Below are positions 1 to 64,000 of a DNA stretch of 64,000 bases, piece by piece; the stretch's first letter is position 1; the number at the start of each line of letters is the position of its first letter. The position numbers and the translations under genes are program-made. The DNA is from Devosia lacusdianchii (GTDB lineage: Bacteria > Pseudomonadota > Alphaproteobacteria > Rhizobiales > Devosiaceae). The notes beneath the pieces are model-generated. The model was not told where the DNA came from, made no database searches, and saw only the letters and a program-made list of their open reading frames with translations. The stretch spans positions 2,914,001-2,978,000 of the forward strand of contig NZ_CP092483.1 in assembly GCF_022429625.1 (NCBI RefSeq). Reading direction: 5' to 3'.

Positions 1-851
1 CCGGAGGCCTGCCACAGCATTTCGGGAATGCCGTGCTCCAGCAGGTTCGACACCTGGGGCAGAAGCCCATGCTGATGGATCTTGATGCCGATCATGCCGC
101 AGTAGTTCATGTACAGTCGGGCCTCGTCGTCATCGCTCCATCGCAAGGGATCGAATGGCACCTCGTCGACGAACCGGCTTCTGAGCTGCGCGTCGACCGA
201 GAGATGGACGCGTGCTTCGGGAATGCCGACGAACATGATCGGGACCATGCCCTCGATCATCATGAACTTCAGGGCATCGGTGACGTCGGTGCCGGTGGTT
301 TCGAACGTCTTCGTGCTTCGTCCCTTGGACTGTCGCATCGCCCCTTGGGAAAGATGCTGGATCTCGTCGAGGATGAGCAGTTCGCAGGGTCGTACTCGGT
401 TGGGATTGTTGATCTCGTCGTTCTCGCCGCGCAGGTAGGAATAGAGCTGCTTGCGAAGAGTGCCGATCTTGGCAGAGGGGCTGACCTCGGCGCCGAGCCT
501 GGTGAGGATATCGGAGTAGAGGCCTTCCCTCGTAGCGCGTTCGTTGAGCGTCACGTGCAGGACCTTAACCTGTCGGCGGGCGATCTCAGCGGCCGGCATC
601 TCGGCGGGGAACAGCCCCTCCGCGATCACCTCGGGCACGACGACCTTCTCGAGGTAGATCTTCACTGCGTGCGACTTGCCCGATCCGCTGAATGCGAACA
701 GCTCGAGCCATCCCTGCGGCTCCCAAGGGCTCAAGCGGACGCCTCGTCGGGCACCCTCGCAGGCCTCGATGATGGCGTCGACCCTCGGGTGGTGGATGCG
801 CATCTGCTTGAAGATCGCGGCGATCTCGGCTCTGGACAGTGGTTGGTTCAT
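1..851 (-). CDS. tnsC: TnsC/TniB-like AAA+ transposition ATPase (partial, C-terminus outside window)
   Basis: This is an AAA+ ATPase that links target choice to the transposase in Tn7-like elements. Translating the minus strand from the ATG at 851 gives a Walker A motif FSGSGKSH at about residues 54-61 and a Walker B LLILDEIQHL at about 157-166. The latter has the DE-x-QH signature usual for TniB/TnsC. The start codon overlaps the stop of the upstream transposase gene as ATGA, so the two are translationally coupled. Only about 283 residues are visible and the frame is open at the window edge. The plus-strand open frames here are shadows. Confidence 0.86.
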   Translation of the reverse strand, partial: MNQPLSRAEIAAIFKQMRIHHPRVDAIIEACEGARRGVRLSPWEPQGWLELFAFSGSGKSHAVKIYLEKVVVPEVIAEGLFPAEMPAAEIARRQVKVLHVTLNERATREGLYSDILTRLGAEVSPSAKIGTLRKQLYSYLRGENDEINNPNRVRPCELLILDEIQHLSQGAMRQSKGRSTKTFETTGTDVTDALKFMMIEGMVPIMFVGIPEARVHLSVDAQLRSRFVDEVPFDPLRWSDDDEARLYMNYCGMIGIKIHQHGLLPQVSNLLEHGIPEMLWQAS

Positions 852-3184
852 CGCTTGATCTCCTGTTCTGCCTGCTTCATCAGTTCGGCCAGGAGGTCGG
901 CTGGGGAACCGAAGCGGCTCTCGGCATCCTTCAGTGGCGCCGTCGGGCTCGGCTGAGCTTCGGCCGGCGCGTTGGTCTCGACCTCTTCTGCCGGCTCCTC
1001 CGCCTTCTTCTTGGCGGCGAGCTTCATCCTTGTCCGCACCGCCTTCTCCGTTGCCTTCTTCCCGCCGCGACGGGGCGACTTGCTGACGTGCCGTTCGCCG
1101 GGGGTGCGATCGGCAGCAGAATCCTGAGGGATGTCGTGCTCGTCGCTCAGATCGGTGAATACGACCTCGTCGCCCGGGACCAGCTGCGGGGTGGGGTCGC
1201 GCATGGGCGCGAGCTGTCGGCGTTCCGCGAACTTCCCCGTGAACGGGGCGTGCTCGATGGCGTCGATGTAGGCTGCACGCGCAGCGGCCTGATCCTCGTA
1301 GGAATGGAACGCCATGTTGCGGTTCTTGGCGAACTTCTGGATCTTGCGCAGGAGGTACCAGGACGTGCCCTTCTGGTATTGCGGATCCCAGTTCGGCAGG
1401 GCGATCGATGTCCGCTTGGCCGGATGCCAGACATAGAGGTTGTCGGCATTGCCCGCCGAAGCGGTGGCCACCACCTTCACCGAACGGCTCGACGTGACGC
1501 CCTTTCGCTGATCGCGTTCCTTGCTGTAGCGGGCGAGCTCGCTCATCAGCTCGGTGGTGATCTTCGGATCGTGGAACCGCTGGCCCTCGAAGGTGATGCC
1601 CTCCGCGGTCAGGAGGCATTCCTTGGTGATGCCCATGACCTTGTCCAGCACCGCGACCTTGTCCGCCTTCGGACGTCCATGGGCCTCAAGGCCGTCCCGC
1701 CACTTCAGTGCTGGAGCCGCATTGATGCCCGAATGAACCTCCATGTGGTACCGGGTCACCACGAACCGCCAGAACAGGTCTTGAAGACGCTGTCGATCGT
1801 GGACCGCATCCACCTCGGGCTCGAGCTCGAGGAGGCTTCTGTCCTTCGGGGTCAAGGGGATACCTCCGGCAAGCCGATGCCAGACGTTCTCGTTCAAGGT
1901 GCCGAAGATGCGTTCGACATAGGCCTTGAACATCGGAATCTTCACCGGCGCCCAGATCACATCGATGTTGGCCGCCTCGCAGCTCGTCTGGAACGAGGTG
2001 CCGACGAACTCCCAGCCGTTGTCGACGATGATGGTCGCAGGCTTCCCATAACCATCCGCGGCTACGTTCTTCTCGCCGTACTCGTCGAGCAGGAACTTCT
2101 TCCTGCGCAGGACCTGTCGCAGGCATTCCATGACGGAATTGAGACTGGGGTGCTCGTAGGTGAAGACCGCGCCCAGGATCATCCTTGAATAGCAGTCGAT
2201 GGCGCAGGTCAGCCACAATCGACCGGCAGCGACCGGCTTGCCGTTCTCGTCGAGCACCGTGGACCAGACGTCGATCAGGGTATGATCGATCATCACCAGT
2301 TCCAGGGGCTCGGACGCGATCATCGGCCGACGACGGCCGCCCATGCGCCGGAAGGCTTCCTTGGCGCCGTACTTCTGCTCCATGTTCCAGATGTTGCGGC
2401 TGACCTTGATCCAGTTGCGGATGGTCTGGTCATGCGGACGCGGGAACGGGTCGGTGTCGGTGATGGGTCGGCCGCGGTTCTCACGGCGGATGACGAGGAT
2501 GCGATAGGCGCGATCGAACAGAGCGATGGCATCGCTGGGGCGTCGGGCGCGCCGCGCCCAGTACCAGGCGACGACAGCGCTCGCGAGGGTCAGGATCTCC
2601 TCGGGCCAGCGCTGCTCGCGGTCATGCTTGCCGCGTCTGTCGTAGAAGGCGGCCAACGGCCGTTCCATGGGCGCGCCGCAGTCATTGAGGGCCCGCAGCA
2701 GCGCACCTGGAGATGGCCTCCAGTCGAGACCGGCTTCCTTGGCGAGCGCATAATGGTCGCTGATGAAACGGCGAACGCCGACTGTGCCCCTGCCGACATT
2801 TCCCAGGTCGTCGTAGTGCCTACAATAAAAACGCAGCGTCCTCGCCTGCATCAGCCGTTGCTGGGCGATCAGCCGACGTTCCCTCTCCTTGAGGGTGATC
2901 TTGGGATCATCGGCGGGAAGCAGGGCCAATGGATCGACCTCGGCCTCGGGTCTAATCCTGCTCTGGGTCCCGATGCGATTGGCAAGGCCATCGCTTCGCA
3001 TCTGGTCGAAGATGGACTTCTCGAGGACGATGGGGGCGTTGATGTACTTCTGGCGGAACACGAATGCAGGTTCGGCGTCGCGCTCGATCATGCATTCGCG
3101 GTACTCGGCGAGGACCGGCGCAGAATGTTCAGGAAGCAGCAGCTCATAGACCTGCCCTTCTTCGACATCGCTATCGTTCACCAT
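848..3184 (-). CDS. tnsB: TnsB-like DDE transposase (Mu/TniA-type integrase)
   Basis: The protein of 778 residues is the strand-transfer transposase of a Tn7-like element. A retroviral-integrase-type core is visible, with a first Asp in LVMIDHTLIDV (about 298), a second in TIIVDNGWEF (about 387) and a Glu in AYVERIFG (about 423). This gives the D-D-35-E spacing. The C-terminal tail is Lys/Arg/Glu/Pro-rich and may contact TnsC. I chose the ATG at 3184, not an upstream start at 3358, because it overlaps the tnsA stop by 7 nt and the upstream extension reads as shadow sequence. The gene is followed by tnsC with a 4-nt overlap. It looks intact. Confidence 0.9.
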   Translation of the reverse strand: MVNDSDVEEGQVYELLLPEHSAPVLAEYRECMIERDAEPAFVFRQKYINAPIVLEKSIFDQMRSDGLANRIGTQSRIRPEAEVDPLALLPADDPKITLKERERRLIAQQRLMQARTLRFYCRHYDDLGNVGRGTVGVRRFISDHYALAKEAGLDWRPSPGALLRALNDCGAPMERPLAAFYDRRGKHDREQRWPEEILTLASAVVAWYWARRARRPSDAIALFDRAYRILVIRRENRGRPITDTDPFPRPHDQTIRNWIKVSRNIWNMEQKYGAKEAFRRMGGRRRPMIASEPLELVMIDHTLIDVWSTVLDENGKPVAAGRLWLTCAIDCYSRMILGAVFTYEHPSLNSVMECLRQVLRRKKFLLDEYGEKNVAADGYGKPATIIVDNGWEFVGTSFQTSCEAANIDVIWAPVKIPMFKAYVERIFGTLNENVWHRLAGGIPLTPKDRSLLELEPEVDAVHDRQRLQDLFWRFVVTRYHMEVHSGINAAPALKWRDGLEAHGRPKADKVAVLDKVMGITKECLLTAEGITFEGQRFHDPKITTELMSELARYSKERDQRKGVTSSRSVKVVATASAGNADNLYVWHPAKRTSIALPNWDPQYQKGTSWYLLRKIQKFAKNRNMAFHSYEDQAAARAAYIDAIEHAPFTGKFAERRQLAPMRDPTPQLVPGDEVVFTDLSDEHDIPQDSAADRTPGERHVSKSPRRGGKKATEKAVRTRMKLAAKKKAEEPAEEVETNAPAEAQPSPTAPLKDAESRFGSPADLLAELMKQAEQEIKR

Positions 3185-4029
3185 GGCAAGCCACCTGGCA
3201 GCTCGAAGATCGGTCTCTTGTCCTGGACGCGGGATACCGTCGTGCTCGGCGTCAGCGGAACGGCGAGATCGATCGCGATCAGTCGACGCACATGCATCGA
3301 GCAGGCCTTGGCGAGCGCCTTGGGTCCATCGCCCAGGGCCTCGAGAACCCGCCTCCAAGGCAGGGTTTGATCATCGCCGAATGCCTCCCTGACCAGCGTC
3401 AGGTCTTGGGCCGAGAGCGTCGCCTTGCGCTTGAGGAAGACCTTCTGCACCAGGGCGTCGGTAACGGGATGGGAGATGTGCTCGCTCTTGACAACGGTGA
3501 GGAAGAACCATCCGGCGGCCCTGTAGGCCTGCTCGGCAAGAGCGAGCTTGTTCAGGTAGCCCTGATCGTGATTGCGCGGGTCCTCGTCGTCCTTCACCTC
3601 GATGATCATGGTGGAGATCGTTCCTTGGCTCTTGGGCTTCCATGCCCTGACGGCGTCGACGAAGGGCACGCCCCTCGTGACGGATGCCGCGAAGGCGGTG
3701 TCGACCGTGACCTGGAGATCCGGGATGAAGTCCATCCTCTTGGCCTCGCCGACGATCGCCATGCGGAGAAGATGAGGCTGGGCGAACATGCTGTGCACCG
3801 GGGTGGCGACCTCGCACAGCTCGTAGAAGGGCTTCTCGGCTCTGATGGATTCCCACTCGATGGCTCGCATGCCGGCCTTGACCATCACTGGCCGGCCGAC
3901 TGGCTTGCGCTGGCGGCCGGTGACGATCTTTCGATAGGGCTGGGAGCCTCGGGTGAAGATCTCAGCGATTGCGCCGCCGTCGACGGTCTGAAATCCCTGC
4001 TTGAAGATGCGCTCGCGATGAGAAGACAA
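3178..4029 (-). CDS. tnsA: TnsA-like endonuclease, first gene of the transposition operon
   Basis: A 283-residue protein matching the TnsA family, which cuts the 5' ends of the transposon so that the element moves by cut-and-paste. The restriction-enzyme-like catalytic set is visible: acidic residues near 58-60, Asp in RMDFIPDL (100 and 104), and the E-x-K of MIIEVKDD (Glu144, Lys146). A C-terminal helical part follows, as in TnsA proteins that contact TnsC. It heads the tnsA-tnsB-tnsC operon and overlaps tnsB. Its presence suggests full excision, not Tn3-like cointegration. No terminal repeat is evident just upstream, where canonical Tn7 has its right end. Confidence 0.85.
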   Translation of the reverse strand: MSSHRERIFKQGFQTVDGGAIAEIFTRGSQPYRKIVTGRQRKPVGRPVMVKAGMRAIEWESIRAEKPFYELCEVATPVHSMFAQPHLLRMAIVGEAKRMDFIPDLQVTVDTAFAASVTRGVPFVDAVRAWKPKSQGTISTMIIEVKDDEDPRNHDQGYLNKLALAEQAYRAAGWFFLTVVKSEHISHPVTDALVQKVFLKRKATLSAQDLTLVREAFGDDQTLPWRRVLEALGDGPKALAKACSMHVRRLIAIDLAVPLTPSTTVSRVQDKRPIFELPGGLPW

Positions 4030-4177
4030 TCGGCGATCCTTTCCTGCGACGCATGAATATGTTGCCGACAGCCTTTCGTGCTGACGGCGGCCAAGAATTG
4101 ATAACTTTGAAAACCTCGTAGAATGCTGAGACCGACTGCCTAACGAGCGATGAAGATCATGGCAGCCGGCCTCGCGG

Positions 4178-4390
4178 TCATGGCTTGAGGTGACCTGGGC
4201 GGATTGGGAAAGGGATCACGTCCTCGATTCCCTCGGGGTGCAGGTCGGCCCGCCGGTTGGCTTCCGCCTGAACGGAGACGGCGATCGCGACGAGGGAGCG
4301 CTGTGCGGCTTCCTCGAATGCGTTCGGTCCCAGCTCGTCATGGACGCGCAGCAGCCTGGTCAGCACGCGGATCAGGAGCTCGTCAGTCAT
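4178..4390 (-). CDS. small hypothetical protein downstream of the FtsH-like gene
   Basis: A 70-residue, mostly helical protein that I do not recognise. Its ATG lies inside the end of the FtsH-like gene: ATG at 4390, upstream stop at 4383-4385, an 8-nt overlap. That strongly suggests translational coupling and a shared function. A longer frame starting at 4426 is possible but would sit within the upstream gene. The next gene on this strand, tnsA, begins about 150 bp further on. Confidence 0.6.
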   Translation of the reverse strand: MTDELLIRVLTRLLRVHDELGPNAFEEAAQRSLVAIAVSVQAEANRRADLHPEGIEDVIPFPIRPGHLKP

Positions 4391-6343
4391 TGCGGTCGCT
4401 CCCGATCTCGGTGCCCATCGTGGCATCGGCCGCAGCGACCACGGCCTTGAAGCGTTCCCCGTCCATCACGCGGGTCTTCATGAGCTCGTCGGCGACGGCT
4501 CGAATGCGGTGTCGGTTCGCCGCCGACAACTCCATCGCCCGGCAATAGAGCCGCTTCAGATGCGCATCCACGGCGCGTGCGATGTCGGCGTTTCGAGCAA
4601 GGACGATGGGGACATCGTCCCTGTCGCCGCGATAGATGAGATCCTCGCCGAAACCCTCCGAGATGTAGAGGGTTGCCACGTATCGAGTGGAAAGCGCCAG
4701 GTCGCTCGTCGCATTGCCGCCGGACCCTGTCCCGGCTTCGCCCAAGATCTGTTCCTCAGCGGCCCTGCCTGCCAGCAGCTGGACGACGAAGTCCTCGACC
4801 GACTGCCTCGTCGGCAGCATGCCGTCGAACTGCAGGAAGGTGCTGCCCCCGTTCCCATTTGCGCATCACCATGTTGAGCGATTCCACCACGCCGATCTCG
4901 AGGACGAGGGCGGCCACTGCATGGGCGGCCTCATGCACCGCGGTTGCATGCAACGCCTTGGCTGTCCTGGGGTCTGCGGGTGCGATCGCATCGATGAGGT
5001 CGGCGATCATCATCGAGCGCCTGGCAGAACGAGCCAGCCGTCGTGCCGCCTTCACCCACTGCACGACCTGGGCGCCGGATCCACCGATGGCCAGCTGGGC
5101 AACATGCGTCAGGTCCTCACCGGCCAGATCCTCACCAAGGTGCTGCCGGAAGATCCCTGCCAGTGCCGCTGCATCGGGAGGATGGATCTCGATCACCCTG
5201 TTCAACCTGCCTGGTCTGATCAGCGCCCTGTCGAGCTTCTCAGGGTGGTTGGTCGCCCCGAGGATGACCAGCCGGTTGGTAGTATCGGCAACGGCGCCGT
5301 CTAGAGTCGTAAGGATATGAGTCACGACGGGCAGCCACCAATCAGCTCCTCTGGGGCTCAGGGTGGCCCTGTTGGGGATGGCGTCGATCTCGTCGAAGAA
5401 CACCACCGCCGGCGCCATGGAGCGTGCCTGCTCGAACAGCTTGTCGATCTCCTTGATCACGCTGTCGAGGAAGCCTGGCGAGTTCGAGAACCACGCGGCG
5501 ACTGACGTCGCGATCAACGGAAGGCCGGCGCTGTGGGCGAGGCTTCGAGCGAACGTTGTCTTCCCGAGCCCCCGGGCTGCTCGCCAGAACGACCGCGGAA
5601 TCGATTTGATCGAAATCCAGCTCGCCCTTCCGCCACGCCTCCAGGTCGTCGATGAGGTTTAAGGCCCATTGCGAAGCCGCGCCATAGCCGTGCAGGTCGC
5701 GGATATGAGGCACGTCGGCGGTCATGGGATCGCTCAGGCTGCGATCGCCCATCGCCTTCCTGAGCCGCTCGACGGCCCTAGTCGCGCTTTCCCTGGGACG
5801 CAGGCAGGCGCAGATCTCGTCGAACGACAGGGAGATCGGCATGTCGTCGGGCAGGTTCCGCGGCAGCTTGCCGGTCATGCGCTTAATGACGGCGGCGACG
5901 ACGCGCCCGGTCGGCGCCGGCAGCTCGATCGTCATGTCGGCGCCCGTCCTCATTGAGGCGGGCAACAGCTTCGCCGGGTCCTGGGAGATCCCGAGCACTC
6001 GGCCGCCGGCGGACAGCGCCGAGATGGTCTGGCCCGATGTGGTGTCGTCTGCCACCTGGGAAGCTCGAAGCGGGACAGTGCGGTAGTGCGCGAAGTCCCA
6101 GTGCCATGGCTTCATCAGCGCGTGGAAGGGTTGGACCCAGTCGGGTCCCGGGACCTTCAGGACAGCGCACAGGCGTGGCTCGTCGTGAAGCCGCTTGATG
6201 CCCTCCATGCCGACGACGCTCTCCAGAAGCGCAAGCGGCAGGATGAATTGCGGTGCCTTGTCCTGGTTCTTGTTGGACAGCCTGCCGGTGATGATCAACG
6301 GGGTCTCGTCCAGCCCATCGAGCCAGTCGGGTTCGTCGGCCAT
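4383..6343 (-). pseudogene. soluble FtsH-like AAA+/M41 zinc metalloprotease, frame broken twice
   Basis: Joining three frames gives one protein of about 652 residues. It has a novel N-terminal half of about 250 residues with no membrane helix, then Walker A (SSPGLGKTT, restored near 5570) and Walker B (VVFFDEIDAIP). An AAA second-region-of-homology Arg motif (RPGRLNR), the zinc site HEAAH and the later Asp ligand in a SDLALSTRY stretch follow. Both breaks behave as one extra base, and both fall at C5 tracts on the plus strand (5569-5573 and 4846-4850). The total length then becomes a multiple of three. The start at 6343 has a purine-rich leader. It may be decayed, mis-sequenced, or expressed by slippage. 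Upstream is a promoter with a LexA-type box. Confidence 0.75.
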
Positions 6344-6576
6344 GATTTCTCTCTTCGCCGGCGCATGGGCGTGCCTGGACGCCCGGCGTGCTGCCGGTCC
6401 TCAATGCCCACTTCGGGCGCAATGTCGGATTGGGTTCAGTCGCTCAGGACGAGCGTTTGGCCGATATCGATATGAGGTGACGAGGAGCGCGAACGAGCGC
6501 GGCCGCAGCAACGAGGCGGGCGGTTTCGACGGCAATGTGCAGGGTCTGCGACATGGCGGGATCTCGTTCGACAAGT

Positions 6577-6591
6577 GAACAGATAGTGAAC
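6577..6591 (-). promoter_or_regulatory. candidate LexA (SOS) box overlapping the -10
   Basis: The minus strand reads GTTC-ACTATCT-GTTC, an exact match to the GTTC-N7-GTTC direct repeat known for LexA of Alphaproteobacteria. It covers the whole -10 hexamer of the promoter above, a classic position for repression. The wider repeat is TGTTCAC twice, 11 bp apart. Confidence 0.6.
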
Positions 6592-6608
6592 AACCAAAAC
6601 CCTGTCAA
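6580..6608 (-). promoter_or_regulatory. sigma70-like promoter for the FtsH-like operon
   Basis: On the minus strand, a perfect -35 TTGACA (6608-6603) is followed after exactly 17 nt by TATCTG (6585-6580). The predicted transcript would begin near 6573, leaving a leader of about 230 nt before the ATG at 6343. Nothing else in that leader is obvious. Confidence 0.6.
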
Positions 6609-6708
6609 CGACGGTCTGACAAAATTCCGAGCCGGTCCGCGACAAGGTTAATCTCGACCGCTTGCATGAAAGGCCTGCGGTTCGCATGATGCTGGAGGGA
6701 GGCCGTGC

Positions 6709-7806
6709 ATGACCGGTTACAACCACTATCCAGATTGCCCATGCGGATGGTGCGTCAACGACGGTCGTACGCGCATCGATCGCGCTCAGCTCAGTGCGTC
6801 CTATCGGGTGCACGAAGCCAAGACCTTTCTGTCCAGGAACGGCGCCAGATCCATCGCCGGATGCTACGTCAATCCGAATGCCAATTGCCCCGTCTGCGGG
6901 GCGGCCGTGTTCTTCTACGCCAACGCCTCAGGCAGCAAGGTCTATTTCGACGACCTTGGTCCCCCTTGGCAGAAGCACCCCTGCACCGACAATCCACGAA
7001 GGACCATCCGCGAGCATCCGGCCTTTGCCGGTGGGCCTGTGCGTCGAGCCGCAGGCATCACCCAGGAACTGGTGGAGGCAGCAAGAACTGCTGGGGCCTT
7101 TCACGCTTCTGCAGGCGTGGGTCGCTGGCATTTGCTCGTCGTGGTGGCCGTGGAACGACGAGGGAAGTCGATCAGGCTGCTGACCGAGCATCTGGCAAGC
7201 GATGATGCGCAGCGAGTTTGGATATCCTGCATATCGGACGAACCCCTCTTCGAGGTCGGCGACTTCCTCAGTCGACAGGGCAACCGCTTCTCGTTCTTGT
7301 ACAAGGAAGCGATGTCGCCGGCCGGATTCATGTCGGGCGGACCTGTGACAGTAGAGGCCGTTGAGAAACAGGCGATGCAGGCTCCCGCGCCGCACATTCC
7401 AAGGCTGAAGCTGGCTCCGGCATCGAGGCTACCCATCAAGCCGGCTCGGACCTACGACATGACCAAGAAGGAAATGGCGCACTTCCACGCCCGGCATAGG
7501 ACCGTTCAGCAGCTCTGCGACGACTTGCTCCCGACCGTGCGCTCCTATGCCAAGGACGGATTTCGCAAGCCACGACAGGTCGCCGAGATGCTGAACCGCG
7601 ATGGGCATCGCACCGTCCTTGGTGCGAGGTGGACACCGAGACTGACTCATTTCCTGCTGGGGCTGATGTTTTTGCCGGAGCAGAACCAAGCCCGTCCCAG
7701 CGGCAGGCCATCCAGCAAACCAGACGCATCAGAACCGTCGTCGATGACGACGGAATCCATTGCAGAGCGGTTGTCGCGTCTCGGCCGGGTGGTGATCTCC
7801 GACTAG
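6709..7806 (+). CDS. zinc-ribbon protein with recombinase-like C-terminal helices, function unknown
   Basis: The protein has 365 residues. The N-terminus has two cysteine clusters: C10-x-C12-x2-C15, and C60-x2-C63 with H90/C92 just after a DDLGPPWQKHPC segment. These are likely zinc sites. The middle holds a hydrophobic beta-rich part. The C-terminal third (about 245-320) resembles the small helical domain after serine-recombinase catalytic cores (AEMLNRDGHRTV, then a Trp-Thr-Pro-Arg stretch), but no catalytic domain is present. The start is well supported by a GGAGG ribosome site. It is divergent from the FtsH-like operon and converges on brxL with a 12-bp gap. It could be a DNA- or nucleic-acid-binding defence accessory; that is inference. 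Confidence 0.75.
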   Translation: MTGYNHYPDCPCGWCVNDGRTRIDRAQLSASYRVHEAKTFLSRNGARSIAGCYVNPNANCPVCGAAVFFYANASGSKVYFDDLGPPWQKHPCTDNPRRTIREHPAFAGGPVRRAAGITQELVEAARTAGAFHASAGVGRWHLLVVVAVERRGKSIRLLTEHLASDDAQRVWISCISDEPLFEVGDFLSRQGNRFSFLYKEAMSPAGFMSGGPVTVEAVEKQAMQAPAPHIPRLKLAPASRLPIKPARTYDMTKKEMAHFHARHRTVQQLCDDLLPTVRSYAKDGFRKPRQVAEMLNRDGHRTVLGARWTPRLTHFLLGLMFLPEQNQARPSGRPSSKPDASEPSSMTTESIAERLSRLGRVVISD

Positions 7807-7818
7807 ACTCGCGGCAGC

Positions 7819-9870
7819 TCAGGAACGGCCGATGCGAAGATAGGTCACCTCGAACCGCTTGATGGCGCGGTGCTCCTGAAGTCGGTTGGCCAACGTGAAA
7901 GCATCGTTCAATGCGAACTGCTGGAAGATGTCGAGACCTCGGTCCAACGATATCTTCCATCCGGTGTCGGTCACGATGTGCCTGGCATGCGCGCTGCCAG
8001 AGGAATCCAGCGACCAGGTGAAATCGACGCCAGAGCCTTGGCATCCGGCGACGATCGCATCCAGATGCTCCCGTTGCTTGTCGGCGCCGAAATCGTCGGC
8101 GACGGTCTCGAGGTGCACCTTCACCTGGTCCTCGGGAGCCTTCCTCCTGACGATGACCTCGATCAGCTCCATCAGGTTCCGGGCCTGGTAGAAAAGCCTG
8201 ATGTAGGGGTCGGTGATCGTCACCAGCCTGGCGCCCTGGAGATAGGGCCCGAAGAGGGTTTCGTAGCTGATCCCCTTGCGGTTCTCACCGAAGACCTCGT
8301 GTCCCTCGGTCGGAACGGGTTGGGGCAGAGGGGCTTGCGCAAACCGCTCTGGGGCCGCGACGGTCTCCTCAGGATCTGCATGGACGACCGAGGCACCGCC
8401 TCGCTTGTGATAGAATTGCGGATACTCCTGTTCTTCGATGGTCGTGACCGCGTGCTTCCGGCCGTCGGAACCGATGAAATGGAAATCGACCTCGGGATAT
8501 GTGCTGTCGATGCGTGCAAGCTGATCCTTGACCCGCTTTCGACTCTCCAGAGCCAGGCGCAGCAGCTCCTCGACCTCTGGTGCGGTCTCGCCGCCGCTAG
8601 GAAACAGGAGCTTGAGCATTCCAGACATCGTTTTGTAGATGGCGTCGCGATCGCGCGTCGAAATCTTCTCGCTCAATTGGAAGTGCGTCTGGAAACGGTT
8701 CGAGAAATCCTCTTGCCGCAGATGGCGGAGGATTTCGGCCAGATAGTCGACGATGAACCCGAAGCCCTTGGTGAACATCTCGGCGCGTATGACGTCGATC
8801 TCCCACCCAGGGACGTAGGCATGGAGGCGGTCGATGAAGGCGGAGTCGTGGAACTGCGGCGGCAACGCCTCGAACAGATCGCTGTTCTTGAGCATGTAGG
8901 GAACGTTGTGGTCGGTGTTGCCTACGAAGGCGAAGCTGGCCTCGGCGCCCATTGGGGTGATGCCGCGCGAGAAGCTCTTGTTGGCCATGTAGTTCTTCAT
9001 GATGTCGACGAGGGCCTTGTTCGCCGACTTGTCCCTGCCGGCGAACTCGTCGAAGGCTACGACGTCCCAATAGCCGACCAGGCCAATGCGCCCGTTCGCG
9101 TTGTTCACGAAGAGCTTCGGCACCGAGACCTCTCCGCCTGAGATCAGTTGCCCGTGCGGGGAGAATTCCGAATAGATGTGCGACTTGCCCGTACCTTTGG
9201 GCCCAAGCTCGATGATGTTGTAATTGCGCTCGACGAAGGGAATGAGACGCATCAGTTGCAGCAGCTTGCTGCGCCGCCCGAAGGCCGCCGGGTCCCAACC
9301 GATGCTTTGCATCAGCAGGTCGATCCACTCGTCGGTGGTGAACTCCGATCGAGCTCCGAGATAGGCGTCGTAATCGACGCGCGCGATCTGGATCGGCTTG
9401 AGGTTCTCGATCACCCATGGGGATTTGCGAGCGTCCTCATCGAATTCGTATTGGACGTCGGTGATGCACCAGACCTGGGTGACAAGCAGCCGGGGGTTGG
9501 CTTTCACCGTGCCGCTGTCGATCGCCACCTTCTTGATGCCGAGATTGTCGAAGACCGCTTCGTAGCTGTCGGTCTTCTCGTTCAGCGATACGCTGACCTG
9601 ATCGATGACCTTGTACCGGCCCTTCTCGCGGATAGTGGACTGGATCAGCCCAGCCTCGTTGCGGTGCACATAGTGCTTCCGCAGGATTTCCTTGACCGTC
9701 TCGATCCCGGTCTGGATGGAGGCCTCGTCATCGGTCGCGCAGTACTGACCCAACAGGTATTCGAGCACATAGGTCGGCACGATGGCGTTGCCCTTCACCG
9801 CCTTGACCAGGTCCTTGCGCACCACGTAGCCGGCGAAATGGGCATTGATCTTGTCGTCAAGGCTGCTCAT
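7819..9870 (-). CDS. brxL: BREX Lon-like AAA+ protein BrxL
   Basis: At 683 residues this is the size of type I BrxL, the AAA+ ring protein that acts as DNA-binding effector in BREX. Walker A is GPKGTGKSH (about 221-229) and Walker B is DVVAFDEFAG (about 270). After a variable linker, the C-terminal 130 residues (from TITDPYIRLFYQ at about 552 to WKISLDRGLDIFQQF) look like an MIT_C-type domain. It is the last gene of the BREX operon, 11 bp after pglZ, with a strong GAGGGGG ribosome site. Confidence 0.9.
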   Translation of the reverse strand: MSSLDDKINAHFAGYVVRKDLVKAVKGNAIVPTYVLEYLLGQYCATDDEASIQTGIETVKEILRKHYVHRNEAGLIQSTIREKGRYKVIDQVSVSLNEKTDSYEAVFDNLGIKKVAIDSGTVKANPRLLVTQVWCITDVQYEFDEDARKSPWVIENLKPIQIARVDYDAYLGARSEFTTDEWIDLLMQSIGWDPAAFGRRSKLLQLMRLIPFVERNYNIIELGPKGTGKSHIYSEFSPHGQLISGGEVSVPKLFVNNANGRIGLVGYWDVVAFDEFAGRDKSANKALVDIMKNYMANKSFSRGITPMGAEASFAFVGNTDHNVPYMLKNSDLFEALPPQFHDSAFIDRLHAYVPGWEIDVIRAEMFTKGFGFIVDYLAEILRHLRQEDFSNRFQTHFQLSEKISTRDRDAIYKTMSGMLKLLFPSGGETAPEVEELLRLALESRKRVKDQLARIDSTYPEVDFHFIGSDGRKHAVTTIEEQEYPQFYHKRGGASVVHADPEETVAAPERFAQAPLPQPVPTEGHEVFGENRKGISYETLFGPYLQGARLVTITDPYIRLFYQARNLMELIEVIVRRKAPEDQVKVHLETVADDFGADKQREHLDAIVAGCQGSGVDFTWSLDSSGSAHARHIVTDTGWKISLDRGLDIFQQFALNDAFTLANRLQEHRAIKRFEVTYLRIGRS

Positions 9871-9881
9871 CCGCGCCCCCT

Positions 9882-12383
9882 CTAGAAATCGAAGTCCGCG
9901 GAGATGCCACGGCGCAGCTGGAAACGCTGGCTGGCATATTCCTGGAAAAAGCGCGTGCTCCCCTGCCGCTCTCGGAGCTTCAGCAGAACAGTCTGGTTGT
10001 TGTAGGCATCGGCTTCGCGCGCCAGCAGGAACTTGCGGGGCACCTCGCGGTCCCTCGGGTTCTCGGACGTGAAATCGAAGTCGATGACGTGCTCGTCCGA
10101 CAGCAGCGTTCCGTCCTCGGCATAGATGCCGGCGAGGAGCTGCCGCCCCTGGACTTTGGCGGTCATCGGTTCCGACTGGTAGAAGGTGACCGAGATCTGA
10201 CCCGACGTGATCAGGTTCTTGCCCGACGAAACGATCTGCACGGCGACGTTGCGGGTGTCGGCCTCACGGGACTTGCCGACGCGCAACAGGGGTACGACGA
10301 TCTCCTGGAGCGAGGCGCCGCCATGAACGAAGCGGCTGCCGCCGCCCTGCGTTCGCAGGCGGGTTATGGAGTTGGGGATGAGCACATCGAGATCGCCGTC
10401 GAGACCGAGCTGGCGCTCGCTGAACTTCCGGAAGCCGGGGACGGCGTCCAGCCCGCGCCCGACGACGAAACGTCGGTTCTGGGCAAGGATCTGCTCTCCG
10501 GCGGCTTTCGCGCTTGAATAGTCGCTCTCCTCCAGCGGCCGATGCTGATAGATGAAGCCATGGTCGGCGGTGATCAGAATGTTGGAGAAATTCGCCGACG
10601 TCAGCTTGCGCACGAGGGCGACAAGATCTGCGACTGCAGTCTCGGCGGCCTCGGGCAGACGCTCCTCTGAGCGCGCGTTGTCGCCGACCACGTCGATCTG
10701 ATTGTGATAGATGTAGACCACGTCGTGGTCGCGGAACAGTTCCTTGCCCTCATCGACCCGCATGCCGAGCATCTCCTCGGCAGGCATGGCCTTGACTTTG
10801 TCGCCGACGCGTCCTGTGCCGAGCTGCTTTTCGCGCCCGACCGTGCCAACGATCTTCTGCTGGCCATCCAGCGCGGTGTAGCCGTCCTCAGGCGAAAGGT
10901 GCAGCGCCTTGGACGGCAGCAACGAAGCCATGCCCAGCTGGGTGAAGCTGGGGAGTACGCCGATCATGGCCGACAATTCCGCGTCGAAACGATCGAGCTT
11001 CTTGATCTCGGTAAGGGTCTGCTCGGCGATCTCGAAGCGAAGCGCGTCAGAGATGATGACGACGACCTTCTGGTCCTTGCGACGGAATTCCGAAGCCTGC
11101 TGCCGATAGAAATCGATTTGGCGAGGCAAGCCTGGCACGGACCAATCGGACAATTTGGCGACCTGATCCTGCCAGGCATTGTTGAGCGGTAGCAGGAAGC
11201 TGGACCCGTAATGGTTCTCCACCGTGTGGAACAGCTCGCCCAGGATGGATGGCTGCTTGCTCCTGTGCATGTGCAGGATGAACTTGCGATAGAGCTGGTC
11301 TAGCCGGAACCAGGTCGTGGTGTAGCGTTGAATGGCCTCCGCCGGCGACGTCATCCCGAGATTGGCCTCGGCCAGACCCTGCTGGAATTGAATGGCGTAG
11401 TCGATGGCCTGATAGATGTCGGCGTAGCGCTCGTACCAGTGGCTCTGCCGTCGCTGACGGATCAGATGGAGTGCTTCGGACGCAGGCAGCGTCTGCTCCG
11501 CCAAAGCATGCACCACGGAGCGGATGAGCTGGCGGTCGATCTCCTCGAAAAGATCGGTGCCGTCCAAGGTGGAGAGCTCACGGCCTCGAACATCCTTGGG
11601 GATCTCGAGCACGTCCTGCCATTTCGAGGACAGTTTCTCGAAGGCCTGGCTGCCGCGACGGTCGTTTTTCCAACGGGCAACCAGCAACTGCGCCTCAGGC
11701 TTGAGAGAAGCGGCCTCGCCGAAAGCGAGCTTGTAGGCGGAGTCGAAAAGCGTGAGCGCGAAATCCTCGAAGTTTGGCTGCTCGACCGTGTAGCCGTAAG
11801 CGGTGCCGATCTGCTTCCAGAGGAAACCATCGAGATTGCAGCGTGTGATCAGGCGAAGATACTCGTCCGATCCATCGGCGAACTCCACCAGCAGCGCCTC
11901 GATGATGGTGTCGAGACCCCCGCCAGCATTCACGCAGACCGCAAGCATCCGCATCCGAAGCTGCGACGGCGTGTCGGTCTCATGCATGCGCGCCTTCAGA
12001 CCCTCCACGCGCCCCTTGGCTCGATAGAACTCCATATGGTCGCGGACGACCCACTCGAACTTGAGCGGAAGCCCGAGCTCCGTCAGCCATAGGGTGGCCT
12101 GATCGGCATGGAATTCCGTGGTCGACAGCAGGATGTCGAGCAGCCAGTTGGTCTGGTCCACCGGCTTAGGACCGTGGTGATAGACGAGGAATTTGCGCTC
12201 GGTCTCTTGCCGAAGCATGCGATACTTCAGCCCGAACTCGTTGTTCGCGACCTCGACCTTGGTCACTCCGGGGATATCGGCATCATCGAACTCATGACGA
12301 AGATCGCGATCGGCATCGTACCAGAAGACGATGCGGTGCTGGTCGAACAGCCGGCGCAGCGAGGAGGAAATCCGCTCACTCAT
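9882..12383 (-). CDS. pglZ: BREX alkaline-phosphatase-superfamily protein PglZ (BrxZ)
   Basis: An 833-residue PglZ, a core BREX component from the alkaline phosphatase superfamily; it is essential for BREX but its enzymatic role is not settled. Metal-binding signatures are visible: VVIISDALRFE (about 440-450) and ILITADHGFIYQHR (about 603-616). The N-terminal 400 residues are helical, as usual for the family. It overlaps the end of pglX by 8 nt (start at 12383, pglX stop at 12376) and precedes brxL. Confidence 0.93.
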   Translation of the reverse strand: MSERISSSLRRLFDQHRIVFWYDADRDLRHEFDDADIPGVTKVEVANNEFGLKYRMLRQETERKFLVYHHGPKPVDQTNWLLDILLSTTEFHADQATLWLTELGLPLKFEWVVRDHMEFYRAKGRVEGLKARMHETDTPSQLRMRMLAVCVNAGGGLDTIIEALLVEFADGSDEYLRLITRCNLDGFLWKQIGTAYGYTVEQPNFEDFALTLFDSAYKLAFGEAASLKPEAQLLVARWKNDRRGSQAFEKLSSKWQDVLEIPKDVRGRELSTLDGTDLFEEIDRQLIRSVVHALAEQTLPASEALHLIRQRRQSHWYERYADIYQAIDYAIQFQQGLAEANLGMTSPAEAIQRYTTTWFRLDQLYRKFILHMHRSKQPSILGELFHTVENHYGSSFLLPLNNAWQDQVAKLSDWSVPGLPRQIDFYRQQASEFRRKDQKVVVIISDALRFEIAEQTLTEIKKLDRFDAELSAMIGVLPSFTQLGMASLLPSKALHLSPEDGYTALDGQQKIVGTVGREKQLGTGRVGDKVKAMPAEEMLGMRVDEGKELFRDHDVVYIYHNQIDVVGDNARSEERLPEAAETAVADLVALVRKLTSANFSNILITADHGFIYQHRPLEESDYSSAKAAGEQILAQNRRFVVGRGLDAVPGFRKFSERQLGLDGDLDVLIPNSITRLRTQGGGSRFVHGGASLQEIVVPLLRVGKSREADTRNVAVQIVSSGKNLITSGQISVTFYQSEPMTAKVQGRQLLAGIYAEDGTLLSDEHVIDFDFTSENPRDREVPRKFLLAREADAYNNQTVLLKLRERQGSTRFFQEYASQRFQLRRGISADFDF

Positions 12384-15300
12384 CGGTCGCCTCCAGCCCC
12401 TTTATCGTCCGCAGTGCGGCGCCGAACTTGGGATAGTTCGACTTCACGCCGTCATCGAGGTCGATCTCGATCCGCTGCTGGGCGAGCGGGAAGATCACAT
12501 CGCGCTCCCAATCCTTGAGCTCGTCGATCTGCTGGGACACGGTGATGATGTCCTTGCGGGCCTTGGTCGCCTTTGCGGATGGCGTAGACGGATCATCGGC
12601 CTGCTTTTCCAGCGATACGCGATGGCCCTCAAGCTTGCGGATGTGCTCCCGCAGGTAGTCGTTGAGCAGCACCGATACCGTCTCGGGCCGATAACGGTGC
12701 ATGTACATCAATGCCTGGAACGTGCCCTTGGGACTGGAGAACAGCCAGTATATCGGGCGCTTCTTGAAACGACGGACGTGGTAGTCAAAGAAGTCGCGCG
12801 TGAACCACTTCCGGATGTCCTTGCCCAACGCCTTCTCCACGAACGCCAGGTTCTCGCGGTAGCTATCTTCCCCAAACGTGACGCGCAGGAATTTGCGGAA
12901 GCGCTCGGTGACGTCGTCGGCGAACCACTCGCCATCTAGGACGGGAATGACGTTGTCCTTATCGGGCATAAACGTGGGCGACGGGACTCTATCTAGGTAG
13001 TCCTCTAGCCGCTCACCTTGGTTCGCCAGCACCAAGCCGGGCGTGTCGAGGCTGTAGCGGCCGAACATGCAGCCGACCGCGTAGTGAAGGAACTCCGCGA
13101 CCGTGTCCTCAAGCAATCGAACTTCCCGCTCGGCTTCCGATCCCTTCACGCCATACCGATAAGCGGGGTTGCAGGTGAGGGTGATTTCGTCGAGTGGCAC
13201 CTTTGGGGTGAGTTGGTCTCGCAGACCATACGCGTCAATAAATATGCGGTTATTATCTTCCTCTAACCGCCGCATCTTGTCTGTCATGCTCTGCCAATGA
13301 GCTAGTAGATTGGCATAGGTGTCAGCAAGTGTCTTTGCTCGGAGATCACTCGACAGCAGCGGGAGGCTAGCGAAACCCCAAGACGTTTCGTAGTCGTCCC
13401 AGTCAGACATGCTACAACTTAAGACCTCTTCTACGATCCTCGATGTATTATCCGCATATTCATCTCGGGCCTTGGTGGCAAAAACAGGTATCTTGCTCAG
13501 GTGCTCAGCCTCGAAATTAAGGGTGGGCGACAACGCCTGCAGAAACGATGTTGCTACAGTGGAGTTCAACAAACCTATAAAATACGAAATATCCTCCTTT
13601 CTTTCGAAGAAAATGGCCGATCCAGCAACATCAAATATAAACCCTGCTGGGAAATATCTTACTGCGAAAGACCCCGTTGATATTTTTGACCAGCTTACGC
13701 TTTGGCAAAAGTAGTATTCTTGATTTTTTAGGCGTCCTCCAGGGCGCGTCTTGTTTAGCTCCTCATGAAATTCCTTAATTTCTTCTCCGTCATTCTTATA
13801 GTTAATGACGAACTCCTGATTCCCGTACCAGCGACGAAACTCGCCTCCTTTGTTGTAAGGAAACCATTTACACCCGCTAGAAGCAGCAGACCCTCTATCT
13901 GCATGCGAAAACCCTATACTTTGGCTGGAGACTTCGGTCCAGGCACGCAAGAACCGGTCATTGTCTGACGTCGTAGCACCTTGCCTAGGTTTGGCTATTT
14001 CGCTGAGACCACTCAACGTACGAAACAGCTCGTAAAAACGTTCTGTTTGCCAATAAACTATTGGACTACTGGGGATCTTTGTAATGTCATCTGACGATAC
14101 GCGGTAGAACCAGCCGCAGTTCGGATTTTGGATAGCCTCTCGCAGCTGTAAGATCTTTTCCCTTTCGGACATGCCGTCGATAAGGCGTATAAAATCGCCC
14201 AACCGACCCTTGTCATGGGCATTTTTTATGACGAAGGCAGTTGTAGAGACTACAGCGCCGCCAATAGTATCAAATCCGCGCTCGCCGATGTGAGCCATGG
14301 ATAAGATTGTCGCGTTTGACAACAACTTACCCCGCAGCTTTTCATAGGATGACAAGAACATCCACGACTGCATGTTTATCATCGCAATCAGGCCGCGCTT
14401 TGCGCCAAGCCTTAGCGCTACTTCCATAAACACAGCGAAGAGGTCAGATTTGCTATCGGGATAGTTGACCTTAACGAATTCGCCGAGTTTTCCATTCAAA
14501 CCTTTACCGCCCATGTAGGGGGGGTTGGCGATGGCGACGTGATACTGGGACGACAGCGCCTTGGCCATGCGTAGCACGTTCAAGACGCGCTCCAACACCG
14601 GCTTTAGCACAAGGTCGGCACTTGAAGTCCGCGCCTCGACCACCAGCAACGCCTCAGTCGGGTCAGGGACTTTTGGCACAATCAAGGAACCGAGATTCTT
14701 CGCCTGCTCAAACTGCAACAAAGTCTCGCGCAACGCTCCCGAGAACAGTTCGCGCCCAACCACAGCGGCCACATCCTGCATCTCGGTCGGTGTAAAGGAT
14801 ATGTTCTGCAGCACGACGATGTTGGGTTTGACTTCCAAGCGCAGGAATCGCCGTCTCCCCAGCCGCGCGGCAGCCTTCATTGCGAGCGCGAATGCAGCCA
14901 GAGCACCCGCACGATCGTCGATCTCGATGCCGGTCAGATTGTGCTCCAGGATCAGAGCTGGAATCTCGGAAGGATCGAAGCCTTCCTCTTCGTAGATCGC
15001 GTAAAGCAGGTCGAAGGCATACGTCAGCATGTGAGCTGAGCCGCAGGCTGGATCGCAGACCTTGATCTCCTTCGGCGACTGAATGCGCAAGAAGTCGGTC
15101 TCTGGCTCCTCTGGCGCAATGTAGTAGTCCATCCGCTCGGCCAGCTTCGAACCTGGCCTGTTCAGCAGCCACAGCCGCCCTAGCGAATTCTCGACGAGGT
15201 ATCGAACGATCCAATGCGGCGTGAAGAGCTGGGTCGCGGCGGGGATGTTCTCGGCGGTGATCTTCTGGTTCTTTTTCAGCCCGGCGAAGACCTGGTCCTT

Positions 15301-15921
15301 CTTTTCCGAGATATAGAACTGGTACAGCCAGCCGATCACCTCGACGTCCTGGCATGCCTCTTCGTTCATTGCGTTGCGGGTATGGGCGAGGATCGAGTTC
15401 TGCGAGAGGAGGTCGTCCGGCATCAGCAGCTCGGTGAAGTCGCTGATCTTCTCGAACATGAAGGGCATGCGCTCATGCCACTGGTTGCAGGTCGTCACTA
15501 GCAGGAGGCGATAGGCCTCGCCTTGGGGATCGCTCGATGGCGAGCGCCCGTCGAGCAACGCAAGAACCTTGGCCTTGATGGCGGTCGAAACGTCGTCACC
15601 GACGTTGCCGGCTAGAGCCTCGGCGAGAAGCTCAGGACGAGTCTGACCATCGGCCGGCGACACGGCCCGTAACGAGGTGAGGCCGTTCGCATCCATGAAG
15701 CGGAGCGCGGTGAACCGGTTGAACCAGGTATAGGCGACCTGCTCGACGACCTGCTCTCGCCCATTGAGGGAGATCGCGGCCTCCAACTCCCTCACTGCCT
15801 GAGGCGCCTCACGGCGCGCCGCGCTGCCTTCGGCAAGAACAAGGCCGAGTTTGCCACGCACCTGATCCATGAGCTGGTTGCGTGCCGCCTGGGCGAACTT
15901 CTTCAGGGCATTGGTATCCAT
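12376..15921 (-). CDS. pglX: BREX adenine-specific DNA methyltransferase PglX (BrxX)
   Basis: A 1181-residue protein, typical length for type I PglX, which marks host DNA as self by N6-adenine methylation at a non-palindromic site. The AdoMet motif is DPACGSAH (about 292-299), with Ala where Gly is common. The catalytic motif is NPPYMGG at about 465. The stretch after the catalytic motif to about residue 900 (13230-14520), where target recognition is expected, is clearly richer in A/T than either flank. This suggests exchange of specificity segments. The start overlaps the brxC stop as TGATG. Confidence 0.94.
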   Translation of the reverse strand: MDTNALKKFAQAARNQLMDQVRGKLGLVLAEGSAARREAPQAVRELEAAISLNGREQVVEQVAYTWFNRFTALRFMDANGLTSLRAVSPADGQTRPELLAEALAGNVGDDVSTAIKAKVLALLDGRSPSSDPQGEAYRLLLVTTCNQWHERMPFMFEKISDFTELLMPDDLLSQNSILAHTRNAMNEEACQDVEVIGWLYQFYISEKKDQVFAGLKKNQKITAENIPAATQLFTPHWIVRYLVENSLGRLWLLNRPGSKLAERMDYYIAPEEPETDFLRIQSPKEIKVCDPACGSAHMLTYAFDLLYAIYEEEGFDPSEIPALILEHNLTGIEIDDRAGALAAFALAMKAAARLGRRRFLRLEVKPNIVVLQNISFTPTEMQDVAAVVGRELFSGALRETLLQFEQAKNLGSLIVPKVPDPTEALLVVEARTSSADLVLKPVLERVLNVLRMAKALSSQYHVAIANPPYMGGKGLNGKLGEFVKVNYPDSKSDLFAVFMEVALRLGAKRGLIAMINMQSWMFLSSYEKLRGKLLSNATILSMAHIGERGFDTIGGAVVSTTAFVIKNAHDKGRLGDFIRLIDGMSEREKILQLREAIQNPNCGWFYRVSSDDITKIPSSPIVYWQTERFYELFRTLSGLSEIAKPRQGATTSDNDRFLRAWTEVSSQSIGFSHADRGSAASSGCKWFPYNKGGEFRRWYGNQEFVINYKNDGEEIKEFHEELNKTRPGGRLKNQEYYFCQSVSWSKISTGSFAVRYFPAGFIFDVAGSAIFFERKEDISYFIGLLNSTVATSFLQALSPTLNFEAEHLSKIPVFATKARDEYADNTSRIVEEVLSCSMSDWDDYETSWGFASLPLLSSDLRAKTLADTYANLLAHWQSMTDKMRRLEEDNNRIFIDAYGLRDQLTPKVPLDEITLTCNPAYRYGVKGSEAEREVRLLEDTVAEFLHYAVGCMFGRYSLDTPGLVLANQGERLEDYLDRVPSPTFMPDKDNVIPVLDGEWFADDVTERFRKFLRVTFGEDSYRENLAFVEKALGKDIRKWFTRDFFDYHVRRFKKRPIYWLFSSPKGTFQALMYMHRYRPETVSVLLNDYLREHIRKLEGHRVSLEKQADDPSTPSAKATKARKDIITVSQQIDELKDWERDVIFPLAQQRIEIDLDDGVKSNYPKFGAALRTIKGLEATDE

Positions 15922-18900
15922 CAGACGATCACCTTCCGACCTTTCCGGATCTCGGTCAGGAACGTCTGCTTGTTGGACTCGAAATAGGCCTCCACGTCCT
16001 GCTCGCTCGCCAGATAGGGCCGTTCCCAGCGAACGAAGAGATCCGTCCCTGTCACGAACGTTTCCTCGATAGGTGGCAAGCCAGGAGGGTCGCCAGCACC
16101 CGGTGGGTTCTGAAGCGCGAGGAGCCGCATGATCTCGGCCATCACGTCCTTCAACACGCGCGTGCGTGCACCAGTCGCACGATCGCGGAGGACGGCGATG
16201 AGATGCACCTCCCCGAGGCCTTCCTTGTGGCTCTCGATATGCGCGAGCACGGACTGCTGACTTTCAGGGGAGAGAGAGCCGAACTCGGACAGTTGCCGGA
16301 CCTTCGAAAGGCACTCGTCGACGGCGGCGACGACGAAGTTCCGCTCTTCGAGAACCTTCAGCTCGACGCTGGCCTTGAGCTCATAGAAGGACGATTTCAG
16401 GCCCTGGATCACGCCGCCCTTATGGCAGTTGGGATCTTCGAGCGCGGCCTTTATGGCCTTCACCTCGGCGAAACCGACGTACTGAAAGTTCGATTCATTC
16501 TTCTCGAGGAAGACACGCACCTCGTCGTAGATCGCCTTCTGGGGGCCATTCATGAAGGCGCGGATCGGATCGAGTACATCCTCCTTGCCGTCGAGAAGAT
16601 CGTCCTCGCTCTTGGGGAGTTCGAGGACGTACCACCCAGGCTGCTTGTCGGCAGCCGCCTGCAGTGTCGCGCGCAGAGGCTCGAGGGAGGAGACAAAGGG
16701 GTATCTGTCCACCTGGGCAGCCAGCCTCCCGATCTCAACAAGAAGTTCCCCAATACCCTTTGCCCACAGGGCACCAAGGGACCGGGCATCGCCAGCATCT
16801 GCCGGACGATTGAACATCTCTCCGTAAAGCTCCTTGAGCTTGCGGATCTGAGCGGCGGTGAACTCCTGCTGAGGCGAGAGCAGGACCAATTGATGCTGCG
16901 ACGTGTTCTGCAGGGCCTTGGCGAGCTCCAGACCTTCCAGCTGCACGCCATTCAGTCGGGTCTCGACCTTTCCACGAGCCGTAATGCTCGCAGCAAGGCA
17001 CAGCGTTGCTGGCGCCGGCCAACCGTAGGAGTTGCCAGAAAAGTTCTCCAACAGCGTCTTGATGCTCACTCGGACGCCAGTGCGATCCTGAGATTGGACG
17101 AAGTTCAGTACTTCCTGCTCCGGCTCGGTCAGCCCTTCGCCTTCACGACCGAACAGGGTGCTCTCGGGCGACGCGGCCTTGACGATGTCGGCTTCCTTGT
17201 AGGTCACGCCCCTCAGCATCGGGAGGTTGACGTATACCTTCTCCACCAGCGTCTGGAACGCTTTCAGAACACGATCCTGAGGATCGCCGGCCAGCTCGAG
17301 CTCATCTCCGCGAACAAAGATCTGAGCATCGGACATCAACCTGCGCAGCCTCGTCTCGACGTCCTTGTAGCGCCGCGCGTTCTGCTCGTCCTTCTCGTCG
17401 ATGATCCTGGTCCTCGACGATTGCTCCGAGCTCTGCTTGGCTTGCCGAACGAATTTCAGCGTCTTGCGATAGAGCGAGAGATCGCGGATCAGGCGATCGT
17501 CGTCCGGCAACAGGACTACGACATCGGCAGATGCCATGCTGCGCATCTTGACCGCGTCGGAAGCCCTGTCGTCGGACAGGGATGTCACGACGTGAACACC
17601 AAGCTCCTGCTCCTTGCCGGAGAGGCTGCCGTCCAAGCGCCGTGAGAACGGATACTCATGCTGCGTGGTGGCGTACTTGATCTTGCGCTGCTTGATCACC
17701 TGGTCGAACACGAGCTCTTCGAGGTCCTTCTGAAGCTCGCTGAGGTCGATCTCGGTGGACTTGATCTCCTGCTCGACATCCTTTTCCTCGTTGGTCAGGA
17801 AGTCGTAGCTGTCGCCATTGTTCTGGATCAGCGTGTTGCGCTCGAGCAGCCCGAGGGCCTCTTCGATGCGCCGACGCTGCGCGATCTGATCGGCCGCCGG
17901 GTCTGTCAGCAGAAGGATTGCGATGTTCCTGACGGTGGGTTTGAAACCCTTCACGTATTTGACCAGGAACAGGGCCTTGAGGATCCTGACGGCAAGCTCG
18001 TCGTCGAGGTTGCGTTCTGCCAGATGAATCGACTGCTGCACGGATGATTTCAGCGCCGTCCTGATGCCCTCGAACATCATGTCGAACGAAGCCATGCCGC
18101 CGACCTCCATCGTCGTCAGGCTTTTCGCAACGGCCTGGAAGACGCCAAGCATGCTGCGCTCGCCCACCGAGCTGTGCTTGCCCTCGAAGGCGTTGTGCTC
18201 GGACAGTTCGCGGATCGCCAGCTGGAAGAGATCGTACTGGTATGGGGGGAACGGATAGCTCGCAACGAAGTGGTCGCGGTCCCTGAAGCTCTTGAGCTTC
18301 AAGGAGCCATCGGTGAAGTCGTAGAGGGTCCTGAGATTGTGCTCCTCTCGATCATACATGTTGCCAAGCATGATCTCGCCGGCTTCGGTCTTTTCGAGCA
18401 GGCGCCGCTGAATGACCTCCGCGACGTCGGCCGAGTTCAACGGCATCTTCGTGGCGAAACGCGCCATGATCTTTGAGAAGTCGTAGCCCTGGTTCTGCGA
18501 TCGATCGCCAATGATCGACGACATCTCCTGCTGCGCAGTGACAATGACCCAAGCCTGGCCCTTGCACCGGGTATTCAGGCTCTCGGCAATCGTTTGCAGG
18601 TTGGTCATGAGCTTCACGTGCTCGGCGATGTATTGACCAACCTCATCGACGAAGAAGTTCAGGCGGTAGTCTGGGCCCTGCGTGTCGATCCAAGCCTTCA
18701 CCGTGTTGGCGAAGTCCTCGATCGAGACACGGGTGTCGGTGCGGTATTGGCTGAGGATGTCGCCAGTGAGCTGTTGGGGTCCCATGACCTCGGCGAAGGC
18801 CTGCGCGATATTGGCCTTCTCCAGAAGCGCCTGCTCACGGCCGCGCTCCCAGGGCCTGCCAGCGATCCTGGCGTAAGCGTCTCTGAAGTCACTCAGCTTT

Positions 18901-19421
18901 CCGCGGCTATCCAGGTCGCGCTCGAACTGGGCGATGTGCGGCTGCTTCCCATAGTACCCGCACATTTCGTCGAAGACCTTCTGGAACACCGACAGCAGCG
19001 CGTCGATGTCCGTCTTAGAGATGACATCGGCTTTCTGGTCGATGTTGAAGAGGATGCTCTTGGACGGGATCGAGACTGCCTTGCGCAGCGCTCCCGCGAG
19101 CATCGGGTTGCCCCGGACCTCATCCTTCTTCTCGAAGATCTGGAAGGCCGTCTCATCGTCAAGCCGGCGGTTCTCAAGCAGCAACGCGAGCATCTTGAGC
19201 AGGTGCGACTTGCCAGAGCCGAAGAAGCCCGAGATCCAGACGCCGTTGGCGGTGGAGTAATTGTTGTAGGCGTCGAGGAACTGCTCGAGGCGCCGGCTTA
19301 TCTCATCAGTGATGACGTACTCGTCCAACTCCACCAGCAAGCTGGCTTCGTCGTCTGCCTTGATGACGCCATCGATCGGTCGATCGATCTGCTTCGAAAA
19401 GATCTGGCTAAGAGCAGTCAT
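15921..19421 (-). CDS. brxC: BREX P-loop ATPase BrxC
   Basis: A 1166-residue BrxC, a large AAA-type ATPase that all BREX type I systems need. The P-loop is GFFGSGKSHLLKML (about residues 64-77) and the Walker B-like motif is NFFVDEVGQYI (about 253-263), followed by a sensor-like WVIVTAQQEM. Long coiled-coil and helical segments fill the middle. It starts 3 nt after the stop of brxB and runs into pglX with a 1-nt overlap. No disruption is visible. Confidence 0.94.
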   Translation of the reverse strand: MTALSQIFSKQIDRPIDGVIKADDEASLLVELDEYVITDEISRRLEQFLDAYNNYSTANGVWISGFFGSGKSHLLKMLALLLENRRLDDETAFQIFEKKDEVRGNPMLAGALRKAVSIPSKSILFNIDQKADVISKTDIDALLSVFQKVFDEMCGYYGKQPHIAQFERDLDSRGKLSDFRDAYARIAGRPWERGREQALLEKANIAQAFAEVMGPQQLTGDILSQYRTDTRVSIEDFANTVKAWIDTQGPDYRLNFFVDEVGQYIAEHVKLMTNLQTIAESLNTRCKGQAWVIVTAQQEMSSIIGDRSQNQGYDFSKIMARFATKMPLNSADVAEVIQRRLLEKTEAGEIMLGNMYDREEHNLRTLYDFTDGSLKLKSFRDRDHFVASYPFPPYQYDLFQLAIRELSEHNAFEGKHSSVGERSMLGVFQAVAKSLTTMEVGGMASFDMMFEGIRTALKSSVQQSIHLAERNLDDELAVRILKALFLVKYVKGFKPTVRNIAILLLTDPAADQIAQRRRIEEALGLLERNTLIQNNGDSYDFLTNEEKDVEQEIKSTEIDLSELQKDLEELVFDQVIKQRKIKYATTQHEYPFSRRLDGSLSGKEQELGVHVVTSLSDDRASDAVKMRSMASADVVVLLPDDDRLIRDLSLYRKTLKFVRQAKQSSEQSSRTRIIDEKDEQNARRYKDVETRLRRLMSDAQIFVRGDELELAGDPQDRVLKAFQTLVEKVYVNLPMLRGVTYKEADIVKAASPESTLFGREGEGLTEPEQEVLNFVQSQDRTGVRVSIKTLLENFSGNSYGWPAPATLCLAASITARGKVETRLNGVQLEGLELAKALQNTSQHQLVLLSPQQEFTAAQIRKLKELYGEMFNRPADAGDARSLGALWAKGIGELLVEIGRLAAQVDRYPFVSSLEPLRATLQAAADKQPGWYVLELPKSEDDLLDGKEDVLDPIRAFMNGPQKAIYDEVRVFLEKNESNFQYVGFAEVKAIKAALEDPNCHKGGVIQGLKSSFYELKASVELKVLEERNFVVAAVDECLSKVRQLSEFGSLSPESQQSVLAHIESHKEGLGEVHLIAVLRDRATGARTRVLKDVMAEIMRLLALQNPPGAGDPPGLPPIEETFVTGTDLFVRWERPYLASEQDVEAYFESNKQTFLTEIRKGRKVIV

Positions 19422-19424
19422 CGA

Positions 19425-20021
19425 TCAGACCTCAAAATTCAGGATGTTGAAAGCGCGATAGTATTTGTCGTCCCGCATGACGCCGAAAAGGACCAGCTCG
19501 GCACCGGTCGCAAGCGCATGCGAGTATTCTCCAGGGAAGAACATGACCGTAGGCTTGTCCTTGGCCGTGCTCTGGAGATTGTTGAGGACGTTGTGGGAGC
19601 GGATGAACGGGTAAACCTCGCCGATCCCAGACAAGAAGATCACGTCGTGCTCGACTGAAGCGATCGCCCTGGCGATCCTGGGAACGAGATGCGTTGCAGG
19701 GTCGAGAACACCCTGCAGCAATTCCAGCAGCTCGTCCTTGGCCAAGGTGGGCTCGAGCTCGATGACCTGATCGAAGATGCCGCGCTCTTGAAGAATTTCG
19801 ACCGACATGTCGAACAGGTTGAGGTCCAGCACGCGCACGCCGGAATTGCCGATCTGCTTCGTCAGATTGCGTCGACCGGCCTCCATCGACAGCCCTTCTT
19901 CGGCTGGATAGGCGCAGATGAAAAAGGGGACCTCGTTCCCCAATCCCTGCTTGGATAGGAACCGTTCGCTCGTCAGCACCTTCACCAGGTGATTGAAGCG
20001 CTCGACTTCACCCATGCTCAT
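19425..20021 (-). CDS. brxB: BREX protein BrxB
   Basis: A 198-residue protein with the size and position of BrxB (DUF1788). Family-like features include the early NHLVKVL segment, a PFFICAYPAEEG segment, and the C-terminal LVLFGVMRDDKYYRAFNIL. BrxB is a small core BREX protein thought to act in the complex with BrxC, PglX and PglZ. It overlaps brxA by 4 nt and precedes brxC by 3 nt. Confidence 0.9.
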   Translation of the reverse strand: MSMGEVERFNHLVKVLTSERFLSKQGLGNEVPFFICAYPAEEGLSMEAGRRNLTKQIGNSGVRVLDLNLFDMSVEILQERGIFDQVIELEPTLAKDELLELLQGVLDPATHLVPRIARAIASVEHDVIFLSGIGEVYPFIRSHNVLNNLQSTAKDKPTVMFFPGEYSHALATGAELVLFGVMRDDKYYRAFNILNFEV

Positions 20022-20614
20022 GTCCTCACTCCCCCGGGAAACACGCCGTGGTCCTGCGGCACCTCTTCCAATAGTCGACGAAGCGCAGGGGAGATCGCGA
20101 GGCGCTGGATCTCTTGCCCCTCGTTGACCAGGCCCGCTTCACGCATCATTTTGAACAGGACCTGTCGCGATCGTTGAATGGTGGACGCAGAACGCGCCGC
20201 CAGCCATTCGTCCCATTCGCCCTTGTCATGGACGAAGCTGTCGTATCGTTCTTTGGGAAGATGCCGCTGACGAGCCTCGTAGCGTTCGACGATCACCTCG
20301 ACCGCGAATTCACGGATCAACCGATACGTGCGGCACACGGCCAGCCAAAGCAACGCGGCTTGGTCGGTCCGCGAACTCGTCTCGGCCAAGAAGTCCATTT
20401 CGGGATCGCTCAACGTGGCAAGCCTGTTGGCAATCTCGCGCCCTATGCGCTGCATGGACTTTTGCTTTGGTGCCGAGAGGGTCGAGGTCTGGCCCAGGTC
20501 GACGATCGCGGCCTGCCAGTTGCGAAGCGATCGATAGGAGAAAGCCATCTGAATGCTCTCATTCAGGAACAGGCCGCCGGTCGTGAACGACATGCTGTAC
20601 GAGGCCATCGTCAT
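20018..20614 (-). CDS. brxA: BREX protein BrxA
   Basis: A 198-residue protein matching BrxA (DUF1819), a helical protein related in fold to antitermination factor NusB. It begins with a short N-terminal extension; FTTGGLFLNESIQMA followed by an Asp-Leu-Gly stretch is typical. It overlaps brxR upstream by 4 nt (ATGA) and brxB downstream by 4 nt. Confidence 0.9.
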   Translation of the reverse strand: MTMASYSMSFTTGGLFLNESIQMAFSYRSLRNWQAAIVDLGQTSTLSAPKQKSMQRIGREIANRLATLSDPEMDFLAETSSRTDQAALLWLAVCRTYRLIREFAVEVIVERYEARQRHLPKERYDSFVHDKGEWDEWLAARSASTIQRSRQVLFKMMREAGLVNEGQEIQRLAISPALRRLLEEVPQDHGVFPGGVRT

Positions 20615-21462
20615 TGCACCGCTCCCGCAACATCGGCGTCATCGACATTCAGGATGACCAATCGATCGGCCGGAGAGGACGGCGTCGAGATTCCAAGCCG
20701 CTTGGCAAGCTGAGGAATAAGAGCGCGCCGCACCTTTATGGAAGTGCTTTCGCCCTTGATCCCGAGGTCGCGAATTAGCGTGTTTCGATCGGCCTCGGTC
20801 AGGTTGGACTGAGGTGCCACTCGCAGCTCGACAATCGTCGACCAATCCTCGTCGGGGCCGTGGGAGGCAAGTGGGGTGTTTGCGCCACGCATCTCGACTA
20901 TGCGTGCCAGTGGAATGGTCGCATAACCGTGGATGGACTGCGAGTACGCACGCACAGACCAATGCGCTCCATCCATCAGCATCGCATGAGGCGCGATGGT
21001 ATCCCAGCAGGGCCGCGGATCGCGCTCCGTCTGCAGAAGGCAGTCGATCGGCTCTTCGGTCAGCACGGCGCCGACGATGGATCGAAGGATGTGACTGCTG
21101 ACGGGCCCTACAGGCGTCGCGATGACTTCAACCTCTGGGATTTGTCCGATCCATAGATCCGTGTCCTGCTGCCGCGCGTCCCGCGTTGCCAGCAGCTGCG
21201 CCAGGTAGTGCTCTGCGGTGCTGGTACCGTATCGAGCGTTGAAGCCATCGCCTCGGACATATGCCCTCAAGCTTAGGTCATATCTGATGTTTTGCGGCTC
21301 AGCCTTTGCATAGGCGACGAGATCGTTGGTCGCTTGGTTCAAGGAGATGCCGAATTTCGTCGCTACATCGGTACGATTGACCCTGCCGTCCCATTGCAGG
21401 CGAAACTCGATGAATGCCAAGCGGCGTTCAATCGTCCATTTCTGTTTCACCGGCATCCCCAC
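20611..21462 (-). CDS. brxR: BREX transcriptional regulator BrxR (winged HTH plus WYL-type domain)
   Basis: A 283-residue regulator at the head of the BREX operon. The N-terminal 60 residues form a winged helix-turn-helix (DGRVNRTDVATKFGISLNQA at about 25-44). The middle is a WYL-type ligand domain, and a C-terminal dimerisation domain ends the protein. This is the layout of BrxR, which represses its own operon in Acinetobacter and Escherichia examples. The likely start is GTG at 21462; an ATG at 21456 is an alternative. Overlapping palindromes just upstream (21481-21504) are its probable operator. Confidence 0.88.
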   Translation of the reverse strand: MGMPVKQKWTIERRLAFIEFRLQWDGRVNRTDVATKFGISLNQATNDLVAYAKAEPQNIRYDLSLRAYVRGDGFNARYGTSTAEHYLAQLLATRDARQQDTDLWIGQIPEVEVIATPVGPVSSHILRSIVGAVLTEEPIDCLLQTERDPRPCWDTIAPHAMLMDGAHWSVRAYSQSIHGYATIPLARIVEMRGANTPLASHGPDEDWSTIVELRVAPQSNLTEADRNTLIRDLGIKGESTSIKVRRALIPQLAKRLGISTPSSPADRLVILNVDDADVAGAVQ

Positions 21463-21465
21463 ACG

Positions 21466-21481
21466 GCTCGCAGAAGCGAGC
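21466..21481 (-). repeat. short hairpin in the brxR leader
   Basis: GCTCGC-AGAA-GCGAGC forms a 6-bp stem with a 4-nt loop directly before the brxR start codon. It could hide the start region in the mRNA; this is only suggested by position. Confidence 0.4.
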
Positions 21482-21504
21482 TCACATTTTCTGTGAGTTC
21501 ACAG
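21481..21504 (-). promoter_or_regulatory. candidate BrxR operator: two overlapping palindromes
   Basis: CTCACA-N5-TGTGAG (21481-21497) and CTGTGA-GT-TCACAG (21491-21504) share a half-site, so three TGTGA-like half-sites lie in 24 bp. They sit 19 to 42 bp upstream of the brxR start, where an autorepressor would act. No strong -35/-10 pair was identified around it. Confidence 0.55.
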
Positions 21505-21562
21505 TTGCGGATCCGTTGATCGTGCGCAAGACATATTTCTTGGCTACGGCTTTTTCAGCATC

Positions 21563-22855
21563 TCACGAGCTGGTTTTGGACTCGTCCGGGTACACCGGTG
21601 TGTAGATTTCCGTCGGCGTCCTCCAGCCTCTGAAAAAATCCAACGCATCTGCAGTACCCACGAACTCCCGTGCCAGCCGCAGCCGCTCCATCAATTCGCT
21701 CCGTTCCGGCTCCGACGCCTGTTCGATCGCTGCGGCCAACTCGTCGAGGAAGTGCTCCACCGCCATGCGTTCGCGCCAGCGCTCGATGACCTGGCCCAGC
21801 GCATCTTTGCTCTGCTTTGTCGACTCCTCAATCCGCCGGCGATCCTCCTGCCTTCTCCACCGGTCCTGCTCGGCTTCCCATTCTTTACGGCGGATCTCCG
21901 CCTGGCGGCGCGCTTCCTCGGCCCTTTCGAGGATGATCGGGATGGCGCCTCTGATCTCCCTGGCGATCCTAGGCAGCATCGCCTCGATGGTGCCTTCGCT
22001 CTTCTCCTGCCAGCTCGCCGACCAATCGCCGCCTTCGGTCGTCGAGGCGAATATCCTGATGCGGCCTATGGGCAGCTCCGCGGTCGTGGTGAAGGAGTGC
22101 GGATATCGGTACTTTCGCGGGTTCGCCTGATACTCGGTTTCCCTGATGTAGTGGCCGCCGACGTATCGCAGGGTAACTTCGGCGGACATCTCCACCACCG
22201 TGATGGCGATGGCCGCGTTCTCGAAGAACGCGACCGTGGGCCGCATCGGCGACCATGCCGCGCTTGAGCGGTGAGAATATTCGCGCGCCTTATCGGGCGC
22301 CTCGCGCTCGTCCACCCTGACTGAATGCCATCTTCGATCGCCTGGCGCCACCAGGACTCTCGCCCCCTGCGTATCAAGCTGGTTGTACAAGGTGCTCGCC
22401 ACGCCGAGCACCCGATCGAGCTGGGCTTCTGATGCGCTGATATCGGGCAGAAGCCGCTTGCTCGGTTTCAGGTAGCCGCCGCTCTCCCGCGGCCTCGAGC
22501 GCAGGAATTCCGCACGAGCATTCCGGATCAACTCGTGGACGTCGGTCGACGGAACCCTTTTCCTGGTTGCCGATCTTTGCCGTCGTGGAATCGCAGGCCG
22601 CGTTGGCGGCGATGCCGGCAGCGGCTCACCCTTCTCGTTCCAAGTCAGATGATCGCCAGGCAGAGCATCGGGCAGCCCTTCGGCGGCGGGCGCTTTACCC
22701 ACGGCCAGCTTGGCCCAATATCCCCTTGGCGGCCGCGGCACGTTCAGCAGGGAGCAGACGCGTGCCATATAGCTGCTCGAGACACTAAATTGCTCGCATA
22801 CCTTCGTCATGGGCTGCGACCAGACCAGCTCGTATAGTTCTTCACGGGTCACCAT
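21563..22855 (-). CDS. conserved HTH/coiled-coil hypothetical protein
   Basis: The protein of 430 residues starts MVTREELYELVWSQPMTKV, followed by a helix-turn-helix-like segment and the conserved NVPRPPRGYWAKLAVGK. This N-terminal block recurs in uncharacterised proteins of proteobacterial genomic islands. The middle is a beta-rich domain, and about residues 310-390 form a charged coiled coil rich in Arg, Glu and Gln. I chose the ATG at 22855 because AAAGGAG lies 7 nt upstream; a frame extension to 23074 lacks this. It lies upstream of, and in line with, the BREX operon. It may be regulatory or defence-related, but the function is unknown. Confidence 0.75.
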   Translation of the reverse strand: MVTREELYELVWSQPMTKVCEQFSVSSSYMARVCSLLNVPRPPRGYWAKLAVGKAPAAEGLPDALPGDHLTWNEKGEPLPASPPTRPAIPRRQRSATRKRVPSTDVHELIRNARAEFLRSRPRESGGYLKPSKRLLPDISASEAQLDRVLGVASTLYNQLDTQGARVLVAPGDRRWHSVRVDEREAPDKAREYSHRSSAAWSPMRPTVAFFENAAIAITVVEMSAEVTLRYVGGHYIRETEYQANPRKYRYPHSFTTTAELPIGRIRIFASTTEGGDWSASWQEKSEGTIEAMLPRIAREIRGAIPIILERAEEARRQAEIRRKEWEAEQDRWRRQEDRRRIEESTKQSKDALGQVIERWRERMAVEHFLDELAAAIEQASEPERSELMERLRLAREFVGTADALDFFRGWRTPTEIYTPVYPDESKTSS

Positions 22856-22969
22856 CAGTGCTCCTTTATCGTCGCGGTCTTGTTGGCGGACTGTAGCCGT
22901 TGAGTTCAGCATCTGGATCCAGCACAGTGTCGGTGCAGCTTTTCTTTTCGTCTCCTGGATGAGTGGTGG

Positions 22970-23857
22970 ATGACACACGAGTACTTCACAGAACGGCTGT
23001 CTGGCCCGATCCCAAGAAGTAAGGACATCATCCCTACAAGTGTCTATCGCGCCATCGCGGACGCCGTGGAACAACGGATTGAAGACGGCGCTATGGGCTT
23101 CGGCTTTCCAGACTTCTGTACCGATGGTGCCGGCTGCTGCGGTTGTGACCGCGCGGCATTCAAAAACGGCCTAGAAGCGGAATTGCCCGGCATGCTCTGG
23201 CCGTGGGACATGGACAACCCACCTGCAACCGATCAGCTCATGGATTGCTTGGAGTTCATAGCCCTGAACGTCGGTGAGCCCAACAAGCGAGGGTTTCACA
23301 GCTATATGAACCACCACCATCTGGATCATGATCGCGAAGCCGGGCTAGCCGGGTGGCGAGATCGCCTGAACCAGCTATTCCGACGCAACGGTATCTCTTA
23401 CGTGATGAATGATCAGGGGTTGATGACGCGGCTGGCTCCCGAACTAATCAGAGACGCACTGCAGCGGCCGAGGCTTCCAACAGGCGACACGGAGCTGGAC
23501 AGGCTCATTGAGGACGCAAGGCAGAAGTATCTCGCGCCTAAGCTGGACGTGCGTCGGGAGGCGGTCGAGTGCCTCTGGGACGCTTTCGAGAGGGTAAAGA
23601 CGCTCCTGGATCCCGACAAGCGAGCGGGCGTGAAGGCCCTTCTGGACTTGGCAGCTCGTGCTCCTGGTATGCGGACTGTTCTCGAGACGGACGCCAAAGC
23701 ACTGACTGAAATCGGCAACCAACTCCAGATTCGCCACTATGAGACCAATCAGGAGAAGATTGTCAGCTCAGAAGAGGTGGATTACGTGTTCCATCGCATG
23801 TTCGCCCTGCTGCAACTTCTCGTTCGGAGCCTGCCGATCAATTCTGGATCGACCTGA
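22970..23857 (+). CDS. HEPN-like (AbiJ-type) putative abortive-infection protein
   Basis: A 295-residue protein, divergent from the HTH/coiled-coil gene and last before the transposon end. The N-terminal part has a cysteine cluster (FCTDGAGCCGCDRAAF, about 45-60). The C-terminal half has the pattern WDAFERVKTLLDPDK, then IGNQLQIRHYET, then VDYVFHRMFALLQLLVRS. I associate this with the HEPN domains of AbiJ-like abortive-infection proteins, which are RNA-targeting toxins. The R-H pair in IRHYE could be part of the active site. Family assignment is from memory of motifs, so moderate confidence. Confidence 0.6.
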   Translation: MTHEYFTERLSGPIPRSKDIIPTSVYRAIADAVEQRIEDGAMGFGFPDFCTDGAGCCGCDRAAFKNGLEAELPGMLWPWDMDNPPATDQLMDCLEFIALNVGEPNKRGFHSYMNHHHLDHDREAGLAGWRDRLNQLFRRNGISYVMNDQGLMTRLAPELIRDALQRPRLPTGDTELDRLIEDARQKYLAPKLDVRREAVECLWDAFERVKTLLDPDKRAGVKALLDLAARAPGMRTVLETDAKALTEIGNQLQIRHYETNQEKIVSSEEVDYVFHRMFALLQLLVRSLPINSGST

Positions 23858-23888
23858 GTTCGATAGGTTACAGACATCGTCTCGGCGC

Positions 23889-23955
23889 TGTCGGATAAAA
23901 CGCCGGATCGACTCCCGATTGTTCGAAATCGACTCGGTCTTAATTTTATCCGACA
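23889..23955. repeat. candidate Tn7-like transposon end
   Basis: Outer terminus at 23955: reading inward on the minus strand it begins TGTCGGATAAAA. The same 12 bp recurs inverted at 23889-23900, perfect over 12 bp. Between them, ATCGACTC occurs at 23907-23914 and 23928-23935, exactly 21 bp apart, matching the roughly 22-bp spacing of TnsB sites. The five bases flanking the two 12-mers (GGCGC and ATAAC) differ, so it is not a tiny self-contained insertion. The site lies 15 bp from the tRNA 3' end. Confidence 0.55.
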
Positions 23956-23970
23956 ATAACGAAGGATAGT

Positions 23971-24046
23971 TGGTGGGCCCACCAGGACTCGAACCTGGAA
24001 CCAGACCGTTATGAGCGGTCGGCTCTAACCATTGAGCTATAGGCCC
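23971..24046 (-). tRNA. tRNA with CAU anticodon, probably tRNA-Ile2 (lysidine type)
   Basis: 76 nt including an encoded CCA. The cloverleaf is complete: acceptor GGGCCTA/TGGGCCC, D arm GCTC...GAGC, anticodon stem GACCG/CGGTC with loop CTCATAA, T arm CCAGG-TTCGAGT-CCTGG. CAU could mean elongator Met or Ile2. The GGGCCTA acceptor and CTCATAA loop with its GACCG stem resemble Ile2 genes of Alphaproteobacteria, so I favour Ile2. It is not an initiator, since the anticodon stem lacks three G-C pairs. The Tn7-like end lies just beyond its 3' end. Confidence 0.93.
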
Positions 24047-24057
24047 GCCGGCGGCTT

Positions 24058-24086
24058 TCCTAGGGTTTCCGACCCTGCTTGGTCAA
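24058..24086 (-). promoter_or_regulatory. possible tRNA promoter
   Basis: On the minus strand TTGACC (24086-24081) is followed after 17 nt by CTAGGA (24063-24058), 12 nt before the mature tRNA 5' end. The -10 match is weak; the position is right. Confidence 0.35.
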
Positions 24087-24206
24087 CGGAAATTTGGCGC
24101 GGCCGAACAATTGAACCGCAGCCTCCATGCCGCCGCATGGCACCAAACCTCGACAACGCCGTGCGCAAGGCGCTATTCGTGCGCACAGCGCTCAGGTGGG
24201 AATGAC

Positions 24207-24962
24207 ATGCGTGAAGGCGATATCATTAATGGCCTGGTCAAGGGCCTGTCCGTCATCGAGTGCTTCGACGAGGAACACGCCAGCCAGTCGATCACCGATG
24301 TCGCCAATCGCACCGGCCTCGAACGCGCCACCGCACGGCGCTGCCTGCTGACGCTGACCCATCTCGGCTATGCCACCTATGACGGCAAGTTCTTTCGCCT
24401 GACGCCGCGCGTCCTGAATCTTGGCCATTCCTATCTCGCCGCCACGCCACTGCCACGGCTGATCCAGCCCTTCCTCGAAGAGCTGTCCGCCAAGATCAAT
24501 GAGAGCTCGTCCGCGGCCGTACTGGATGGCACCGAAATCCTCTACATCGCGCGCGCGTCCTACCGGCGGGTCATGTCGATCAATCTGGGTGCCGGTGCGC
24601 GCCTGCCGGCCTATTGCACCTCCATGGGCCGCATCATGCTCGCCGCCCTGCCCGCCTCAGAGGCAAGGGAGGTTCTCGACCGCTCCGATCTCGTTGCCTA
24701 CACGGCCAAGACCAAGGCCGATCTGGGCTCCATCACCACCGAACTTGCGGTTGTCGCTGCCCAGGGCTTCGCCGTAATCGACGAGGAGCTCGAACTGGGC
24801 CTCTGCTCCATCGCCGTGCCGCTGTTCAATGCCCAGGGCCAGACCGTGGCAGCATTGAATATCGGGGCCCAATCCGCCCGCGCCTCCACCTCCCACATGA
24901 TCGCCAATTTCCTGCCCCTGATGCGCAAGGTACAGGCCGAAGTTCGCCCCCTGCTGCGCTAG
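24207..24962 (+). CDS. IclR-family transcriptional regulator (PcaR/PobR-like)
   Basis: A 251-residue regulator with an N-terminal winged HTH (SITDVANRTGLERATARRCL, about 27-46) and a C-terminal IclR effector domain. The segments SSAAVLDGTEILYIAR, LGAGARLPAYCTSMGRIML and VIDEELELGLCSIAVPL are typical of the PcaR/PobR/PcaU group, which controls aromatic (protocatechuate) catabolism. No such genes are adjacent here, so the target is unknown. The ATG at 24207, with AGGTGGG upstream, is preferred to a 32-codon longer frame. It is the first gene beyond the mobile island. Confidence 0.85.
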   Translation: MREGDIINGLVKGLSVIECFDEEHASQSITDVANRTGLERATARRCLLTLTHLGYATYDGKFFRLTPRVLNLGHSYLAATPLPRLIQPFLEELSAKINESSSAAVLDGTEILYIARASYRRVMSINLGAGARLPAYCTSMGRIMLAALPASEAREVLDRSDLVAYTAKTKADLGSITTELAVVAAQGFAVIDEELELGLCSIAVPLFNAQGQTVAALNIGAQSARASTSHMIANFLPLMRKVQAEVRPLLR

Positions 24963-25264
24963 GCCGGGCGATAACACGACTGTCACAATCGCCCGCTATT
25001 GTCGTCTTGCAGGGCCCTGCAGACTCGCGGCCCGGCCCAACCAAATGTGTCACATTCGAATGTCACACAGCGATGCCACAGCCGACTTGCCATCGGAAAA
25101 AATCAACGCAATCAGCGCATTAACCTGTCACAAACGCGTCATGCAATCGCAATAAAACTGTCGCGTACCCCCCATATGGTCGGCCACGTCAAAGGGCGGC
25201 ACCGGGGAATGAACTGCCGGATCGGCCAGCCAGGTTTGAACTGAATTCCGAAAGGGAAATTCCC
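24963..25264 (+). other. 302-bp intergenic region upstream of pstS
   Basis: Contains the PhoB-dependent promoter described separately. It also has several isolated TGTCAC words (24980, 25048, 25061). The last two flank a CATTCGAATG palindrome but are spaced 13 bp, not 11. No gene is seen. Confidence 0.6.
25125..25157 (+). promoter_or_regulatory. Pho box and -10 of the pst operon
   Basis: CTGTCACAAACGCGTCAT (25125-25142) is two TGTCA-like repeats at an 11-bp period, the PhoB-binding pattern. A -10-like ATAAAA (25152-25157) follows after about 10 nt, the spacing at which PhoB replaces a -35. It lies about 110 bp before pstS. Phosphate starvation should switch this operon on. Confidence 0.75.
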
Positions 25265-26284
25265 ATGAAGTCTGCACTTTTCGCCAGTGCTGCCGTGATC
25301 GCGCTTGCCGCGTTCGGCACATCCGCCGCTTTCGCCCAGTCGCGCGACACCATCCAGATCGCCGGCTCCTCCACCGTTCTGCCTTTCGCTTCGATCGTGG
25401 CCGAAGAATTCGGCGCTGCCTTCCCTGAGTTCAAGACCCCGGTCGTGGGTTCGGGCGGCACTGGCGGCGGCCTCAAGCAGTTCTGCGAGGGCGTCGGCGA
25501 GAACACCATCGACATCGCCAATGCGTCGCGCCAGATCAAGGACAGCGAACTCGAGGCTTGCACCGCCGCTGGCGTGACCGACGTCCGCGAAATCCAGTTC
25601 GGCTTCGACGGCATTGTGTTCGCCTCTGCTGCCACCGGCCCAGACTTCGCCCTGACCCCTGTCCAGGTGTTCAAGGCCATTGCCGCCAAGGTCCCCGTTG
25701 ACGGCGCCATGGTTGACAACCCGTACACCAAGTGGTCCGAAGTCGACGCTTCGCTTCCCGATCAGGCGATCGCCCTGGCCATTCCGGGTTCCAACCACGG
25801 CACCCGTGAAGTGTTCGAGGAAAAGGTCACTCACGCTGGCTGCGAAGAAGCCGGTCTGCCCGAGATGAGCGAAGAAGAACTCGACGCCGCTTGCACCACC
25901 TTCCGTCAGGACGTCGTTGTTGAGATCGCTGGCGACTATACAGAAACGCTCGCTCGCCTGACCTCGAACAAGGACACCGTTGGCGTGTTCGGCCTCAGCT
26001 TCTACGAGCAGAACACCGACACCCTCAAGGTAGCGACCGTAAACGGCGTCGTGCCGTCGGCTGAAGCTGTCGCTGCTGGCGAGTATCCGGTCAGCCGTCC
26101 GCTGTTCTTCTACGTCAAGGGCCAGCATATCGGCGTGGTCCCTGGCATCGAGGAGTTTGTCCAGTTCTTCCTGTCCGAGCAGATGTCGGGCGTCGGTGGC
26201 ACGCTGGAAGCCGCTGGCCTGATCCCGCAGCCGGCCGAAAAGACCGCCGAAGTTCTCGCGGCTTTCGAAGCCGGCGCGCAGTAA
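25265..26284 (+). CDS. pstS: phosphate ABC transporter substrate-binding protein PstS
   Basis: This 339-residue periplasmic protein captures phosphate for the PstCAB importer. A signal peptide with cleavage after AFA is visible at about residue 24. The mature protein begins with IQIAGSSTVLPFASIVAEEF, the PstS phosphate loop, and continues with GSGGTGGGLKQFCEG and DIANASRQIKDSE. Translation starts after AAAGGGAAATTCCC. It is first in the Pho-regulated operon and is separated from pstC by a strong hairpin, which would favour more pstS than membrane-subunit mRNA. Confidence 0.95.
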   Translation: MKSALFASAAVIALAAFGTSAAFAQSRDTIQIAGSSTVLPFASIVAEEFGAAFPEFKTPVVGSGGTGGGLKQFCEGVGENTIDIANASRQIKDSELEACTAAGVTDVREIQFGFDGIVFASAATGPDFALTPVQVFKAIAAKVPVDGAMVDNPYTKWSEVDASLPDQAIALAIPGSNHGTREVFEEKVTHAGCEEAGLPEMSEEELDAACTTFRQDVVVEIAGDYTETLARLTSNKDTVGVFGLSFYEQNTDTLKVATVNGVVPSAEAVAAGEYPVSRPLFFYVKGQHIGVVPGIEEFVQFFLSEQMSGVGGTLEAAGLIPQPAEKTAEVLAAFEAGAQ

Positions 26285-26294
26285 GAACCCCAAC

Positions 26295-26320
26295 GGGCCG
26301 CGCGATCCATCGCGCGGCCC
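26295..26320 (+). repeat. strong hairpin between pstS and pstC
   Basis: A perfect 12-bp inverted repeat, GGGCCGCGCGAT with loop CC. There is no T tract, so it is more likely a 3' mRNA stabiliser or attenuator than a full terminator. This arrangement fits the higher demand for the binding protein than for the permease. Confidence 0.65.
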
Positions 26321-26350
26321 ACCTCATTTCCTCCGCGGGGGCGCGTACCG

Positions 26351-27730
26351 ATGAATTCCCTGATAATTGCCGGCATGCTGCTTGTATTGCTGGGTCTGGC
26401 CTACCAATCCGGCTGGGCCCGTAGCCGCAGTCTGGCGACCGCCAACGGCGTCAAGGTCCATTCCCGCCCGCAATATCACGGCTCCTACGTCGCCATCTGG
26501 ACGCTGGTTCCGACCATCGTCATCGTCATCCTCTGGGCCTGGCTCGGCGATGGCATCACCCACAATTTCATCGTCAGCCAAATCCCCGTAGAAACCGTCC
26601 AGTCGCTCGATCAGGTCGGCCTCAACGCCACCATCGCCCGCATCAAGTCGCTGGCATCGGGCTATGGTGTGGCGGGCGAAGTCCTGCCCTATGAACAGAC
26701 CGCGGGCGATGCGCTGCGCTCGTTCCAGTTCATCACATTTCTGGTTGTCATCGTTGCTGCCGCGGTGGCTGGTGTCGCGGCGCTGCTCTACGCCCGCAGC
26801 CGCATCACCGCCCGCCTCCGGGCCCGTAACGCCGTCGAGCGCGTCATCAATATCGCGCTCCTGGCCTGCTCGGCTGTTGCCATCCTGACCACCGTCGGCA
26901 TCGTCGCCTCGCTGGTCAGCGAGGCCTATAAGTTCTTCACCTTCATCCACCCGATCGATTTCTTCTTTGGCACGGTCTGGAACCCCAGCTTTTCCTCCAC
27001 CGGCGGTGGCGCGCACGGTCAGTATGGCCTGCTTCCGCTCCTCGCCGGCACGCTGATGATTACCCTCATCGCCATGCTGGTGGCCGTGCCGGTCGGCCTG
27101 ATGGCGGCAATCCATCTCAGCCAGTATGCCCACCACAATTTCCGCGCTGTGGCCAAGCCGATCATCGAGATCCTGGCCGGCATTCCCACCATCGTCTTTG
27201 GGTTCTTCGCCCTGGTGACGGTTGGCCCATTCCTGCGTGATGTCGGCGGCTTCATCGGCCTCGATATCAAGGCGACCAGTGCGCTCACCGCGGGCGTGGT
27301 CATGGGCATTATGATCATCCCCTTCGTGTCGTCCCTATCAGACGACATTCTCAATCAGGTACCGCGCACCCTGCGCGATGGCGCCTATGGCCTGGGAGCC
27401 ACCAAGTCCGAGACCATTCGCAACGTGCTGTTGCCCGCGGCTCTCCCCGGCATTGTCGGGGCCTTCCTGCTGGCTGTGAGCCGCGCCGTGGGCGAAACGA
27501 TGATCGTGGTCTTGGCCGCCGGCAACTCGCCGGTCCTGCGTGGCAATCCCTTCGAGCCGGTGGCCACCATCACGGTGTCGATCGTCAACCAGCTGACCGG
27601 CGACTCGGATTTTGCCGGTCCCCAATCGCTGGTGGCCTTTGCTCTGGGTCTGACGCTCTTCGTCATCACCCTCTGCCTCAACGTCTTCGCCCTCTACATC
27701 GTCCGCCGCTTCCGGGAGCAGTACGAATAA
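26351..27730 (+). CDS. pstC: phosphate ABC transporter permease PstC
   Basis: A 459-residue inner-membrane permease. Hydrophobic segments occur at the N-terminus (about 2-20 and 45-65), at about 135-155 and repeatedly from 170 on. The C-terminal half has the binding-protein-dependent permease fold with the ATPase-contact segment ETIRNVLLPAALPGIVGAFL and a VSRAVGETMIV stretch. The N-terminal extension of about 150 residues is longer than in enteric PstC, as commonly seen in Rhizobiales. The stop is 2 nt from pstA. Confidence 0.93.
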   Translation: MNSLIIAGMLLVLLGLAYQSGWARSRSLATANGVKVHSRPQYHGSYVAIWTLVPTIVIVILWAWLGDGITHNFIVSQIPVETVQSLDQVGLNATIARIKSLASGYGVAGEVLPYEQTAGDALRSFQFITFLVVIVAAAVAGVAALLYARSRITARLRARNAVERVINIALLACSAVAILTTVGIVASLVSEAYKFFTFIHPIDFFFGTVWNPSFSSTGGGAHGQYGLLPLLAGTLMITLIAMLVAVPVGLMAAIHLSQYAHHNFRAVAKPIIEILAGIPTIVFGFFALVTVGPFLRDVGGFIGLDIKATSALTAGVVMGIMIIPFVSSLSDDILNQVPRTLRDGAYGLGATKSETIRNVLLPAALPGIVGAFLLAVSRAVGETMIVVLAAGNSPVLRGNPFEPVATITVSIVNQLTGDSDFAGPQSLVAFALGLTLFVITLCLNVFALYIVRRFREQYE

Positions 27731-27732
27731 TC

Positions 27733-29097
27733 ATGACCGATATGCTCTCCACTGACCACCAGGCCTCCATCGAACGCACCAAGCTGATCCGCGCCGGCTT
27801 GCGCAAGCGTCACCTCAGCGAGAATATCTTCAAGAGTCTCGGTCTGGCGGCCATTGTCGTGGCGCTCGGCTTTGTTGCCCTGCTGTTTGTCGACATCGTC
27901 CGCAAGGGGGCCCCGGCCTTCACTCAGTCCAATGTGCATCTGTCGGTAACCTTTGATCCGGCGATCATCGACGTCGAACCCGCCCCGGTCCGTGCCGACG
28001 GCCAGTCCGATGCAGACTTCCAGGCCGCCAACCTCAAGTGGCAACGTGACCTGGCTATGCTCAACTGGAACAAGGTTATCGAAGCCAGCCTGCGCGCTGC
28101 AGCGCCGGCCGGCTTCGAGATCGACTCCAAGGACCTGTTGGCCATCGCTGAAACCGATGCCCGCCACCAGGTTCGGGCGCAGTTTGTCGCCGATCCGTCC
28201 CTGCTGGGCAAGACTGTTGAAGTCGATGTCCTCGCGTCGGCCAATGCACAAAACTGGATCAAGGGAAACATCGATCGTTCGCTGGGCGATGCCCAGCAGC
28301 AACTCTCCGCCCCGGCTCGAGCGCTGATCGACGAAATGGTCGCCACCGGGGCCATCACCAACGGCTTCGCATGGTCCATCTTCACCAACGTCGATAGCCG
28401 ATCTGCCCCAGCCTCCGCTGGCCTGCTCGGCGCCTTTGTGGGCACCTTGTGGATGATGCTGATCGTCATCGTGCTTGCCGTACCGATCGGGGTGGCCGCA
28501 GCGGTCTATCTCGAAGAGTTCGCGCCAAAGTCGCGCCTCACCGATCTGATCGAGGTCAACATCAACAACCTTGCCGCGGTGCCCTCGATCGTGTTCGGTC
28601 TCCTCGGCGCGGCTGCCTTCATCAACTACATGCACCTGCCCATCTCCGCCCCGCTGGTCGGCGGCCTGGTGCTGACCCTGATGACGCTGCCCACCATCAT
28701 TATCGCTACCCGTGGCGCCCTGCTTGGCGTCTCCCCAGCGCTCCGCCAGGCCGCCCTCGGCATGGGTGCATCCAAGACGCAGATGGTGTTCCACCATGTG
28801 CTGCCGGTCACCTTCCCATCGATCCTGACGGCAACCATCCTGGGCGTGGCCCACGCGCTCGGCGAAACCGCCCCGCTGCTGCTCATCGGCATGAAGGCCT
28901 TTGTGGCCGCTGTCCCGGCGACGCCGCTCGACCAGGCCACCGCCTTGCCAGTCCAGATTTATCTCTGGCAGGGCAACGAAAACCGCAATTTCTTCGAACC
29001 CCGCACCGCCGCCGCCATCATGGTCCTCCTCCTCGTGATGATCATGCTCAACGGCGTCGCCATCTACCTGCGCTCGCGCCTCGAAAAGCGCGCCTAG
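27733..29097 (+). CDS. pstA: phosphate ABC transporter permease PstA
   Basis: A 454-residue partner permease to PstC. One N-terminal helix (about 35-55) is followed by a long soluble insert of about 170 residues, probably periplasmic. The permease core then has helices and the ATPase-contact segment [20 protein letters not shown] plus [14 protein letters not shown]. The extended N-terminal soluble region is longer than in E. coli PstA but usual for the rhizobial type. Start is 2 nt after pstC. Confidence 0.93.
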
Positions 29098-29113
29098 GAC
29101 AAGGACACGCCAA

Positions 29114-29950
29114 ATGGATATGGTCGCCGGCAAGGTTAAGATGACCCAGCAATCAGTGAACACCACCATGAATCCCACCGACATGCTCGACCGCCAGATC
29201 CGGCTCACCGCCCGCGATGTCACCGTCCACTACGGTGCCAAGCAGGCCCTGCACGGCATCTCGATCGACATTCCCGATCGCGCCGTCACTTCCTTCATCG
29301 GACCCTCGGGTTGTGGCAAGTCCACCTTCCTGCGCTGCATCAACCGCATGAATGACACTATTGAAGGCGCCAGGGTCGGCGGCACTATCAAGCTCGACGG
29401 CGAGGATATCTATGATCCCGCCCTCGACGTCGTCGAGCTGCGCGCCCGCATCGGCATGGTGTTCCAGAAGCCCAATCCCTTCCCCAAGTCGATCTACGAG
29501 AACGTTGCCTATGGCCCGAAAATCCACGGCCTGGCTCGTTCCAAGACCGATCTGGACGAGATCGTCGTGTCCTCGCTCCGCAAGGCCGGCCTCTTCGAGG
29601 AGGTCAAGGATCGCCTCAACGAAGCCGGCACCGGCCTCTCCGGCGGCCAGCAGCAGCGCCTCTGCATCGCCCGCGCCATCGCCGTCGGTCCCGAAGTCAT
29701 CCTGATGGACGAGCCCTGCTCGGCCCTCGACCCGATCGCGACCGCCATCATCGAGGAACTCATCGACGAACTGCGCGAGAACTACACCATCGTCATCGTG
29801 ACTCACTCCATGCAGCAGGCTGCCCGTGTGTCGCAAAAGACGGCCTTCTTCCACCTGGGCAATCTGATCGAGGAAGGCGTCACCGAAGACATCTTCACCA
29901 ACCCGGTCAACAAGCAGACCCAGGACTACATCATGGGCCGCATCGGCTAA
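29114..29950 (+). CDS. pstB: phosphate ABC transporter ATP-binding protein PstB
   Basis: The 278-residue ATPase drives phosphate import. It has Walker [10 protein letters not shown] (about 65-73), the ABC signature [17 protein letters not shown], Walker [14 protein letters not shown], and the switch His in [14 protein letters not shown]. An N-terminal stretch of about 25 residues precedes the domain; internal ATGs at 29141 or 29168 could be the true start. It sits 16 bp after pstA and 14 bp before phoU. Confidence 0.95.
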
Positions 29951-29964
29951 GGCGAGGAATCACA

Positions 29965-30666
29965 ATGGCTACCGAACACATCGTTTCGTCCTACAATGAC
30001 GAGCTTGTTGCTCTCGCCCAGACCATCGCCGAAATGGGCGGGCAGGTCGAAGTCGCGATCGAGAACGGCACCAAATCCCTGCTCAAGCTCGACCGCGAGC
30101 TGGCCGACGTCACGATCATTGCCGACCAGCGGATCGACGACATGCAGCGCAAGATCGATGACATGGCCGTCTCGATGATCGCCCGCCGCCAGCCCATGGC
30201 GTCGGATCTGCGCGCCATCATCACCGCCATCCACGTCGCTTCCGATCTGGAACGCGTCGGCGACATGGCCAAGCAACTGGCGCGCCGCTCGCTCAAGCTC
30301 GAGGGCATGAGCCTGCAACCCACCTTCTACAACGGCGTCAAGAACATGACGGCGCTGGTGCTGCGGCAGATCAAGGAAGCGCTGGATGCCTATTCCAACC
30401 GCGATTCCGCCGCCGCTATCGAAGTGTGCAACCGCGACGACGAAGTCGATGCCATGCACACCTCGCTGTTCCGCGAACTCCTCACCTACATGATGGAAGA
30501 TCCGCGCAACATCACGCCCTGCACGCATCTGCTGTTCTGCGCCAAGAGCCTCGAACGCATCGGCGACCACGCCACCAACATCGCCGAGCGCGCCTACTAC
30601 TTGCAGACCGGCAAGCAGCTCACCGCCGACGTGCAGGAGCTGCACCGAACCCAGATCAAGGCCTAA
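29965..30666 (+). CDS. phoU: phosphate signalling protein PhoU
   Basis: A 233-residue all-helical cytoplasmic protein with two PhoU repeats. They carry the metal-binding patterns DDMQRKIDD and DDEVDAMH plus the ERVGDMAK and ERIGDHATNIAE motifs. PhoU links the state of the Pst importer to the PhoR/PhoB two-component system and dampens phosphate uptake. It follows pstB by 14 bp with a GAGGA ribosome site. Confidence 0.95.
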   Translation: MATEHIVSSYNDELVALAQTIAEMGGQVEVAIENGTKSLLKLDRELADVTIIADQRIDDMQRKIDDMAVSMIARRQPMASDLRAIITAIHVASDLERVGDMAKQLARRSLKLEGMSLQPTFYNGVKNMTALVLRQIKEALDAYSNRDSAAAIEVCNRDDEVDAMHTSLFRELLTYMMEDPRNITPCTHLLFCAKSLERIGDHATNIAERAYYLQTGKQLTADVQELHRTQIKA

Positions 30667-30706
30667 GCCGCAAGAAGCGCTGAAGCCTCCCAACCACCGG
30701 CCCATA

Positions 30707-30741
30707 CCTCCCCCTTGATGGGGGAGGCTAGGAGGGGGTGG
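30707..30741. repeat. G/C-rich intergenic palindrome (family A)
   Basis: CCTCCCCC-TTGAT-GGGGGAGG, an 8-bp stem, followed by a CTAGGAGGGGGTGG tail, between phoU and phoB. A closely related copy lies at 31630-31662. Such elements are scattered through Hyphomicrobiales genomes. Confidence 0.6.
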
Positions 30742-30788
30742 AGCCACACGCACCGACGTGGTGCCAAGAGACCCGACGGGAGCCACCC

Positions 30789-31490
30789 ATGCCCGCGACC
30801 ATCCTCGTCGTTGAAGACGAAGGCGATATCGCCATCCTGCTGCGCTACAACCTCGAAGCCGAGGGCTTCCGCGTCGTCACCGCCGAAACCGGCGACGAGG
30901 CCCAGCACGCCATCCAGGAGAAGCTGCCCGATCTGATCCTGCTCGACTGGATGCTGCCGGAAATCTCGGGCATCGAACTCTGCCGCCGCCTGCGCGCCCG
31001 CGAGGAAACGGCCCGCGTGCCGATCATCATGCTCACCGCCCGCGGCGAGGAAGAAGAGCGCGTTCGTGGTCTTGCCACCGGCGCCGACGACTATGTGGTG
31101 AAGCCCTTCTCGGTGCCCGAACTGGTCGCCCGCATCCACGCCCTGCTCCGCCGTGCCAACCCGAACCTGGTCACCGCTGCCCTCAAGGTCGGCGACCTGG
31201 AGCTCGACCGCACCACCCACCGCGTACGCCGCGCCAACCGCGACGTCCACCTCGGCCCCACCGAATACCGCCTGCTCGAATATCTGATGCGCCATCCGGG
31301 CCGGGTATACTCCCGCGAACAACTGCTCGATGGCGTCTGGGGTAACGACGTTTACGTCGATGAGCGCACCGTCGACGTCCATATCGGCCGCCTGCGCCGC
31401 GCCATCAACCGCGGCCGCGAATCCGACCCCATCCGCACCGTCCGTGGCGCCGGCTACGCCTTCGACGAGAGATTTGCCCAGGTGGCTTGA
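30789..31490 (+). CDS. phoB: phosphate regulon response regulator PhoB
   Basis: A 233-residue OmpR/PhoB-type response regulator. The receiver domain (1-120) has the acidic pair at 10-11, phospho-acceptor Asp53 in LLDWMLPEISG and Lys in VVKPFS. The C-terminal winged helix (about 135-230) includes GPTEYRLLEYLMRHPGRVYS and VDVHIGRLRRAIN. It binds Pho boxes such as that at 25125. The ATG at 30789 has GGAG upstream. No phoR kinase gene is present in this window, although phoR is often linked in related genomes. Confidence 0.94.
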   Translation: MPATILVVEDEGDIAILLRYNLEAEGFRVVTAETGDEAQHAIQEKLPDLILLDWMLPEISGIELCRRLRAREETARVPIIMLTARGEEEERVRGLATGADDYVVKPFSVPELVARIHALLRRANPNLVTAALKVGDLELDRTTHRVRRANRDVHLGPTEYRLLEYLMRHPGRVYSREQLLDGVWGNDVYVDERTVDVHIGRLRRAINRGRESDPIRTVRGAGYAFDERFAQVA

Positions 31491-31549
31491 GCCCCTTGGG
31501 CTTGCTGCTCTCACGGTGCCGTGCGGACGCGCAACCGATCCCCCATGGA

Positions 31550-31578
31550 CCTCATCCTGAGCCTGTCGAAGGACGAGG
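31550..31578. repeat. alphaproteobacterial intergenic palindrome (CCTCATCCT type)
   Basis: CCTCATCCT and AGGACGAGG arms frame GAGCCTGTCGA. This 29-bp element is a very common intergenic repeat of Alphaproteobacteria, recognised from memory. It is at the end of the pst-pho block and may act in mRNA termination. Confidence 0.65.
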
Positions 31579-31629
31579 TCGCGGCCACGGCTTGCCGGGG
31601 GCCCAATGACGCGTCATCCACCAGCGCAG

Positions 31630-31662
31630 CCCCTCCCCCTATCGGGAGGCTGGGAGGGGGCG
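31630..31662. repeat. G/C-rich intergenic palindrome (family A, second copy)
   Basis: CCCCTCCCCCTATCGGGAGG with a GCTGGGAGGGGG tail, similar in sequence and layout to 30707-30741. It lies between the convergent phoB and btuD genes. Confidence 0.55.
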
Positions 31663-31679
31663 TTCAACAAAGACACCCC

Positions 31680-32437
<758 letters not shown>

Positions 32438-32441
<4 letters not shown>

Positions 32442-33517
32442 GCCGCCTCCCGCTTGCGGCGCTGCGTCGCCAGCATCCAGATAAAGAACGGCCCGCCCAG
32501 CAACGCCGTGATCACGCCCACCGGCAATTCCACCGGAGCAAAGGCCATGCGGGCGATCACGTCGACCCAGATCAGGAAGATCGCGCCCACCAGCACCGCC
32601 ACCGGCACCACCCGGCGGTGATCGCTGCCGACGAGCATGCGCACCACATGCGGAATGACCAGGCCGACAAAGCCGATCGCCCCGCTCACCGCTACCATCA
32701 CGCCCGTCAGCAGCGACAGCACCACGAACAGCACCAGGCGCAACTGGCCGACATCGACGCCCAGCGTCCGCGCCGTCTCGTCGCCAACCAGCAGCGCATT
32801 GAGCGCCCGCCCGTTGACCGCCAGGTAGATCGTGCCGATCAGCAGCGCCGCGCCAGGCAGTCCCAGGTCGCTCCAGGCGGCTCCACCCAGGCTGCCCAGC
32901 AGCCATTCCATGGCGTTGCGCGCCAGCTCGCGATTTTCCGAGGTCAGCACGATCAGGCTTGTCAGCCCCGACAGCGAATAGCCGCAGGCCATGCCGGCCA
33001 GCACCAGCCGCAATGGCGACATCTGCCCCCCGGCGATCGCCACCAGGAACACCAGCACGAACGATACCAGCGCGCCGGCAAACGCCCCCGCCGGCACGGC
33101 ATAAAGTCCAAGTCCGGCCAATGCCCCGGTGCCCAGCACCAGCACAGCGCCCACCGAGGCCCCCGATGAAATGCCCAGCACATAAGGGTCGGCCAACGGA
33201 TTGCGCACCACCGCCTGCATGGCCACGCCCACGGCCGCGAGCCCACCGCCGACGAGCGCTGCCAGCAGCACGCGCGGCAGTCGCAGCGTCCAGACGATGC
33301 CCTCCTCGGCCGCCGTCCAGTCGCCGGCCGCGCCGGTGATCTTGGCCAGGGTGATACGCCACACCAGGCTGGCGTCCAGCGGCACCGGGCCGATGGTCAC
33401 CGCCAGCGTCAGCGATAGCGCCAGCGCCAACCCAAGGGCCGCAACGATGAGCGCCACCGGCAGCGCCCGCAAATGCTCCCGCCAGCCGGCGGGAGCATTG
33501 AGTGTGTCCGTGGTCAC
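32438..33517 (-). CDS. btuC: cobalamin-type ABC transporter permease (FecCD/BtuC family)
   Basis: A 359-residue integral membrane protein with about nine to ten hydrophobic helices. Family motifs include PRVLLAALVGGGLAAVGVAMQ, cut here at 20 residues, RNPLADPYVLGISSGASVGA and GFVGLVIPHVVRMLVGSDHR. It starts with GTG at 33517, overlapping the binding-protein stop by 4 nt (GTGA), and overlaps the ATPase gene by 4 nt. The substrate is inferred from the upstream riboswitch. Confidence 0.87.
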
Positions 33518-34461
33518 GGGAACAGTTCCGGATAGAATCCGGCCGCCAGCGTCCGCACTGCCTCGGGGTTGCGCACGCCCTCGAAGGCCGAAGGCAGCGG
33601 CAGCACCACGAAGCGGTCGTTCTGCACGGCCGGCACACTGGCCAGGGCCGGATTGGCCTTGAGCAGCGCAATCTTGTCGGCGGCGCTCACCTGGCCATAG
33701 TCGTTGATCACAATCACCTCGGGCGCCCGCGCCACGGCTTCTTCCCAGCTCACATTGGCCCAGGTTTCGTCCACGTCGGCGAACACGTTGACGCCGCCGG
33801 CCAGTTCGATCAGGTGCGTCTGCAATGCCTTGCCTGTCGTGTAGATGGCGTCGGTGCCGCTGTCATAGACCATGACCGTCACTGGCGCGACGCCGGCCGC
33901 CTTCACCGTGTCCTGCACCGCGCCGATGTCGGCCTTGATGCTCTCGATCAGCGCATTGGCCTTGGGCTGGATGTCGAAGATCTGCCCCAGCTTGGCAATG
34001 TCCTCATAGACCACGTCCATGGTCGCGCCCTTGATCAGCGTACCGGTCACCGCATAGGCGTTGATGCCAAGCTCGCCGAGCTTTTCCACCGGCGCCACCG
34101 CCGTGTCGCGATAGGCGCTGAGGCGGCCGAAGGTGAAGTCGGCATTGGTGCCCAGCACCACTTCCAGCGATGGCGACCCGGTGCCATCGGACAGGATCGG
34201 GATGGCATCGTACTCGGCCTTGAGGCTGTCGAGCACCGGGTGGTTCATATAGGCGGTGCCGACCATTTTGGGCGCCAGGCCCAGCGCCAGCGCCAGCTCG
34301 GTGGTATGCCCGTTGAGCGTCACCATCCGCTCCGGCGCCTGCTCGAATACCAGCGTGGTTTCGCCATTCTGGATGGTCAGCGGGTAGCTGGTCTGCTGCG
34401 CCAATACCGGCGCCGAAACGGCCAGCAACAGGCCGGCCGCAAACAGGGTCGTCAACTTCAT
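33514..34461 (-). CDS. btuF: cobalamin-type ABC transporter substrate-binding protein (BtuF-like)
   Basis: A 315-residue periplasmic binding protein of the helical-backbone type. The signal peptide is MKLTTLFAAGLLLAVSAPVL with cleavage near AQQ. Binding-domain features are PERMVTLNGHTTELALALGL, ADFTFGRLSAY and APEVIVINDYGQ. I start it at the ATG at 34461, which overlaps the upstream stop as ATGA and is followed at once by the signal peptide. The longer frame from 34674 is a shadow. It is the second gene of the riboswitch operon. Confidence 0.85.
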   Translation of the reverse strand: MKLTTLFAAGLLLAVSAPVLAQQTSYPLTIQNGETTLVFEQAPERMVTLNGHTTELALALGLAPKMVGTAYMNHPVLDSLKAEYDAIPILSDGTGSPSLEVVLGTNADFTFGRLSAYRDTAVAPVEKLGELGINAYAVTGTLIKGATMDVVYEDIAKLGQIFDIQPKANALIESIKADIGAVQDTVKAAGVAPVTVMVYDSGTDAIYTTGKALQTHLIELAGGVNVFADVDETWANVSWEEAVARAPEVIVINDYGQVSAADKIALLKANPALASVPAVQNDRFVVLPLPSAFEGVRNPEAVRTLAAGFYPELFP

Positions 34462-35216
34462 GGGGTCTCTCCAGATGAAAGGGATGGGGTGTCCAGCGGC
34501 GCAACATGCTGGACGATCAGGTCGGGCAGCGCCTCGCCGGCGCCGATGACGGTGGTGACGAAGCGCTCCACCGCCGCGCGGTCGAGCAGGCGGTACCATT
34601 CGCCGCGCGGATAGGCGGCCAGCAGTGGCCCCTGGCTGCACGGGTAGAGGCAGCCGGTCGTCGCCACCAGGCACTCCTTGCTGAGGCCGGCAGCGGTCAG
34701 TGCTTCAGTGAGCGCAATCTTGAGATTGGGAGCGCCGCGGAAATGGCAGCGCGGCCCGGTGCAGACCAGCAGGTGGTGCTTGAAGGGCGGCGCCTTGTTC
34801 CAGCCCGGCTTGCCCAGGCTCGGCTTCTGGTCGGTGATCGCCACCGCACCGTCGGTCCGGTCCACAGCGGCCTGTGCCATGCGTCCAAGCATATCGGCGT
34901 CGATCAGATCGTCATCGCCCAGCAGCAACTCGACGCCGTCACCGCGCTCGGCCTTCCAATGCGCCAGCACACCTGGAATCCAGGCCGCCAGGCTCTGCGA
35001 AAACGGCAACCCCAGCAGTTGCACCAGTATGCGCCCATGACCCTCATCGGCCAGCTCATCCAGCACCATGCCCAGATGCGGGCCGGTGCCCTCCAGCCGC
35101 ACCAGCCGCGCCGGCACAGGCGATGCCGCGAGCAGGCCTTCAGCCAGCGCCGCCTGTCGGCCGGCACTCAGATATTGCTGGGATATGCAGAAGACTATTG
35201 CGTCAGGTCGAGCCAT
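34458..35216 (-). CDS. CbiX-like / thioredoxin-like [2Fe-2S] protein, first gene of the cobalamin operon
   Basis: The protein has 252 residues. The N-terminal half resembles CbiX/sirohydrochlorin chelatase-like proteins. The C-terminal half is a thioredoxin-like ferredoxin with four cysteines C152, C157, C189 and C193 (VCTGPRCHFRG and TTGCLYPCSQGP). Such fused proteins are often found under cobalamin riboswitches in Alphaproteobacteria. A role in cobalt insertion, or reduction of the cobalt centre, is plausible. The translation start is masked by a hairpin that contains its ribosome site (35221-35241). Confidence 0.75.
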   Translation of the reverse strand: MARPDAIVFCISQQYLSAGRQAALAEGLLAASPVPARLVRLEGTGPHLGMVLDELADEGHGRILVQLLGLPFSQSLAAWIPGVLAHWKAERGDGVELLLGDDDLIDADMLGRMAQAAVDRTDGAVAITDQKPSLGKPGWNKAPPFKHHLLVCTGPRCHFRGAPNLKIALTEALTAAGLSKECLVATTGCLYPCSQGPLLAAYPRGEWYRLLDRAAVERFVTTVIGAGEALPDLIVQHVAPLDTPSLSSGETP

Positions 35217-35220
35217 CTCG

Positions 35221-35241
35221 CCTTCTCCATAAGGGAGAAGG
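35221..35241 (-). promoter_or_regulatory. ribosome-site-sequestering hairpin of the cobalamin riboswitch operon
   Basis: On the minus strand CCTTCTCC-CTTAT-GGAGAAGG forms a perfect 8-bp stem. Its 3' arm carries the GGAG-AAGG ribosome-binding sequence, ending 4 nt before the ATG at 35216. This is what a translational off-switch driven by the upstream riboswitch would use. Confidence 0.65.
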
Positions 35242-35324
35242 CCAATTCATCGACCGTGCCACGAAATTCGTGCCAGGTTCCAATCGCGCCCCCTGCCGGG
35301 GCACCTCGCCCGGCTACTTGGTCT

Positions 35325-35515
35325 TGCGCTCTGGCAGGTCTCCTGGCTCGCGGCTCTGGCGCTATCCGCAGCCTTCCCGGTCCCGGTGGACCAGTGGCAT
35401 GCGCACGGATGGCTCGCCGCTTACAGTTGCGAGGGCAGCCACGGTATTGGCCCCTGATGGGTAATCCGCACCGTGTTCCCTTTTAATCCGCGCGTCCTGG
35501 CGGAACCGAAAGCGC
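35325..35515 (-). promoter_or_regulatory. cobalamin riboswitch
   Basis: On the minus strand the conserved parts occur in order: AAAAGGGAA (35484-35476), a variable stem, the B12 box GCTGCCCTCGCAACTGTAA (35439-35421), and CAGGAGACCTGCC near 35345-35332. Outer limits are approximate. It should lower expression of the downstream CbiX-like/btuFCD operon when cobalamin is plentiful. The coding start is about 110 nt beyond the aptamer. Confidence 0.93.
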
Positions 35516-35560
35516 GTCACTGGTAGCCGATCGCTTTTCCCCTCGCAAGAGGGCCGTCGG

Positions 35561-35841
35561 CTAACCGCGCGGCGCGAAGAGGATGATGCCAGCCGCGATC
35601 AGCGCCAGCGCGCCGCCGGTAAGGTCCCAGCGATCGGGCACCCGCCCCTCCACTGCCTACGGCCAGGCCAGCGACGCCACGATGTAAACGCCGCCATAGG
35701 CCGCAAAGGTTCGCCCGGCATGCTCGGCCGGAGCCAGCGTCAGCAGCTAGGCGAAAGCCACCAGCGCCGGCACGCCCAGAAGGCAAAACACCCGGCAATC
35801 TCGGCCAGCGCCGCCCCGGCATAGATCAGCGCCGTACTCAC
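35561..35841 (-). pseudogene. ynfA: decayed YnfA-family membrane protein
   Basis: Translation in two frames recovers a YnfA (UPF0060) small four-helix membrane protein: AEIAGCFAFW, then GVPALVAFA, then HAGRTFAAYGGVYIVASLAW, then [16 protein letters not shown]. An internal deletion of roughly a dozen codons shifts the frame after FW. Two Trp positions have become TAG (35749-35747 and 35659-35657). A GTG start at 35841 is likely. It lies 16 bp after the MocR gene. Clearly non-functional as sequenced. Confidence 0.85.
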
Positions 35842-35857
35842 GATTACAGGCACGGCG

Positions 35858-37231
35858 CTACACCAGCACGTCTTCGTCGGTCGCCAGTATCTCGGCTATG
35901 ATTTTGAGTCCGCGCTCCAGCATTGGCCGCGTCGGCGGCGCCATGATGCAGAGGCGCACCCCGGCCACCGGCGCCTCCCCCACCTGCACCGCCGTCGGTG
36001 GCGTCAGGCGCACCCCGGCCTCGCTGGCGCGCCGCGAAAATTGTTCCGCCCGCAATGCTGTCATCGGCAGCCACACATGTGGCGCCCCGCCAGGCATCGG
36101 AACGCTGGCTATGCCCAGCGCGACCTTGGTCAGCGCCAGCCGTTCGGTTGCCTCGGCGCGGATCGCGGCGAGTGCCTCCGCCGCTAGCCCGGTTTCGATC
36201 ATCGCTATGGCAAGTTCGGCCGCATAAGGCGGCTGACCCCAGCTTTCCGCTCGCAACCGCCGCCGCACGCTCGCAGCCAGCGATGCTGGCGGCGCGATCA
36301 CCCCCATTCGCACTAACGGGGTCAGGCTCTTGGATAGGCCCGTGACATAGATCACACGGTCAGGCACCAGTTCGCGATAGGTCAGGTTCCCCTTGGCCGC
36401 GTAGAACCCATAGATGTCGTCCTCGACGATCATCGCCCCGCGGCGTTCGGCGATGCGGGCCAGAGCCCGGCGCCGCTCCGGCCCCGTCTCGAACCCCAGC
36501 GGGTTCTGGCAGACCGGCGTGGTGTAGACGATCCGGGCACCGGTTGCCGCCAAAGCGGCGTCCAGCGCTTCGGGAATGAAGCCCTCGCTGTCATGCGCCA
36601 CCGGCGACATGGTCATGCCAAGGTTGGTTGCAGCCGCAATGGCACCGGGAAAACTCGCGCTCTCGGTCAGGATGATCGTCCCGGCGATATCACGCAACGC
36701 AGCGAAGGCGAGATGCAGCGCCTGCTGCGCACCGTTGCAGAGAAGAATTTCGTCGGCATCAACAGCGGTGCGCGTCTGGCTCAACCACCCAGCCATGATG
36801 CGCCGTTGCCGCGCCGTCCCGCTGTGATCCTCATAGCCACCGAGGACGAGGCGGAGCGCATGCGTGTTGGCCAATTCCGTCGCCTCGGCCAGTCTCTGCG
36901 CACTGATGACCGGCGGCGGTGCGTTGATCGCCAGGTCGATGATACCACCATCGTCCTCGCCCACAGCCGAACCGAGCACGAACGTCCCGCGTCCGATTTC
37001 TCCCCGAACCACGCCACGCGCGCTAAGCGCATCGATAGCGCGGGTCACGCTGCCGATGGATACGGAAAACTGCTGCGCCAGCTGCCGGTGCGTCGGCAGG
37101 CGCGCCCCAGTCCGATAGCGCCCCTCGGCAATGGCCATCTCGACTGCGCTGGCCAGCCGCTCGTGCAGCGGCTGGCCATTGTCAGGCAGGTTCAACATTG
37201 TATCGCTAACGGCAGAAATTGTATCACTCAT
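35858..37231 (-). CDS. MocR-type GntR/aminotransferase-fold transcriptional regulator
   Basis: The protein has 457 residues. An N-terminal GntR winged HTH (ARLPTHRQLAQQFSVSIGSV, about 40-65) is fused to a fold-type I aminotransferase domain. The latter has the PLP lysine in VTGLSKSLTPLVRMG and the upstream Asp in IVEDDIYGFY. MocR proteins use PLP or PLP-amino acid adducts as effectors. It is divergent from an aminotransferase gene that it probably controls; a perfect palindrome and TGTATC repeats lie between them. Start at ATG 37231 with a weak TAAGG site; 37198 and 37276 are alternatives. Confidence 0.88.
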   Translation of the reverse strand: MSDTISAVSDTMLNLPDNGQPLHERLASAVEMAIAEGRYRTGARLPTHRQLAQQFSVSIGSVTRAIDALSARGVVRGEIGRGTFVLGSAVGEDDGGIIDLAINAPPPVISAQRLAEATELANTHALRLVLGGYEDHSGTARQRRIMAGWLSQTRTAVDADEILLCNGAQQALHLAFAALRDIAGTIILTESASFPGAIAAATNLGMTMSPVAHDSEGFIPEALDAALAATGARIVYTTPVCQNPLGFETGPERRRALARIAERRGAMIVEDDIYGFYAAKGNLTYRELVPDRVIYVTGLSKSLTPLVRMGVIAPPASLAASVRRRLRAESWGQPPYAAELAIAMIETGLAAEALAAIRAEATERLALTKVALGIASVPMPGGAPHVWLPMTALRAEQFSRRASEAGVRLTPPTAVQVGEAPVAGVRLCIMAPPTRPMLERGLKIIAEILATDEDVLV

Positions 37232-37326
37232 GAGCGAAGCCTTACGCTGAATGACACTGATTGTCCAACGCTCCATTAGGCCCCAAACAAGCTCCGGCCG
37301 GCGCCATCAGGCCAAGTCACATCCAA

Positions 37327-37349
37327 TTATGTCAATACTATTGACATAA
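37327..37349. promoter_or_regulatory. perfect palindrome in the MocR/aminotransferase intergenic region
   Basis: TTATGTCAA-TACTA-TTGACATAA, 9-bp arms with a 5-nt centre. The right arm contains TTGACA (37341-37346), a -35 for the aminotransferase gene with a weak TTGTAT -10 after 17 nt (37364-37369). A protein bound here would block that promoter. Confidence 0.6.
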
Positions 37350-37362
37350 CAATGATTGCCTG

Positions 37363-37383
37363 TTTGTATCACTCGTATCATTG
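37363..37383 (+). promoter_or_regulatory. tandem TGTATCA repeats before the aminotransferase start
   Basis: TTTGTATCACTC is followed directly by GTATCATTG. Matching words (ATTGTATCACTC at 37218-37229 and ATTGTATCGCT at 37197-37207) occur at the start of the MocR gene. MocR regulators often bind direct repeats, so these are candidate operators. The second pair is within coding sequence if the gene starts at 37231. Confidence 0.4.
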
Positions 37384-37396
37384 CATGGTGAGACAA

Positions 37397-38602
37397 ATGA
37401 CGCCATCGGAATTTCGCCTCTCGTCCCGCGCCCAATCGATGAAGGCTTCGGAAATCCGCGAGCTGCTGAAGCTGGTGGGCAAACCGTCGATGATCTCGTT
37501 CGCGGGCGGCATACCCGATCCCGGCCTGTTCAATGTCGGCCTGTTTCAGGATGCCTGGCGTCACGCCTTCGGTGGCCCATCCATCGCCCGCGAGGCGCTG
37601 CAATATTCGACCACCGAGGGCTATGCGCCGCTGCGCCAATGGCTGGCCGACCACATGCGCAAGCTCGGCGTGCCCGCGACCGCGGAAAACATCCTCATCA
37701 CCTCAGGTTCGCAGCAGGGGTTGGACCTCGTGGGCAAGCTGCTGCTCGACAAGGCCAGCAAGGTCATCACCGCGCGCCCGACCTATCTCGGCGCCCTGCA
37801 GGCCTTCTCCGCCCTCGAGCCGCAATTCGTTCCCCTCGAAGCACCGCAGCCGACCGGCCCCGATGCAGCCCGGCTGATCTACCTGGTCCCCGATTTCGCC
37901 AACCCAACCGGCCAGACCATGAGCCGGTCGGCACGCCAGAACGCCCTCGATCAGGCCAAAGTGCTCAACGCCGTGATCGTCGAGGACGCCGCCTATTCGT
38001 CCTTGCGCTATGACGGCGAAGACCTGCCCGCCATCGCCGCACTCGATGCCGCCGAGGCCGGCTCGATCGATGCCACACGCACGCTCTACTGCGGCACCTT
38101 CTCCAAGACGCTGTCGCCCGGACTACGGATCGGCTGGATCTGCGGCCCGGCAACCCTCATCCGCAAACTGGCCATGCTGAAGCAGGGCGCCGACCTGCAC
38201 ACCGCGAGCTTCAACCAGATGGTGATGCACCAGGTCGCCGAAATGGGCTTCGATAGCCAGCTCGAACGCATTCGCTCCGTTTACCGGGTCAGGCGCGATG
38301 CCATGCTTGCGGCGCTTGATCACCATGCCCCGCCCGGCCTGCGCTGGAAGAAGCCGGAGGGTGGCATGTTCATCTGGCTCGAACTGCCCGACCACATCGA
38401 TGCTTATGTGCTGCTGGAGCAGGCCATCCGCCAGGACATTGCCTTCGTCCCCGGCGGCGCATTCTTCCCCGACGGCGCCGGTCGCAACACCATGCGGCTG
38501 AGCTTCTCACTGAGCGACGAAGCCCAGATCGAGGTCGGCATCTTCAAGCTCTGCAGCCTCATCGGCCAGCAGGCCATGGCCAAGGCGGTCAATGTGTACT
38601 GA
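37397..38602 (+). CDS. PLP-dependent aminotransferase (2-aminoadipate/LysN-like class I)
   Basis: A 401-residue fold-type I aminotransferase. Features: SFAGGIPDPGLFNV near the N-terminus, ITSGSQQGLDLVGKLL, VIVEDAAYSSLRYDG, the PLP lysine in CGTFSKTLSPGLRIGWI, and MRLSFSL at the end. This subgroup includes 2-aminoadipate and broad-range amino-acid transaminases. The ATG at 37397 has GGTGAG 8 nt upstream. It is divergent from the MocR regulator, and two small DUF606 transporters follow it. A catabolic or export module for an amino acid is plausible. Confidence 0.85.
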   Translation: MTPSEFRLSSRAQSMKASEIRELLKLVGKPSMISFAGGIPDPGLFNVGLFQDAWRHAFGGPSIAREALQYSTTEGYAPLRQWLADHMRKLGVPATAENILITSGSQQGLDLVGKLLLDKASKVITARPTYLGALQAFSALEPQFVPLEAPQPTGPDAARLIYLVPDFANPTGQTMSRSARQNALDQAKVLNAVIVEDAAYSSLRYDGEDLPAIAALDAAEAGSIDATRTLYCGTFSKTLSPGLRIGWICGPATLIRKLAMLKQGADLHTASFNQMVMHQVAEMGFDSQLERIRSVYRVRRDAMLAALDHHAPPGLRWKKPEGGMFIWLELPDHIDAYVLLEQAIRQDIAFVPGGAFFPDGAGRNTMRLSFSLSDEAQIEVGIFKLCSLIGQQAMAKAVNVY

Positions 38603-38650
38603 GAAAGCCCGTGGTAAGGTTTCGATCCCACCATCGAATCGGACCTTCCC

Positions 38651-39136
38651 ATGACCTCCGGCACCGAGCGGCTTAATCCGCTGCATCTGCTGGCCGCCTT
38701 CGGTACGGGCGGCCTGCTGACCCTTATGATTCATTTCAACGGCGAACTGGGACGCCACGGCAACGCGTTGTTCTCGTCCTGGGCGGCGCACGGCACTGGC
38801 ACCGTCGCAGCCCTGCTGTTCCTCGCAATCCTCTATCGCAGCCGCCGCACCACCGCCGATAGGCCGGCAGGCAAAGCTCCGCTCTGGGCCTATCTCGGCG
38901 GCATTTCCGGCGCGGCGACGGTCATGTTGACCTCGACCACGGTCAACTCGCCGCTCGCTCTTTCCGGCACCCTGGCCCTGGGCCTCGCCGGGCAGGTGGT
39001 GTTTAGCCTCGCCGCCGATCGCTGGGGCCTGTTCGGCCTGCCCAAGCGCATCCCCGGCCCGCGCGACCTGGCCGCCCTGGCCCTGATCGTGGCCGGCAGC
39101 ACGCTCATCATTCTCTTCGGCATGGGTGCGGCATGA
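38651..39136 (+). CDS. DUF606 (YdcZ-type) membrane transporter, first of a pair
   Basis: A 161-residue hydrophobic protein with about five predicted membrane helices of the DUF606/YdcZ family, part of the drug/metabolite transporter superfamily. It has GLAGQVVFSLAADRWGLFGL near its C-terminal half. DUF606 proteins often come in adjacent pairs forming a ten-helix unit. Its stop overlaps the next gene by 4 nt. Substrate unknown. Confidence 0.78.
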   Translation: MTSGTERLNPLHLLAAFGTGGLLTLMIHFNGELGRHGNALFSSWAAHGTGTVAALLFLAILYRSRRTTADRPAGKAPLWAYLGGISGAATVMLTSTTVNSPLALSGTLALGLAGQVVFSLAADRWGLFGLPKRIPGPRDLAALALIVAGSTLIILFGMGAA

Positions 39137-39555
39137 CCCTCTCGATCGCCTTCGCCTGCCTCGCCGGCATCCTCGTCGGCCTCAGCCGCCAGCTCAACGG
39201 ACGGCTCGCCCTGTCGAGCTCGCCGTTGATCGCGTCGTTCTGGAACCACATTGTCGGCTTCGTCGCGCTGACCGCCCTGGGCCTCGCCATCGGCGGCCTG
39301 ATCCCCGCGGGCGCTGCCCACGCCCCCTGGCACGCCTATATAGGCGGCCCCATCGGCGTCGTCTTCGTCGCCGCTGGCAGTTGGCTCATCCCACGCATCG
39401 GCGCCGTCAACACCGCACTCCTCGTCATCGGCGGCCAGATGGTCTCGGGCGTCGTGCTCGACCTGGTCCGACAAGTGCCCAGCACGCTCTGGGCCAGCGC
39501 GCTCGGTGTGGTTTTGATCCTGGCCGGCATGGCCCTGACCCAACGGCGGCGTTAG
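39133..39555 (+). CDS. DUF606 (YdcZ-type) membrane transporter, second of a pair
   Basis: A 140-residue membrane protein homologous to the preceding one, again with about five helices, and with NGRLALSSSPLIASFWNHIV near the start. It begins within the stop of the first copy (ATGA). The duplicated, overlapping arrangement supports a heterodimer in the membrane. Confidence 0.8.
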   Translation: MTLSIAFACLAGILVGLSRQLNGRLALSSSPLIASFWNHIVGFVALTALGLAIGGLIPAGAAHAPWHAYIGGPIGVVFVAAGSWLIPRIGAVNTALLVIGGQMVSGVVLDLVRQVPSTLWASALGVVLILAGMALTQRRR

Positions 39556-39562
39556 CCCCTTC

Positions 39563-39585
39563 ACCTCTCCCTTTGGGGGAGAGGT
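39563..39585. terminator. hairpin between convergent genes
   Basis: ACCTCTCCC-TTTGG-GGGAGAGGT, a perfect 9-bp stem between the DUF606 pair and the convergent aldehyde dehydrogenase gene. It has no long T run, so it may be a repeat element that serves as a two-way terminator. Confidence 0.45.
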
Positions 39586-39595
39586 AAGGGTCCCC

Positions 39596-41035
39596 CTAGC
39601 CAGCAGCCGTATAAGCCGTCTTCACCACCGTGAAGAACTCCGCCGCATACTTGCCCTGCTCGCGTGAGCCATAGCTCGAGCCCTTGCGCCCGCCAAACGG
39701 CACGTGGAAATCCACACCCGCCGTCGGCACATTGACCATCACCATGCCCGCCTCGGCATTGCGCTTGAAGTGCGTCGCATATTTCAGCGACGTGGTGACG
39801 ATACCGGCCGAAAGCCCGAATTCGGTATCATTCGCCGTCGCCAGCGCTTCCTCGTAATCCTTGACCCGGATCACCGACGCCACCGGCCCAAAAATCTCCT
39901 CGCGGCTGATCCGCATCGAATTGGTCGCCTCGGTGAACAGCGTCGGCTGCAGGAAGTAGCCTTCGGTCGCCGCCTTCACCAGCTCGCCGCCGGCTGCCAG
40001 CTTGGCCCCTTCGGCCTTGCCGATGGCGATATAGTCCGTGTCCTGCTTGAGCTGGCTCGGATCAACCACCGGGCCGATCTCGGTATTCTTGTCGAGCGCA
40101 TCGCCAACCCGCAGGTTACGCGTCCGCTCGGCCAGCGCCTCGACGAACTTGTCGTGGATGCCCTCGGTAACGATGACACGCGAACTCGCAGTGCAGCGCT
40201 GCCCCGTCGAGAAGAACGCCGACTGCGCCACGCTCTCGACCGCGACCTTGAGGTCAGCGTCATCCAGCACCACGGTCGGATTCTTGCCGCCCATCTCAAG
40301 CTGGAACTTGCGGTTATGCTCGATCGAAGCCGCCGCCACGCGCTTGCCGGTGCCAACGGAGCCGGTGAAGCTGATGGCGTTGACATCCTTGCTGTCGAGC
40401 ATGGTCTGGCCAACCACCGAGCCTTTGCCCATCACCAGGTTGAGCACGCCCTTGGGCAGACCGGCGCGCACCAGAATATCGACGATCGCCCAGGTCGAAC
40501 CCGGCACCAGGTCGGCCGGCTTGATCACCACCGTATTGCCGTAAGCCAGCGCCGGCGCAATCTTCCAGGTCGGGATGGCGATCGGAAAATTCCACGGCGT
40601 GATGATGCCGATCACCCCGATCGGCTCGCGCGTGATTTCGACACCCACGCCAGGACGCACTGATGGCAGCACTTCGCCAGCAAGCCGCAAGACTTCGCCT
40701 GCGAAAAAGTCGAAAATCTGCGCCGCACGGGTGACTTCGCCAATGCCCTCCGGCAGCGTCTTGCCCTCTTCGCGGCTCAGCAGTTCGCCCAATTCCGCCT
40801 TGCGTGCCAGGATTTCCTGGCTGGTTTTGCTGAGGATGGCGTGGCGCTCCAGAATGCCCGAGCGCGACCATGCCGGAAACGCGGCCTTAGCAGCGGCTAT
40901 CGCCTGCTTGGTTTCTTCGGCCGTAGCGCGAGCATAAACGCCAACGACTTCCGCGGTATTGGACGGATTGATGTTCTCGACCCCGTCCGAGCCCACCCAT
41001 TCCCCGTTGATGAGGTTCTTATGCAATTCAGCCAT
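39596..41035 (-). CDS. xylA: alpha-ketoglutaric semialdehyde dehydrogenase-like aldehyde dehydrogenase
   Basis: A 479-residue NAD(P)-dependent aldehyde dehydrogenase. It has PWNFPIAIPTWKIAPALAYG, SFTGSVGTGKRVAAAS, the catalytic Glu in LEMGGKNP and the catalytic Cys in GQRCTASSRV (about 280). It is closest in feel to 2,5-dioxopentanoate (alpha-ketoglutaric semialdehyde) dehydrogenases, which finish non-phosphorylating pentose oxidation. The gene immediately upstream encodes a matching FAH-fold dehydratase 21 bp away, which supports this role. The symbol follows Caulobacter xylXA usage, not xylose isomerase. Confidence 0.8.
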   Translation of the reverse strand: MAELHKNLINGEWVGSDGVENINPSNTAEVVGVYARATAEETKQAIAAAKAAFPAWSRSGILERHAILSKTSQEILARKAELGELLSREEGKTLPEGIGEVTRAAQIFDFFAGEVLRLAGEVLPSVRPGVGVEITREPIGVIGIITPWNFPIAIPTWKIAPALAYGNTVVIKPADLVPGSTWAIVDILVRAGLPKGVLNLVMGKGSVVGQTMLDSKDVNAISFTGSVGTGKRVAAASIEHNRKFQLEMGGKNPTVVLDDADLKVAVESVAQSAFFSTGQRCTASSRVIVTEGIHDKFVEALAERTRNLRVGDALDKNTEIGPVVDPSQLKQDTDYIAIGKAEGAKLAAGGELVKAATEGYFLQPTLFTEATNSMRISREEIFGPVASVIRVKDYEEALATANDTEFGLSAGIVTTSLKYATHFKRNAEAGMVMVNVPTAGVDFHVPFGGRKGSSYGSREQGKYAAEFFTVVKTAYTAAG

Positions 41036-41056
41036 TTGGGATGCCTTTCGGTGGGA

Positions 41057-42208
41057 CTAAAGGAGGTCGGCCTTGGCCAGGTCACGCAGCAGATGGCTGG
41101 TGCCGTACGTCCAGGGCGGACATTTGGTGGAGAGGTTCACACTGTTAGATAATGTACCCAGCGCCGGTGTCGAGATAGCGACAATGTCGCCCAGCTTATG
41201 GGTAAAGCCCTTGCCGGCGCCATCACGATCCTTGACCGGAGCAAACATGGTGCCGAGATAGAGCACTAGCCCGTCCGGATACTGATGATGGCTGCCGATC
41301 GTCGCAGCGACCAGCGATTCCGGCGTGCGCGAAATCTGGCTCATCGAGGAATGCCCTTCGAGCACGAACCCGTCCTGGCCTTCGACACGCAGCGCGATTT
41401 CCGACTGCTTGACCGTCTCCAGCGTGAAATCGCCATCGAACAGCCGGATGAACGGACCGAGCGAGCCAGACGCATTATTGTCCTTGGCCTTGCCCAGCAA
41501 CAGCGCCGAGCGGCCCTCGACGTCGCGCAGATTGACGTCATTGCCCAGCGTCGCGCCGATAATTTCGCCCTTGCTCGTCACCAGCAGCGCCACCTCCGGC
41601 TCCGGATTGTTCCAGCTCGATACCGGATGCAGCCCCACCTCGGCGCCAAAGCCAACCGAACTCATCGGCTGGCCCTTGGTAAAGATTTCGGCGTCCGGCC
41701 CGATGCCGACTTCCAGATACTGGCTCCACACGCCCTTGGCGATCAGCGCTGCCTTGACCTTGGCTGCCGTTTCCGAGCCGGGCACCAGTTCGCTGAGATC
41801 GGTGCCGATCAGCTCCAGGATTTCGCCGCGCAGCGCATCGGCCCGCGACTTGTCGCCCCGCGCCTGCTCCTCAATGACGCGCTCCAGCAGCGACACCACG
41901 AAGGTCACGCCCGACGCCTTCACCGCCTGCAAATCGATCGGCGACAGCAGGCTGGGATGTACTGGGGCATGATGGCCGGCGACGCTATTGGCCAGCACGG
42001 CATCGGCATTACCGAGGCTGACCCCGGTAGCACCGCGCACGTACTCGGCAGCTTTCCCGCTCTCGGCGATGTCGCGAACAGTCGCAAAACCCTTGGCGGT
42101 AATATCGATCAGGTCGCTATCGCGGACCGTGACCACCCGCGGATGCGGCAATCCCGGAACTTTGGCGCGGCCCAGGAGGATGCCGTCAGGATAGTGCTTG
42201 CCGCTCAT
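41057..42208 (-). CDS. xylX: fumarylacetoacetate-hydrolase-fold 2-keto-3-deoxy-pentonate dehydratase
   Basis: The 383-residue length matches Caulobacter XylX-type enzymes, which dehydrate 2-keto-3-deoxy-pentonates to alpha-ketoglutaric semialdehyde. Visible FAH-fold features are VGFGAEVGLHPVSSWNNPEPEV with its metal-ligand Glu residues (this run trimmed to key part: GAEVGLHP, NNPEPEVALLV), then GATLGNDVNLRDVEGRSALL and FIRLFDGDF. It is paired with the aldehyde dehydrogenase downstream. Other pathway genes are not in this window. L-arabinose, D-xylose or another sugar acid could be the source. Confidence 0.75.
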   Translation of the reverse strand: MSGKHYPDGILLGRAKVPGLPHPRVVTVRDSDLIDITAKGFATVRDIAESGKAAEYVRGATGVSLGNADAVLANSVAGHHAPVHPSLLSPIDLQAVKASGVTFVVSLLERVIEEQARGDKSRADALRGEILELIGTDLSELVPGSETAAKVKAALIAKGVWSQYLEVGIGPDAEIFTKGQPMSSVGFGAEVGLHPVSSWNNPEPEVALLVTSKGEIIGATLGNDVNLRDVEGRSALLLGKAKDNNASGSLGPFIRLFDGDFTLETVKQSEIALRVEGQDGFVLEGHSSMSQISRTPESLVAATIGSHHQYPDGLVLYLGTMFAPVKDRDGAGKGFTHKLGDIVAISTPALGTLSNSVNLSTKCPPWTYGTSHLLRDLAKADLL

Positions 42209-42307
42209 TGCCTGCCCCTAAAATGTTAGGGCAGTGAGTACCGCACCGTACGCATGCGATGCAAGCCTCTTAAGTCATACTTTTGACTATGAACACCTCT
42301 CCACAGG

Positions 42308-42342
42308 CCCGTTCAACTCCCGTTCATCTACGCCGCAATACT
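42308..42342 (+). promoter_or_regulatory. 11-bp-spaced CCCGTTCA repeats and -10 before the SIMPL gene
   Basis: CCCGTTCA occurs at 42308-42315 and 42319-42326. A -10-like CAATAC follows about 10 nt later. The layout is that of an OmpR/PhoB-class activator site. It also fits the LexA pattern GTTC-N7-GTTC exactly, so the regulator is ambiguous. Confidence 0.4.
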
Positions 42343-42391
42343 GACGCAATGGATGGGGACTAGTCCCTCGCATCAGCCATGGAGTTTTGAT

Positions 42392-43108
42392 ATGCGTCGC
42401 CTTGCTGCCCTCGTTCCTTTCGCCCTTCTCGCCGGCCTGACCCTGCCCGCTTACGCCGGCACGATCTCGATCGAAGGACGCGGCGAAGTGACGGCCGCCC
42501 CCGATATGGCCACGATCAATTCCGGCGTGACCACGCAGGGTGCCACCGCGCGTGAGGCGCTCGACGCCAACACCGCCGCCATGGCCGAGCTGATCGCCGA
42601 ACTCAAGGCCGCCGGCATCGAGGCCCGCGATATTCAGACCTCCGGTTTCTCGGTGAACCCGAACTATGTCTATACCGACGAGCGCGACGCCAACGGCTAC
42701 ACGCTGCCGCCCAAGATCAACGGCTACCAGGTCAGCAACACCGTGACCGTCGCCGTGCGCAAGCTCGATACCCTCGGCTCCATCCTCGACAAGTCGGTGA
42801 CTGTTGGTGCCAACACCATCAATGGCGTCAGCTTCTCGGTGGCCGATCCGGCCGAGCTCTACAACAATGCCCGCAAGGCCGCTTTCGCCGACGCCCGCGC
42901 CAAGGCCGAGCTCTACGCAGTCACCGCTGGCGGTTCGCTGGATGAAATCGTGTCGATTTCCGAGACCCAGGGCTACAATTCGCCACAACCCGTCGCCATG
43001 TATGCCCGTGCTGACGCAGCCGGCTCGCCGGTTCCGGTCGAAGCCGGTGAGCTGAGCTTCGCCATAAATGTCAGCGTCCAGTGGGAACTGGACGAAGCCG
43101 CGAAATAA
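42392..43108 (+). CDS. secreted SIMPL-domain (DUF541) protein
   Basis: A 238-residue periplasmic protein with a signal peptide (MRRLAALVPFALLAGLTLPA, then YAGT). The DUF541/SIMPL domain has ISIEGRGEVTAAPDMATI at its N-terminus and KAAFADARAKAELYA later. The family is linked to oxidative-stress protection and envelope functions, with no proven activity. Start at 42392, right before the signal peptide. Confidence 0.88.
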   Translation: MRRLAALVPFALLAGLTLPAYAGTISIEGRGEVTAAPDMATINSGVTTQGATAREALDANTAAMAELIAELKAAGIEARDIQTSGFSVNPNYVYTDERDANGYTLPPKINGYQVSNTVTVAVRKLDTLGSILDKSVTVGANTINGVSFSVADPAELYNNARKAAFADARAKAELYAVTAGGSLDEIVSISETQGYNSPQPVAMYARADAAGSPVPVEAGELSFAINVSVQWELDEAAK

Positions 43109-43143
43109 CAGATCCAATACCCCTCTTCAGAGGGGGCTTGGGC

Positions 43144-43179
43144 GGTGGGGACGGACATTCGTAGTCACCCGTCCCCACC
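43144..43179. repeat. inverted repeat after the SIMPL gene
   Basis: GGTGGGGACGG and CCGTCCCCACC, 11-bp perfect arms with a 14-nt loop, in the convergent gap before the TauE gene. An adjacent CCCCTCTTCAGAGGGGG hairpin lies at about 43121-43137. Confidence 0.6.
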
Positions 43180-43190
43180 AACCGTTTCCA

Positions 43191-43214
43191 AATCCCCGCT
43201 CCGGCGGGGATTTT
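43191..43214 (+). terminator. rho-independent terminator
   Basis: AATCCCCGC-TCCG-GCGGGGATT followed by TT and C. It closes the SIMPL transcript and may serve the convergent TauE gene too, whose stop is 12 bp away. Confidence 0.7.
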
Positions 43215-43225
43215 CGTTTGTGCTC

Positions 43226-44056
43226 CTACCCGGCCAGCACCTTCCACAGCATATTGAGCCCGACGGCCACCAGAAACGCCGCGAACACATATTTCAGCGT
43301 TTTCTGATCCAGTCGGTGCGCCAGCGCCGCGCCAAGGGGCGCAAAGACCGCGGCCAGTACGGCGACCAGCACCAGGGCGACCAGATTGATGTAACCGACG
43401 CTGAGCGGCGGCAATCCGGCCGTGCCCCAGCCCGAAATGATGAAGCCGAGCGTGCCGGAGATCGCGATGGCGACACCAATGGCTGCCGACGTGCCCACAG
43501 CCGCATGCATCGTCGCCCCGAACGCCACCAGCGTCGGCACCGTAAGCGACCCGCCGCCAATTCCCATCAACGAGGAAATGTAGCCGACGACAAATGCGGA
43601 GATCCGATGCGTCAGCGATGATCCATGCAGATGCCCCATCAGCTTCGTCTGAAATCCGAAGACGATATTGGCCGCAATCACAAAGGCCATGACGGCGAAG
43701 ACGACGCGCAGCACGTCGCCGGAAAAGTAGCCCGCCATCAATCCGCCGATAAACGTGCCGGCGACAATGAACGGCACCCACAGCCGCAGCACCTTCACGT
43801 CCAGCGCCCCACGCTTGTAATGCGCCCGGGCGCTCATGATGCCGGTCGGGATGATGATGGCGAGCGAGGTGCCGACAGCCACGTGCTGCACCACGTCTGA
43901 GTCGTAGCCCAGGAAGGATAGCGCCGTGGCCAGCGCCGGCACGATAATCGCCCCACCGCCAATGCCAAGCAGACCGGCCGCAATGCCGGAAAACACCCCC
44001 GTTACCATCAGCCCCAAGACAAAGGGCCAGTAGCCGGCCAGCGTCGTCCAATCCAT
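43226..44056 (-). CDS. TauE/SafE-family sulfite/anion exporter
   Basis: A 276-residue polytopic membrane protein (about eight helices) with the two TauE/SafE repeats, GLLGIGGGAIIVPAL and SSLMGIGGGSLTVPTLVAFG. Members export sulfite, sulfoacetate or other anions; the substrate here is unknown. It starts at 44056 and overlaps the yjbQ stop (TGATG), so the two are translated together. Confidence 0.9.
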   Translation of the reverse strand: MDWTTLAGYWPFVLGLMVTGVFSGIAAGLLGIGGGAIIVPALATALSFLGYDSDVVQHVAVGTSLAIIIPTGIMSARAHYKRGALDVKVLRLWVPFIVAGTFIGGLMAGYFSGDVLRVVFAVMAFVIAANIVFGFQTKLMGHLHGSSLTHRISAFVVGYISSLMGIGGGSLTVPTLVAFGATMHAAVGTSAAIGVAIAISGTLGFIISGWGTAGLPPLSVGYINLVALVLVAVLAAVFAPLGAALAHRLDQKTLKYVFAAFLVAVGLNMLWKVLAG

Positions 44057-44478
44057 CAACGGTCCCCAATGATGTGGAGCACCACCTCGCGCCCATGCGG
44101 ACGCTTGCGATGCTCGAAAAGATAAATGCCCTGCCAGGTGCCAAAGACCGGCGCGCCATCGACCACAGGAATGCTGATCGACGTCTGCGTCAAAGCTGCC
44201 TTGATATGGGCCGGCATGTCGTCTGGGCCCTCGGTGGTATGCACGAGCCAGTCCATGCCTTCGGGTACCGGACGCGCAAAGAAACCCAGCAGGTCGGTCT
44301 TGACGTCGCCGTCGGCATTTTCCTGGATCAGCAGCGAGCAGGACGTGTGACGCACATAGATCGTCAGCAGGCCCGTGGCGACGTCGCAATTGGTCACGAA
44401 CTGCCGAACTGCGTTGGTGAACTCGTGAAGTCCCTGCCCGCGCGTTTGGATGGTGAGGGTGTCGACCGCCTGCTGCAT
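44056..44478 (-). CDS. yjbQ: YjbQ family protein (UPF0047)
   Basis: A 140-residue cytosolic protein of the YjbQ/UPF0047 family. It has the typical TIYVRHTSCSLLIQENAD, a short DW..HTTEGPDDMPAHIK stretch and GTWQGIYLFEHRKRPHGREV. Weak thiamine-phosphate-synthase-like activity has been reported for relatives, but the physiological role is unsettled. It is coupled to the TauE-like exporter by a 1-nt overlap. Confidence 0.93.
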   Translation of the reverse strand: MQQAVDTLTIQTRGQGLHEFTNAVRQFVTNCDVATGLLTIYVRHTSCSLLIQENADGDVKTDLLGFFARPVPEGMDWLVHTTEGPDDMPAHIKAALTQTSISIPVVDGAPVFGTWQGIYLFEHRKRPHGREVVLHIIGDR

Positions 44479-44664
44479 GAGGTGGGCCTAACACGAAGCC
44501 GGCCGCGCGGCCAGCAGGCCACGCAGTAATCCGCCTTGTCCTTCTTGCCGCAATGGGGCCATGTTCGCACTGCCGTCTGGACGCGTGCAAGATTTGGAAC
44601 CTTGCGCAAAGCCAGGCGTTGCGGGCCTTACGGGGAAAAGGCATCGTCTGCGAACATACCGAAA

Positions 44665-44700
44665 TTCATTCAGTTTGCGTTCAGACTGCTCTGGCGATGC
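44665..44700 (+). promoter_or_regulatory. 11-bp-spaced TTCA repeats upstream of the OmpA-family gene
   Basis: ATTCA (44668-44672) and GTTCA (44679-44683) are 11 bp apart, with another TTCA at 44665. The pattern resembles the repeats before the SIMPL gene at 42308. No convincing -10 is seen, only GATGCT nearby. Confidence 0.3.
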
Positions 44701-44737
44701 TCGGCACAAGTGCCATTCGACACAAAAGGAAAAAACA

Positions 44738-46978
44738 ATGCGCCTCAGAAACTGGCTCCTGACCGGATCGAGCCTGACACTGCTTACAATGGCTCCGTTC
44801 GGGTCGTTCGCGCAGGACTCCGCTCCACCCGTCGAACTGCCCCAGGCCTGTATCGACGCTGGCATTGCGACGCCGGAAGACTGTGTTGTCTTCATGTCGG
44901 CCGATCCCAGCGCGACCGCTCCTGCGGAGACTCCGGCCGAAGCTGCGCCGGCCGCACCTGCGCCCGAGGCCGCTCCAGAACCCGCTCCAGAACCCGCTCC
45001 AGAACCCGCGCCAACCCCGGAGCCTGAGCCGGTGCCGGAAGCTGTTGCCCCCCCAGTTGCCGAACCGGCACCAGCCCCAGAGCCTGCCGAAGCCGCTCCA
45101 CCGGCCGAACCGGCGCAAGCTGCTGAGCCGGCTCCTGCGCCTGAACCGGCCCCAGCCGAGGTAGCTCCGGTGGTCGAACCCGCCCCGGCAGGCGAACCCG
45201 CAGCTGAACAGGCTGAACAGCAGGCGCCTGCTCCAGAACCTGCCCCCGCCGAACCCGCCCAGGCGGAGCAGCCCGTCGTAGAGCCGACCGCACCTGCAGA
45301 ACAACCGGCAGAACAACCGACCACCCCAGCGGAACAACCTGCAGCTGAGCAGCCGGCAGCGCCGGCCGAACAGCCCGCACCGGCCACGGTCGATATCACC
45401 GCCGATCTGCAAGCCCAGGTCGATATCTACAACGGCGCTGTCACCGACATGATGAATGGCGGCGATGCCGCTGCGGCACAGGCGCAGATTGCCTCTGCCC
45501 AGCAGAACATCGCGGCCCTCTGCGCCCAGGTGGGCATGACCGACGTCAACGCTTGCCTCGCCAATTACAGCCTGAGCCTGCCGGCAGTGCCCGGCTTGCC
45601 GCAGCCTCCCGTTGCCGAGCAGCCGTCCGCCGAGCAGCCCGCGCCGGCCGTTGAGCAGCCTGCCGCCGAAGTTGCAATCGATCCGGCCGTGGTGCCCACC
45701 GAGCCAGTGCCTGAGGGCGCTGCCGGCGAAGCAGCACCTCTGACCGACTCGGGCAAGGAAACCGTGATCGCCGTTGACCCGGCCGCCGCGCCGGCTGAAG
45801 CCCCGCCGCCGGTCGAAGCGACCGTGGTGACCGTCGAAACCCTTCCCGCGAACGACGCAGCCGCCCAGTCCGCCGACATCCAGGCCTTCGCCGCAGCACC
45901 GGTCGAATCCGTGGCTGCCGCCCAGGGTACGGAAGTGGTGGCCACTGGAAACACCACCGTCAACCAGACCGTGGTCAACAACTACGTCAACAACATCACC
46001 AACATCACGAACGTCACCAATGTGACGAACAATACCGTCAACGGTAATGTCACCAACAACACGCAGAACAATGTCGTTCAGCAGAACAACATCACCGTTA
46101 TCGAACAGGCACCTGTCACAGCGGTCAACACCGGCGATCTGATCACCCAGGTTATCCTGCAGGTCGGGAGCCAGCTCATCGTCAACTCCGTCGGCCAGGA
46201 TACTGACCGCTTCTATGACGCCAACGAAGACGAAATCTTCTACGAAGACCTGAGCAACGGTCGTACGCGAGAAACCATCACGCGTCCGGACGGCAGCCAG
46301 ATCGTCACCGTTCGCAATCGCAATGGCGATATTCTGCGTCGTTCGCGCTTCGACCCAAGCGGCCGCGAATACGTGCTGGCCAACTTCGATGATCGTTACT
46401 ACGACAACCTCGTCGAATGGCGCGATCCGGGCCTCGACCTGCCGCCGCTGCGCCTCAACATTCCGGTGCAGGACTATGTGCTGGATGCCGAGTTCGCTGA
46501 CGACCGCCAGGTGGAGACCTTCTTCCGCCAGCCGCCAGTGGAACAGGTTGCCCGTCTCTACTCGATCGACGAGGTCAAGCGTTCGGCTCGTGTCCGCGAC
46601 AGCGTGCGCAAGCTCGAAGTCGGCGGCCTGACCTTCGATACGGGTGCGGCCACCATTGGTCGCGACCAGGTCAGCGCCCTGTCGGCCGTCGCTAACGGCA
46701 TGCTGGCCCTACTCCAGCAGAATCCGGGTGAAACCTTCCTCATCGAAGGCCACACCGACGCCGTGGGTTCGGAAATTTCGAACCTGCAGCTCTCGGACCT
46801 GCGTGCCGCCACCGTGGCCCGTATCCTGACCGACTTCTACGGCGTGCCGCCGGAAAACCTGGCTACCCAGGGTTATGGTGAGCGCTACCTCAAGATTCGC
46901 ACCGAACTTGGCGAACGCGAAAACCGCCGCGTTACCATCCGCCGTATTACGCCGCTGATCACCGTGGCCAGCAACTAG
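44738..46978 (+). CDS. large OmpA-family outer-membrane protein with Pro/Ala- and Asn-rich linkers
   Basis: The protein has 746 residues with a signal peptide (about 1-25, ending SFAQD). Residues of about 60-215 are a Pro/Ala/Glu low-complexity zone of repeated PEPA and EQPA words. A short helical segment follows. Another Pro/Ala stretch leads to an Asn/Thr/Val-rich zone at about 400-450 (words like NVTNVTNNTVNGNVTN). The C-terminal 110 residues are a peptidoglycan-binding OmpA domain with LTFDTGAA, IEGHTDAVGSEISNLQLSD, and GYGERY. It probably spans or anchors the envelope. The ATG has AAAGGA upstream and the gene ends before a strong terminator. Related proteins are common in this order. Confidence 0.86.
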   Translation: MRLRNWLLTGSSLTLLTMAPFGSFAQDSAPPVELPQACIDAGIATPEDCVVFMSADPSATAPAETPAEAAPAAPAPEAAPEPAPEPAPEPAPTPEPEPVPEAVAPPVAEPAPAPEPAEAAPPAEPAQAAEPAPAPEPAPAEVAPVVEPAPAGEPAAEQAEQQAPAPEPAPAEPAQAEQPVVEPTAPAEQPAEQPTTPAEQPAAEQPAAPAEQPAPATVDITADLQAQVDIYNGAVTDMMNGGDAAAAQAQIASAQQNIAALCAQVGMTDVNACLANYSLSLPAVPGLPQPPVAEQPSAEQPAPAVEQPAAEVAIDPAVVPTEPVPEGAAGEAAPLTDSGKETVIAVDPAAAPAEAPPPVEATVVTVETLPANDAAAQSADIQAFAAAPVESVAAAQGTEVVATGNTTVNQTVVNNYVNNITNITNVTNVTNNTVNGNVTNNTQNNVVQQNNITVIEQAPVTAVNTGDLITQVILQVGSQLIVNSVGQDTDRFYDANEDEIFYEDLSNGRTRETITRPDGSQIVTVRNRNGDILRRSRFDPSGREYVLANFDDRYYDNLVEWRDPGLDLPPLRLNIPVQDYVLDAEFADDRQVETFFRQPPVEQVARLYSIDEVKRSARVRDSVRKLEVGGLTFDTGAATIGRDQVSALSAVANGMLALLQQNPGETFLIEGHTDAVGSEISNLQLSDLRAATVARILTDFYGVPPENLATQGYGERYLKIRTELGERENRRVTIRRITPLITVASN

Positions 46979-47000
46979 GCTGACCACCAGCACGATGAAA

Positions 47001-47026
47001 GGCCGGGCCCAGCGCCCGGCCTTTTT
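47001..47026 (+). terminator. rho-independent terminator of the OmpA-family gene
   Basis: GGCCGGGC-CCAGC-GCCCGGCC followed by TTTTT, 22 bp after the stop codon. Confidence 0.9.
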
Positions 47027-47114
47027 CTATGGCGCCGAGTGCCCCTGCGCGCGCAAGTCGTCTTGCCAGATGCCAGAAAATGGCTATGCCTTTGCCAAAG
47101 TTTCGGAGCACCTC

Positions 47115-47630
47115 ATGAAGCGGCTGGAAATCTTCGTCGAGAGCATCATCCTGGCATCGCGCTGGCTGCTGGTGGTGTTCTATATCGGCCTCGGCGTGGC
47201 GCTGGCGCTCTATGCCGTCACCTTCGGCATCAAGCTCTGGGATTTCGCTACCCACATGATGGGGATGGACGAGACCGAGACCATCCTCAAGGTTCTCGGC
47301 CTGATAGACGCCGCGCTCATCGCCAGCCTCGTCGTCATGGTCATCATCTCGGGTTACGAAAATTTCGTTTCGCGCTTCGACAACGAGGGCGAAGTCCATT
47401 GGCTGGGCCAGATCGACGCCGGCTCGCTGAAGATCAAGGTGGCCTCGACCATCGTAGCGATATCCTCGATCCACCTGCTGCAGATCTTCCTCAACGTGCC
47501 CGAATATACCGACAACCAGATCATGTGGTTCACCATCCTCCACGTGACCTTCATCTTGTCGGCGCTGTTCCTGGCCCTGATCGACCGAATTTCCAAGAAA
47601 CCGGGCAAGGGAAACGACCCCGACATCTGA
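47115..47630 (+). CDS. YqhA/UPF0114 family membrane protein
   Basis: A 171-residue inner-membrane protein with four hydrophobic helices. UPF0114 signatures include ESIILASRWLLVVFYIGL near the N-terminus, and MVIISGYENFVSRFD with SLKIKVASTIVAISSIHLLQ after it. Function unknown. I start it at the ATG at 47115, after which the family alignment begins. Confidence 0.87.
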   Translation: MKRLEIFVESIILASRWLLVVFYIGLGVALALYAVTFGIKLWDFATHMMGMDETETILKVLGLIDAALIASLVVMVIISGYENFVSRFDNEGEVHWLGQIDAGSLKIKVASTIVAISSIHLLQIFLNVPEYTDNQIMWFTILHVTFILSALFLALIDRISKKPGKGNDPDI

Positions 47631-47810
47631 TTTTTCTGCGCGACTCTCAGAAATTTCTCGCTCGCGGCATCGCGCAGACGCCTCTCAATCTATTGATTCA
47701 AAAGGCGCATTTTCGAGTAGATCGGAGATGTGCGGTGTGATCACGCTTTTGGGAACGAAAACAAAAAGCCCGCGTTTCTTAGCCATACGGTGAAACAAAG
47801 GAGCGAACTC

Positions 47811-48191
47811 ATGGCTACCCCTGAACGCGATACCGTTTATACCAATGATGGCAACCGCACCGTCTATACCCGCGAAAGCAGTGGCACTGGCTGGTTCGTT
47901 GGCATCATTGTTGCCCTGGCCCTTCTGGCCATCGGCTACCTTGTTTTCTCGGCCAATTCGGGTCCGTCGACGACTGTCGATGTGAACGGCGCGCCGGCTG
48001 TTGAAGCCCCGGCTGACCCTGCCGTTGCACCGGCTCCGATGACTGAGGCCCCGGCCGCTCCGGCGACCGACGCAGCCCCGATGACGGAAGCCCCGGCCGC
48101 CCCGGCGACTGATGCTGCCCCTGCTGTTGATGCGGCCCCCGCCGCTGACGCTGCTCCGGCTGCCGAACCGGCTGCTCCGGCCACCAACTAA
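47811..48191 (+). CDS. small membrane-anchored Ala/Pro-rich protein
   Basis: A 126-residue protein with a short polar N-terminus and one membrane helix (WFVGIIVALALLAIGYLVFS, about 30-49). A low-complexity Ala/Pro/Asp/Glu tail follows, with a repeated MTEAPAAPATDAAP unit. AAAGGAG lies upstream of the ATG at 47811. The tail would lie in the periplasm; it may be a cell-wall spacer. No known family recognised. Confidence 0.75.
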   Translation: MATPERDTVYTNDGNRTVYTRESSGTGWFVGIIVALALLAIGYLVFSANSGPSTTVDVNGAPAVEAPADPAVAPAPMTEAPAAPATDAAPMTEAPAAPATDAAPAVDAAPAADAAPAAEPAAPATN

Positions 48192-48242
48192 TGGCCTGAC
48201 TTCCCGGATGCCTCAGCTCTCCCTCTGATGGCATCAAACGAG

Positions 48243-48270
48243 ACCCCGGTCGCCCCACCGGGGTCTTTTC
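48243..48270 (+). terminator. rho-independent terminator
   Basis: GACCCCGGT and ACCGGGGTC with a 6-nt loop, followed by TTTT. It terminates the small membrane protein gene and may also act on the convergent DUF4189 gene. Confidence 0.85.
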
Positions 48271-48286
48271 ACGTGCGGCGCGTGTC

Positions 48287-48640
48287 CTAGTAGCTGCACT
48301 GCCAGGTATGAACCTCGCAGCCGTCGTCGTAATCGCTACACAGGCCCACTGCCGAGCTGCTGGCGCTATACTCGTCATAGCCCCAATCTGCCCCCCACCC
48401 GCCATTGGAGCCAACGGCCAGAGCACCACACGCGCTTTCGAAGTAAACCGCGATCTCGCAATCATTGGCATAGTCCGCGCATCCCTCATACGCGGTCGCC
48501 TCAGCATCGCTTTGATACTCCCAGCCATAACTGGAGCCACTAGCGCCGGTCGATTGCGAATAGGCGATCGCGCCCCATTGCTGGGCCTGCGCGCCATTCG
48601 TCAACGCCAATAGGACAACGGCGGCAACAACGGACTTCAT
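48287..48640 (-). CDS. secreted DUF4189 protein
   Basis: A 117-residue protein with a signal peptide (MKSVVAAVVLLALTNGAQAQ). The DUF4189 domain has WGAIAYSQSTGASGSSYGW, six cysteines that probably form disulfides (C54, C61, C71, C100, C108, C115) and a final C-x-Y. Family members are periplasmic or secreted with no assigned function. Confidence 0.8.
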   Translation of the reverse strand: MKSVVAAVVLLALTNGAQAQQWGAIAYSQSTGASGSSYGWEYQSDAEATAYEGCADYANDCEIAVYFESACGALAVGSNGGWGADWGYDEYSASSSAVGLCSDYDDGCEVHTWQCSY

Positions 48641-48741
48641 TCGTCTTCTCCCGAACTCATGCGCGACATTCCGTCCGCGCTTCCCGCCTTGAGAACACCC
48701 TATTCAAACCCCATGTGCGCAACACAGAAAAGGGAGTCCCC

Positions 48742-49434
48742 ATGTTCAATATCGATCAGATCGTCAAAGCCCTTCAGACCGACAAGAATACCCAGCGCAC
48801 CGCCATGACCGGCGCTGCGGGCCTGGCCGCCGGCATGCTGCTCAGCGGTGGTGGCCTCGGTAAGCTTGCCGGCAATGCCGTCAAGATCGGCGCCGTGGCG
48901 GCCGTGGGCGGTCTCGCCTACAGCGCCTGGCAGAATTACCAGAAGAACCAGCAGCCCGGCAGCCAGGCTCCTGTACCGGTACAGGACGCGTTTATTCCGC
49001 CCGCTGGCGATACCCGCGGCCAGGAAGAGCTGGGCAAATCGCTGGTACGCGCCATGATCGCCGCTGCCAAGGCCGACGGCAAGATCGACGCCGAAGAGAA
49101 GGAAGCCATCTTCGGCAAGCTCGAGACCATGAACCTGTCGTCCGAGGAAAAGGCCTGGGTTTTCGACGAGCTTTCGAGCCCGCTCGATATCAACGCCGTC
49201 GTTGCCCGCGCCGACACGCCCGAGCATGCCACCGAAATCTACGCGGCCTCGCTGGTCGCCATCACGGCCGACACGGCCTCGGAGCGCGCCTATCTCGACG
49301 CACTCGCCTCCAAGCTGAAGCTCGACCCGGCTTTGGTGAGCGAAATCCACAAGGCCGCCGGCGAGAAGGCCCCCGAACCAGCCCCGGCGCCCGCCTCGCC
49401 CTTTGCCTATACTCCCTCAGGCAGCAACGTCTGA
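48742..49434 (+). CDS. DUF533 / TerB-like protein
   Basis: A 230-residue protein. The N-terminal 60 residues are Gly/Ala-rich with amphipathic helices. The C-terminal part (about 100-205) is a TerB-like helical domain, with RAMIAAAKADGKIDAEEKEA as its core signature. A Pro/Ala tail ends it. DUF533 proteins are widespread inner-membrane-associated proteins of unknown role, the tellurite link being only by fold. The ATG at 48742 has GGGAG 8 nt upstream. Confidence 0.85.
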   Translation: MFNIDQIVKALQTDKNTQRTAMTGAAGLAAGMLLSGGGLGKLAGNAVKIGAVAAVGGLAYSAWQNYQKNQQPGSQAPVPVQDAFIPPAGDTRGQEELGKSLVRAMIAAAKADGKIDAEEKEAIFGKLETMNLSSEEKAWVFDELSSPLDINAVVARADTPEHATEIYAASLVAITADTASERAYLDALASKLKLDPALVSEIHKAAGEKAPEPAPAPASPFAYTPSGSNV

Positions 49435-49506
49435 CCCTTGCACGATTTCGCCGCCATCTCTGAACCGATGGCGGCGAAATCGTTTTGGTCTCATCGCTTG
49501 TGCCGA

Positions 49507-49707
49507 CTATTCGGCCGGCACGTGCGACCATTCATGCCGGGTCTGCCTTGTCTGCATCACCTGCTGCAGCCATGCAGCAAACACCCGCCGCCGGACCGGC
49601 TGTGCACCGCCGTTGCGCTCGCGCGCCGCTTCGATCTCCGCAGTCACACCTGGGTGCAGTCCCGGCTCGCCATAGACGTCCTTGAACTGATAGGTCGAGG
49701 GTATCAT
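49507..49707 (-). CDS. small hypothetical protein downstream of the SRPBCC gene
   Basis: A 66-residue protein beginning MIPSTYQFKDVYGEPGLHPG and rich in Arg and Gln. A good GGAGAG ribosome site precedes the ATG at 49707, and it starts 23 bp after the SRPBCC stop, so it is probably co-transcribed. I do not recognise a family. Confidence 0.6.
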   Translation of the reverse strand: MIPSTYQFKDVYGEPGLHPGVTAEIEAARERNGGAQPVRRRVFAAWLQQVMQTRQTRHEWSHVPAE

Positions 49708-49730
49708 CGTCCTCTCCTTGGTTTGGTCGT

Positions 49731-50177
49731 CTAGTTCCAGTTGTCGATGAGCACGTCGTCGGGATGCGGTTTGCCCTTTCCCGTTTCGATCAGCTCCTTG
49801 AGGCTCATCAGGAAAGTGGCCCACTTGGTGCTGCAGTGGTGCATGAACTCCACCGGCTCCCTCCAGCCCATGTGCTTGAGCAGAACGATGGCGTAGTCGC
49901 CCTCCTGCTTCAGCTCGAAGCCGACCCGGGTGCCGATCCACTCGGCAGGGCCATCGACGACTTGCCACAACACGCGTTCGTCGCGATCGAGTTCGAGCAC
50001 CTTCATGTCGAAACCGCCGGCGGGGCCAAAGCGGAACTGCATCTCGCCGCCGACGGCGCTGTTTCCCTTAGTGTCATTTGTCCACCACTCAGAAAGTCCC
50101 TTGATGGTGCTGAGAGCGGTGTAGGTGCTCTCGGTGGACGGCGACTTGATTCCGACTCTGTGTAGAATGTCCGGCAT
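49731..50177 (-). CDS. SRPBCC-domain (START/Bet v1-like) protein
   Basis: A 148-residue single-domain protein of the SRPBCC/AHSA1-type fold. It has the typical STESTYTALSTIKGLSEWWT start, a FRFGPAGGFDMKV strand and a C-terminal helix STKWATFLMSLKELIETGKG. Such proteins bind small hydrophobic ligands. It is divergent from a regulatory-looking gene and followed by a 66-residue ORF. Confidence 0.87.
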   Translation of the reverse strand: MPDILHRVGIKSPSTESTYTALSTIKGLSEWWTNDTKGNSAVGGEMQFRFGPAGGFDMKVLELDRDERVLWQVVDGPAEWIGTRVGFELKQEGDYAIVLLKHMGWREPVEFMHHCSTKWATFLMSLKELIETGKGKPHPDDVLIDNWN

Positions 50178-50266
50178 GGAGCTTCTCCTGTGCTTGGCCG
50201 TTGCAATGGAGCCAGGCTAGGACGGGACAAACCGATGGTGGGAGTTACAAGTGTGGCGCGATTCCG

Positions 50267-51493
50267 ATGGACGCCCTGATCGCCGCCGCCGCATGGGCTC
50301 TCGCGACCGGTGACGTCCTGGGTGCCCTCAAGCGCGTCGCGCTGAGGGACGACCCGCCAGCTTTGGCCCTGCGCGGCATCGCCATGGCGCAACTCGGCGA
50401 TCTCACCCGCGCCAAAGCCCTGCTCAAGAGCGCAGCCCGCGGCTTCGGTCCGCGCGAGGCCGTCGCCCGCGCCCGATGCATCGTGGCCGAAGCCGAAATC
50501 GCCCTGGTCTCGCGCGATTTAGGGTGGCCTGAAAAGGATCTGGCTACCGCGCGTACGACGCTGGAGGCGCGCGGCGATCGTGTGAACGCCACCCATGCCC
50601 TCCATCTCGAAGTACGGCGCCTGTTGCTGCTCGGCCATCTTGACGAGGCCGAGCGCAGGCTCGCTCTCCCCACGCCCACGCCCACGCCATTGCCCCCAGC
50701 GCTGCGGACGGCGCGGGAACTGGCCCTTGCCGGCATCGCCATGCGCCGTCCGCAGGCCGGAATAGCGCGCATCGCCCTCGCCCGCGCCCGCATCGCGGCC
50801 CAGGAAACCGGCATCACTGCTCTCGTTGCGGAGGTCGAAAGCGCATCGACCCTGCTGAATAGCCCCGCAGCACGGCTGATCGCCGGCAACGAAGAGCGCC
50901 TGCTTCTCCTCGACGACGTCGAGCGCATTCACGCTTCCGCGGCCCTCGTGGTCGATGCAAACCGCAATCTGGTGCGCAGAGGCGAGGTCCTGATCCCGCT
51001 GGCGACCCGCCCCGTCCTCTTTGCGCTGATGCGGACCATGGCCGAAGCCTGGCCCGCCGACGTCACACGGGATCTGCTTCTCGCCCGCGCCTTCGGCGCC
51101 CGCCATGTCGACGAATCCCATCGCGCCCGGTTGCGGGTCGAGATCGGACGCCTGCGGGCCATGCTGCGCCCTTTGGCCGGCATATCCGCCACCGAGCGCG
51201 GCTTCGCGCTCAAGCCCCGCAATACCCACGAGATTGTCGTGCTTGCACCACCAGTCGAAGAGCGGCATGCCGCGATCCTGGCCCTGCTTGCCGATGGCGA
51301 AGCGTGGTCGAGTTCGTCCCTGGCCATAGCGCTTGGCACCAGCGCCCGCACCGTCCAGCGCGCCCTCGATGACCTCGCGACCGCCGGCAAGGCACAGTCC
51401 TTCGGACAGGGCCGCGCACGCCGCTGGATAGTCCCGTCCGTCCCCGGCTTCCCGACAATCTTGTTACTCCCGGGCCCCCTTCCCGGCAGCTAG
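50267..51493 (+). CDS. putative regulator with TPR-like N-terminus and C-terminal winged helix
   Basis: A 408-residue protein with helical TPR-like repeats over the first 200 residues (DDPPALALRGIAMAQLGDLT and similar). A middle domain follows, with LATRPVLFALMRTMAEAWPA and a RLRVEIGRLRAML segment that resembles an OmpR/BTAD-like DNA-binding wing. The C-terminal HTH (LAIALGTSARTVQRALDDLA, about 365-385) ends the protein. It is divergent from the SRPBCC gene and likely controls it. Start chosen at ATG 50267; no strong ribosome site is visible. Functional assignment is inference. Confidence 0.68.
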   Translation: MDALIAAAAWALATGDVLGALKRVALRDDPPALALRGIAMAQLGDLTRAKALLKSAARGFGPREAVARARCIVAEAEIALVSRDLGWPEKDLATARTTLEARGDRVNATHALHLEVRRLLLLGHLDEAERRLALPTPTPTPLPPALRTARELALAGIAMRRPQAGIARIALARARIAAQETGITALVAEVESASTLLNSPAARLIAGNEERLLLLDDVERIHASAALVVDANRNLVRRGEVLIPLATRPVLFALMRTMAEAWPADVTRDLLLARAFGARHVDESHRARLRVEIGRLRAMLRPLAGISATERGFALKPRNTHEIVVLAPPVEERHAAILALLADGEAWSSSSLAIALGTSARTVQRALDDLATAGKAQSFGQGRARRWIVPSVPGFPTILLLPGPLPGS

Positions 51494-51526
51494 GCTAGAA
51501 CTCGGTTTAACGAGGAGATCAGCATC

Positions 51527-52174
51527 ATGAAGATCAACACCGCCGACGTCCTGCGCGAATACGGTCCCTATCCCGGCGCTGATAGCGTGCATGGCGTGAC
51601 CTTCGATGGCCACGACGTCTGGTTCGCCTCCGGAGACCGGATCAACGCCTTCGACCCCGATACCGGCGAGCCGGTGCGCTCGCTCGACACCGCCGCCTAT
51701 GCGGGCACCGCCTTTGATGGCAAGCACATCTTCCAGATCGCCGAGGGCGTGATCAACAAACTCGACCCCGCTACTGGCAGCGTGCTTGCCACCATTCCGG
51801 CGCCCGGCGCCGGCGGCGATTCCGGGCTGGCCTGGGCCGAGGGCACGCTCTGGGTTGGTCAATACCAGGCCCGCAAAATCCATCAGATCGATCCGGAGAC
51901 CGGCGTCATCCTGCGCACCATCGAGTCGAACCGCTTCGTCACCGGTGTCACCTGGGTCGATGGCGAACTCTGGCACGCCACCTCCGAGGCGGAAACCAGC
52001 GAGGTTCGCCACGTCGACAGCCAGACCGGAAAAGTACTTGAAACGCTCCAGATGCCTGCGGGAATTGGCGTTTCGGGCCTCGAATCCGATGGCGGTGACC
52101 GCTTCTTCTGCGGATGGGGCGGCACCGGCAAAGTCCTGGCCATCCGGCGTCCTAAGGCCGGAACGGCATCTTAG
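51527..52174 (+). CDS. beta-propeller (YncE/SMP-30-like) protein
   Basis: A 215-residue protein built of short repeats with the pattern G-HDVWF-, D-KHIFQI-, -TLWVGQYQ-, -ELWHATSE-, each followed by I-x-x-[I/L]DP-x-TG. That is a six- or seven-bladed propeller fold, as in glutamine-cyclotransferase- or YncE-like proteins. It has no signal peptide, so it is probably cytoplasmic. It lies 33 bp after the regulator gene, with AACGAGGAG before the ATG, so it is likely co-transcribed with it. Confidence 0.75.
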   Translation: MKINTADVLREYGPYPGADSVHGVTFDGHDVWFASGDRINAFDPDTGEPVRSLDTAAYAGTAFDGKHIFQIAEGVINKLDPATGSVLATIPAPGAGGDSGLAWAEGTLWVGQYQARKIHQIDPETGVILRTIESNRFVTGVTWVDGELWHATSEAETSEVRHVDSQTGKVLETLQMPAGIGVSGLESDGGDRFFCGWGGTGKVLAIRRPKAGTAS

Positions 52175-52649
52175 TCCACGGCCCGCCAGCCAGCCCACAC
52201 GATCGGCAGGCCTTCGCGCGGCAAATGAACGGCAATAGTAGGAAACTTATCCCCGCCCCAAAACCCCATGTCACTATGCACCCATTCCCGCCACACACGC
52301 GGCCCCGACGCAGGGTCGGGCGGGGAGACCGTGGAACGGGGGCGCCTGTTCAGTGGGGGGAAACTCGGCAGCCGGGCCTGCAATAATGGTACCGCCTGAA
52401 CCCGGACCCTGCCCAAAGAGCGGTTCGTGACGGGCGGCCATTGGTCCGTTCTATCTGTTTCGGAAGGCCCAATGGCCGCCCGTTACCGTCTCGGGCGCTT
52501 GCGCTCCACGAAACCGCGACGCTTCAGGGCCGGGCGGCGTTTTCTGCTGCCGACTTCGAATCGCCCGCGCCGACTGCGGTATCACACATGTGCGTTCTTG
52601 ATCGTGCCGGGCCGACCGGCCATCTGTGGGCCAACCAGGAGTCACCCAG
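52175..52649. other. 475-bp intergenic region with a long inverted repeat
   Basis: No convincing gene: short frames are present on both strands but none with a clear ribosome site or known family. The region holds the 18-bp inverted repeat at 52427-52486 and the leader of the following oxidoreductase gene. Confidence 0.5.
52427..52486. repeat. long intergenic inverted repeat
   Basis: GTGACGGGCGGCCATTGG and CCAATGGCCGCCCGTTAC form an 18-bp stem (15 bp perfect, then one G-T and further pairs) around a 24-nt loop. No T tract follows. It is about 165 bp upstream of the luciferase-like gene and could be a leader structure, a small RNA or a repeat element. Confidence 0.7.
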
Positions 52650-53687
52650 ATGGAACTCGGACTTTACTCTTTCGCCGAAAACACCCCCGATCCGCTAAAC
52701 GGCGACCGGCTGCAGAGCCCCGCCGATAGGCTCAAGGATTTGCTCGAGGAAATCGAGCTGGCCGATCAGCTCGGCCTGGCATTCTATGGCCTGGGCGAGC
52801 ACCACCGCCCCGATTTCGTGGCCTCGGCGCCTGTGACCATTCTCGCTGCCGCCGCCGCGCGCACCAAGAATATCCGCCTGTCGACCGCGGTGACGGTCCT
52901 GAGCTCTGACGACCCGGTCCGCGTCCACCAGCAATTCGCCACCCTTGACCTGCTCAGCAATGGCCGCGCCGAGATCATGGCCGGCCGCGGTTCCTTCGTC
53001 GAAAGCTTCCCGCTCTTCGGCCTCGACCTCAACGACTACGACAGCCTGTTCGAGGAGAAGCTCGAAATGCTGCTGAAAATCCGCGAGGGCGGCAAGGTCG
53101 CCTGGCCGGGCAGCAGCCATACCAAACCCATTCCCGGCATCGAAATCTACCCCAAGCCGGTGCAAGACCCGCTACCCGTCTGGATCGCCGTCGGTGGCAC
53201 GCCCAATTCGGTCGCCCGCGCCGCCTATTACGGCCTCCCCCTGATGATTGCCATCATCGGCGGCCAACCCCGCCAGTTCGCACCCCTGGTCGACTTCTAC
53301 CGCGAAACCGCCGAAAAGGTCGGCCGCGATCCAAAGTCCCTGCCGGTCGGCATTTGCTCGCATGGTTTCATCGCTGCCGACGGCCAGGACGCCCGCGACA
53401 TCGCCTTCCCGGCCCACAGCGCCGCCATGAGCCGCATCGGCAAGGAGCGCGGCTGGCCGCCAACCACTCGCGCCCAGTTCGATGCCAGCGCGACGCCCAA
53501 CGGCGCCTACTTCATGGGCTCGCCGCAGGAGGTGATCGACAAGATCCTGATGCAGCACGAATGGTTCAAGCACGACCGCTTCGGCCTGCAACTGAGCGTC
53601 GGCACCCTGCCCCACGACAAGGTCATGAAAGCCATCGAGCTCTACGGCACGGTGGTGAAGCCGGCGGTGGACAAGGCCCTGGCCTAG
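52650..53687 (+). CDS. LLM-class flavin-dependent oxidoreductase
   Basis: A 345-residue member of the bacterial luciferase-like monooxygenase family. Features include [12 protein letters not shown] near the start, [59 protein letters not shown] and [20 protein letters not shown]. Members use FMN or F420; the substrate cannot be told. The ATG at 52650, preceded by CCAGGAG, is preferred over 52626. It converges with the DUF4424 gene with a 4-nt overlap. Confidence 0.9.
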
Positions 53688-54658
53688 TCGAAAAAGTAGA
53701 AGAACACCCGCACGTCTCGGTCGGGAACATAGTCCTTTGCCGTGAACCCCCATTCATGCTCACCGAGCTGGGTGGGGGCGACCGGGCAGGACGCGAACAG
53801 CACACCGCTGTCGCTGGCGGCCCAGTTTTCGGGTTGGCTGGCATCGATGGTCAGGTTGAACTCGCCGATCGGCCCGTGCCAATGCTTGGCCGTTTGGGTG
53901 ATGTAGTCGAGCTGGGCCACCTGATAATAGTGCCCATCGGCCTCTCGCGCCGCGATTTCGGCCCGCAGCGCATCGTCGACACAGGCACTATCGGCGTGTT
54001 CGCCCACCTCGTAGGTGCTGCCAAAATCCCCCGGCCACCCCATCAGCGGCTTATAGCGGATATCCACCTCGGTCTCGCCAGGGGTAAACTCCTGGCTCCA
54101 TTCATAGATCGCTTGGTAGTCCCACAGAGGATCGAGATAGCCACCCGGCTTGCCATAGACCAGACCCGCCGCCACCAGCGCAGTGGCCTCCTCCAGGCTG
54201 AGCTTTGCTGATTGGACCTGCCAGGTCTCATAGTCGCTGATCAGCGGCAGGCCAGCCGCCAATATCGTAGCGGTCACGTCCTTTTCGCCCAGCCAGGCAA
54301 ATTCATGCAGGATCGGGATCAGCGGGCGCTCGTCAACCGACACGCCGAAACCCAGATAGTTGCGCATGTCGCCGCCACTGCCCTCGACGGCTCCAACGGA
54401 GTCAGGCGTATCGGGCGAGCTGGGCACGCGCGGCAGGGGGAAACCGATGGTGACAGTTTGCGGTTCAGCAGCTGTCGAAACGAACCTGTACTGAACCCGG
54501 ACCTCACCCGGGCCGAGACGCAAATCCTCCCGGGCGATGGAGATATCGGCGCTGTCCTTGAACTCGACGCCGCCGGCGGGAAAGCTCGCCATGGCGCCAT
54601 TGGCAAAGGCGGGCGTCGATCCCAGCAATATCAGCAGCGCAGAAAGCCATGGCTTCAT
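53684..54658 (-). CDS. secreted DUF4424 protein
   Basis: A 324-residue protein with a signal peptide ([19 protein letters not shown]). The DUF4424 domain begins [20 protein letters not shown], and a C-terminal F-T[15 protein letters not shown] segment ends it. It has paired Cys residues near the end (for example LFASCPVAP). Function unknown; such proteins look periplasmic. The tail overlaps the convergent flavin oxidoreductase gene. Confidence 0.85.
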
Positions 54659-54751
54659 CGGTCTGTCCCTCCGATAGGCATTGTTGCCGATGGACGGACG
54701 GATAGGAAGCGCCTTGCCGTACCAGTAGCTACTGGCCGGCGGCCGGCATCA

Positions 54752-54973
54752 TCACTTGCCCGAGCGCTTGATCGTCTTGATAGCGAGCGGCGGCAGGCCA
54801 GACTTTTCGGAAATGGCGCGATCCTGTTCCATGATCGCGGTGCGCGCCGGCTCGTCGCCATCGAGGCCGCCGAGCAGATTGGCATCAACCTTGCGGTTCG
54901 AGCGCTGGCTGCCGTCCTCGTAGACGACATCGAACATCACGAATTCACTGCGGGCGGTTGGTTTCTTGGCCAT
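54752..54973 (-). CDS. small conserved hypothetical protein
   Basis: A 73-residue basic protein starting MAKKPTARSEFVMFDVVYED and ending LPPLAIKTIKRSGK. Short homologues occur widely in Rhizobiales; no domain is named. It is upstream of the DUF4424 gene on the same strand. The ATG at 54973 has AGGAGACAGACA before it. It might be a small DNA- or protein-binding factor. Confidence 0.65.
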   Translation of the reverse strand: MAKKPTARSEFVMFDVVYEDGSQRSNRKVDANLLGGLDGDEPARTAIMEQDRAISEKSGLPPLAIKTIKRSGK

Positions 54974-55058
54974 TTGTCTGTCTCCTATGCGGCAGGCCGG
55001 GCTCGCCGGATCATATGATCCGCGAGTTCCCGCGCGTGCCATAAACTGGGGTAACGGG

Positions 55059-55349
55059 CTAGCGGAAGATGTGCTCGCCCTGCTCATCGATGATCTGCCG
55101 CCCTTTGGACAGCGCGATGGCGGTCAAATCCTCGCGCGAACTCATCCTGTCAGCACGCACGAAGCGGTAAGTCTTGAGCTCGCCGCCGATATCCTTCTCG
55201 ATCGTGCCGGCCAACTGCAGCTCGCTGCCCGCCTTCATCTCGACGGCCTTGATCAAGAAGCCCTTATAGCTCTCTTCGCCGAGCACCTTGTCGCCGGCCG
55301 GTTCGCTGGCAGCCGAGCCACCACCAAAAAGCTTCTTCAAAAACGACAT
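55059..55349 (-). CDS. HlyU-family protein
   Basis: A 96-residue member of the HlyU (PF10115) family. It begins MSFLKKLFGGG, and the core has YKGFLIKAVEMKAGSELQLA and YRFVRADRMSSREDLTAIA, ending KGRQIIDEQGEHIFR. HlyU was named as a haemolysin activator in Vibrio, but these alphaproteobacterial relatives have no proven role. Confidence 0.85.
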   Translation of the reverse strand: MSFLKKLFGGGSAASEPAGDKVLGEESYKGFLIKAVEMKAGSELQLAGTIEKDIGGELKTYRFVRADRMSSREDLTAIALSKGRQIIDEQGEHIFR

Positions 55350-55373
55350 GGCGCGTCTCCTGTTTCGTCCCGG

Positions 55374-55667
55374 TCAGCGCCTGCGGCGCACCGGCAGCGG
55401 CAATTGTAGTTCGCCGCGCTTTTGCATTTCCTCGCGCAGCCAGCCTGGCGAGATATCGAAGTGGTTCGGCCAGGTCGGCACGCCGTTCTTCAATTCGACC
55501 GTGCCAAAGAAGCGCCGGTCGCGCAACGGTTCGGTGCCCTCGCCACGCTCCCCGATCATCGGGGCCGCGTCGAACGTGCCGGACGACCCATCGGAAAAAG
55601 TCACCACCAGCCTGAATGGCACGATGGCCCGGATGCTGGTGAGCTTGAGGCGGCTAGGGCTATCCAT
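55374..55667 (-). CDS. DUF2442 domain protein
   Basis: A 97-residue protein with a DUF2442-type fold: LTSIRAIVPFRLVVTFSDGS, a FDAAPMI segment, and FGTVELKNGVPTWPNHFDIS. Such proteins are often in toxin-antitoxin-like or regulatory contexts, but no partner is evident here. It starts at 55667 and lies 24 bp from the HlyU gene, in the same orientation. Confidence 0.75.
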   Translation of the reverse strand: MDSPSRLKLTSIRAIVPFRLVVTFSDGSSGTFDAAPMIGERGEGTEPLRDRRFFGTVELKNGVPTWPNHFDISPGWLREEMQKRGELQLPLPVRRRR

Positions 55668-55694
55668 GTTCCGTAGCGCCCCCCCCAACCCGGC

Positions 55695-55754
55695 GTCATA
55701 CCGGCGAAGGCCGGTATCCATCTTGGTATCAGGATGGACCCGGTCTTCGCCGGG
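55695..55754. repeat. intergenic palindromic repeat unit (CCGGCGAAGGCCGG type)
   Basis: Three nested inverted repeats: ACCGGC-GAAG-GCCGGT (55700-55715), TCCATC/GATGGA around TTGGTATCAG, and CCCGG-TCTTCG-CCGGG (55739-55754). This compound element is frequent between genes of Hyphomicrobiales. It lies just after rpoD and before the DUF2442 gene. Confidence 0.7.
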
Positions 55755-55771
55755 TGCACCTGCTTTTTTGA

Positions 55772-57847
<2,076 letters not shown>

Positions 57848-58034
57848 CTGGTACTCCGTCGGATCCCGCAAGCGCCCGGGTCCGGGTAAGGCTTAAGTGG
57901 TGACACCTCAAGGCAAGGTAAAGGGTTGGTCGCTAAAGCGTTAACGCCTCAAAGCGCGACTAGGTTCGCCTCGGAATTTATTGCACATCGCCATATGCAA
58001 AATCGCGCGTACCCGCGGGTTTCTAGAGTCACCC

Positions 58035-59969
58035 CTAAAAACTGCGTGTCGCGCGTCCCGATAACGAACCAAATCCTTCGATCAATGCCTCTGTGCCATC
58101 GACAGTGGTAATCTGGTTCTTGATGTCCCGCAGCCTTTCAAAGGTTTCTTCGCTCGGGTCTTCGCCCAGCGCCGCTTCGGCTGCCTTGAGTTCCCTATTT
58201 AGCTGAACTTTCTTGTTATGCAAGGCCAGGGCGTGACTCAATCCGGTCTCGGCGTCCACGAGAGCGATCTCCGAGGCGATCTGCCACACCCCCTGCCGGT
58301 TGAGCACGTCGGCCATCCGATCCAGCGCCGCGCCATGTCCGCGCACGCCCAGCGCCGACCTCAAGTCCGCGCTCGATATGTCGTGATGGCGCACCACGAG
58401 GCCCAAAATTTCGCTCATCACTTTTTGTGCTGCCGGCGTTTCGAAGTCGAGCGCCGCCAGAATTTCGAACTTGTCGTCGACCAGCGCCGGATGGTTGACG
58501 AGGCTCAGGATAATGGTGGCCTCGCGCGGCGTGGCATCGGCCACAGAGCCCGGCTTCAGCAGCCGCGAGTTACGCAAGGTGTCGCTGACCACCAGTCGAG
58601 GCGTGCCCCCGCGCGGATAGCCGTAGGCGCCGCTTTGACCATAGCGCTGCTGCCCATTGCGCGGCTCGAACCGATTCTGCCGCACCGGCGCCAGAAACGC
58701 CCGCAACTTCTCATCGAACGCCTGCGCGTAGTGAAAGCGCACCGAGCTGTCCTGAATCGAGTTGGCGCGCTCCCGCAGCCGCGCCTGCAACGCTGCACGC
58801 GCCTCCGGCGTCTCCGGCACCAGACCGCCCGTCTCCATGCTCCAGATCACGTCGGACAAGCTGCGCGCCCGATCGAGCACATCGGCAAACGCGCCCCTGC
58901 CCTGCGCCTTGATCAGGTCATCAGGGTCCTGCCCCTCCGGCAGCGTGGCGATCTTGACCGTAAAACCGGGCTTCAGATGCGGCATCACCAGGTCGGCCGA
59001 GCGCTCGGCCGCCTTAAGCCCCGCCTTGTCGCCGTCAAAACAGAGGATCGGATCGGGCGACATGCGCCAGAGCAACTGGAGGTGCTCCTCGGTCAAGGCT
59101 GTGCCCAGGGGCGCCACGGTGCCTTCGAAGCCGGCCGACACCGCGGCGATCACATCGAGATAGCCTTCCACCACCACGACCGCGCTGCCATCGCGCGCCG
59201 CGCTGCGAGCGTTTTGCCCATTGTAGAGCGTCTGGCGCTTATGAAAGAGCTCTGTCTCCGGCGAGTTGAGGTACTTGGCCGGCACGTCTGGCGACATTGC
59301 CCTGCCGCCAAAGGCGATCACCCGACCACGAAAATCGGTGATCGGGAACATCACCCGGTTGCGGAACCGGTCATAGGTCAGCGGATCATCGTCGCGGCTG
59401 GCGACGAGGCCGGTATCGATCATGTCCTGCGCCGACACCCCGTTCAGCGCCAGATGCTCCTTGAGCCCATTGCGGCTGTCGGGCGCAAAACCGATGCGGA
59501 AGCGCGTCTGGCTCTGGGCCGACACCCCACGCTCGAACAGATAGCCACGCGCCCGCGCCCCGATATTGTGCTGCAGCGCCGCCTCGAAATACTTGGTCGC
59601 CAACTCCATGACGTCGATCAGGCTCTTGCGCTCGGCTTCACGCTTCTCCTGTCGTTCATCACGTGCCGGCATCGGCACGCCGGCCATGCCCGCAAGCTTT
59701 TCCACCGCCTCGGGAAAGCTCATCCCGGCCTTCTCGGTCAAGAACCGGAAGTGATCGCCCGACACCCCGCAGCCAAAGCAATGGTAGATGCCGCGCCGGT
59801 CATCGGCGTGAAAGCTCGGGCTCTTCTCGCCATGAAACGGGCAACAGGCCCACATGTCGCCCTTGGCCGGCTGGCTCTTGCGCTTGTCCCAGATGACGTG
59901 CTCGCCCACCACCTGCGTTATCGGCAGGCGCTGACGGATTTCGTCGAGGAACTGGTCGGAAAAGCGCAT
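58035..59969 (-). CDS. dnaG: DNA primase DnaG
   Basis: A 644-residue replication primase. The N-terminal zinc site is C43-x2-H46...C64-x2-C67 (CPFHGEKSPSF then YHCFGCGVSGD). The catalytic core with a TOPRIM domain has VVVEGYLDVIA and the DGD motif in CFDGDKAGLKA. A C-terminal helicase-binding helical part ends it. The ATG at 59969 is the classic MRFSDQF start; the longer frame to 59999 is unlikely. The gap to rpoD is 187 bp with no clear feature beyond a possible promoter. Confidence 0.97.
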   Translation of the reverse strand: MRFSDQFLDEIRQRLPITQVVGEHVIWDKRKSQPAKGDMWACCPFHGEKSPSFHADDRRGIYHCFGCGVSGDHFRFLTEKAGMSFPEAVEKLAGMAGVPMPARDERQEKREAERKSLIDVMELATKYFEAALQHNIGARARGYLFERGVSAQSQTRFRIGFAPDSRNGLKEHLALNGVSAQDMIDTGLVASRDDDPLTYDRFRNRVMFPITDFRGRVIAFGGRAMSPDVPAKYLNSPETELFHKRQTLYNGQNARSAARDGSAVVVVEGYLDVIAAVSAGFEGTVAPLGTALTEEHLQLLWRMSPDPILCFDGDKAGLKAAERSADLVMPHLKPGFTVKIATLPEGQDPDDLIKAQGRGAFADVLDRARSLSDVIWSMETGGLVPETPEARAALQARLRERANSIQDSSVRFHYAQAFDEKLRAFLAPVRQNRFEPRNGQQRYGQSGAYGYPRGGTPRLVVSDTLRNSRLLKPGSVADATPREATIILSLVNHPALVDDKFEILAALDFETPAAQKVMSEILGLVVRHHDISSADLRSALGVRGHGAALDRMADVLNRQGVWQIASEIALVDAETGLSHALALHNKKVQLNRELKAAEAALGEDPSEETFERLRDIKNQITTVDGTEALIEGFGSLSGRATRSF

Positions 59970-60060
59970 GAGGCTTAGATAGGCGCTTGGCGCCGCCAAG
60001 TCATCACTATCGCGAGGAGTTCCCCACTGTCCTCTGCGTCAGCCCCAGCGATGCGCCACG

Positions 60061-60588
60061 CTAGTATCCTCGCATGACCAGCCGGACGCTCTTTCCATTC
60101 TCGATGGTGACGCGTTCCAGGATGGAAAACTGCAGAAACATGACCTCGCTGGGAAGGTGGATCATGGCGATGACGTAATATTCCCCGTCGGCAACGCGGT
60201 CAAAACTGAAGGAGCCGCCCGACGTGGCAATCGTCTTGCGCATGTTTTGCTTGTAAAGCGGATCCGCGTCGGGCAGTTGCACGCCCCTACCCTGTTGCTT
60301 CCGGTCGCCATAGATGGCGGCAATACGCTCGTCCGCATAGGCGGTCCGGGGCACAAGGAACACATCCGTGCCGACCGCGCGAAGCAGCTTGCCGTTATTC
60401 CGGCGGACAAAGGCTTGTCCGCTGATTTTCGCGCGCCCGCTCGCATTGATAAACGCCGCAGACTGGGGATCAAACGACGCCGTCAACACCACCGGCGTCC
60501 GCAGCGATGCGCAGCCTGAAATCAGGGAAACGACAATCAGGATCGTGATCAAACGCCAAGCAGCGCGATATCCATACACCACAGCCAT
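60061..60588 (-). CDS. putative lipoprotein of unknown function
   Basis: A 175-residue protein with a lipoprotein signal (WRLITILIVVSLISGCASL; lipobox LISGC, acylated Cys about 27). The mature part starts with a VVLTASFDPQSAAFINASG stretch and contains two beta-rich segments (GQAFVRRNNGKLLRAVGTD and SGGSFSFDRVADGEYYVIAM). The last resembles a carboxypeptidase-regulatory-like fold. Start at 60588, the ATG just before the signal. Function unknown. Confidence 0.75.
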   Translation of the reverse strand: MAVVYGYRAAWRLITILIVVSLISGCASLRTPVVLTASFDPQSAAFINASGRAKISGQAFVRRNNGKLLRAVGTDVFLVPRTAYADERIAAIYGDRKQQGRGVQLPDADPLYKQNMRKTIATSGGSFSFDRVADGEYYVIAMIHLPSEVMFLQFSILERVTIENGKSVRLVMRGY

Positions 60589-60714
60589 GACTGCCCCAAA
60601 GCCGTTTGTTCCCGATATGTACTCATGCCGTTTTGGCCGAGTCAAGCAGGGGACGGTGTCAGGGGCCAACGCCACGCTTGAGAGGCGCTTGCGCCGCCCG
60701 CTACAGTCTTCAAT

Positions 60715-61155
60715 ATGAAATCGGCAGCCATCCCAGCAATCAGAGCAGAACAACCACCCTTGGCATCCATCCAGAAGTTCCCACTCCGCATCTTCGTCCT
60801 GTTCACTGCCATTCCCGCCCTGCTCATAGGCGGCGGTCTCTGGTATCTGTCGAGCCTGTTGCCGTCCTGTGCAACCGCGCAGCATGCGCGCATCACCTCG
60901 CCCGATAACCAGTTCGATCTTGTTGTTTTCTCGCGCGATTGCGGCGCGACCACTGGCTTCAACACCCAGGCCGCCCTGATCCCGTCAGGCGAGGACCTGC
61001 CCTACGACGCCGCGAGCTTCCTCTCCATCGGTGTCGCTGCTGATCTGGAGCCCCGCTGGGACGGCTTCGGCAATATCGAAGTCACCGTCCCCCCCGGCGC
61101 ACAAATCTATCGCCAGGACGAGTCGGTAGCCGGCGTCTCGGTGATCTACCGCTAG
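60715..61155 (+). CDS. hypothetical membrane protein, DUF5412-like
   Basis: A 146-residue protein with one N-terminal membrane helix (FPLRIFVLFTAIPALLIGG, about 22-40). A periplasmic beta-rich domain follows, with DLVVFSRDCGATTGFNTQAA and VPPGAQIYRQDESVAGVSVI. The CGATTGFNTQ motif recurs in small uncharacterised proteobacterial proteins. The start is uncertain: MKSAAIPAI at 60715, or a later ATG or GTG. It is divergent from the lipoprotein gene. Confidence 0.7.
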   Translation: MKSAAIPAIRAEQPPLASIQKFPLRIFVLFTAIPALLIGGGLWYLSSLLPSCATAQHARITSPDNQFDLVVFSRDCGATTGFNTQAALIPSGEDLPYDAASFLSIGVAADLEPRWDGFGNIEVTVPPGAQIYRQDESVAGVSVIYR

Positions 61156-61190
61156 GCGCAACCGCGGATCGCTGCGGCACGTTGAGCGAG

Positions 61191-62084
61191 ATGACCGACA
61201 CCATAGTCGAAACTCTTACCCGGCCTCTGCCCAAGAACTACCGTCGGCGCTGGCGTCGTGTGCTCTGGCGCACCGCCAAATCCATGACGCAGATGGACAC
61301 ATCCATGCGCTGCGCTGGCGTAGCCTATTTCGGCTTCCTGTCGCTGTTTCCCGCCGTTGCCACGGTGGTGCTGCTGCTCGGATTGTTCGCCAAACCCATA
61401 TTTCTGGCAAACATGGTGGAGCGCCTCGAGGGCCTCGTACCCGAAATGGCCCTTCAATTGCTTGCCGGTCAGTTGGTAGCCCTGCTGGAACAACCGCGCG
61501 CCGGCTTGGGTATTGGTTTGCTGTTGTCATCAGGTATAGCCGTGTGGAGTGGATCGCGCGGCGTCGCTGCCCTGATCTTCGCAACCTCACGGACGCGGCC
61601 CGAGCCGGAAAAGCGCAGCCTCGTCACGTCGATCGTTGTGGCCATCGCGACGACGCTGCTAGCAGGCATCGCCATGGTCGTCGTGCTGACCCTTGTGGCC
61701 GTGATTCCGGCTTACTTCTCTGCCTTGCCCTGGCTCGCGGACAACCAGTTACTGCTGCTGTTTCTGCGTTGGCCGGTTCTGCTGATCCTGGGCGTCCTGC
61801 TGATCGCGGCCTTCTATCGCTTCGCGCCCGACCGCAAGGCAAAGAAGGCGCGGTGGATCTGGCCCGGCGCAAGCATAGCGACCCTGCTCTGGCTGTTCGT
61901 CTGCGCCATATTCTCGTTCTACGTCGAGCGGCTCGGCAATTTCGAGGCCAGCTTCGGCTCGCTGGCGACGGCCATCGTACTGCTCCTCTGGATGTACAAT
62001 TCAGCGCTCATCGTCGTGCTCGGTGCCACCATCAACGCCGAGCTGGAACGAGAAGTGCTGTCCGAGAGGGCCCTGGCGATCTAG
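61191..62084 (+). CDS. YihY/virulence factor BrkB family membrane protein
   Basis: A 297-residue inner-membrane protein with about six helices and the YihY/BrkB layout. It begins with a positively charged N-terminus, then CAGVAYFGFLSLFPAVATVV, GLLLSSGIAVWSGSRGVAAL and YRFAPDRKAKKARWIWPGA. The C-terminal helix LLLWMYNSALIVVLGATINA is the most conserved part. Proposed roles include transport or envelope stress. The ATG at 61191 is chosen over a TTG at 61182. Confidence 0.85.
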   Translation: MTDTIVETLTRPLPKNYRRRWRRVLWRTAKSMTQMDTSMRCAGVAYFGFLSLFPAVATVVLLLGLFAKPIFLANMVERLEGLVPEMALQLLAGQLVALLEQPRAGLGIGLLLSSGIAVWSGSRGVAALIFATSRTRPEPEKRSLVTSIVVAIATTLLAGIAMVVVLTLVAVIPAYFSALPWLADNQLLLLFLRWPVLLILGVLLIAAFYRFAPDRKAKKARWIWPGASIATLLWLFVCAIFSFYVERLGNFEASFGSLATAIVLLLWMYNSALIVVLGATINAELEREVLSERALAI

Positions 62085-62644
62085 GCGGCCTTGCTGCGCT
62101 GATAGAGCCGCCAGGCCCAGCCGAAGAGGCCGAACGCGAAGAACACCAGCAGCACCCCGCCGAAGATCACGCTAATGGAGGCGCTGAGCAGCGGGAAGAA
62201 CAGGAAGACTAGGCCGAGCAGGATGTAGGACACGCCCGACAGCACCACCGGCCAGATGCGGGCATAGTGCTCGCGCTCGCGGGTGATGACCACGATCTGC
62301 ATGATGCCCACGATTAGCGCCGCGATACCGACGAGGCTCGCCATAAAGGTGACGGTGAAGATGGTCGCCAGCAGCGGGCTGATCAGGATGAGAATACCCA
62401 GGATCAGCGAAAGCGCATTCGCAACCACATCGAACCAGTAATTGCCGCTCTTGCCGCCGCCGAAGGTGAGGCTCCACAGCCCCAGGACGCCGTCGACCAC
62501 CAGCAGGATGCCACCCGCCAGCACCAGCACCGTCAGCGCTTCTGCCGGCCAGATGATGGCATAAAGCCCCGCTAACAGCATGAGCACCCCGCGCAAGGCC
62601 GTCGCCAAGGCAAACCGTCTCTTCGTCTCAGCCGAAACCGCCAT
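62081..62644 (-). CDS. hdeD: HdeD family acid-resistance-type membrane protein
   Basis: A 187-residue protein with six short hydrophobic helices typical of HdeD: RGVLMLLAGLYAIIWP, the VDGVLGLWSLTFGG segment, ISPLLATIFTVTFMASLVGI and VLLVFFAFGLFGWAWRLYQR. HdeD proteins are linked to acid resistance in enterics; the role here is unknown. The ATG at 62644 has an excellent GGAGGCGAAA ribosome site. An ATG at 62656 is also possible. It converges on the YihY-type gene with a 4-nt overlap. Confidence 0.87.
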   Translation of the reverse strand: MAVSAETKRRFALATALRGVLMLLAGLYAIIWPAEALTVLVLAGGILLVVDGVLGLWSLTFGGGKSGNYWFDVVANALSLILGILILISPLLATIFTVTFMASLVGIAALIVGIMQIVVITREREHYARIWPVVLSGVSYILLGLVFLFFPLLSASISVIFGGVLLVFFAFGLFGWAWRLYQRSKAA

Positions 62645-62812
62645 TTTCGCCTCCATAGCGGCGGACTCGCCGCATATCCCGCACCGAGCTTAGCGCAGTC
62701 CTTGAAGCGGCCCAAGCACTTGCGCCTATAGATTCTCTATATCGTACCGCCGATTTTGTTGATTGCGAACAGTTTGGCGCTGTGGTTTGAGACCGTTTCA
62801 CTCGAGGCCCGC

Positions 62813-64000
62813 ATGTCCCTTCCGCTGATCGCCCTTTTTCTTGCCGCGTTCGCCTTTGGCACCACCGAGTTCGTTATCGCGGGCGTTCTTCCACAGGTTG
62901 CAGGCGGCCTTGGCGTCACCATCCCCATCGCGGGGTATCTCGTTTCCGGCTACGCCATCGGCATTGCTCTGGGCGGACCGCTGCTGACTTTCGCGACCAC
63001 AAATGTCGCCCGCCGCACCCTGCTGCTGGGCCTGATCGCTGCCTTTACCATCGGGCAAGTGGCATGTGCCCTCGCGCCGAGCTTCTCCGCCATGCTGGTC
63101 CTGCGTGTGCTGATCGCCATTGCTCATGGCAGCTTCTTTGGCATAGCCATGGTTGTCGCCACCGGCCTCGTTGCTCCGGAGCGCCGAGGCTTTGCCGTCG
63201 CCCTGATCTTGTCCGGCCTGACCGTCTCCAATGTGATAGGCGTGCCTCTGGGCGCGGCTATCGGGAATTACCTCGGCTGGCGCGCTACGTTCTGGGCCAT
63301 GGGCACGCTGGGACTGTTGGCCAGCCTTGCCATTGTGCTGTGGGTGCCTCGCACAAAGAACGCCGCTGCCTCTCGTCCTGATTTTCGCCACGAGGTCCGC
63401 GTGCTCGGCCGCCAACAGGCCTGGACATCGCTGATACTCATGCTGATGCTGATGCTCGGTCAGTTCGTGCCTTTCACCTACATCGCCCCCCTGTTGCAGG
63501 ACGTGACAGGCCTCGACCCGGCCTGGATTCCATGGGTGTTGCTGCTCAACGGTGTCGGCTCCACCATCGGCGTTTTTCTCGGCGGGCGGCTGGCGGATTG
63601 GAAGCTGATGCCGTCGCTGATCGCCATGCTGGCCTTGCAGGTCGTCGCCCTGCTCACCCTGTACCTGGCCGCCCCCTACCCGCTGCCGATGGTCGCCGCG
63701 ATATTTGTCTGGGGCGCGCTTAATTTCGCGATCGGGACCCCGATTCAAACGCGCATCCTCAGCTGGACCGCCGACGCACCCAGCCTGGCGTCTTCACTTA
63801 TCCCCTCGGGCTTCAATATCGGGATTGCCCTCGCCGCATTCATAGGCGGGACCATGTTGAACGCCGGCCTGGGCTATCGCAGCCTGCCCCTGCTGGGCGC
63901 TGTCGCATTGGCAGTAGCCGTGCTCGTGGCGTTTATCTCCTACGCTTGGGAGAAACGCAGCCTGGCCGTGCCACCCGTACCCGCCAATGCGCTAGCCGCA
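62813..64000 (+). CDS. MFS transporter, arabinose-efflux/sugar-efflux type (partial, C-terminus outside window)
   Basis: At least 396 residues of a 12-helix major facilitator. It starts MSLPLIALFLAAFAFGTTEF and holds DHA1-type motifs: GVLPQVAGGLGVTIPIAGYL, the A-loop LRVLIAIAHGSFFGIAMVVA, and a PLGAAIGNYLGWRATFWAMG core of helix 5. Such proteins export drugs or sugars. No in-frame stop occurs up to the window edge. Start at ATG 62813; no strong ribosome site is visible. The plus-strand frame has no stop within the window. Confidence 0.85.
   Translation, partial: MSLPLIALFLAAFAFGTTEFVIAGVLPQVAGGLGVTIPIAGYLVSGYAIGIALGGPLLTFATTNVARRTLLLGLIAAFTIGQVACALAPSFSAMLVLRVLIAIAHGSFFGIAMVVATGLVAPERRGFAVALILSGLTVSNVIGVPLGAAIGNYLGWRATFWAMGTLGLLASLAIVLWVPRTKNAAASRPDFRHEVRVLGRQQAWTSLILMLMLMLGQFVPFTYIAPLLQDVTGLDPAWIPWVLLLNGVGSTIGVFLGGRLADWKLMPSLIAMLALQVVALLTLYLAAPYPLPMVAAIFVWGALNFAIGTPIQTRILSWTADAPSLASSLIPSGFNIGIALAAFIGGTMLNAGLGYRSLPLLGAVALAVAVLVAFISYAWEKRSLAVPPVPANALAA

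Follow-up and report, generated by a model that had tools for sequence, protein, structure and literature searches.

A Tn7-like transposon with BREX cargo and a frameshifted FtsH-like protease gene beside tRNA(CAU) in Devosia lacusdianchii

A Tn7-like island that includes a BREX system lies beside a tRNA(CAU) gene in Devosia lacusdianchii, partly within and partly to the left of the 64,000-nucleotide stretch analysed here (the window; positions 2,914,001 to 2,978,000 of NZ_CP092483.1). It is very likely that the island is an intact-looking cut-and-paste transposon that homes to this tRNA, carries defence cargo and has as a companion an FtsH-like protease gene that is broken in this copy. The combination of BREX and a tRNA adds one more case to a known type, because BREX cargo and insertion downstream of tRNA genes have already been published. 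The repeated use of the same tRNA within the genus and the FtsH-like gene upstream of tnsA are less ordinary.

The element is 31,163 bp long (genome 2906793-2937955; window -7207 to 23955) and holds, between its two ends, tnsA, tnsB, tnsC and a gene for a 642-aa TniQ/TnsD, the gene content by which an element is recognised as Tn7-like. The original prediction, made from the window, had placed tnsABC and BREX in one block at 1-23955; the block does belong to the element and makes up only about 77% of it. The opposite end, expected to the left of the window, is on the same contig at genome 2906793 (L005:12793), where the sequence reads ATAAC followed by TGTCGGCTC. The right terminus, TGTCGGATAAAA, stops at window position 23955 and is followed by ATAAC (23956..23960), identical to the left flank (L005:12788-12792, outside the window); the 5-bp ATAAC target duplication had been predicted. 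The right end (23889..23955, minus strand) consists of the terminus TGTCGGATAAAATTAAG, read inwards from 23955, and two GAGTCG sites, with a second, inverted copy of TGTCGGATAAAA at 23889-23900. GAGTCG repeats, which are putative TnsB-type sites, occur at both ends and are more numerous at the left. The left end was expected to carry the same motif as the right, and the two do have TGTCGG and the inner GAGTCG repeats in common, whereas the 12-mer TGTCGGATAAAA is not repeated: no further copy with one mismatch or fewer occurs nearby, so no left end was found in that way, and the end was located by looser matching near the tniQ side. A 40-kb stretch contains 143 pairs of inward-facing TGTCGG...CCGACA sequences separated by more than 3 kb, and the ATAAC pair is the only one with equal 5-bp flanks, against about 0.14 expected by chance.

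Of the transposition genes, tnsA, tnsB and tnsC are on the minus strand. TnsC (341 aa; 1..851, continuing left to L005:19826) matches Pfam TniB (2.1e-14) and has GSGKS and LDE motifs. The TnsB transposase (777 aa; 848..3181) has the catalytic D-D-E motifs, and its profile matches the solved Tn6677, ShCAST and Tn7 TnsB structures. TnsA (283 aa; 3178..4029) is recognised by position, within-family similarity and a PD...EVK motif; it has no Pfam match and a single, weak PDB match (0.028). The tniQ/tnsD gene, predicted to lie outside the window, was found there on the same contig (L005:17892-19820); the Pfam score of its product is below the cut-off (21.8 vs 27), and its profile matches solved TniQ structures. 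The reading frames of tnsA, tnsB, tnsC and tniQ are open, with catalytic motifs.

The type I BREX system is complete, with six genes running on the minus strand from 20614 down to 7819 (PADLOC/Pfam): brxA (20018..20614), brxB (19425..20021), brxC (15921..19421), pglX (12376..15921), pglZ (9882..12383) and brxL (7819..9870). It has the ordinary content of a type I system. BREX is cargo of the Tn7-like transposon, as the original prediction proposed, because the island lies wholly between the transposon ends. A 283-aa ORF with weak HTH matches (0.007) occupies the place where a BREX regulator is expected (20611..21462, minus strand). Further cargo includes PDC-S32, a candidate defence gene (22970..23857, plus strand; PADLOC 7.1e-46), XRE/ImmA, and a Pycsar-like cluster with two PycC-type matches (2.6e-185 and 1.4e-118) and an E2 match (PADLOC). 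The second PycC-type protein has a cNMP-binding domain, and no known Pycsar effector was identified alongside the PycC-type genes. BREX, the Pycsar-like cluster and PDC-S32 are putative phage-defence cargo and may protect the host. No family was found for a 429-aa ORF (21563..22852, minus strand), whose relative in the G412b island shares 57% identity with it, or for a 365-aa ORF (6709..7806, plus strand). Phage-defence cargo is also present in the G399 element, and cargo mostly differs among related elements. The Pycsar-like cluster and the FtsH-like gene had gone unnoticed in the earlier reading, and the latter is the more unusual part.

The FtsH-like AAA+/M41 protease gene (4383..6343, minus strand) regularly accompanies transposons of this lineage and is broken in this copy. 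It is twice frameshifted here and spread over three frames (fragments 5342-6343, 4756-5517 and 4383-4820), and it is intact in relatives, among them the elements of D. sediminis and G399. A 70-aa ORF lies between it and tnsA (4178..4390, minus strand), and L047 and L048 have a similar ORF at the corresponding position. Random sequencing errors are a disfavoured explanation for the frameshifts: by eye, both frameshift points were assigned to G or C runs in the FtsH-like gene, and with 22 such runs of at least 5 in the coding sequence of the element, two random strikes would hit both disrupted runs in 1 case in 231. An FtsH-like gene stands upstream of tnsA, on the same strand, in 15 of the 17 elements (this one included) with enough sequence upstream of tnsA. 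The 17 do not include L217 (tnsB, tnsC and tniQ; no recognised tnsA), which is without an FtsH-like gene, L219, which is without tns genes, and L051/L220 (one record), L053, L211 and G421, which have too little upstream sequence. Like FtsH proteases, the proteins have an AAA domain and an M41 peptidase with HEXXH, and between positions 245-632 their profile matches solved FtsH structures. Unlike a true FtsH, the protein falls far short of the FtsH equivalog cut-off (136.6 vs 600) and appears to be of a soluble type: no strong hydrophobic segment that could serve as a membrane anchor was found in the N-terminal third of the 9 rows measured (across the first 240 residues, the highest hydropathy mean of any 19 residues is 0.82-1.58).

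The chances are about even that the FtsH-like gene is no more than a stable passenger upstream of tnsA, for example a defence or stress gene, with no role in transposition. The idea that the gene is exclusive to tns loci was rejected when similar genes were found elsewhere: none of 18 regions around them, some of which are short, had a tns match (six from a set of 331 plasmid records and 12 from places in 11 genomes). Moreover, the tns-free rows L152 and L155 fall among tns-linked rows in the largest tree, with four changes needed. A passenger is also consistent with the frameshifts in this copy while the tns genes stay open, with the gap of about 0.1-1.7 kb between the gene and tnsA, and with L049, which is without the gene, and L213, whose diverged copy is on the other strand and is without HEXXH or Walker motifs. 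Against a passenger, the 15 elements keep the gene in the same place and on the same strand while the remaining cargo mostly differs, and FtsH-like protein distances track TnsB distances (r 0.89, 2/5040 permutations; r 0.53, 1/720 permutations, when the near-duplicate G837 is removed).

A role for the protease in transposition can be hypothesized by analogy with ClpX, an AAA+ unfoldase that has been proposed to dismantle the post-transposition complex in Mu and CASTs (PMC12326709). It is possible, though doubtful, that in this lineage the AAA+/M41 protease belongs to the core genes together with tnsABC and tniQ and that, once insertion has taken place, it dismantles or degrades the TnsB/TnsC/TniQ complex, a task ascribed to host ClpX in Mu and CASTs; the present copy of the element, having lost it, should then depend on host unfoldases. 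ClpX is a host protein, whereas the candidate here is encoded by the element and has its own protease domain. Because relatives hold intact copies and this copy is broken, such a role is directly testable.

The right terminus is 15 bp from the 3' end of the tRNA(CAU) gene (23971..24046, minus strand), at the distance originally described; ARAGORN calls it tRNA-Met, and we take it to be tRNA-Ile2 from the C4-G69 and C5-G68 acceptor pairs. It is a putative attachment site. Five other genomes of the genus carry related elements at a distance of 12-14 bp from this tRNA, with boundaries placed by eye from 5-bp duplications that are exact in four and match at 4/5 bases in one. These are AATTG in G397, TGAGA in G400 and CTGGG in G421, whose ends are on two contigs (each 14 bp from the tRNA), ACGCC in G412 (12 bp), and ACGCC/ACGTC in G837 (14 bp). 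The right end is nearest the tRNA in 6/6 genomes of the genus, and several of the relatives' termini start with TGA or TAA, not TGT. In an element-free relative (L035, G432), the comparison suggested at the outset, the left-flank gene, tRNA(CAU) and an IclR gene are contiguous. Outside the genus, an element in Bradyrhizobium niftali (L049) is 15 bp from tRNA(CAU) in the opposite orientation, with the tniQ end towards the tRNA and its other end off the contig. Within the genus, 12 genomes have a TniQ match, and six of them have an element at this tRNA. The nearest TniQ relatives (D. marina, 48%; G399, 37%) sit away from it; therefore TniQ similarity alone is no predictor of the site.

The 3' ends of tRNA genes are common integrase sites, and the island might have been brought to this one by a tyrosine integrase and have acquired tns genes secondarily; this is highly improbable, as the junctions, 12-15 bp away from the tRNA, show TGT-type ends, GAGTCG repeats and 5-bp duplications in place of a duplicated tRNA 3' segment, and no integrase match was found among the element genes searched. 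Many type V-K CASTs use tRNA genes (PMC11406308), but an RNA-guided transposon (CAST) that finds the tRNA by guide RNA is equally improbable: there is no match to Cas models among 17 element-region proteins (PADLOC), a search of three parts outside BREX (18.5 of 31.2 kb) found no CRISPR-type array, and the 642-aa TniQ is of a size that Faure et al. link to direct choice of the target (>400 aa, for dual loci). More likely, TniQ/TnsD would bind the tRNA gene in its 3' part and recruit TnsC. TnsA and TnsB, bound at the GAGTCG-type repeats of both ends, would excise the element, and insertion would follow 12-15 bp past the tRNA, with the right end towards it and 5 bp duplicated, leaving the tRNA whole.

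The element resembles the Tn7-like elements of Benler et al. 2021 (PMC8649781) in tnsABC with tniQ/tnsD, ends with TnsB sites and defence cargo; their cargo table lists BREX (BrxC) 40 and CBASS 216, and their discussion names integration downstream of tRNAs. In the passages compared, this lineage is not assigned a particular tRNA, and the words protease, peptidase and unfoldase are absent from the main text. In CAST I-B2 and I-D, as described in PMC10293859 and PMC11406308, TnsD/TniQ targets insertion to a site downstream of a tRNA, 30-33 nt away in CyCAST. Those systems have a fused TnsAB and carry CRISPR-Cas, in contrast to the separate tnsA and tnsB, the 12-15 bp spacing from tRNA(CAU) and the lack of CRISPR-Cas in the parts searched here. 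Literature searches of partial coverage, which are weak evidence of absence, found no FtsH- or ClpX-like gene in Tn7-like elements (FtsH appeared in one legend only) and no Tn7-like element with tRNA-Ile. In similarly partial searches, 'AAA+ protease' was absent among the matches listed for transposon-encoded proteases and TnsB, and Devosia with Tn7 gave unrelated titles only.

This is a natural Tn7-like lineage that repeatedly brings varied cargo to one tRNA gene, and its ends, duplications and orientation can be read across several genomes. If the proposed role is correct, the element would encode, in this protease, its own equivalent of the ClpX step by which CAST activity is limited.

The Tn7-like element beside tRNA(CAU) spans 31,163 bp, from a left end at genome position 2906793 to a right end at window position 23955, in a Devosia lacusdianchii genome that consists of one 4.36-Mb contig, of which the window covers 2914001-2978000. 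Read inwards from 23955, the right end is TGTCGGATAAAATTAAG; outside it lie ATAAC, ten bases and tRNA(CAU) (23971-24046), whose 3' end faces the transposon. The original prediction anticipated an opposite end, a 5-bp ATAAC target duplication and a tniQ/tnsD gene to the left, and all are present: ATAAC directly precedes the left end and is found outside both ends, and a 642-aa tniQ lies beyond tnsC. A 40-kb stretch contains 24 TGTCGG and 18 CCGACA motifs, giving 143 inward-facing pairs more than 3 kb apart. Identical 5-bp flanks occur in one of these pairs, the element's own two ends. GAGTCG repeats are present inside both ends. The terminus recurs in inverted form, pointing outwards, about 66 bp inside the right end (23889-23955), and a Devosia marina end (G222:C10:1565170-1565235) likewise has an outward-pointing inverted copy about 66 bp inside.

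The transposition genes are on the minus strand in the order, right to left, tnsA (283 aa), tnsB (777 aa, with D-D-E motifs), tnsC (341 aa, TniB family) and tniQ. A two-row TnsB profile matched eight solved chains, with Tn6677 TnsB the best (8.1e-42) and Tn7 TnsB the lowest of the eight. The TniQ profile matched solved TniQ at 5.6e-5 and weaker, and the Pfam score of the element's TniQ falls under the Pfam cut-off. Among solved structures, TnsA gave a single weak match (0.028) and a partial TnsC query gave none.

At 1e-25, a TniQ profile matched 12 of the 75 genomes from the genus, which is that of D. marina (G222), and 7 of the 397 from the order. Half of the 12 TniQ-positive genomes of the genus have an element ending at tRNA(CAU), always with its right end proximal (6/6). 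The distance to the tRNA is 15 bp in the window genome (duplication ATAAC), 14 bp in G397 (AATTG), G400 (TGAGA), G421 (CTGGG, the two ends on two contigs) and G837 (ACGCC/ACGTC), and 12 bp in G412 (ACGCC). These six elements do not represent six independent lineages, because the transposition genes are near-identical in G397 and G400, and also in G412a, one of two G412 elements, and G837 (98% for TnsB). In G222, G399, G404, G406 and G441, tniQ is far from this tRNA or on another contig, and a search for a tRNA match in TniQ-positive G436 found none. An element of Bradyrhizobium niftali (L049, 14473-14563) also lies 15 bp from tRNA(CAU), in the opposite orientation with its tniQ end facing the tRNA; the contig stops before the other end of the element. 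A relative without the island, the comparison proposed at the outset, was found in G432, where the left-flank gene, tRNA(CAU) (88% alike over 69 bases) and an IclR gene are contiguous. In the window genome, the left-flank gene is further separated from the left end by 1.4 kb containing a DUF2806 gene.

Right of tnsA, the cargo comprises an FtsH-like gene, a 365-aa ORF, six BREX genes, 283-aa and 429-aa ORFs and PDC-S32. Left of tniQ are XRE and ImmA/IrrE-like genes, a PycC-type cyclase (PADLOC, 2.6e-185), an E2 protein (3.7e-76), a cNMP-binding plus cyclase protein (1.4e-118) and a 118-aa ORF for which searches returned zero matches. A related element in G399 (region L048) also carries all six BREX genes, on the strand opposite to its tns genes, with a BrxC 31% identical to that of the window element. 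The 48-kb element of D. sediminis (G450:C8:516349-564324) has ORFs that by eye resemble genes for a metal transport ATPase and for cation efflux.

Further copies and fragments occur in relatives. In D. marina, only 4 bp separate a right-type end from a further TGTCGG end (G222:C10, about 1565235-1565240), so that two family elements seem to lie back to back. The same contig has a deletion remnant fusing the start of an FtsH-like gene to the end of a tniQ (1588758-1590635), next to which are XRE and ImmA genes that share 94% and 93% identity with their counterparts in the window element, and a tnsB interrupted by about 1.3 kb with the look, by eye, of an IS3-type insertion (about 1575174-1576450). 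G412 has two family elements: one (G412:C1:217199-254985) is at tRNA(CAU), and the other (G412:C6, about 979679-988249), located elsewhere, has a tniQ interrupted by a stop codon. In L219 (G035:C1:7912001-7930000), tniQ is matched in part about 5.7 kb away from a tRNA(CAU) gene, with the other tns genes absent; this is perhaps a remnant.

Excerpts from Benler et al. 2021 (PMC8649781) list BREX cargo and sites downstream of tRNAs for Tn7-like elements, and excerpts from Faure et al. 2023 (PMC10293859), a 2024 review (PMC11406308) and an evolved-CAST paper (PMC12326709) cover tRNA-homing TnsD, orientation control and ClpX. The same excerpts from the four sources describe no element-encoded protease.

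The FtsH-like gene (4383..6343, minus strand) is broken into three frames, and by inspection both shifts fall at G5 runs; the element's coding sequence has 20 other G/C runs of at least five bases, all undisturbed. The gene is open in relatives, with HEXXH kept in nine intact rows and both HEXXH and the P-loop in five further rows. A four-row profile matches solved FtsH across AAA and M41; on the AAA part, VCP-like ATPases give higher scores. In nine rows, the first 240 residues showed no strong hydrophobic segment. In 17 elements, tnsA is recognised and 5 kb or more of sequence upstream of it is available; 15 of them have the gene upstream of tnsA and in the same orientation, at a gap of about 0.1-1.7 kb (the window element, G222, G399, G397, G400, G412a, G412b, G837, L052, G327, L212, L214, L215, L216 and L218). 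Of the other two, L213 carries a diverged copy, oppositely oriented and with neither HEXXH nor P-loop, and the B. niftali element (L049) lacks the gene. It is also absent from L217, which lacks a recognised tnsA and is not among the 17. In some tns elements the gene is followed by a small ORF (L047:6866-7102, L048:8674-8883), and a similar-looking one comes after the FtsH-like gene of L155 (9880-10245), where tns genes are absent.

FtsH-like genes also occur apart from tns genes. At 1e-70 the FtsH-like profile matched 12 of the class's 385 genomes, a protein search at 1e-20 matched 331 plasmid records, and no tns match at 1e-4 was found in 18 regions drawn from these hits (6 plasmid, 12 genomic), some of them short. 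A genome-wide TnsB scan gave a full-length FtsH-like match at 4 of 80 loci and a weak partial match at one, and by hand count 64 of the 80 have 5 kb or more of sequence ahead of TnsB; the link with tns is therefore particular to the lineage of the element. Trees of FtsH-like proteins required two changes when 5 of the 21 rows were tns-linked (2 of 500 shuffles gave as few), two with 8 of 17 (1/500) and four with 14 of 25 (2/500); in the last, two non-tns rows fall inside the tns rows and L213 outside them. Identities among FtsH-like proteins correlate with those among TnsB proteins (r 0.89, 2 of 5040 permutations; r 0.53 without G837, 1 of 720), and so do identities among TnsC proteins (r 0.96, 4 of 5040). 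These sequence comparisons support a long co-inheritance of the FtsH-like gene with the tns genes, not exclusivity.
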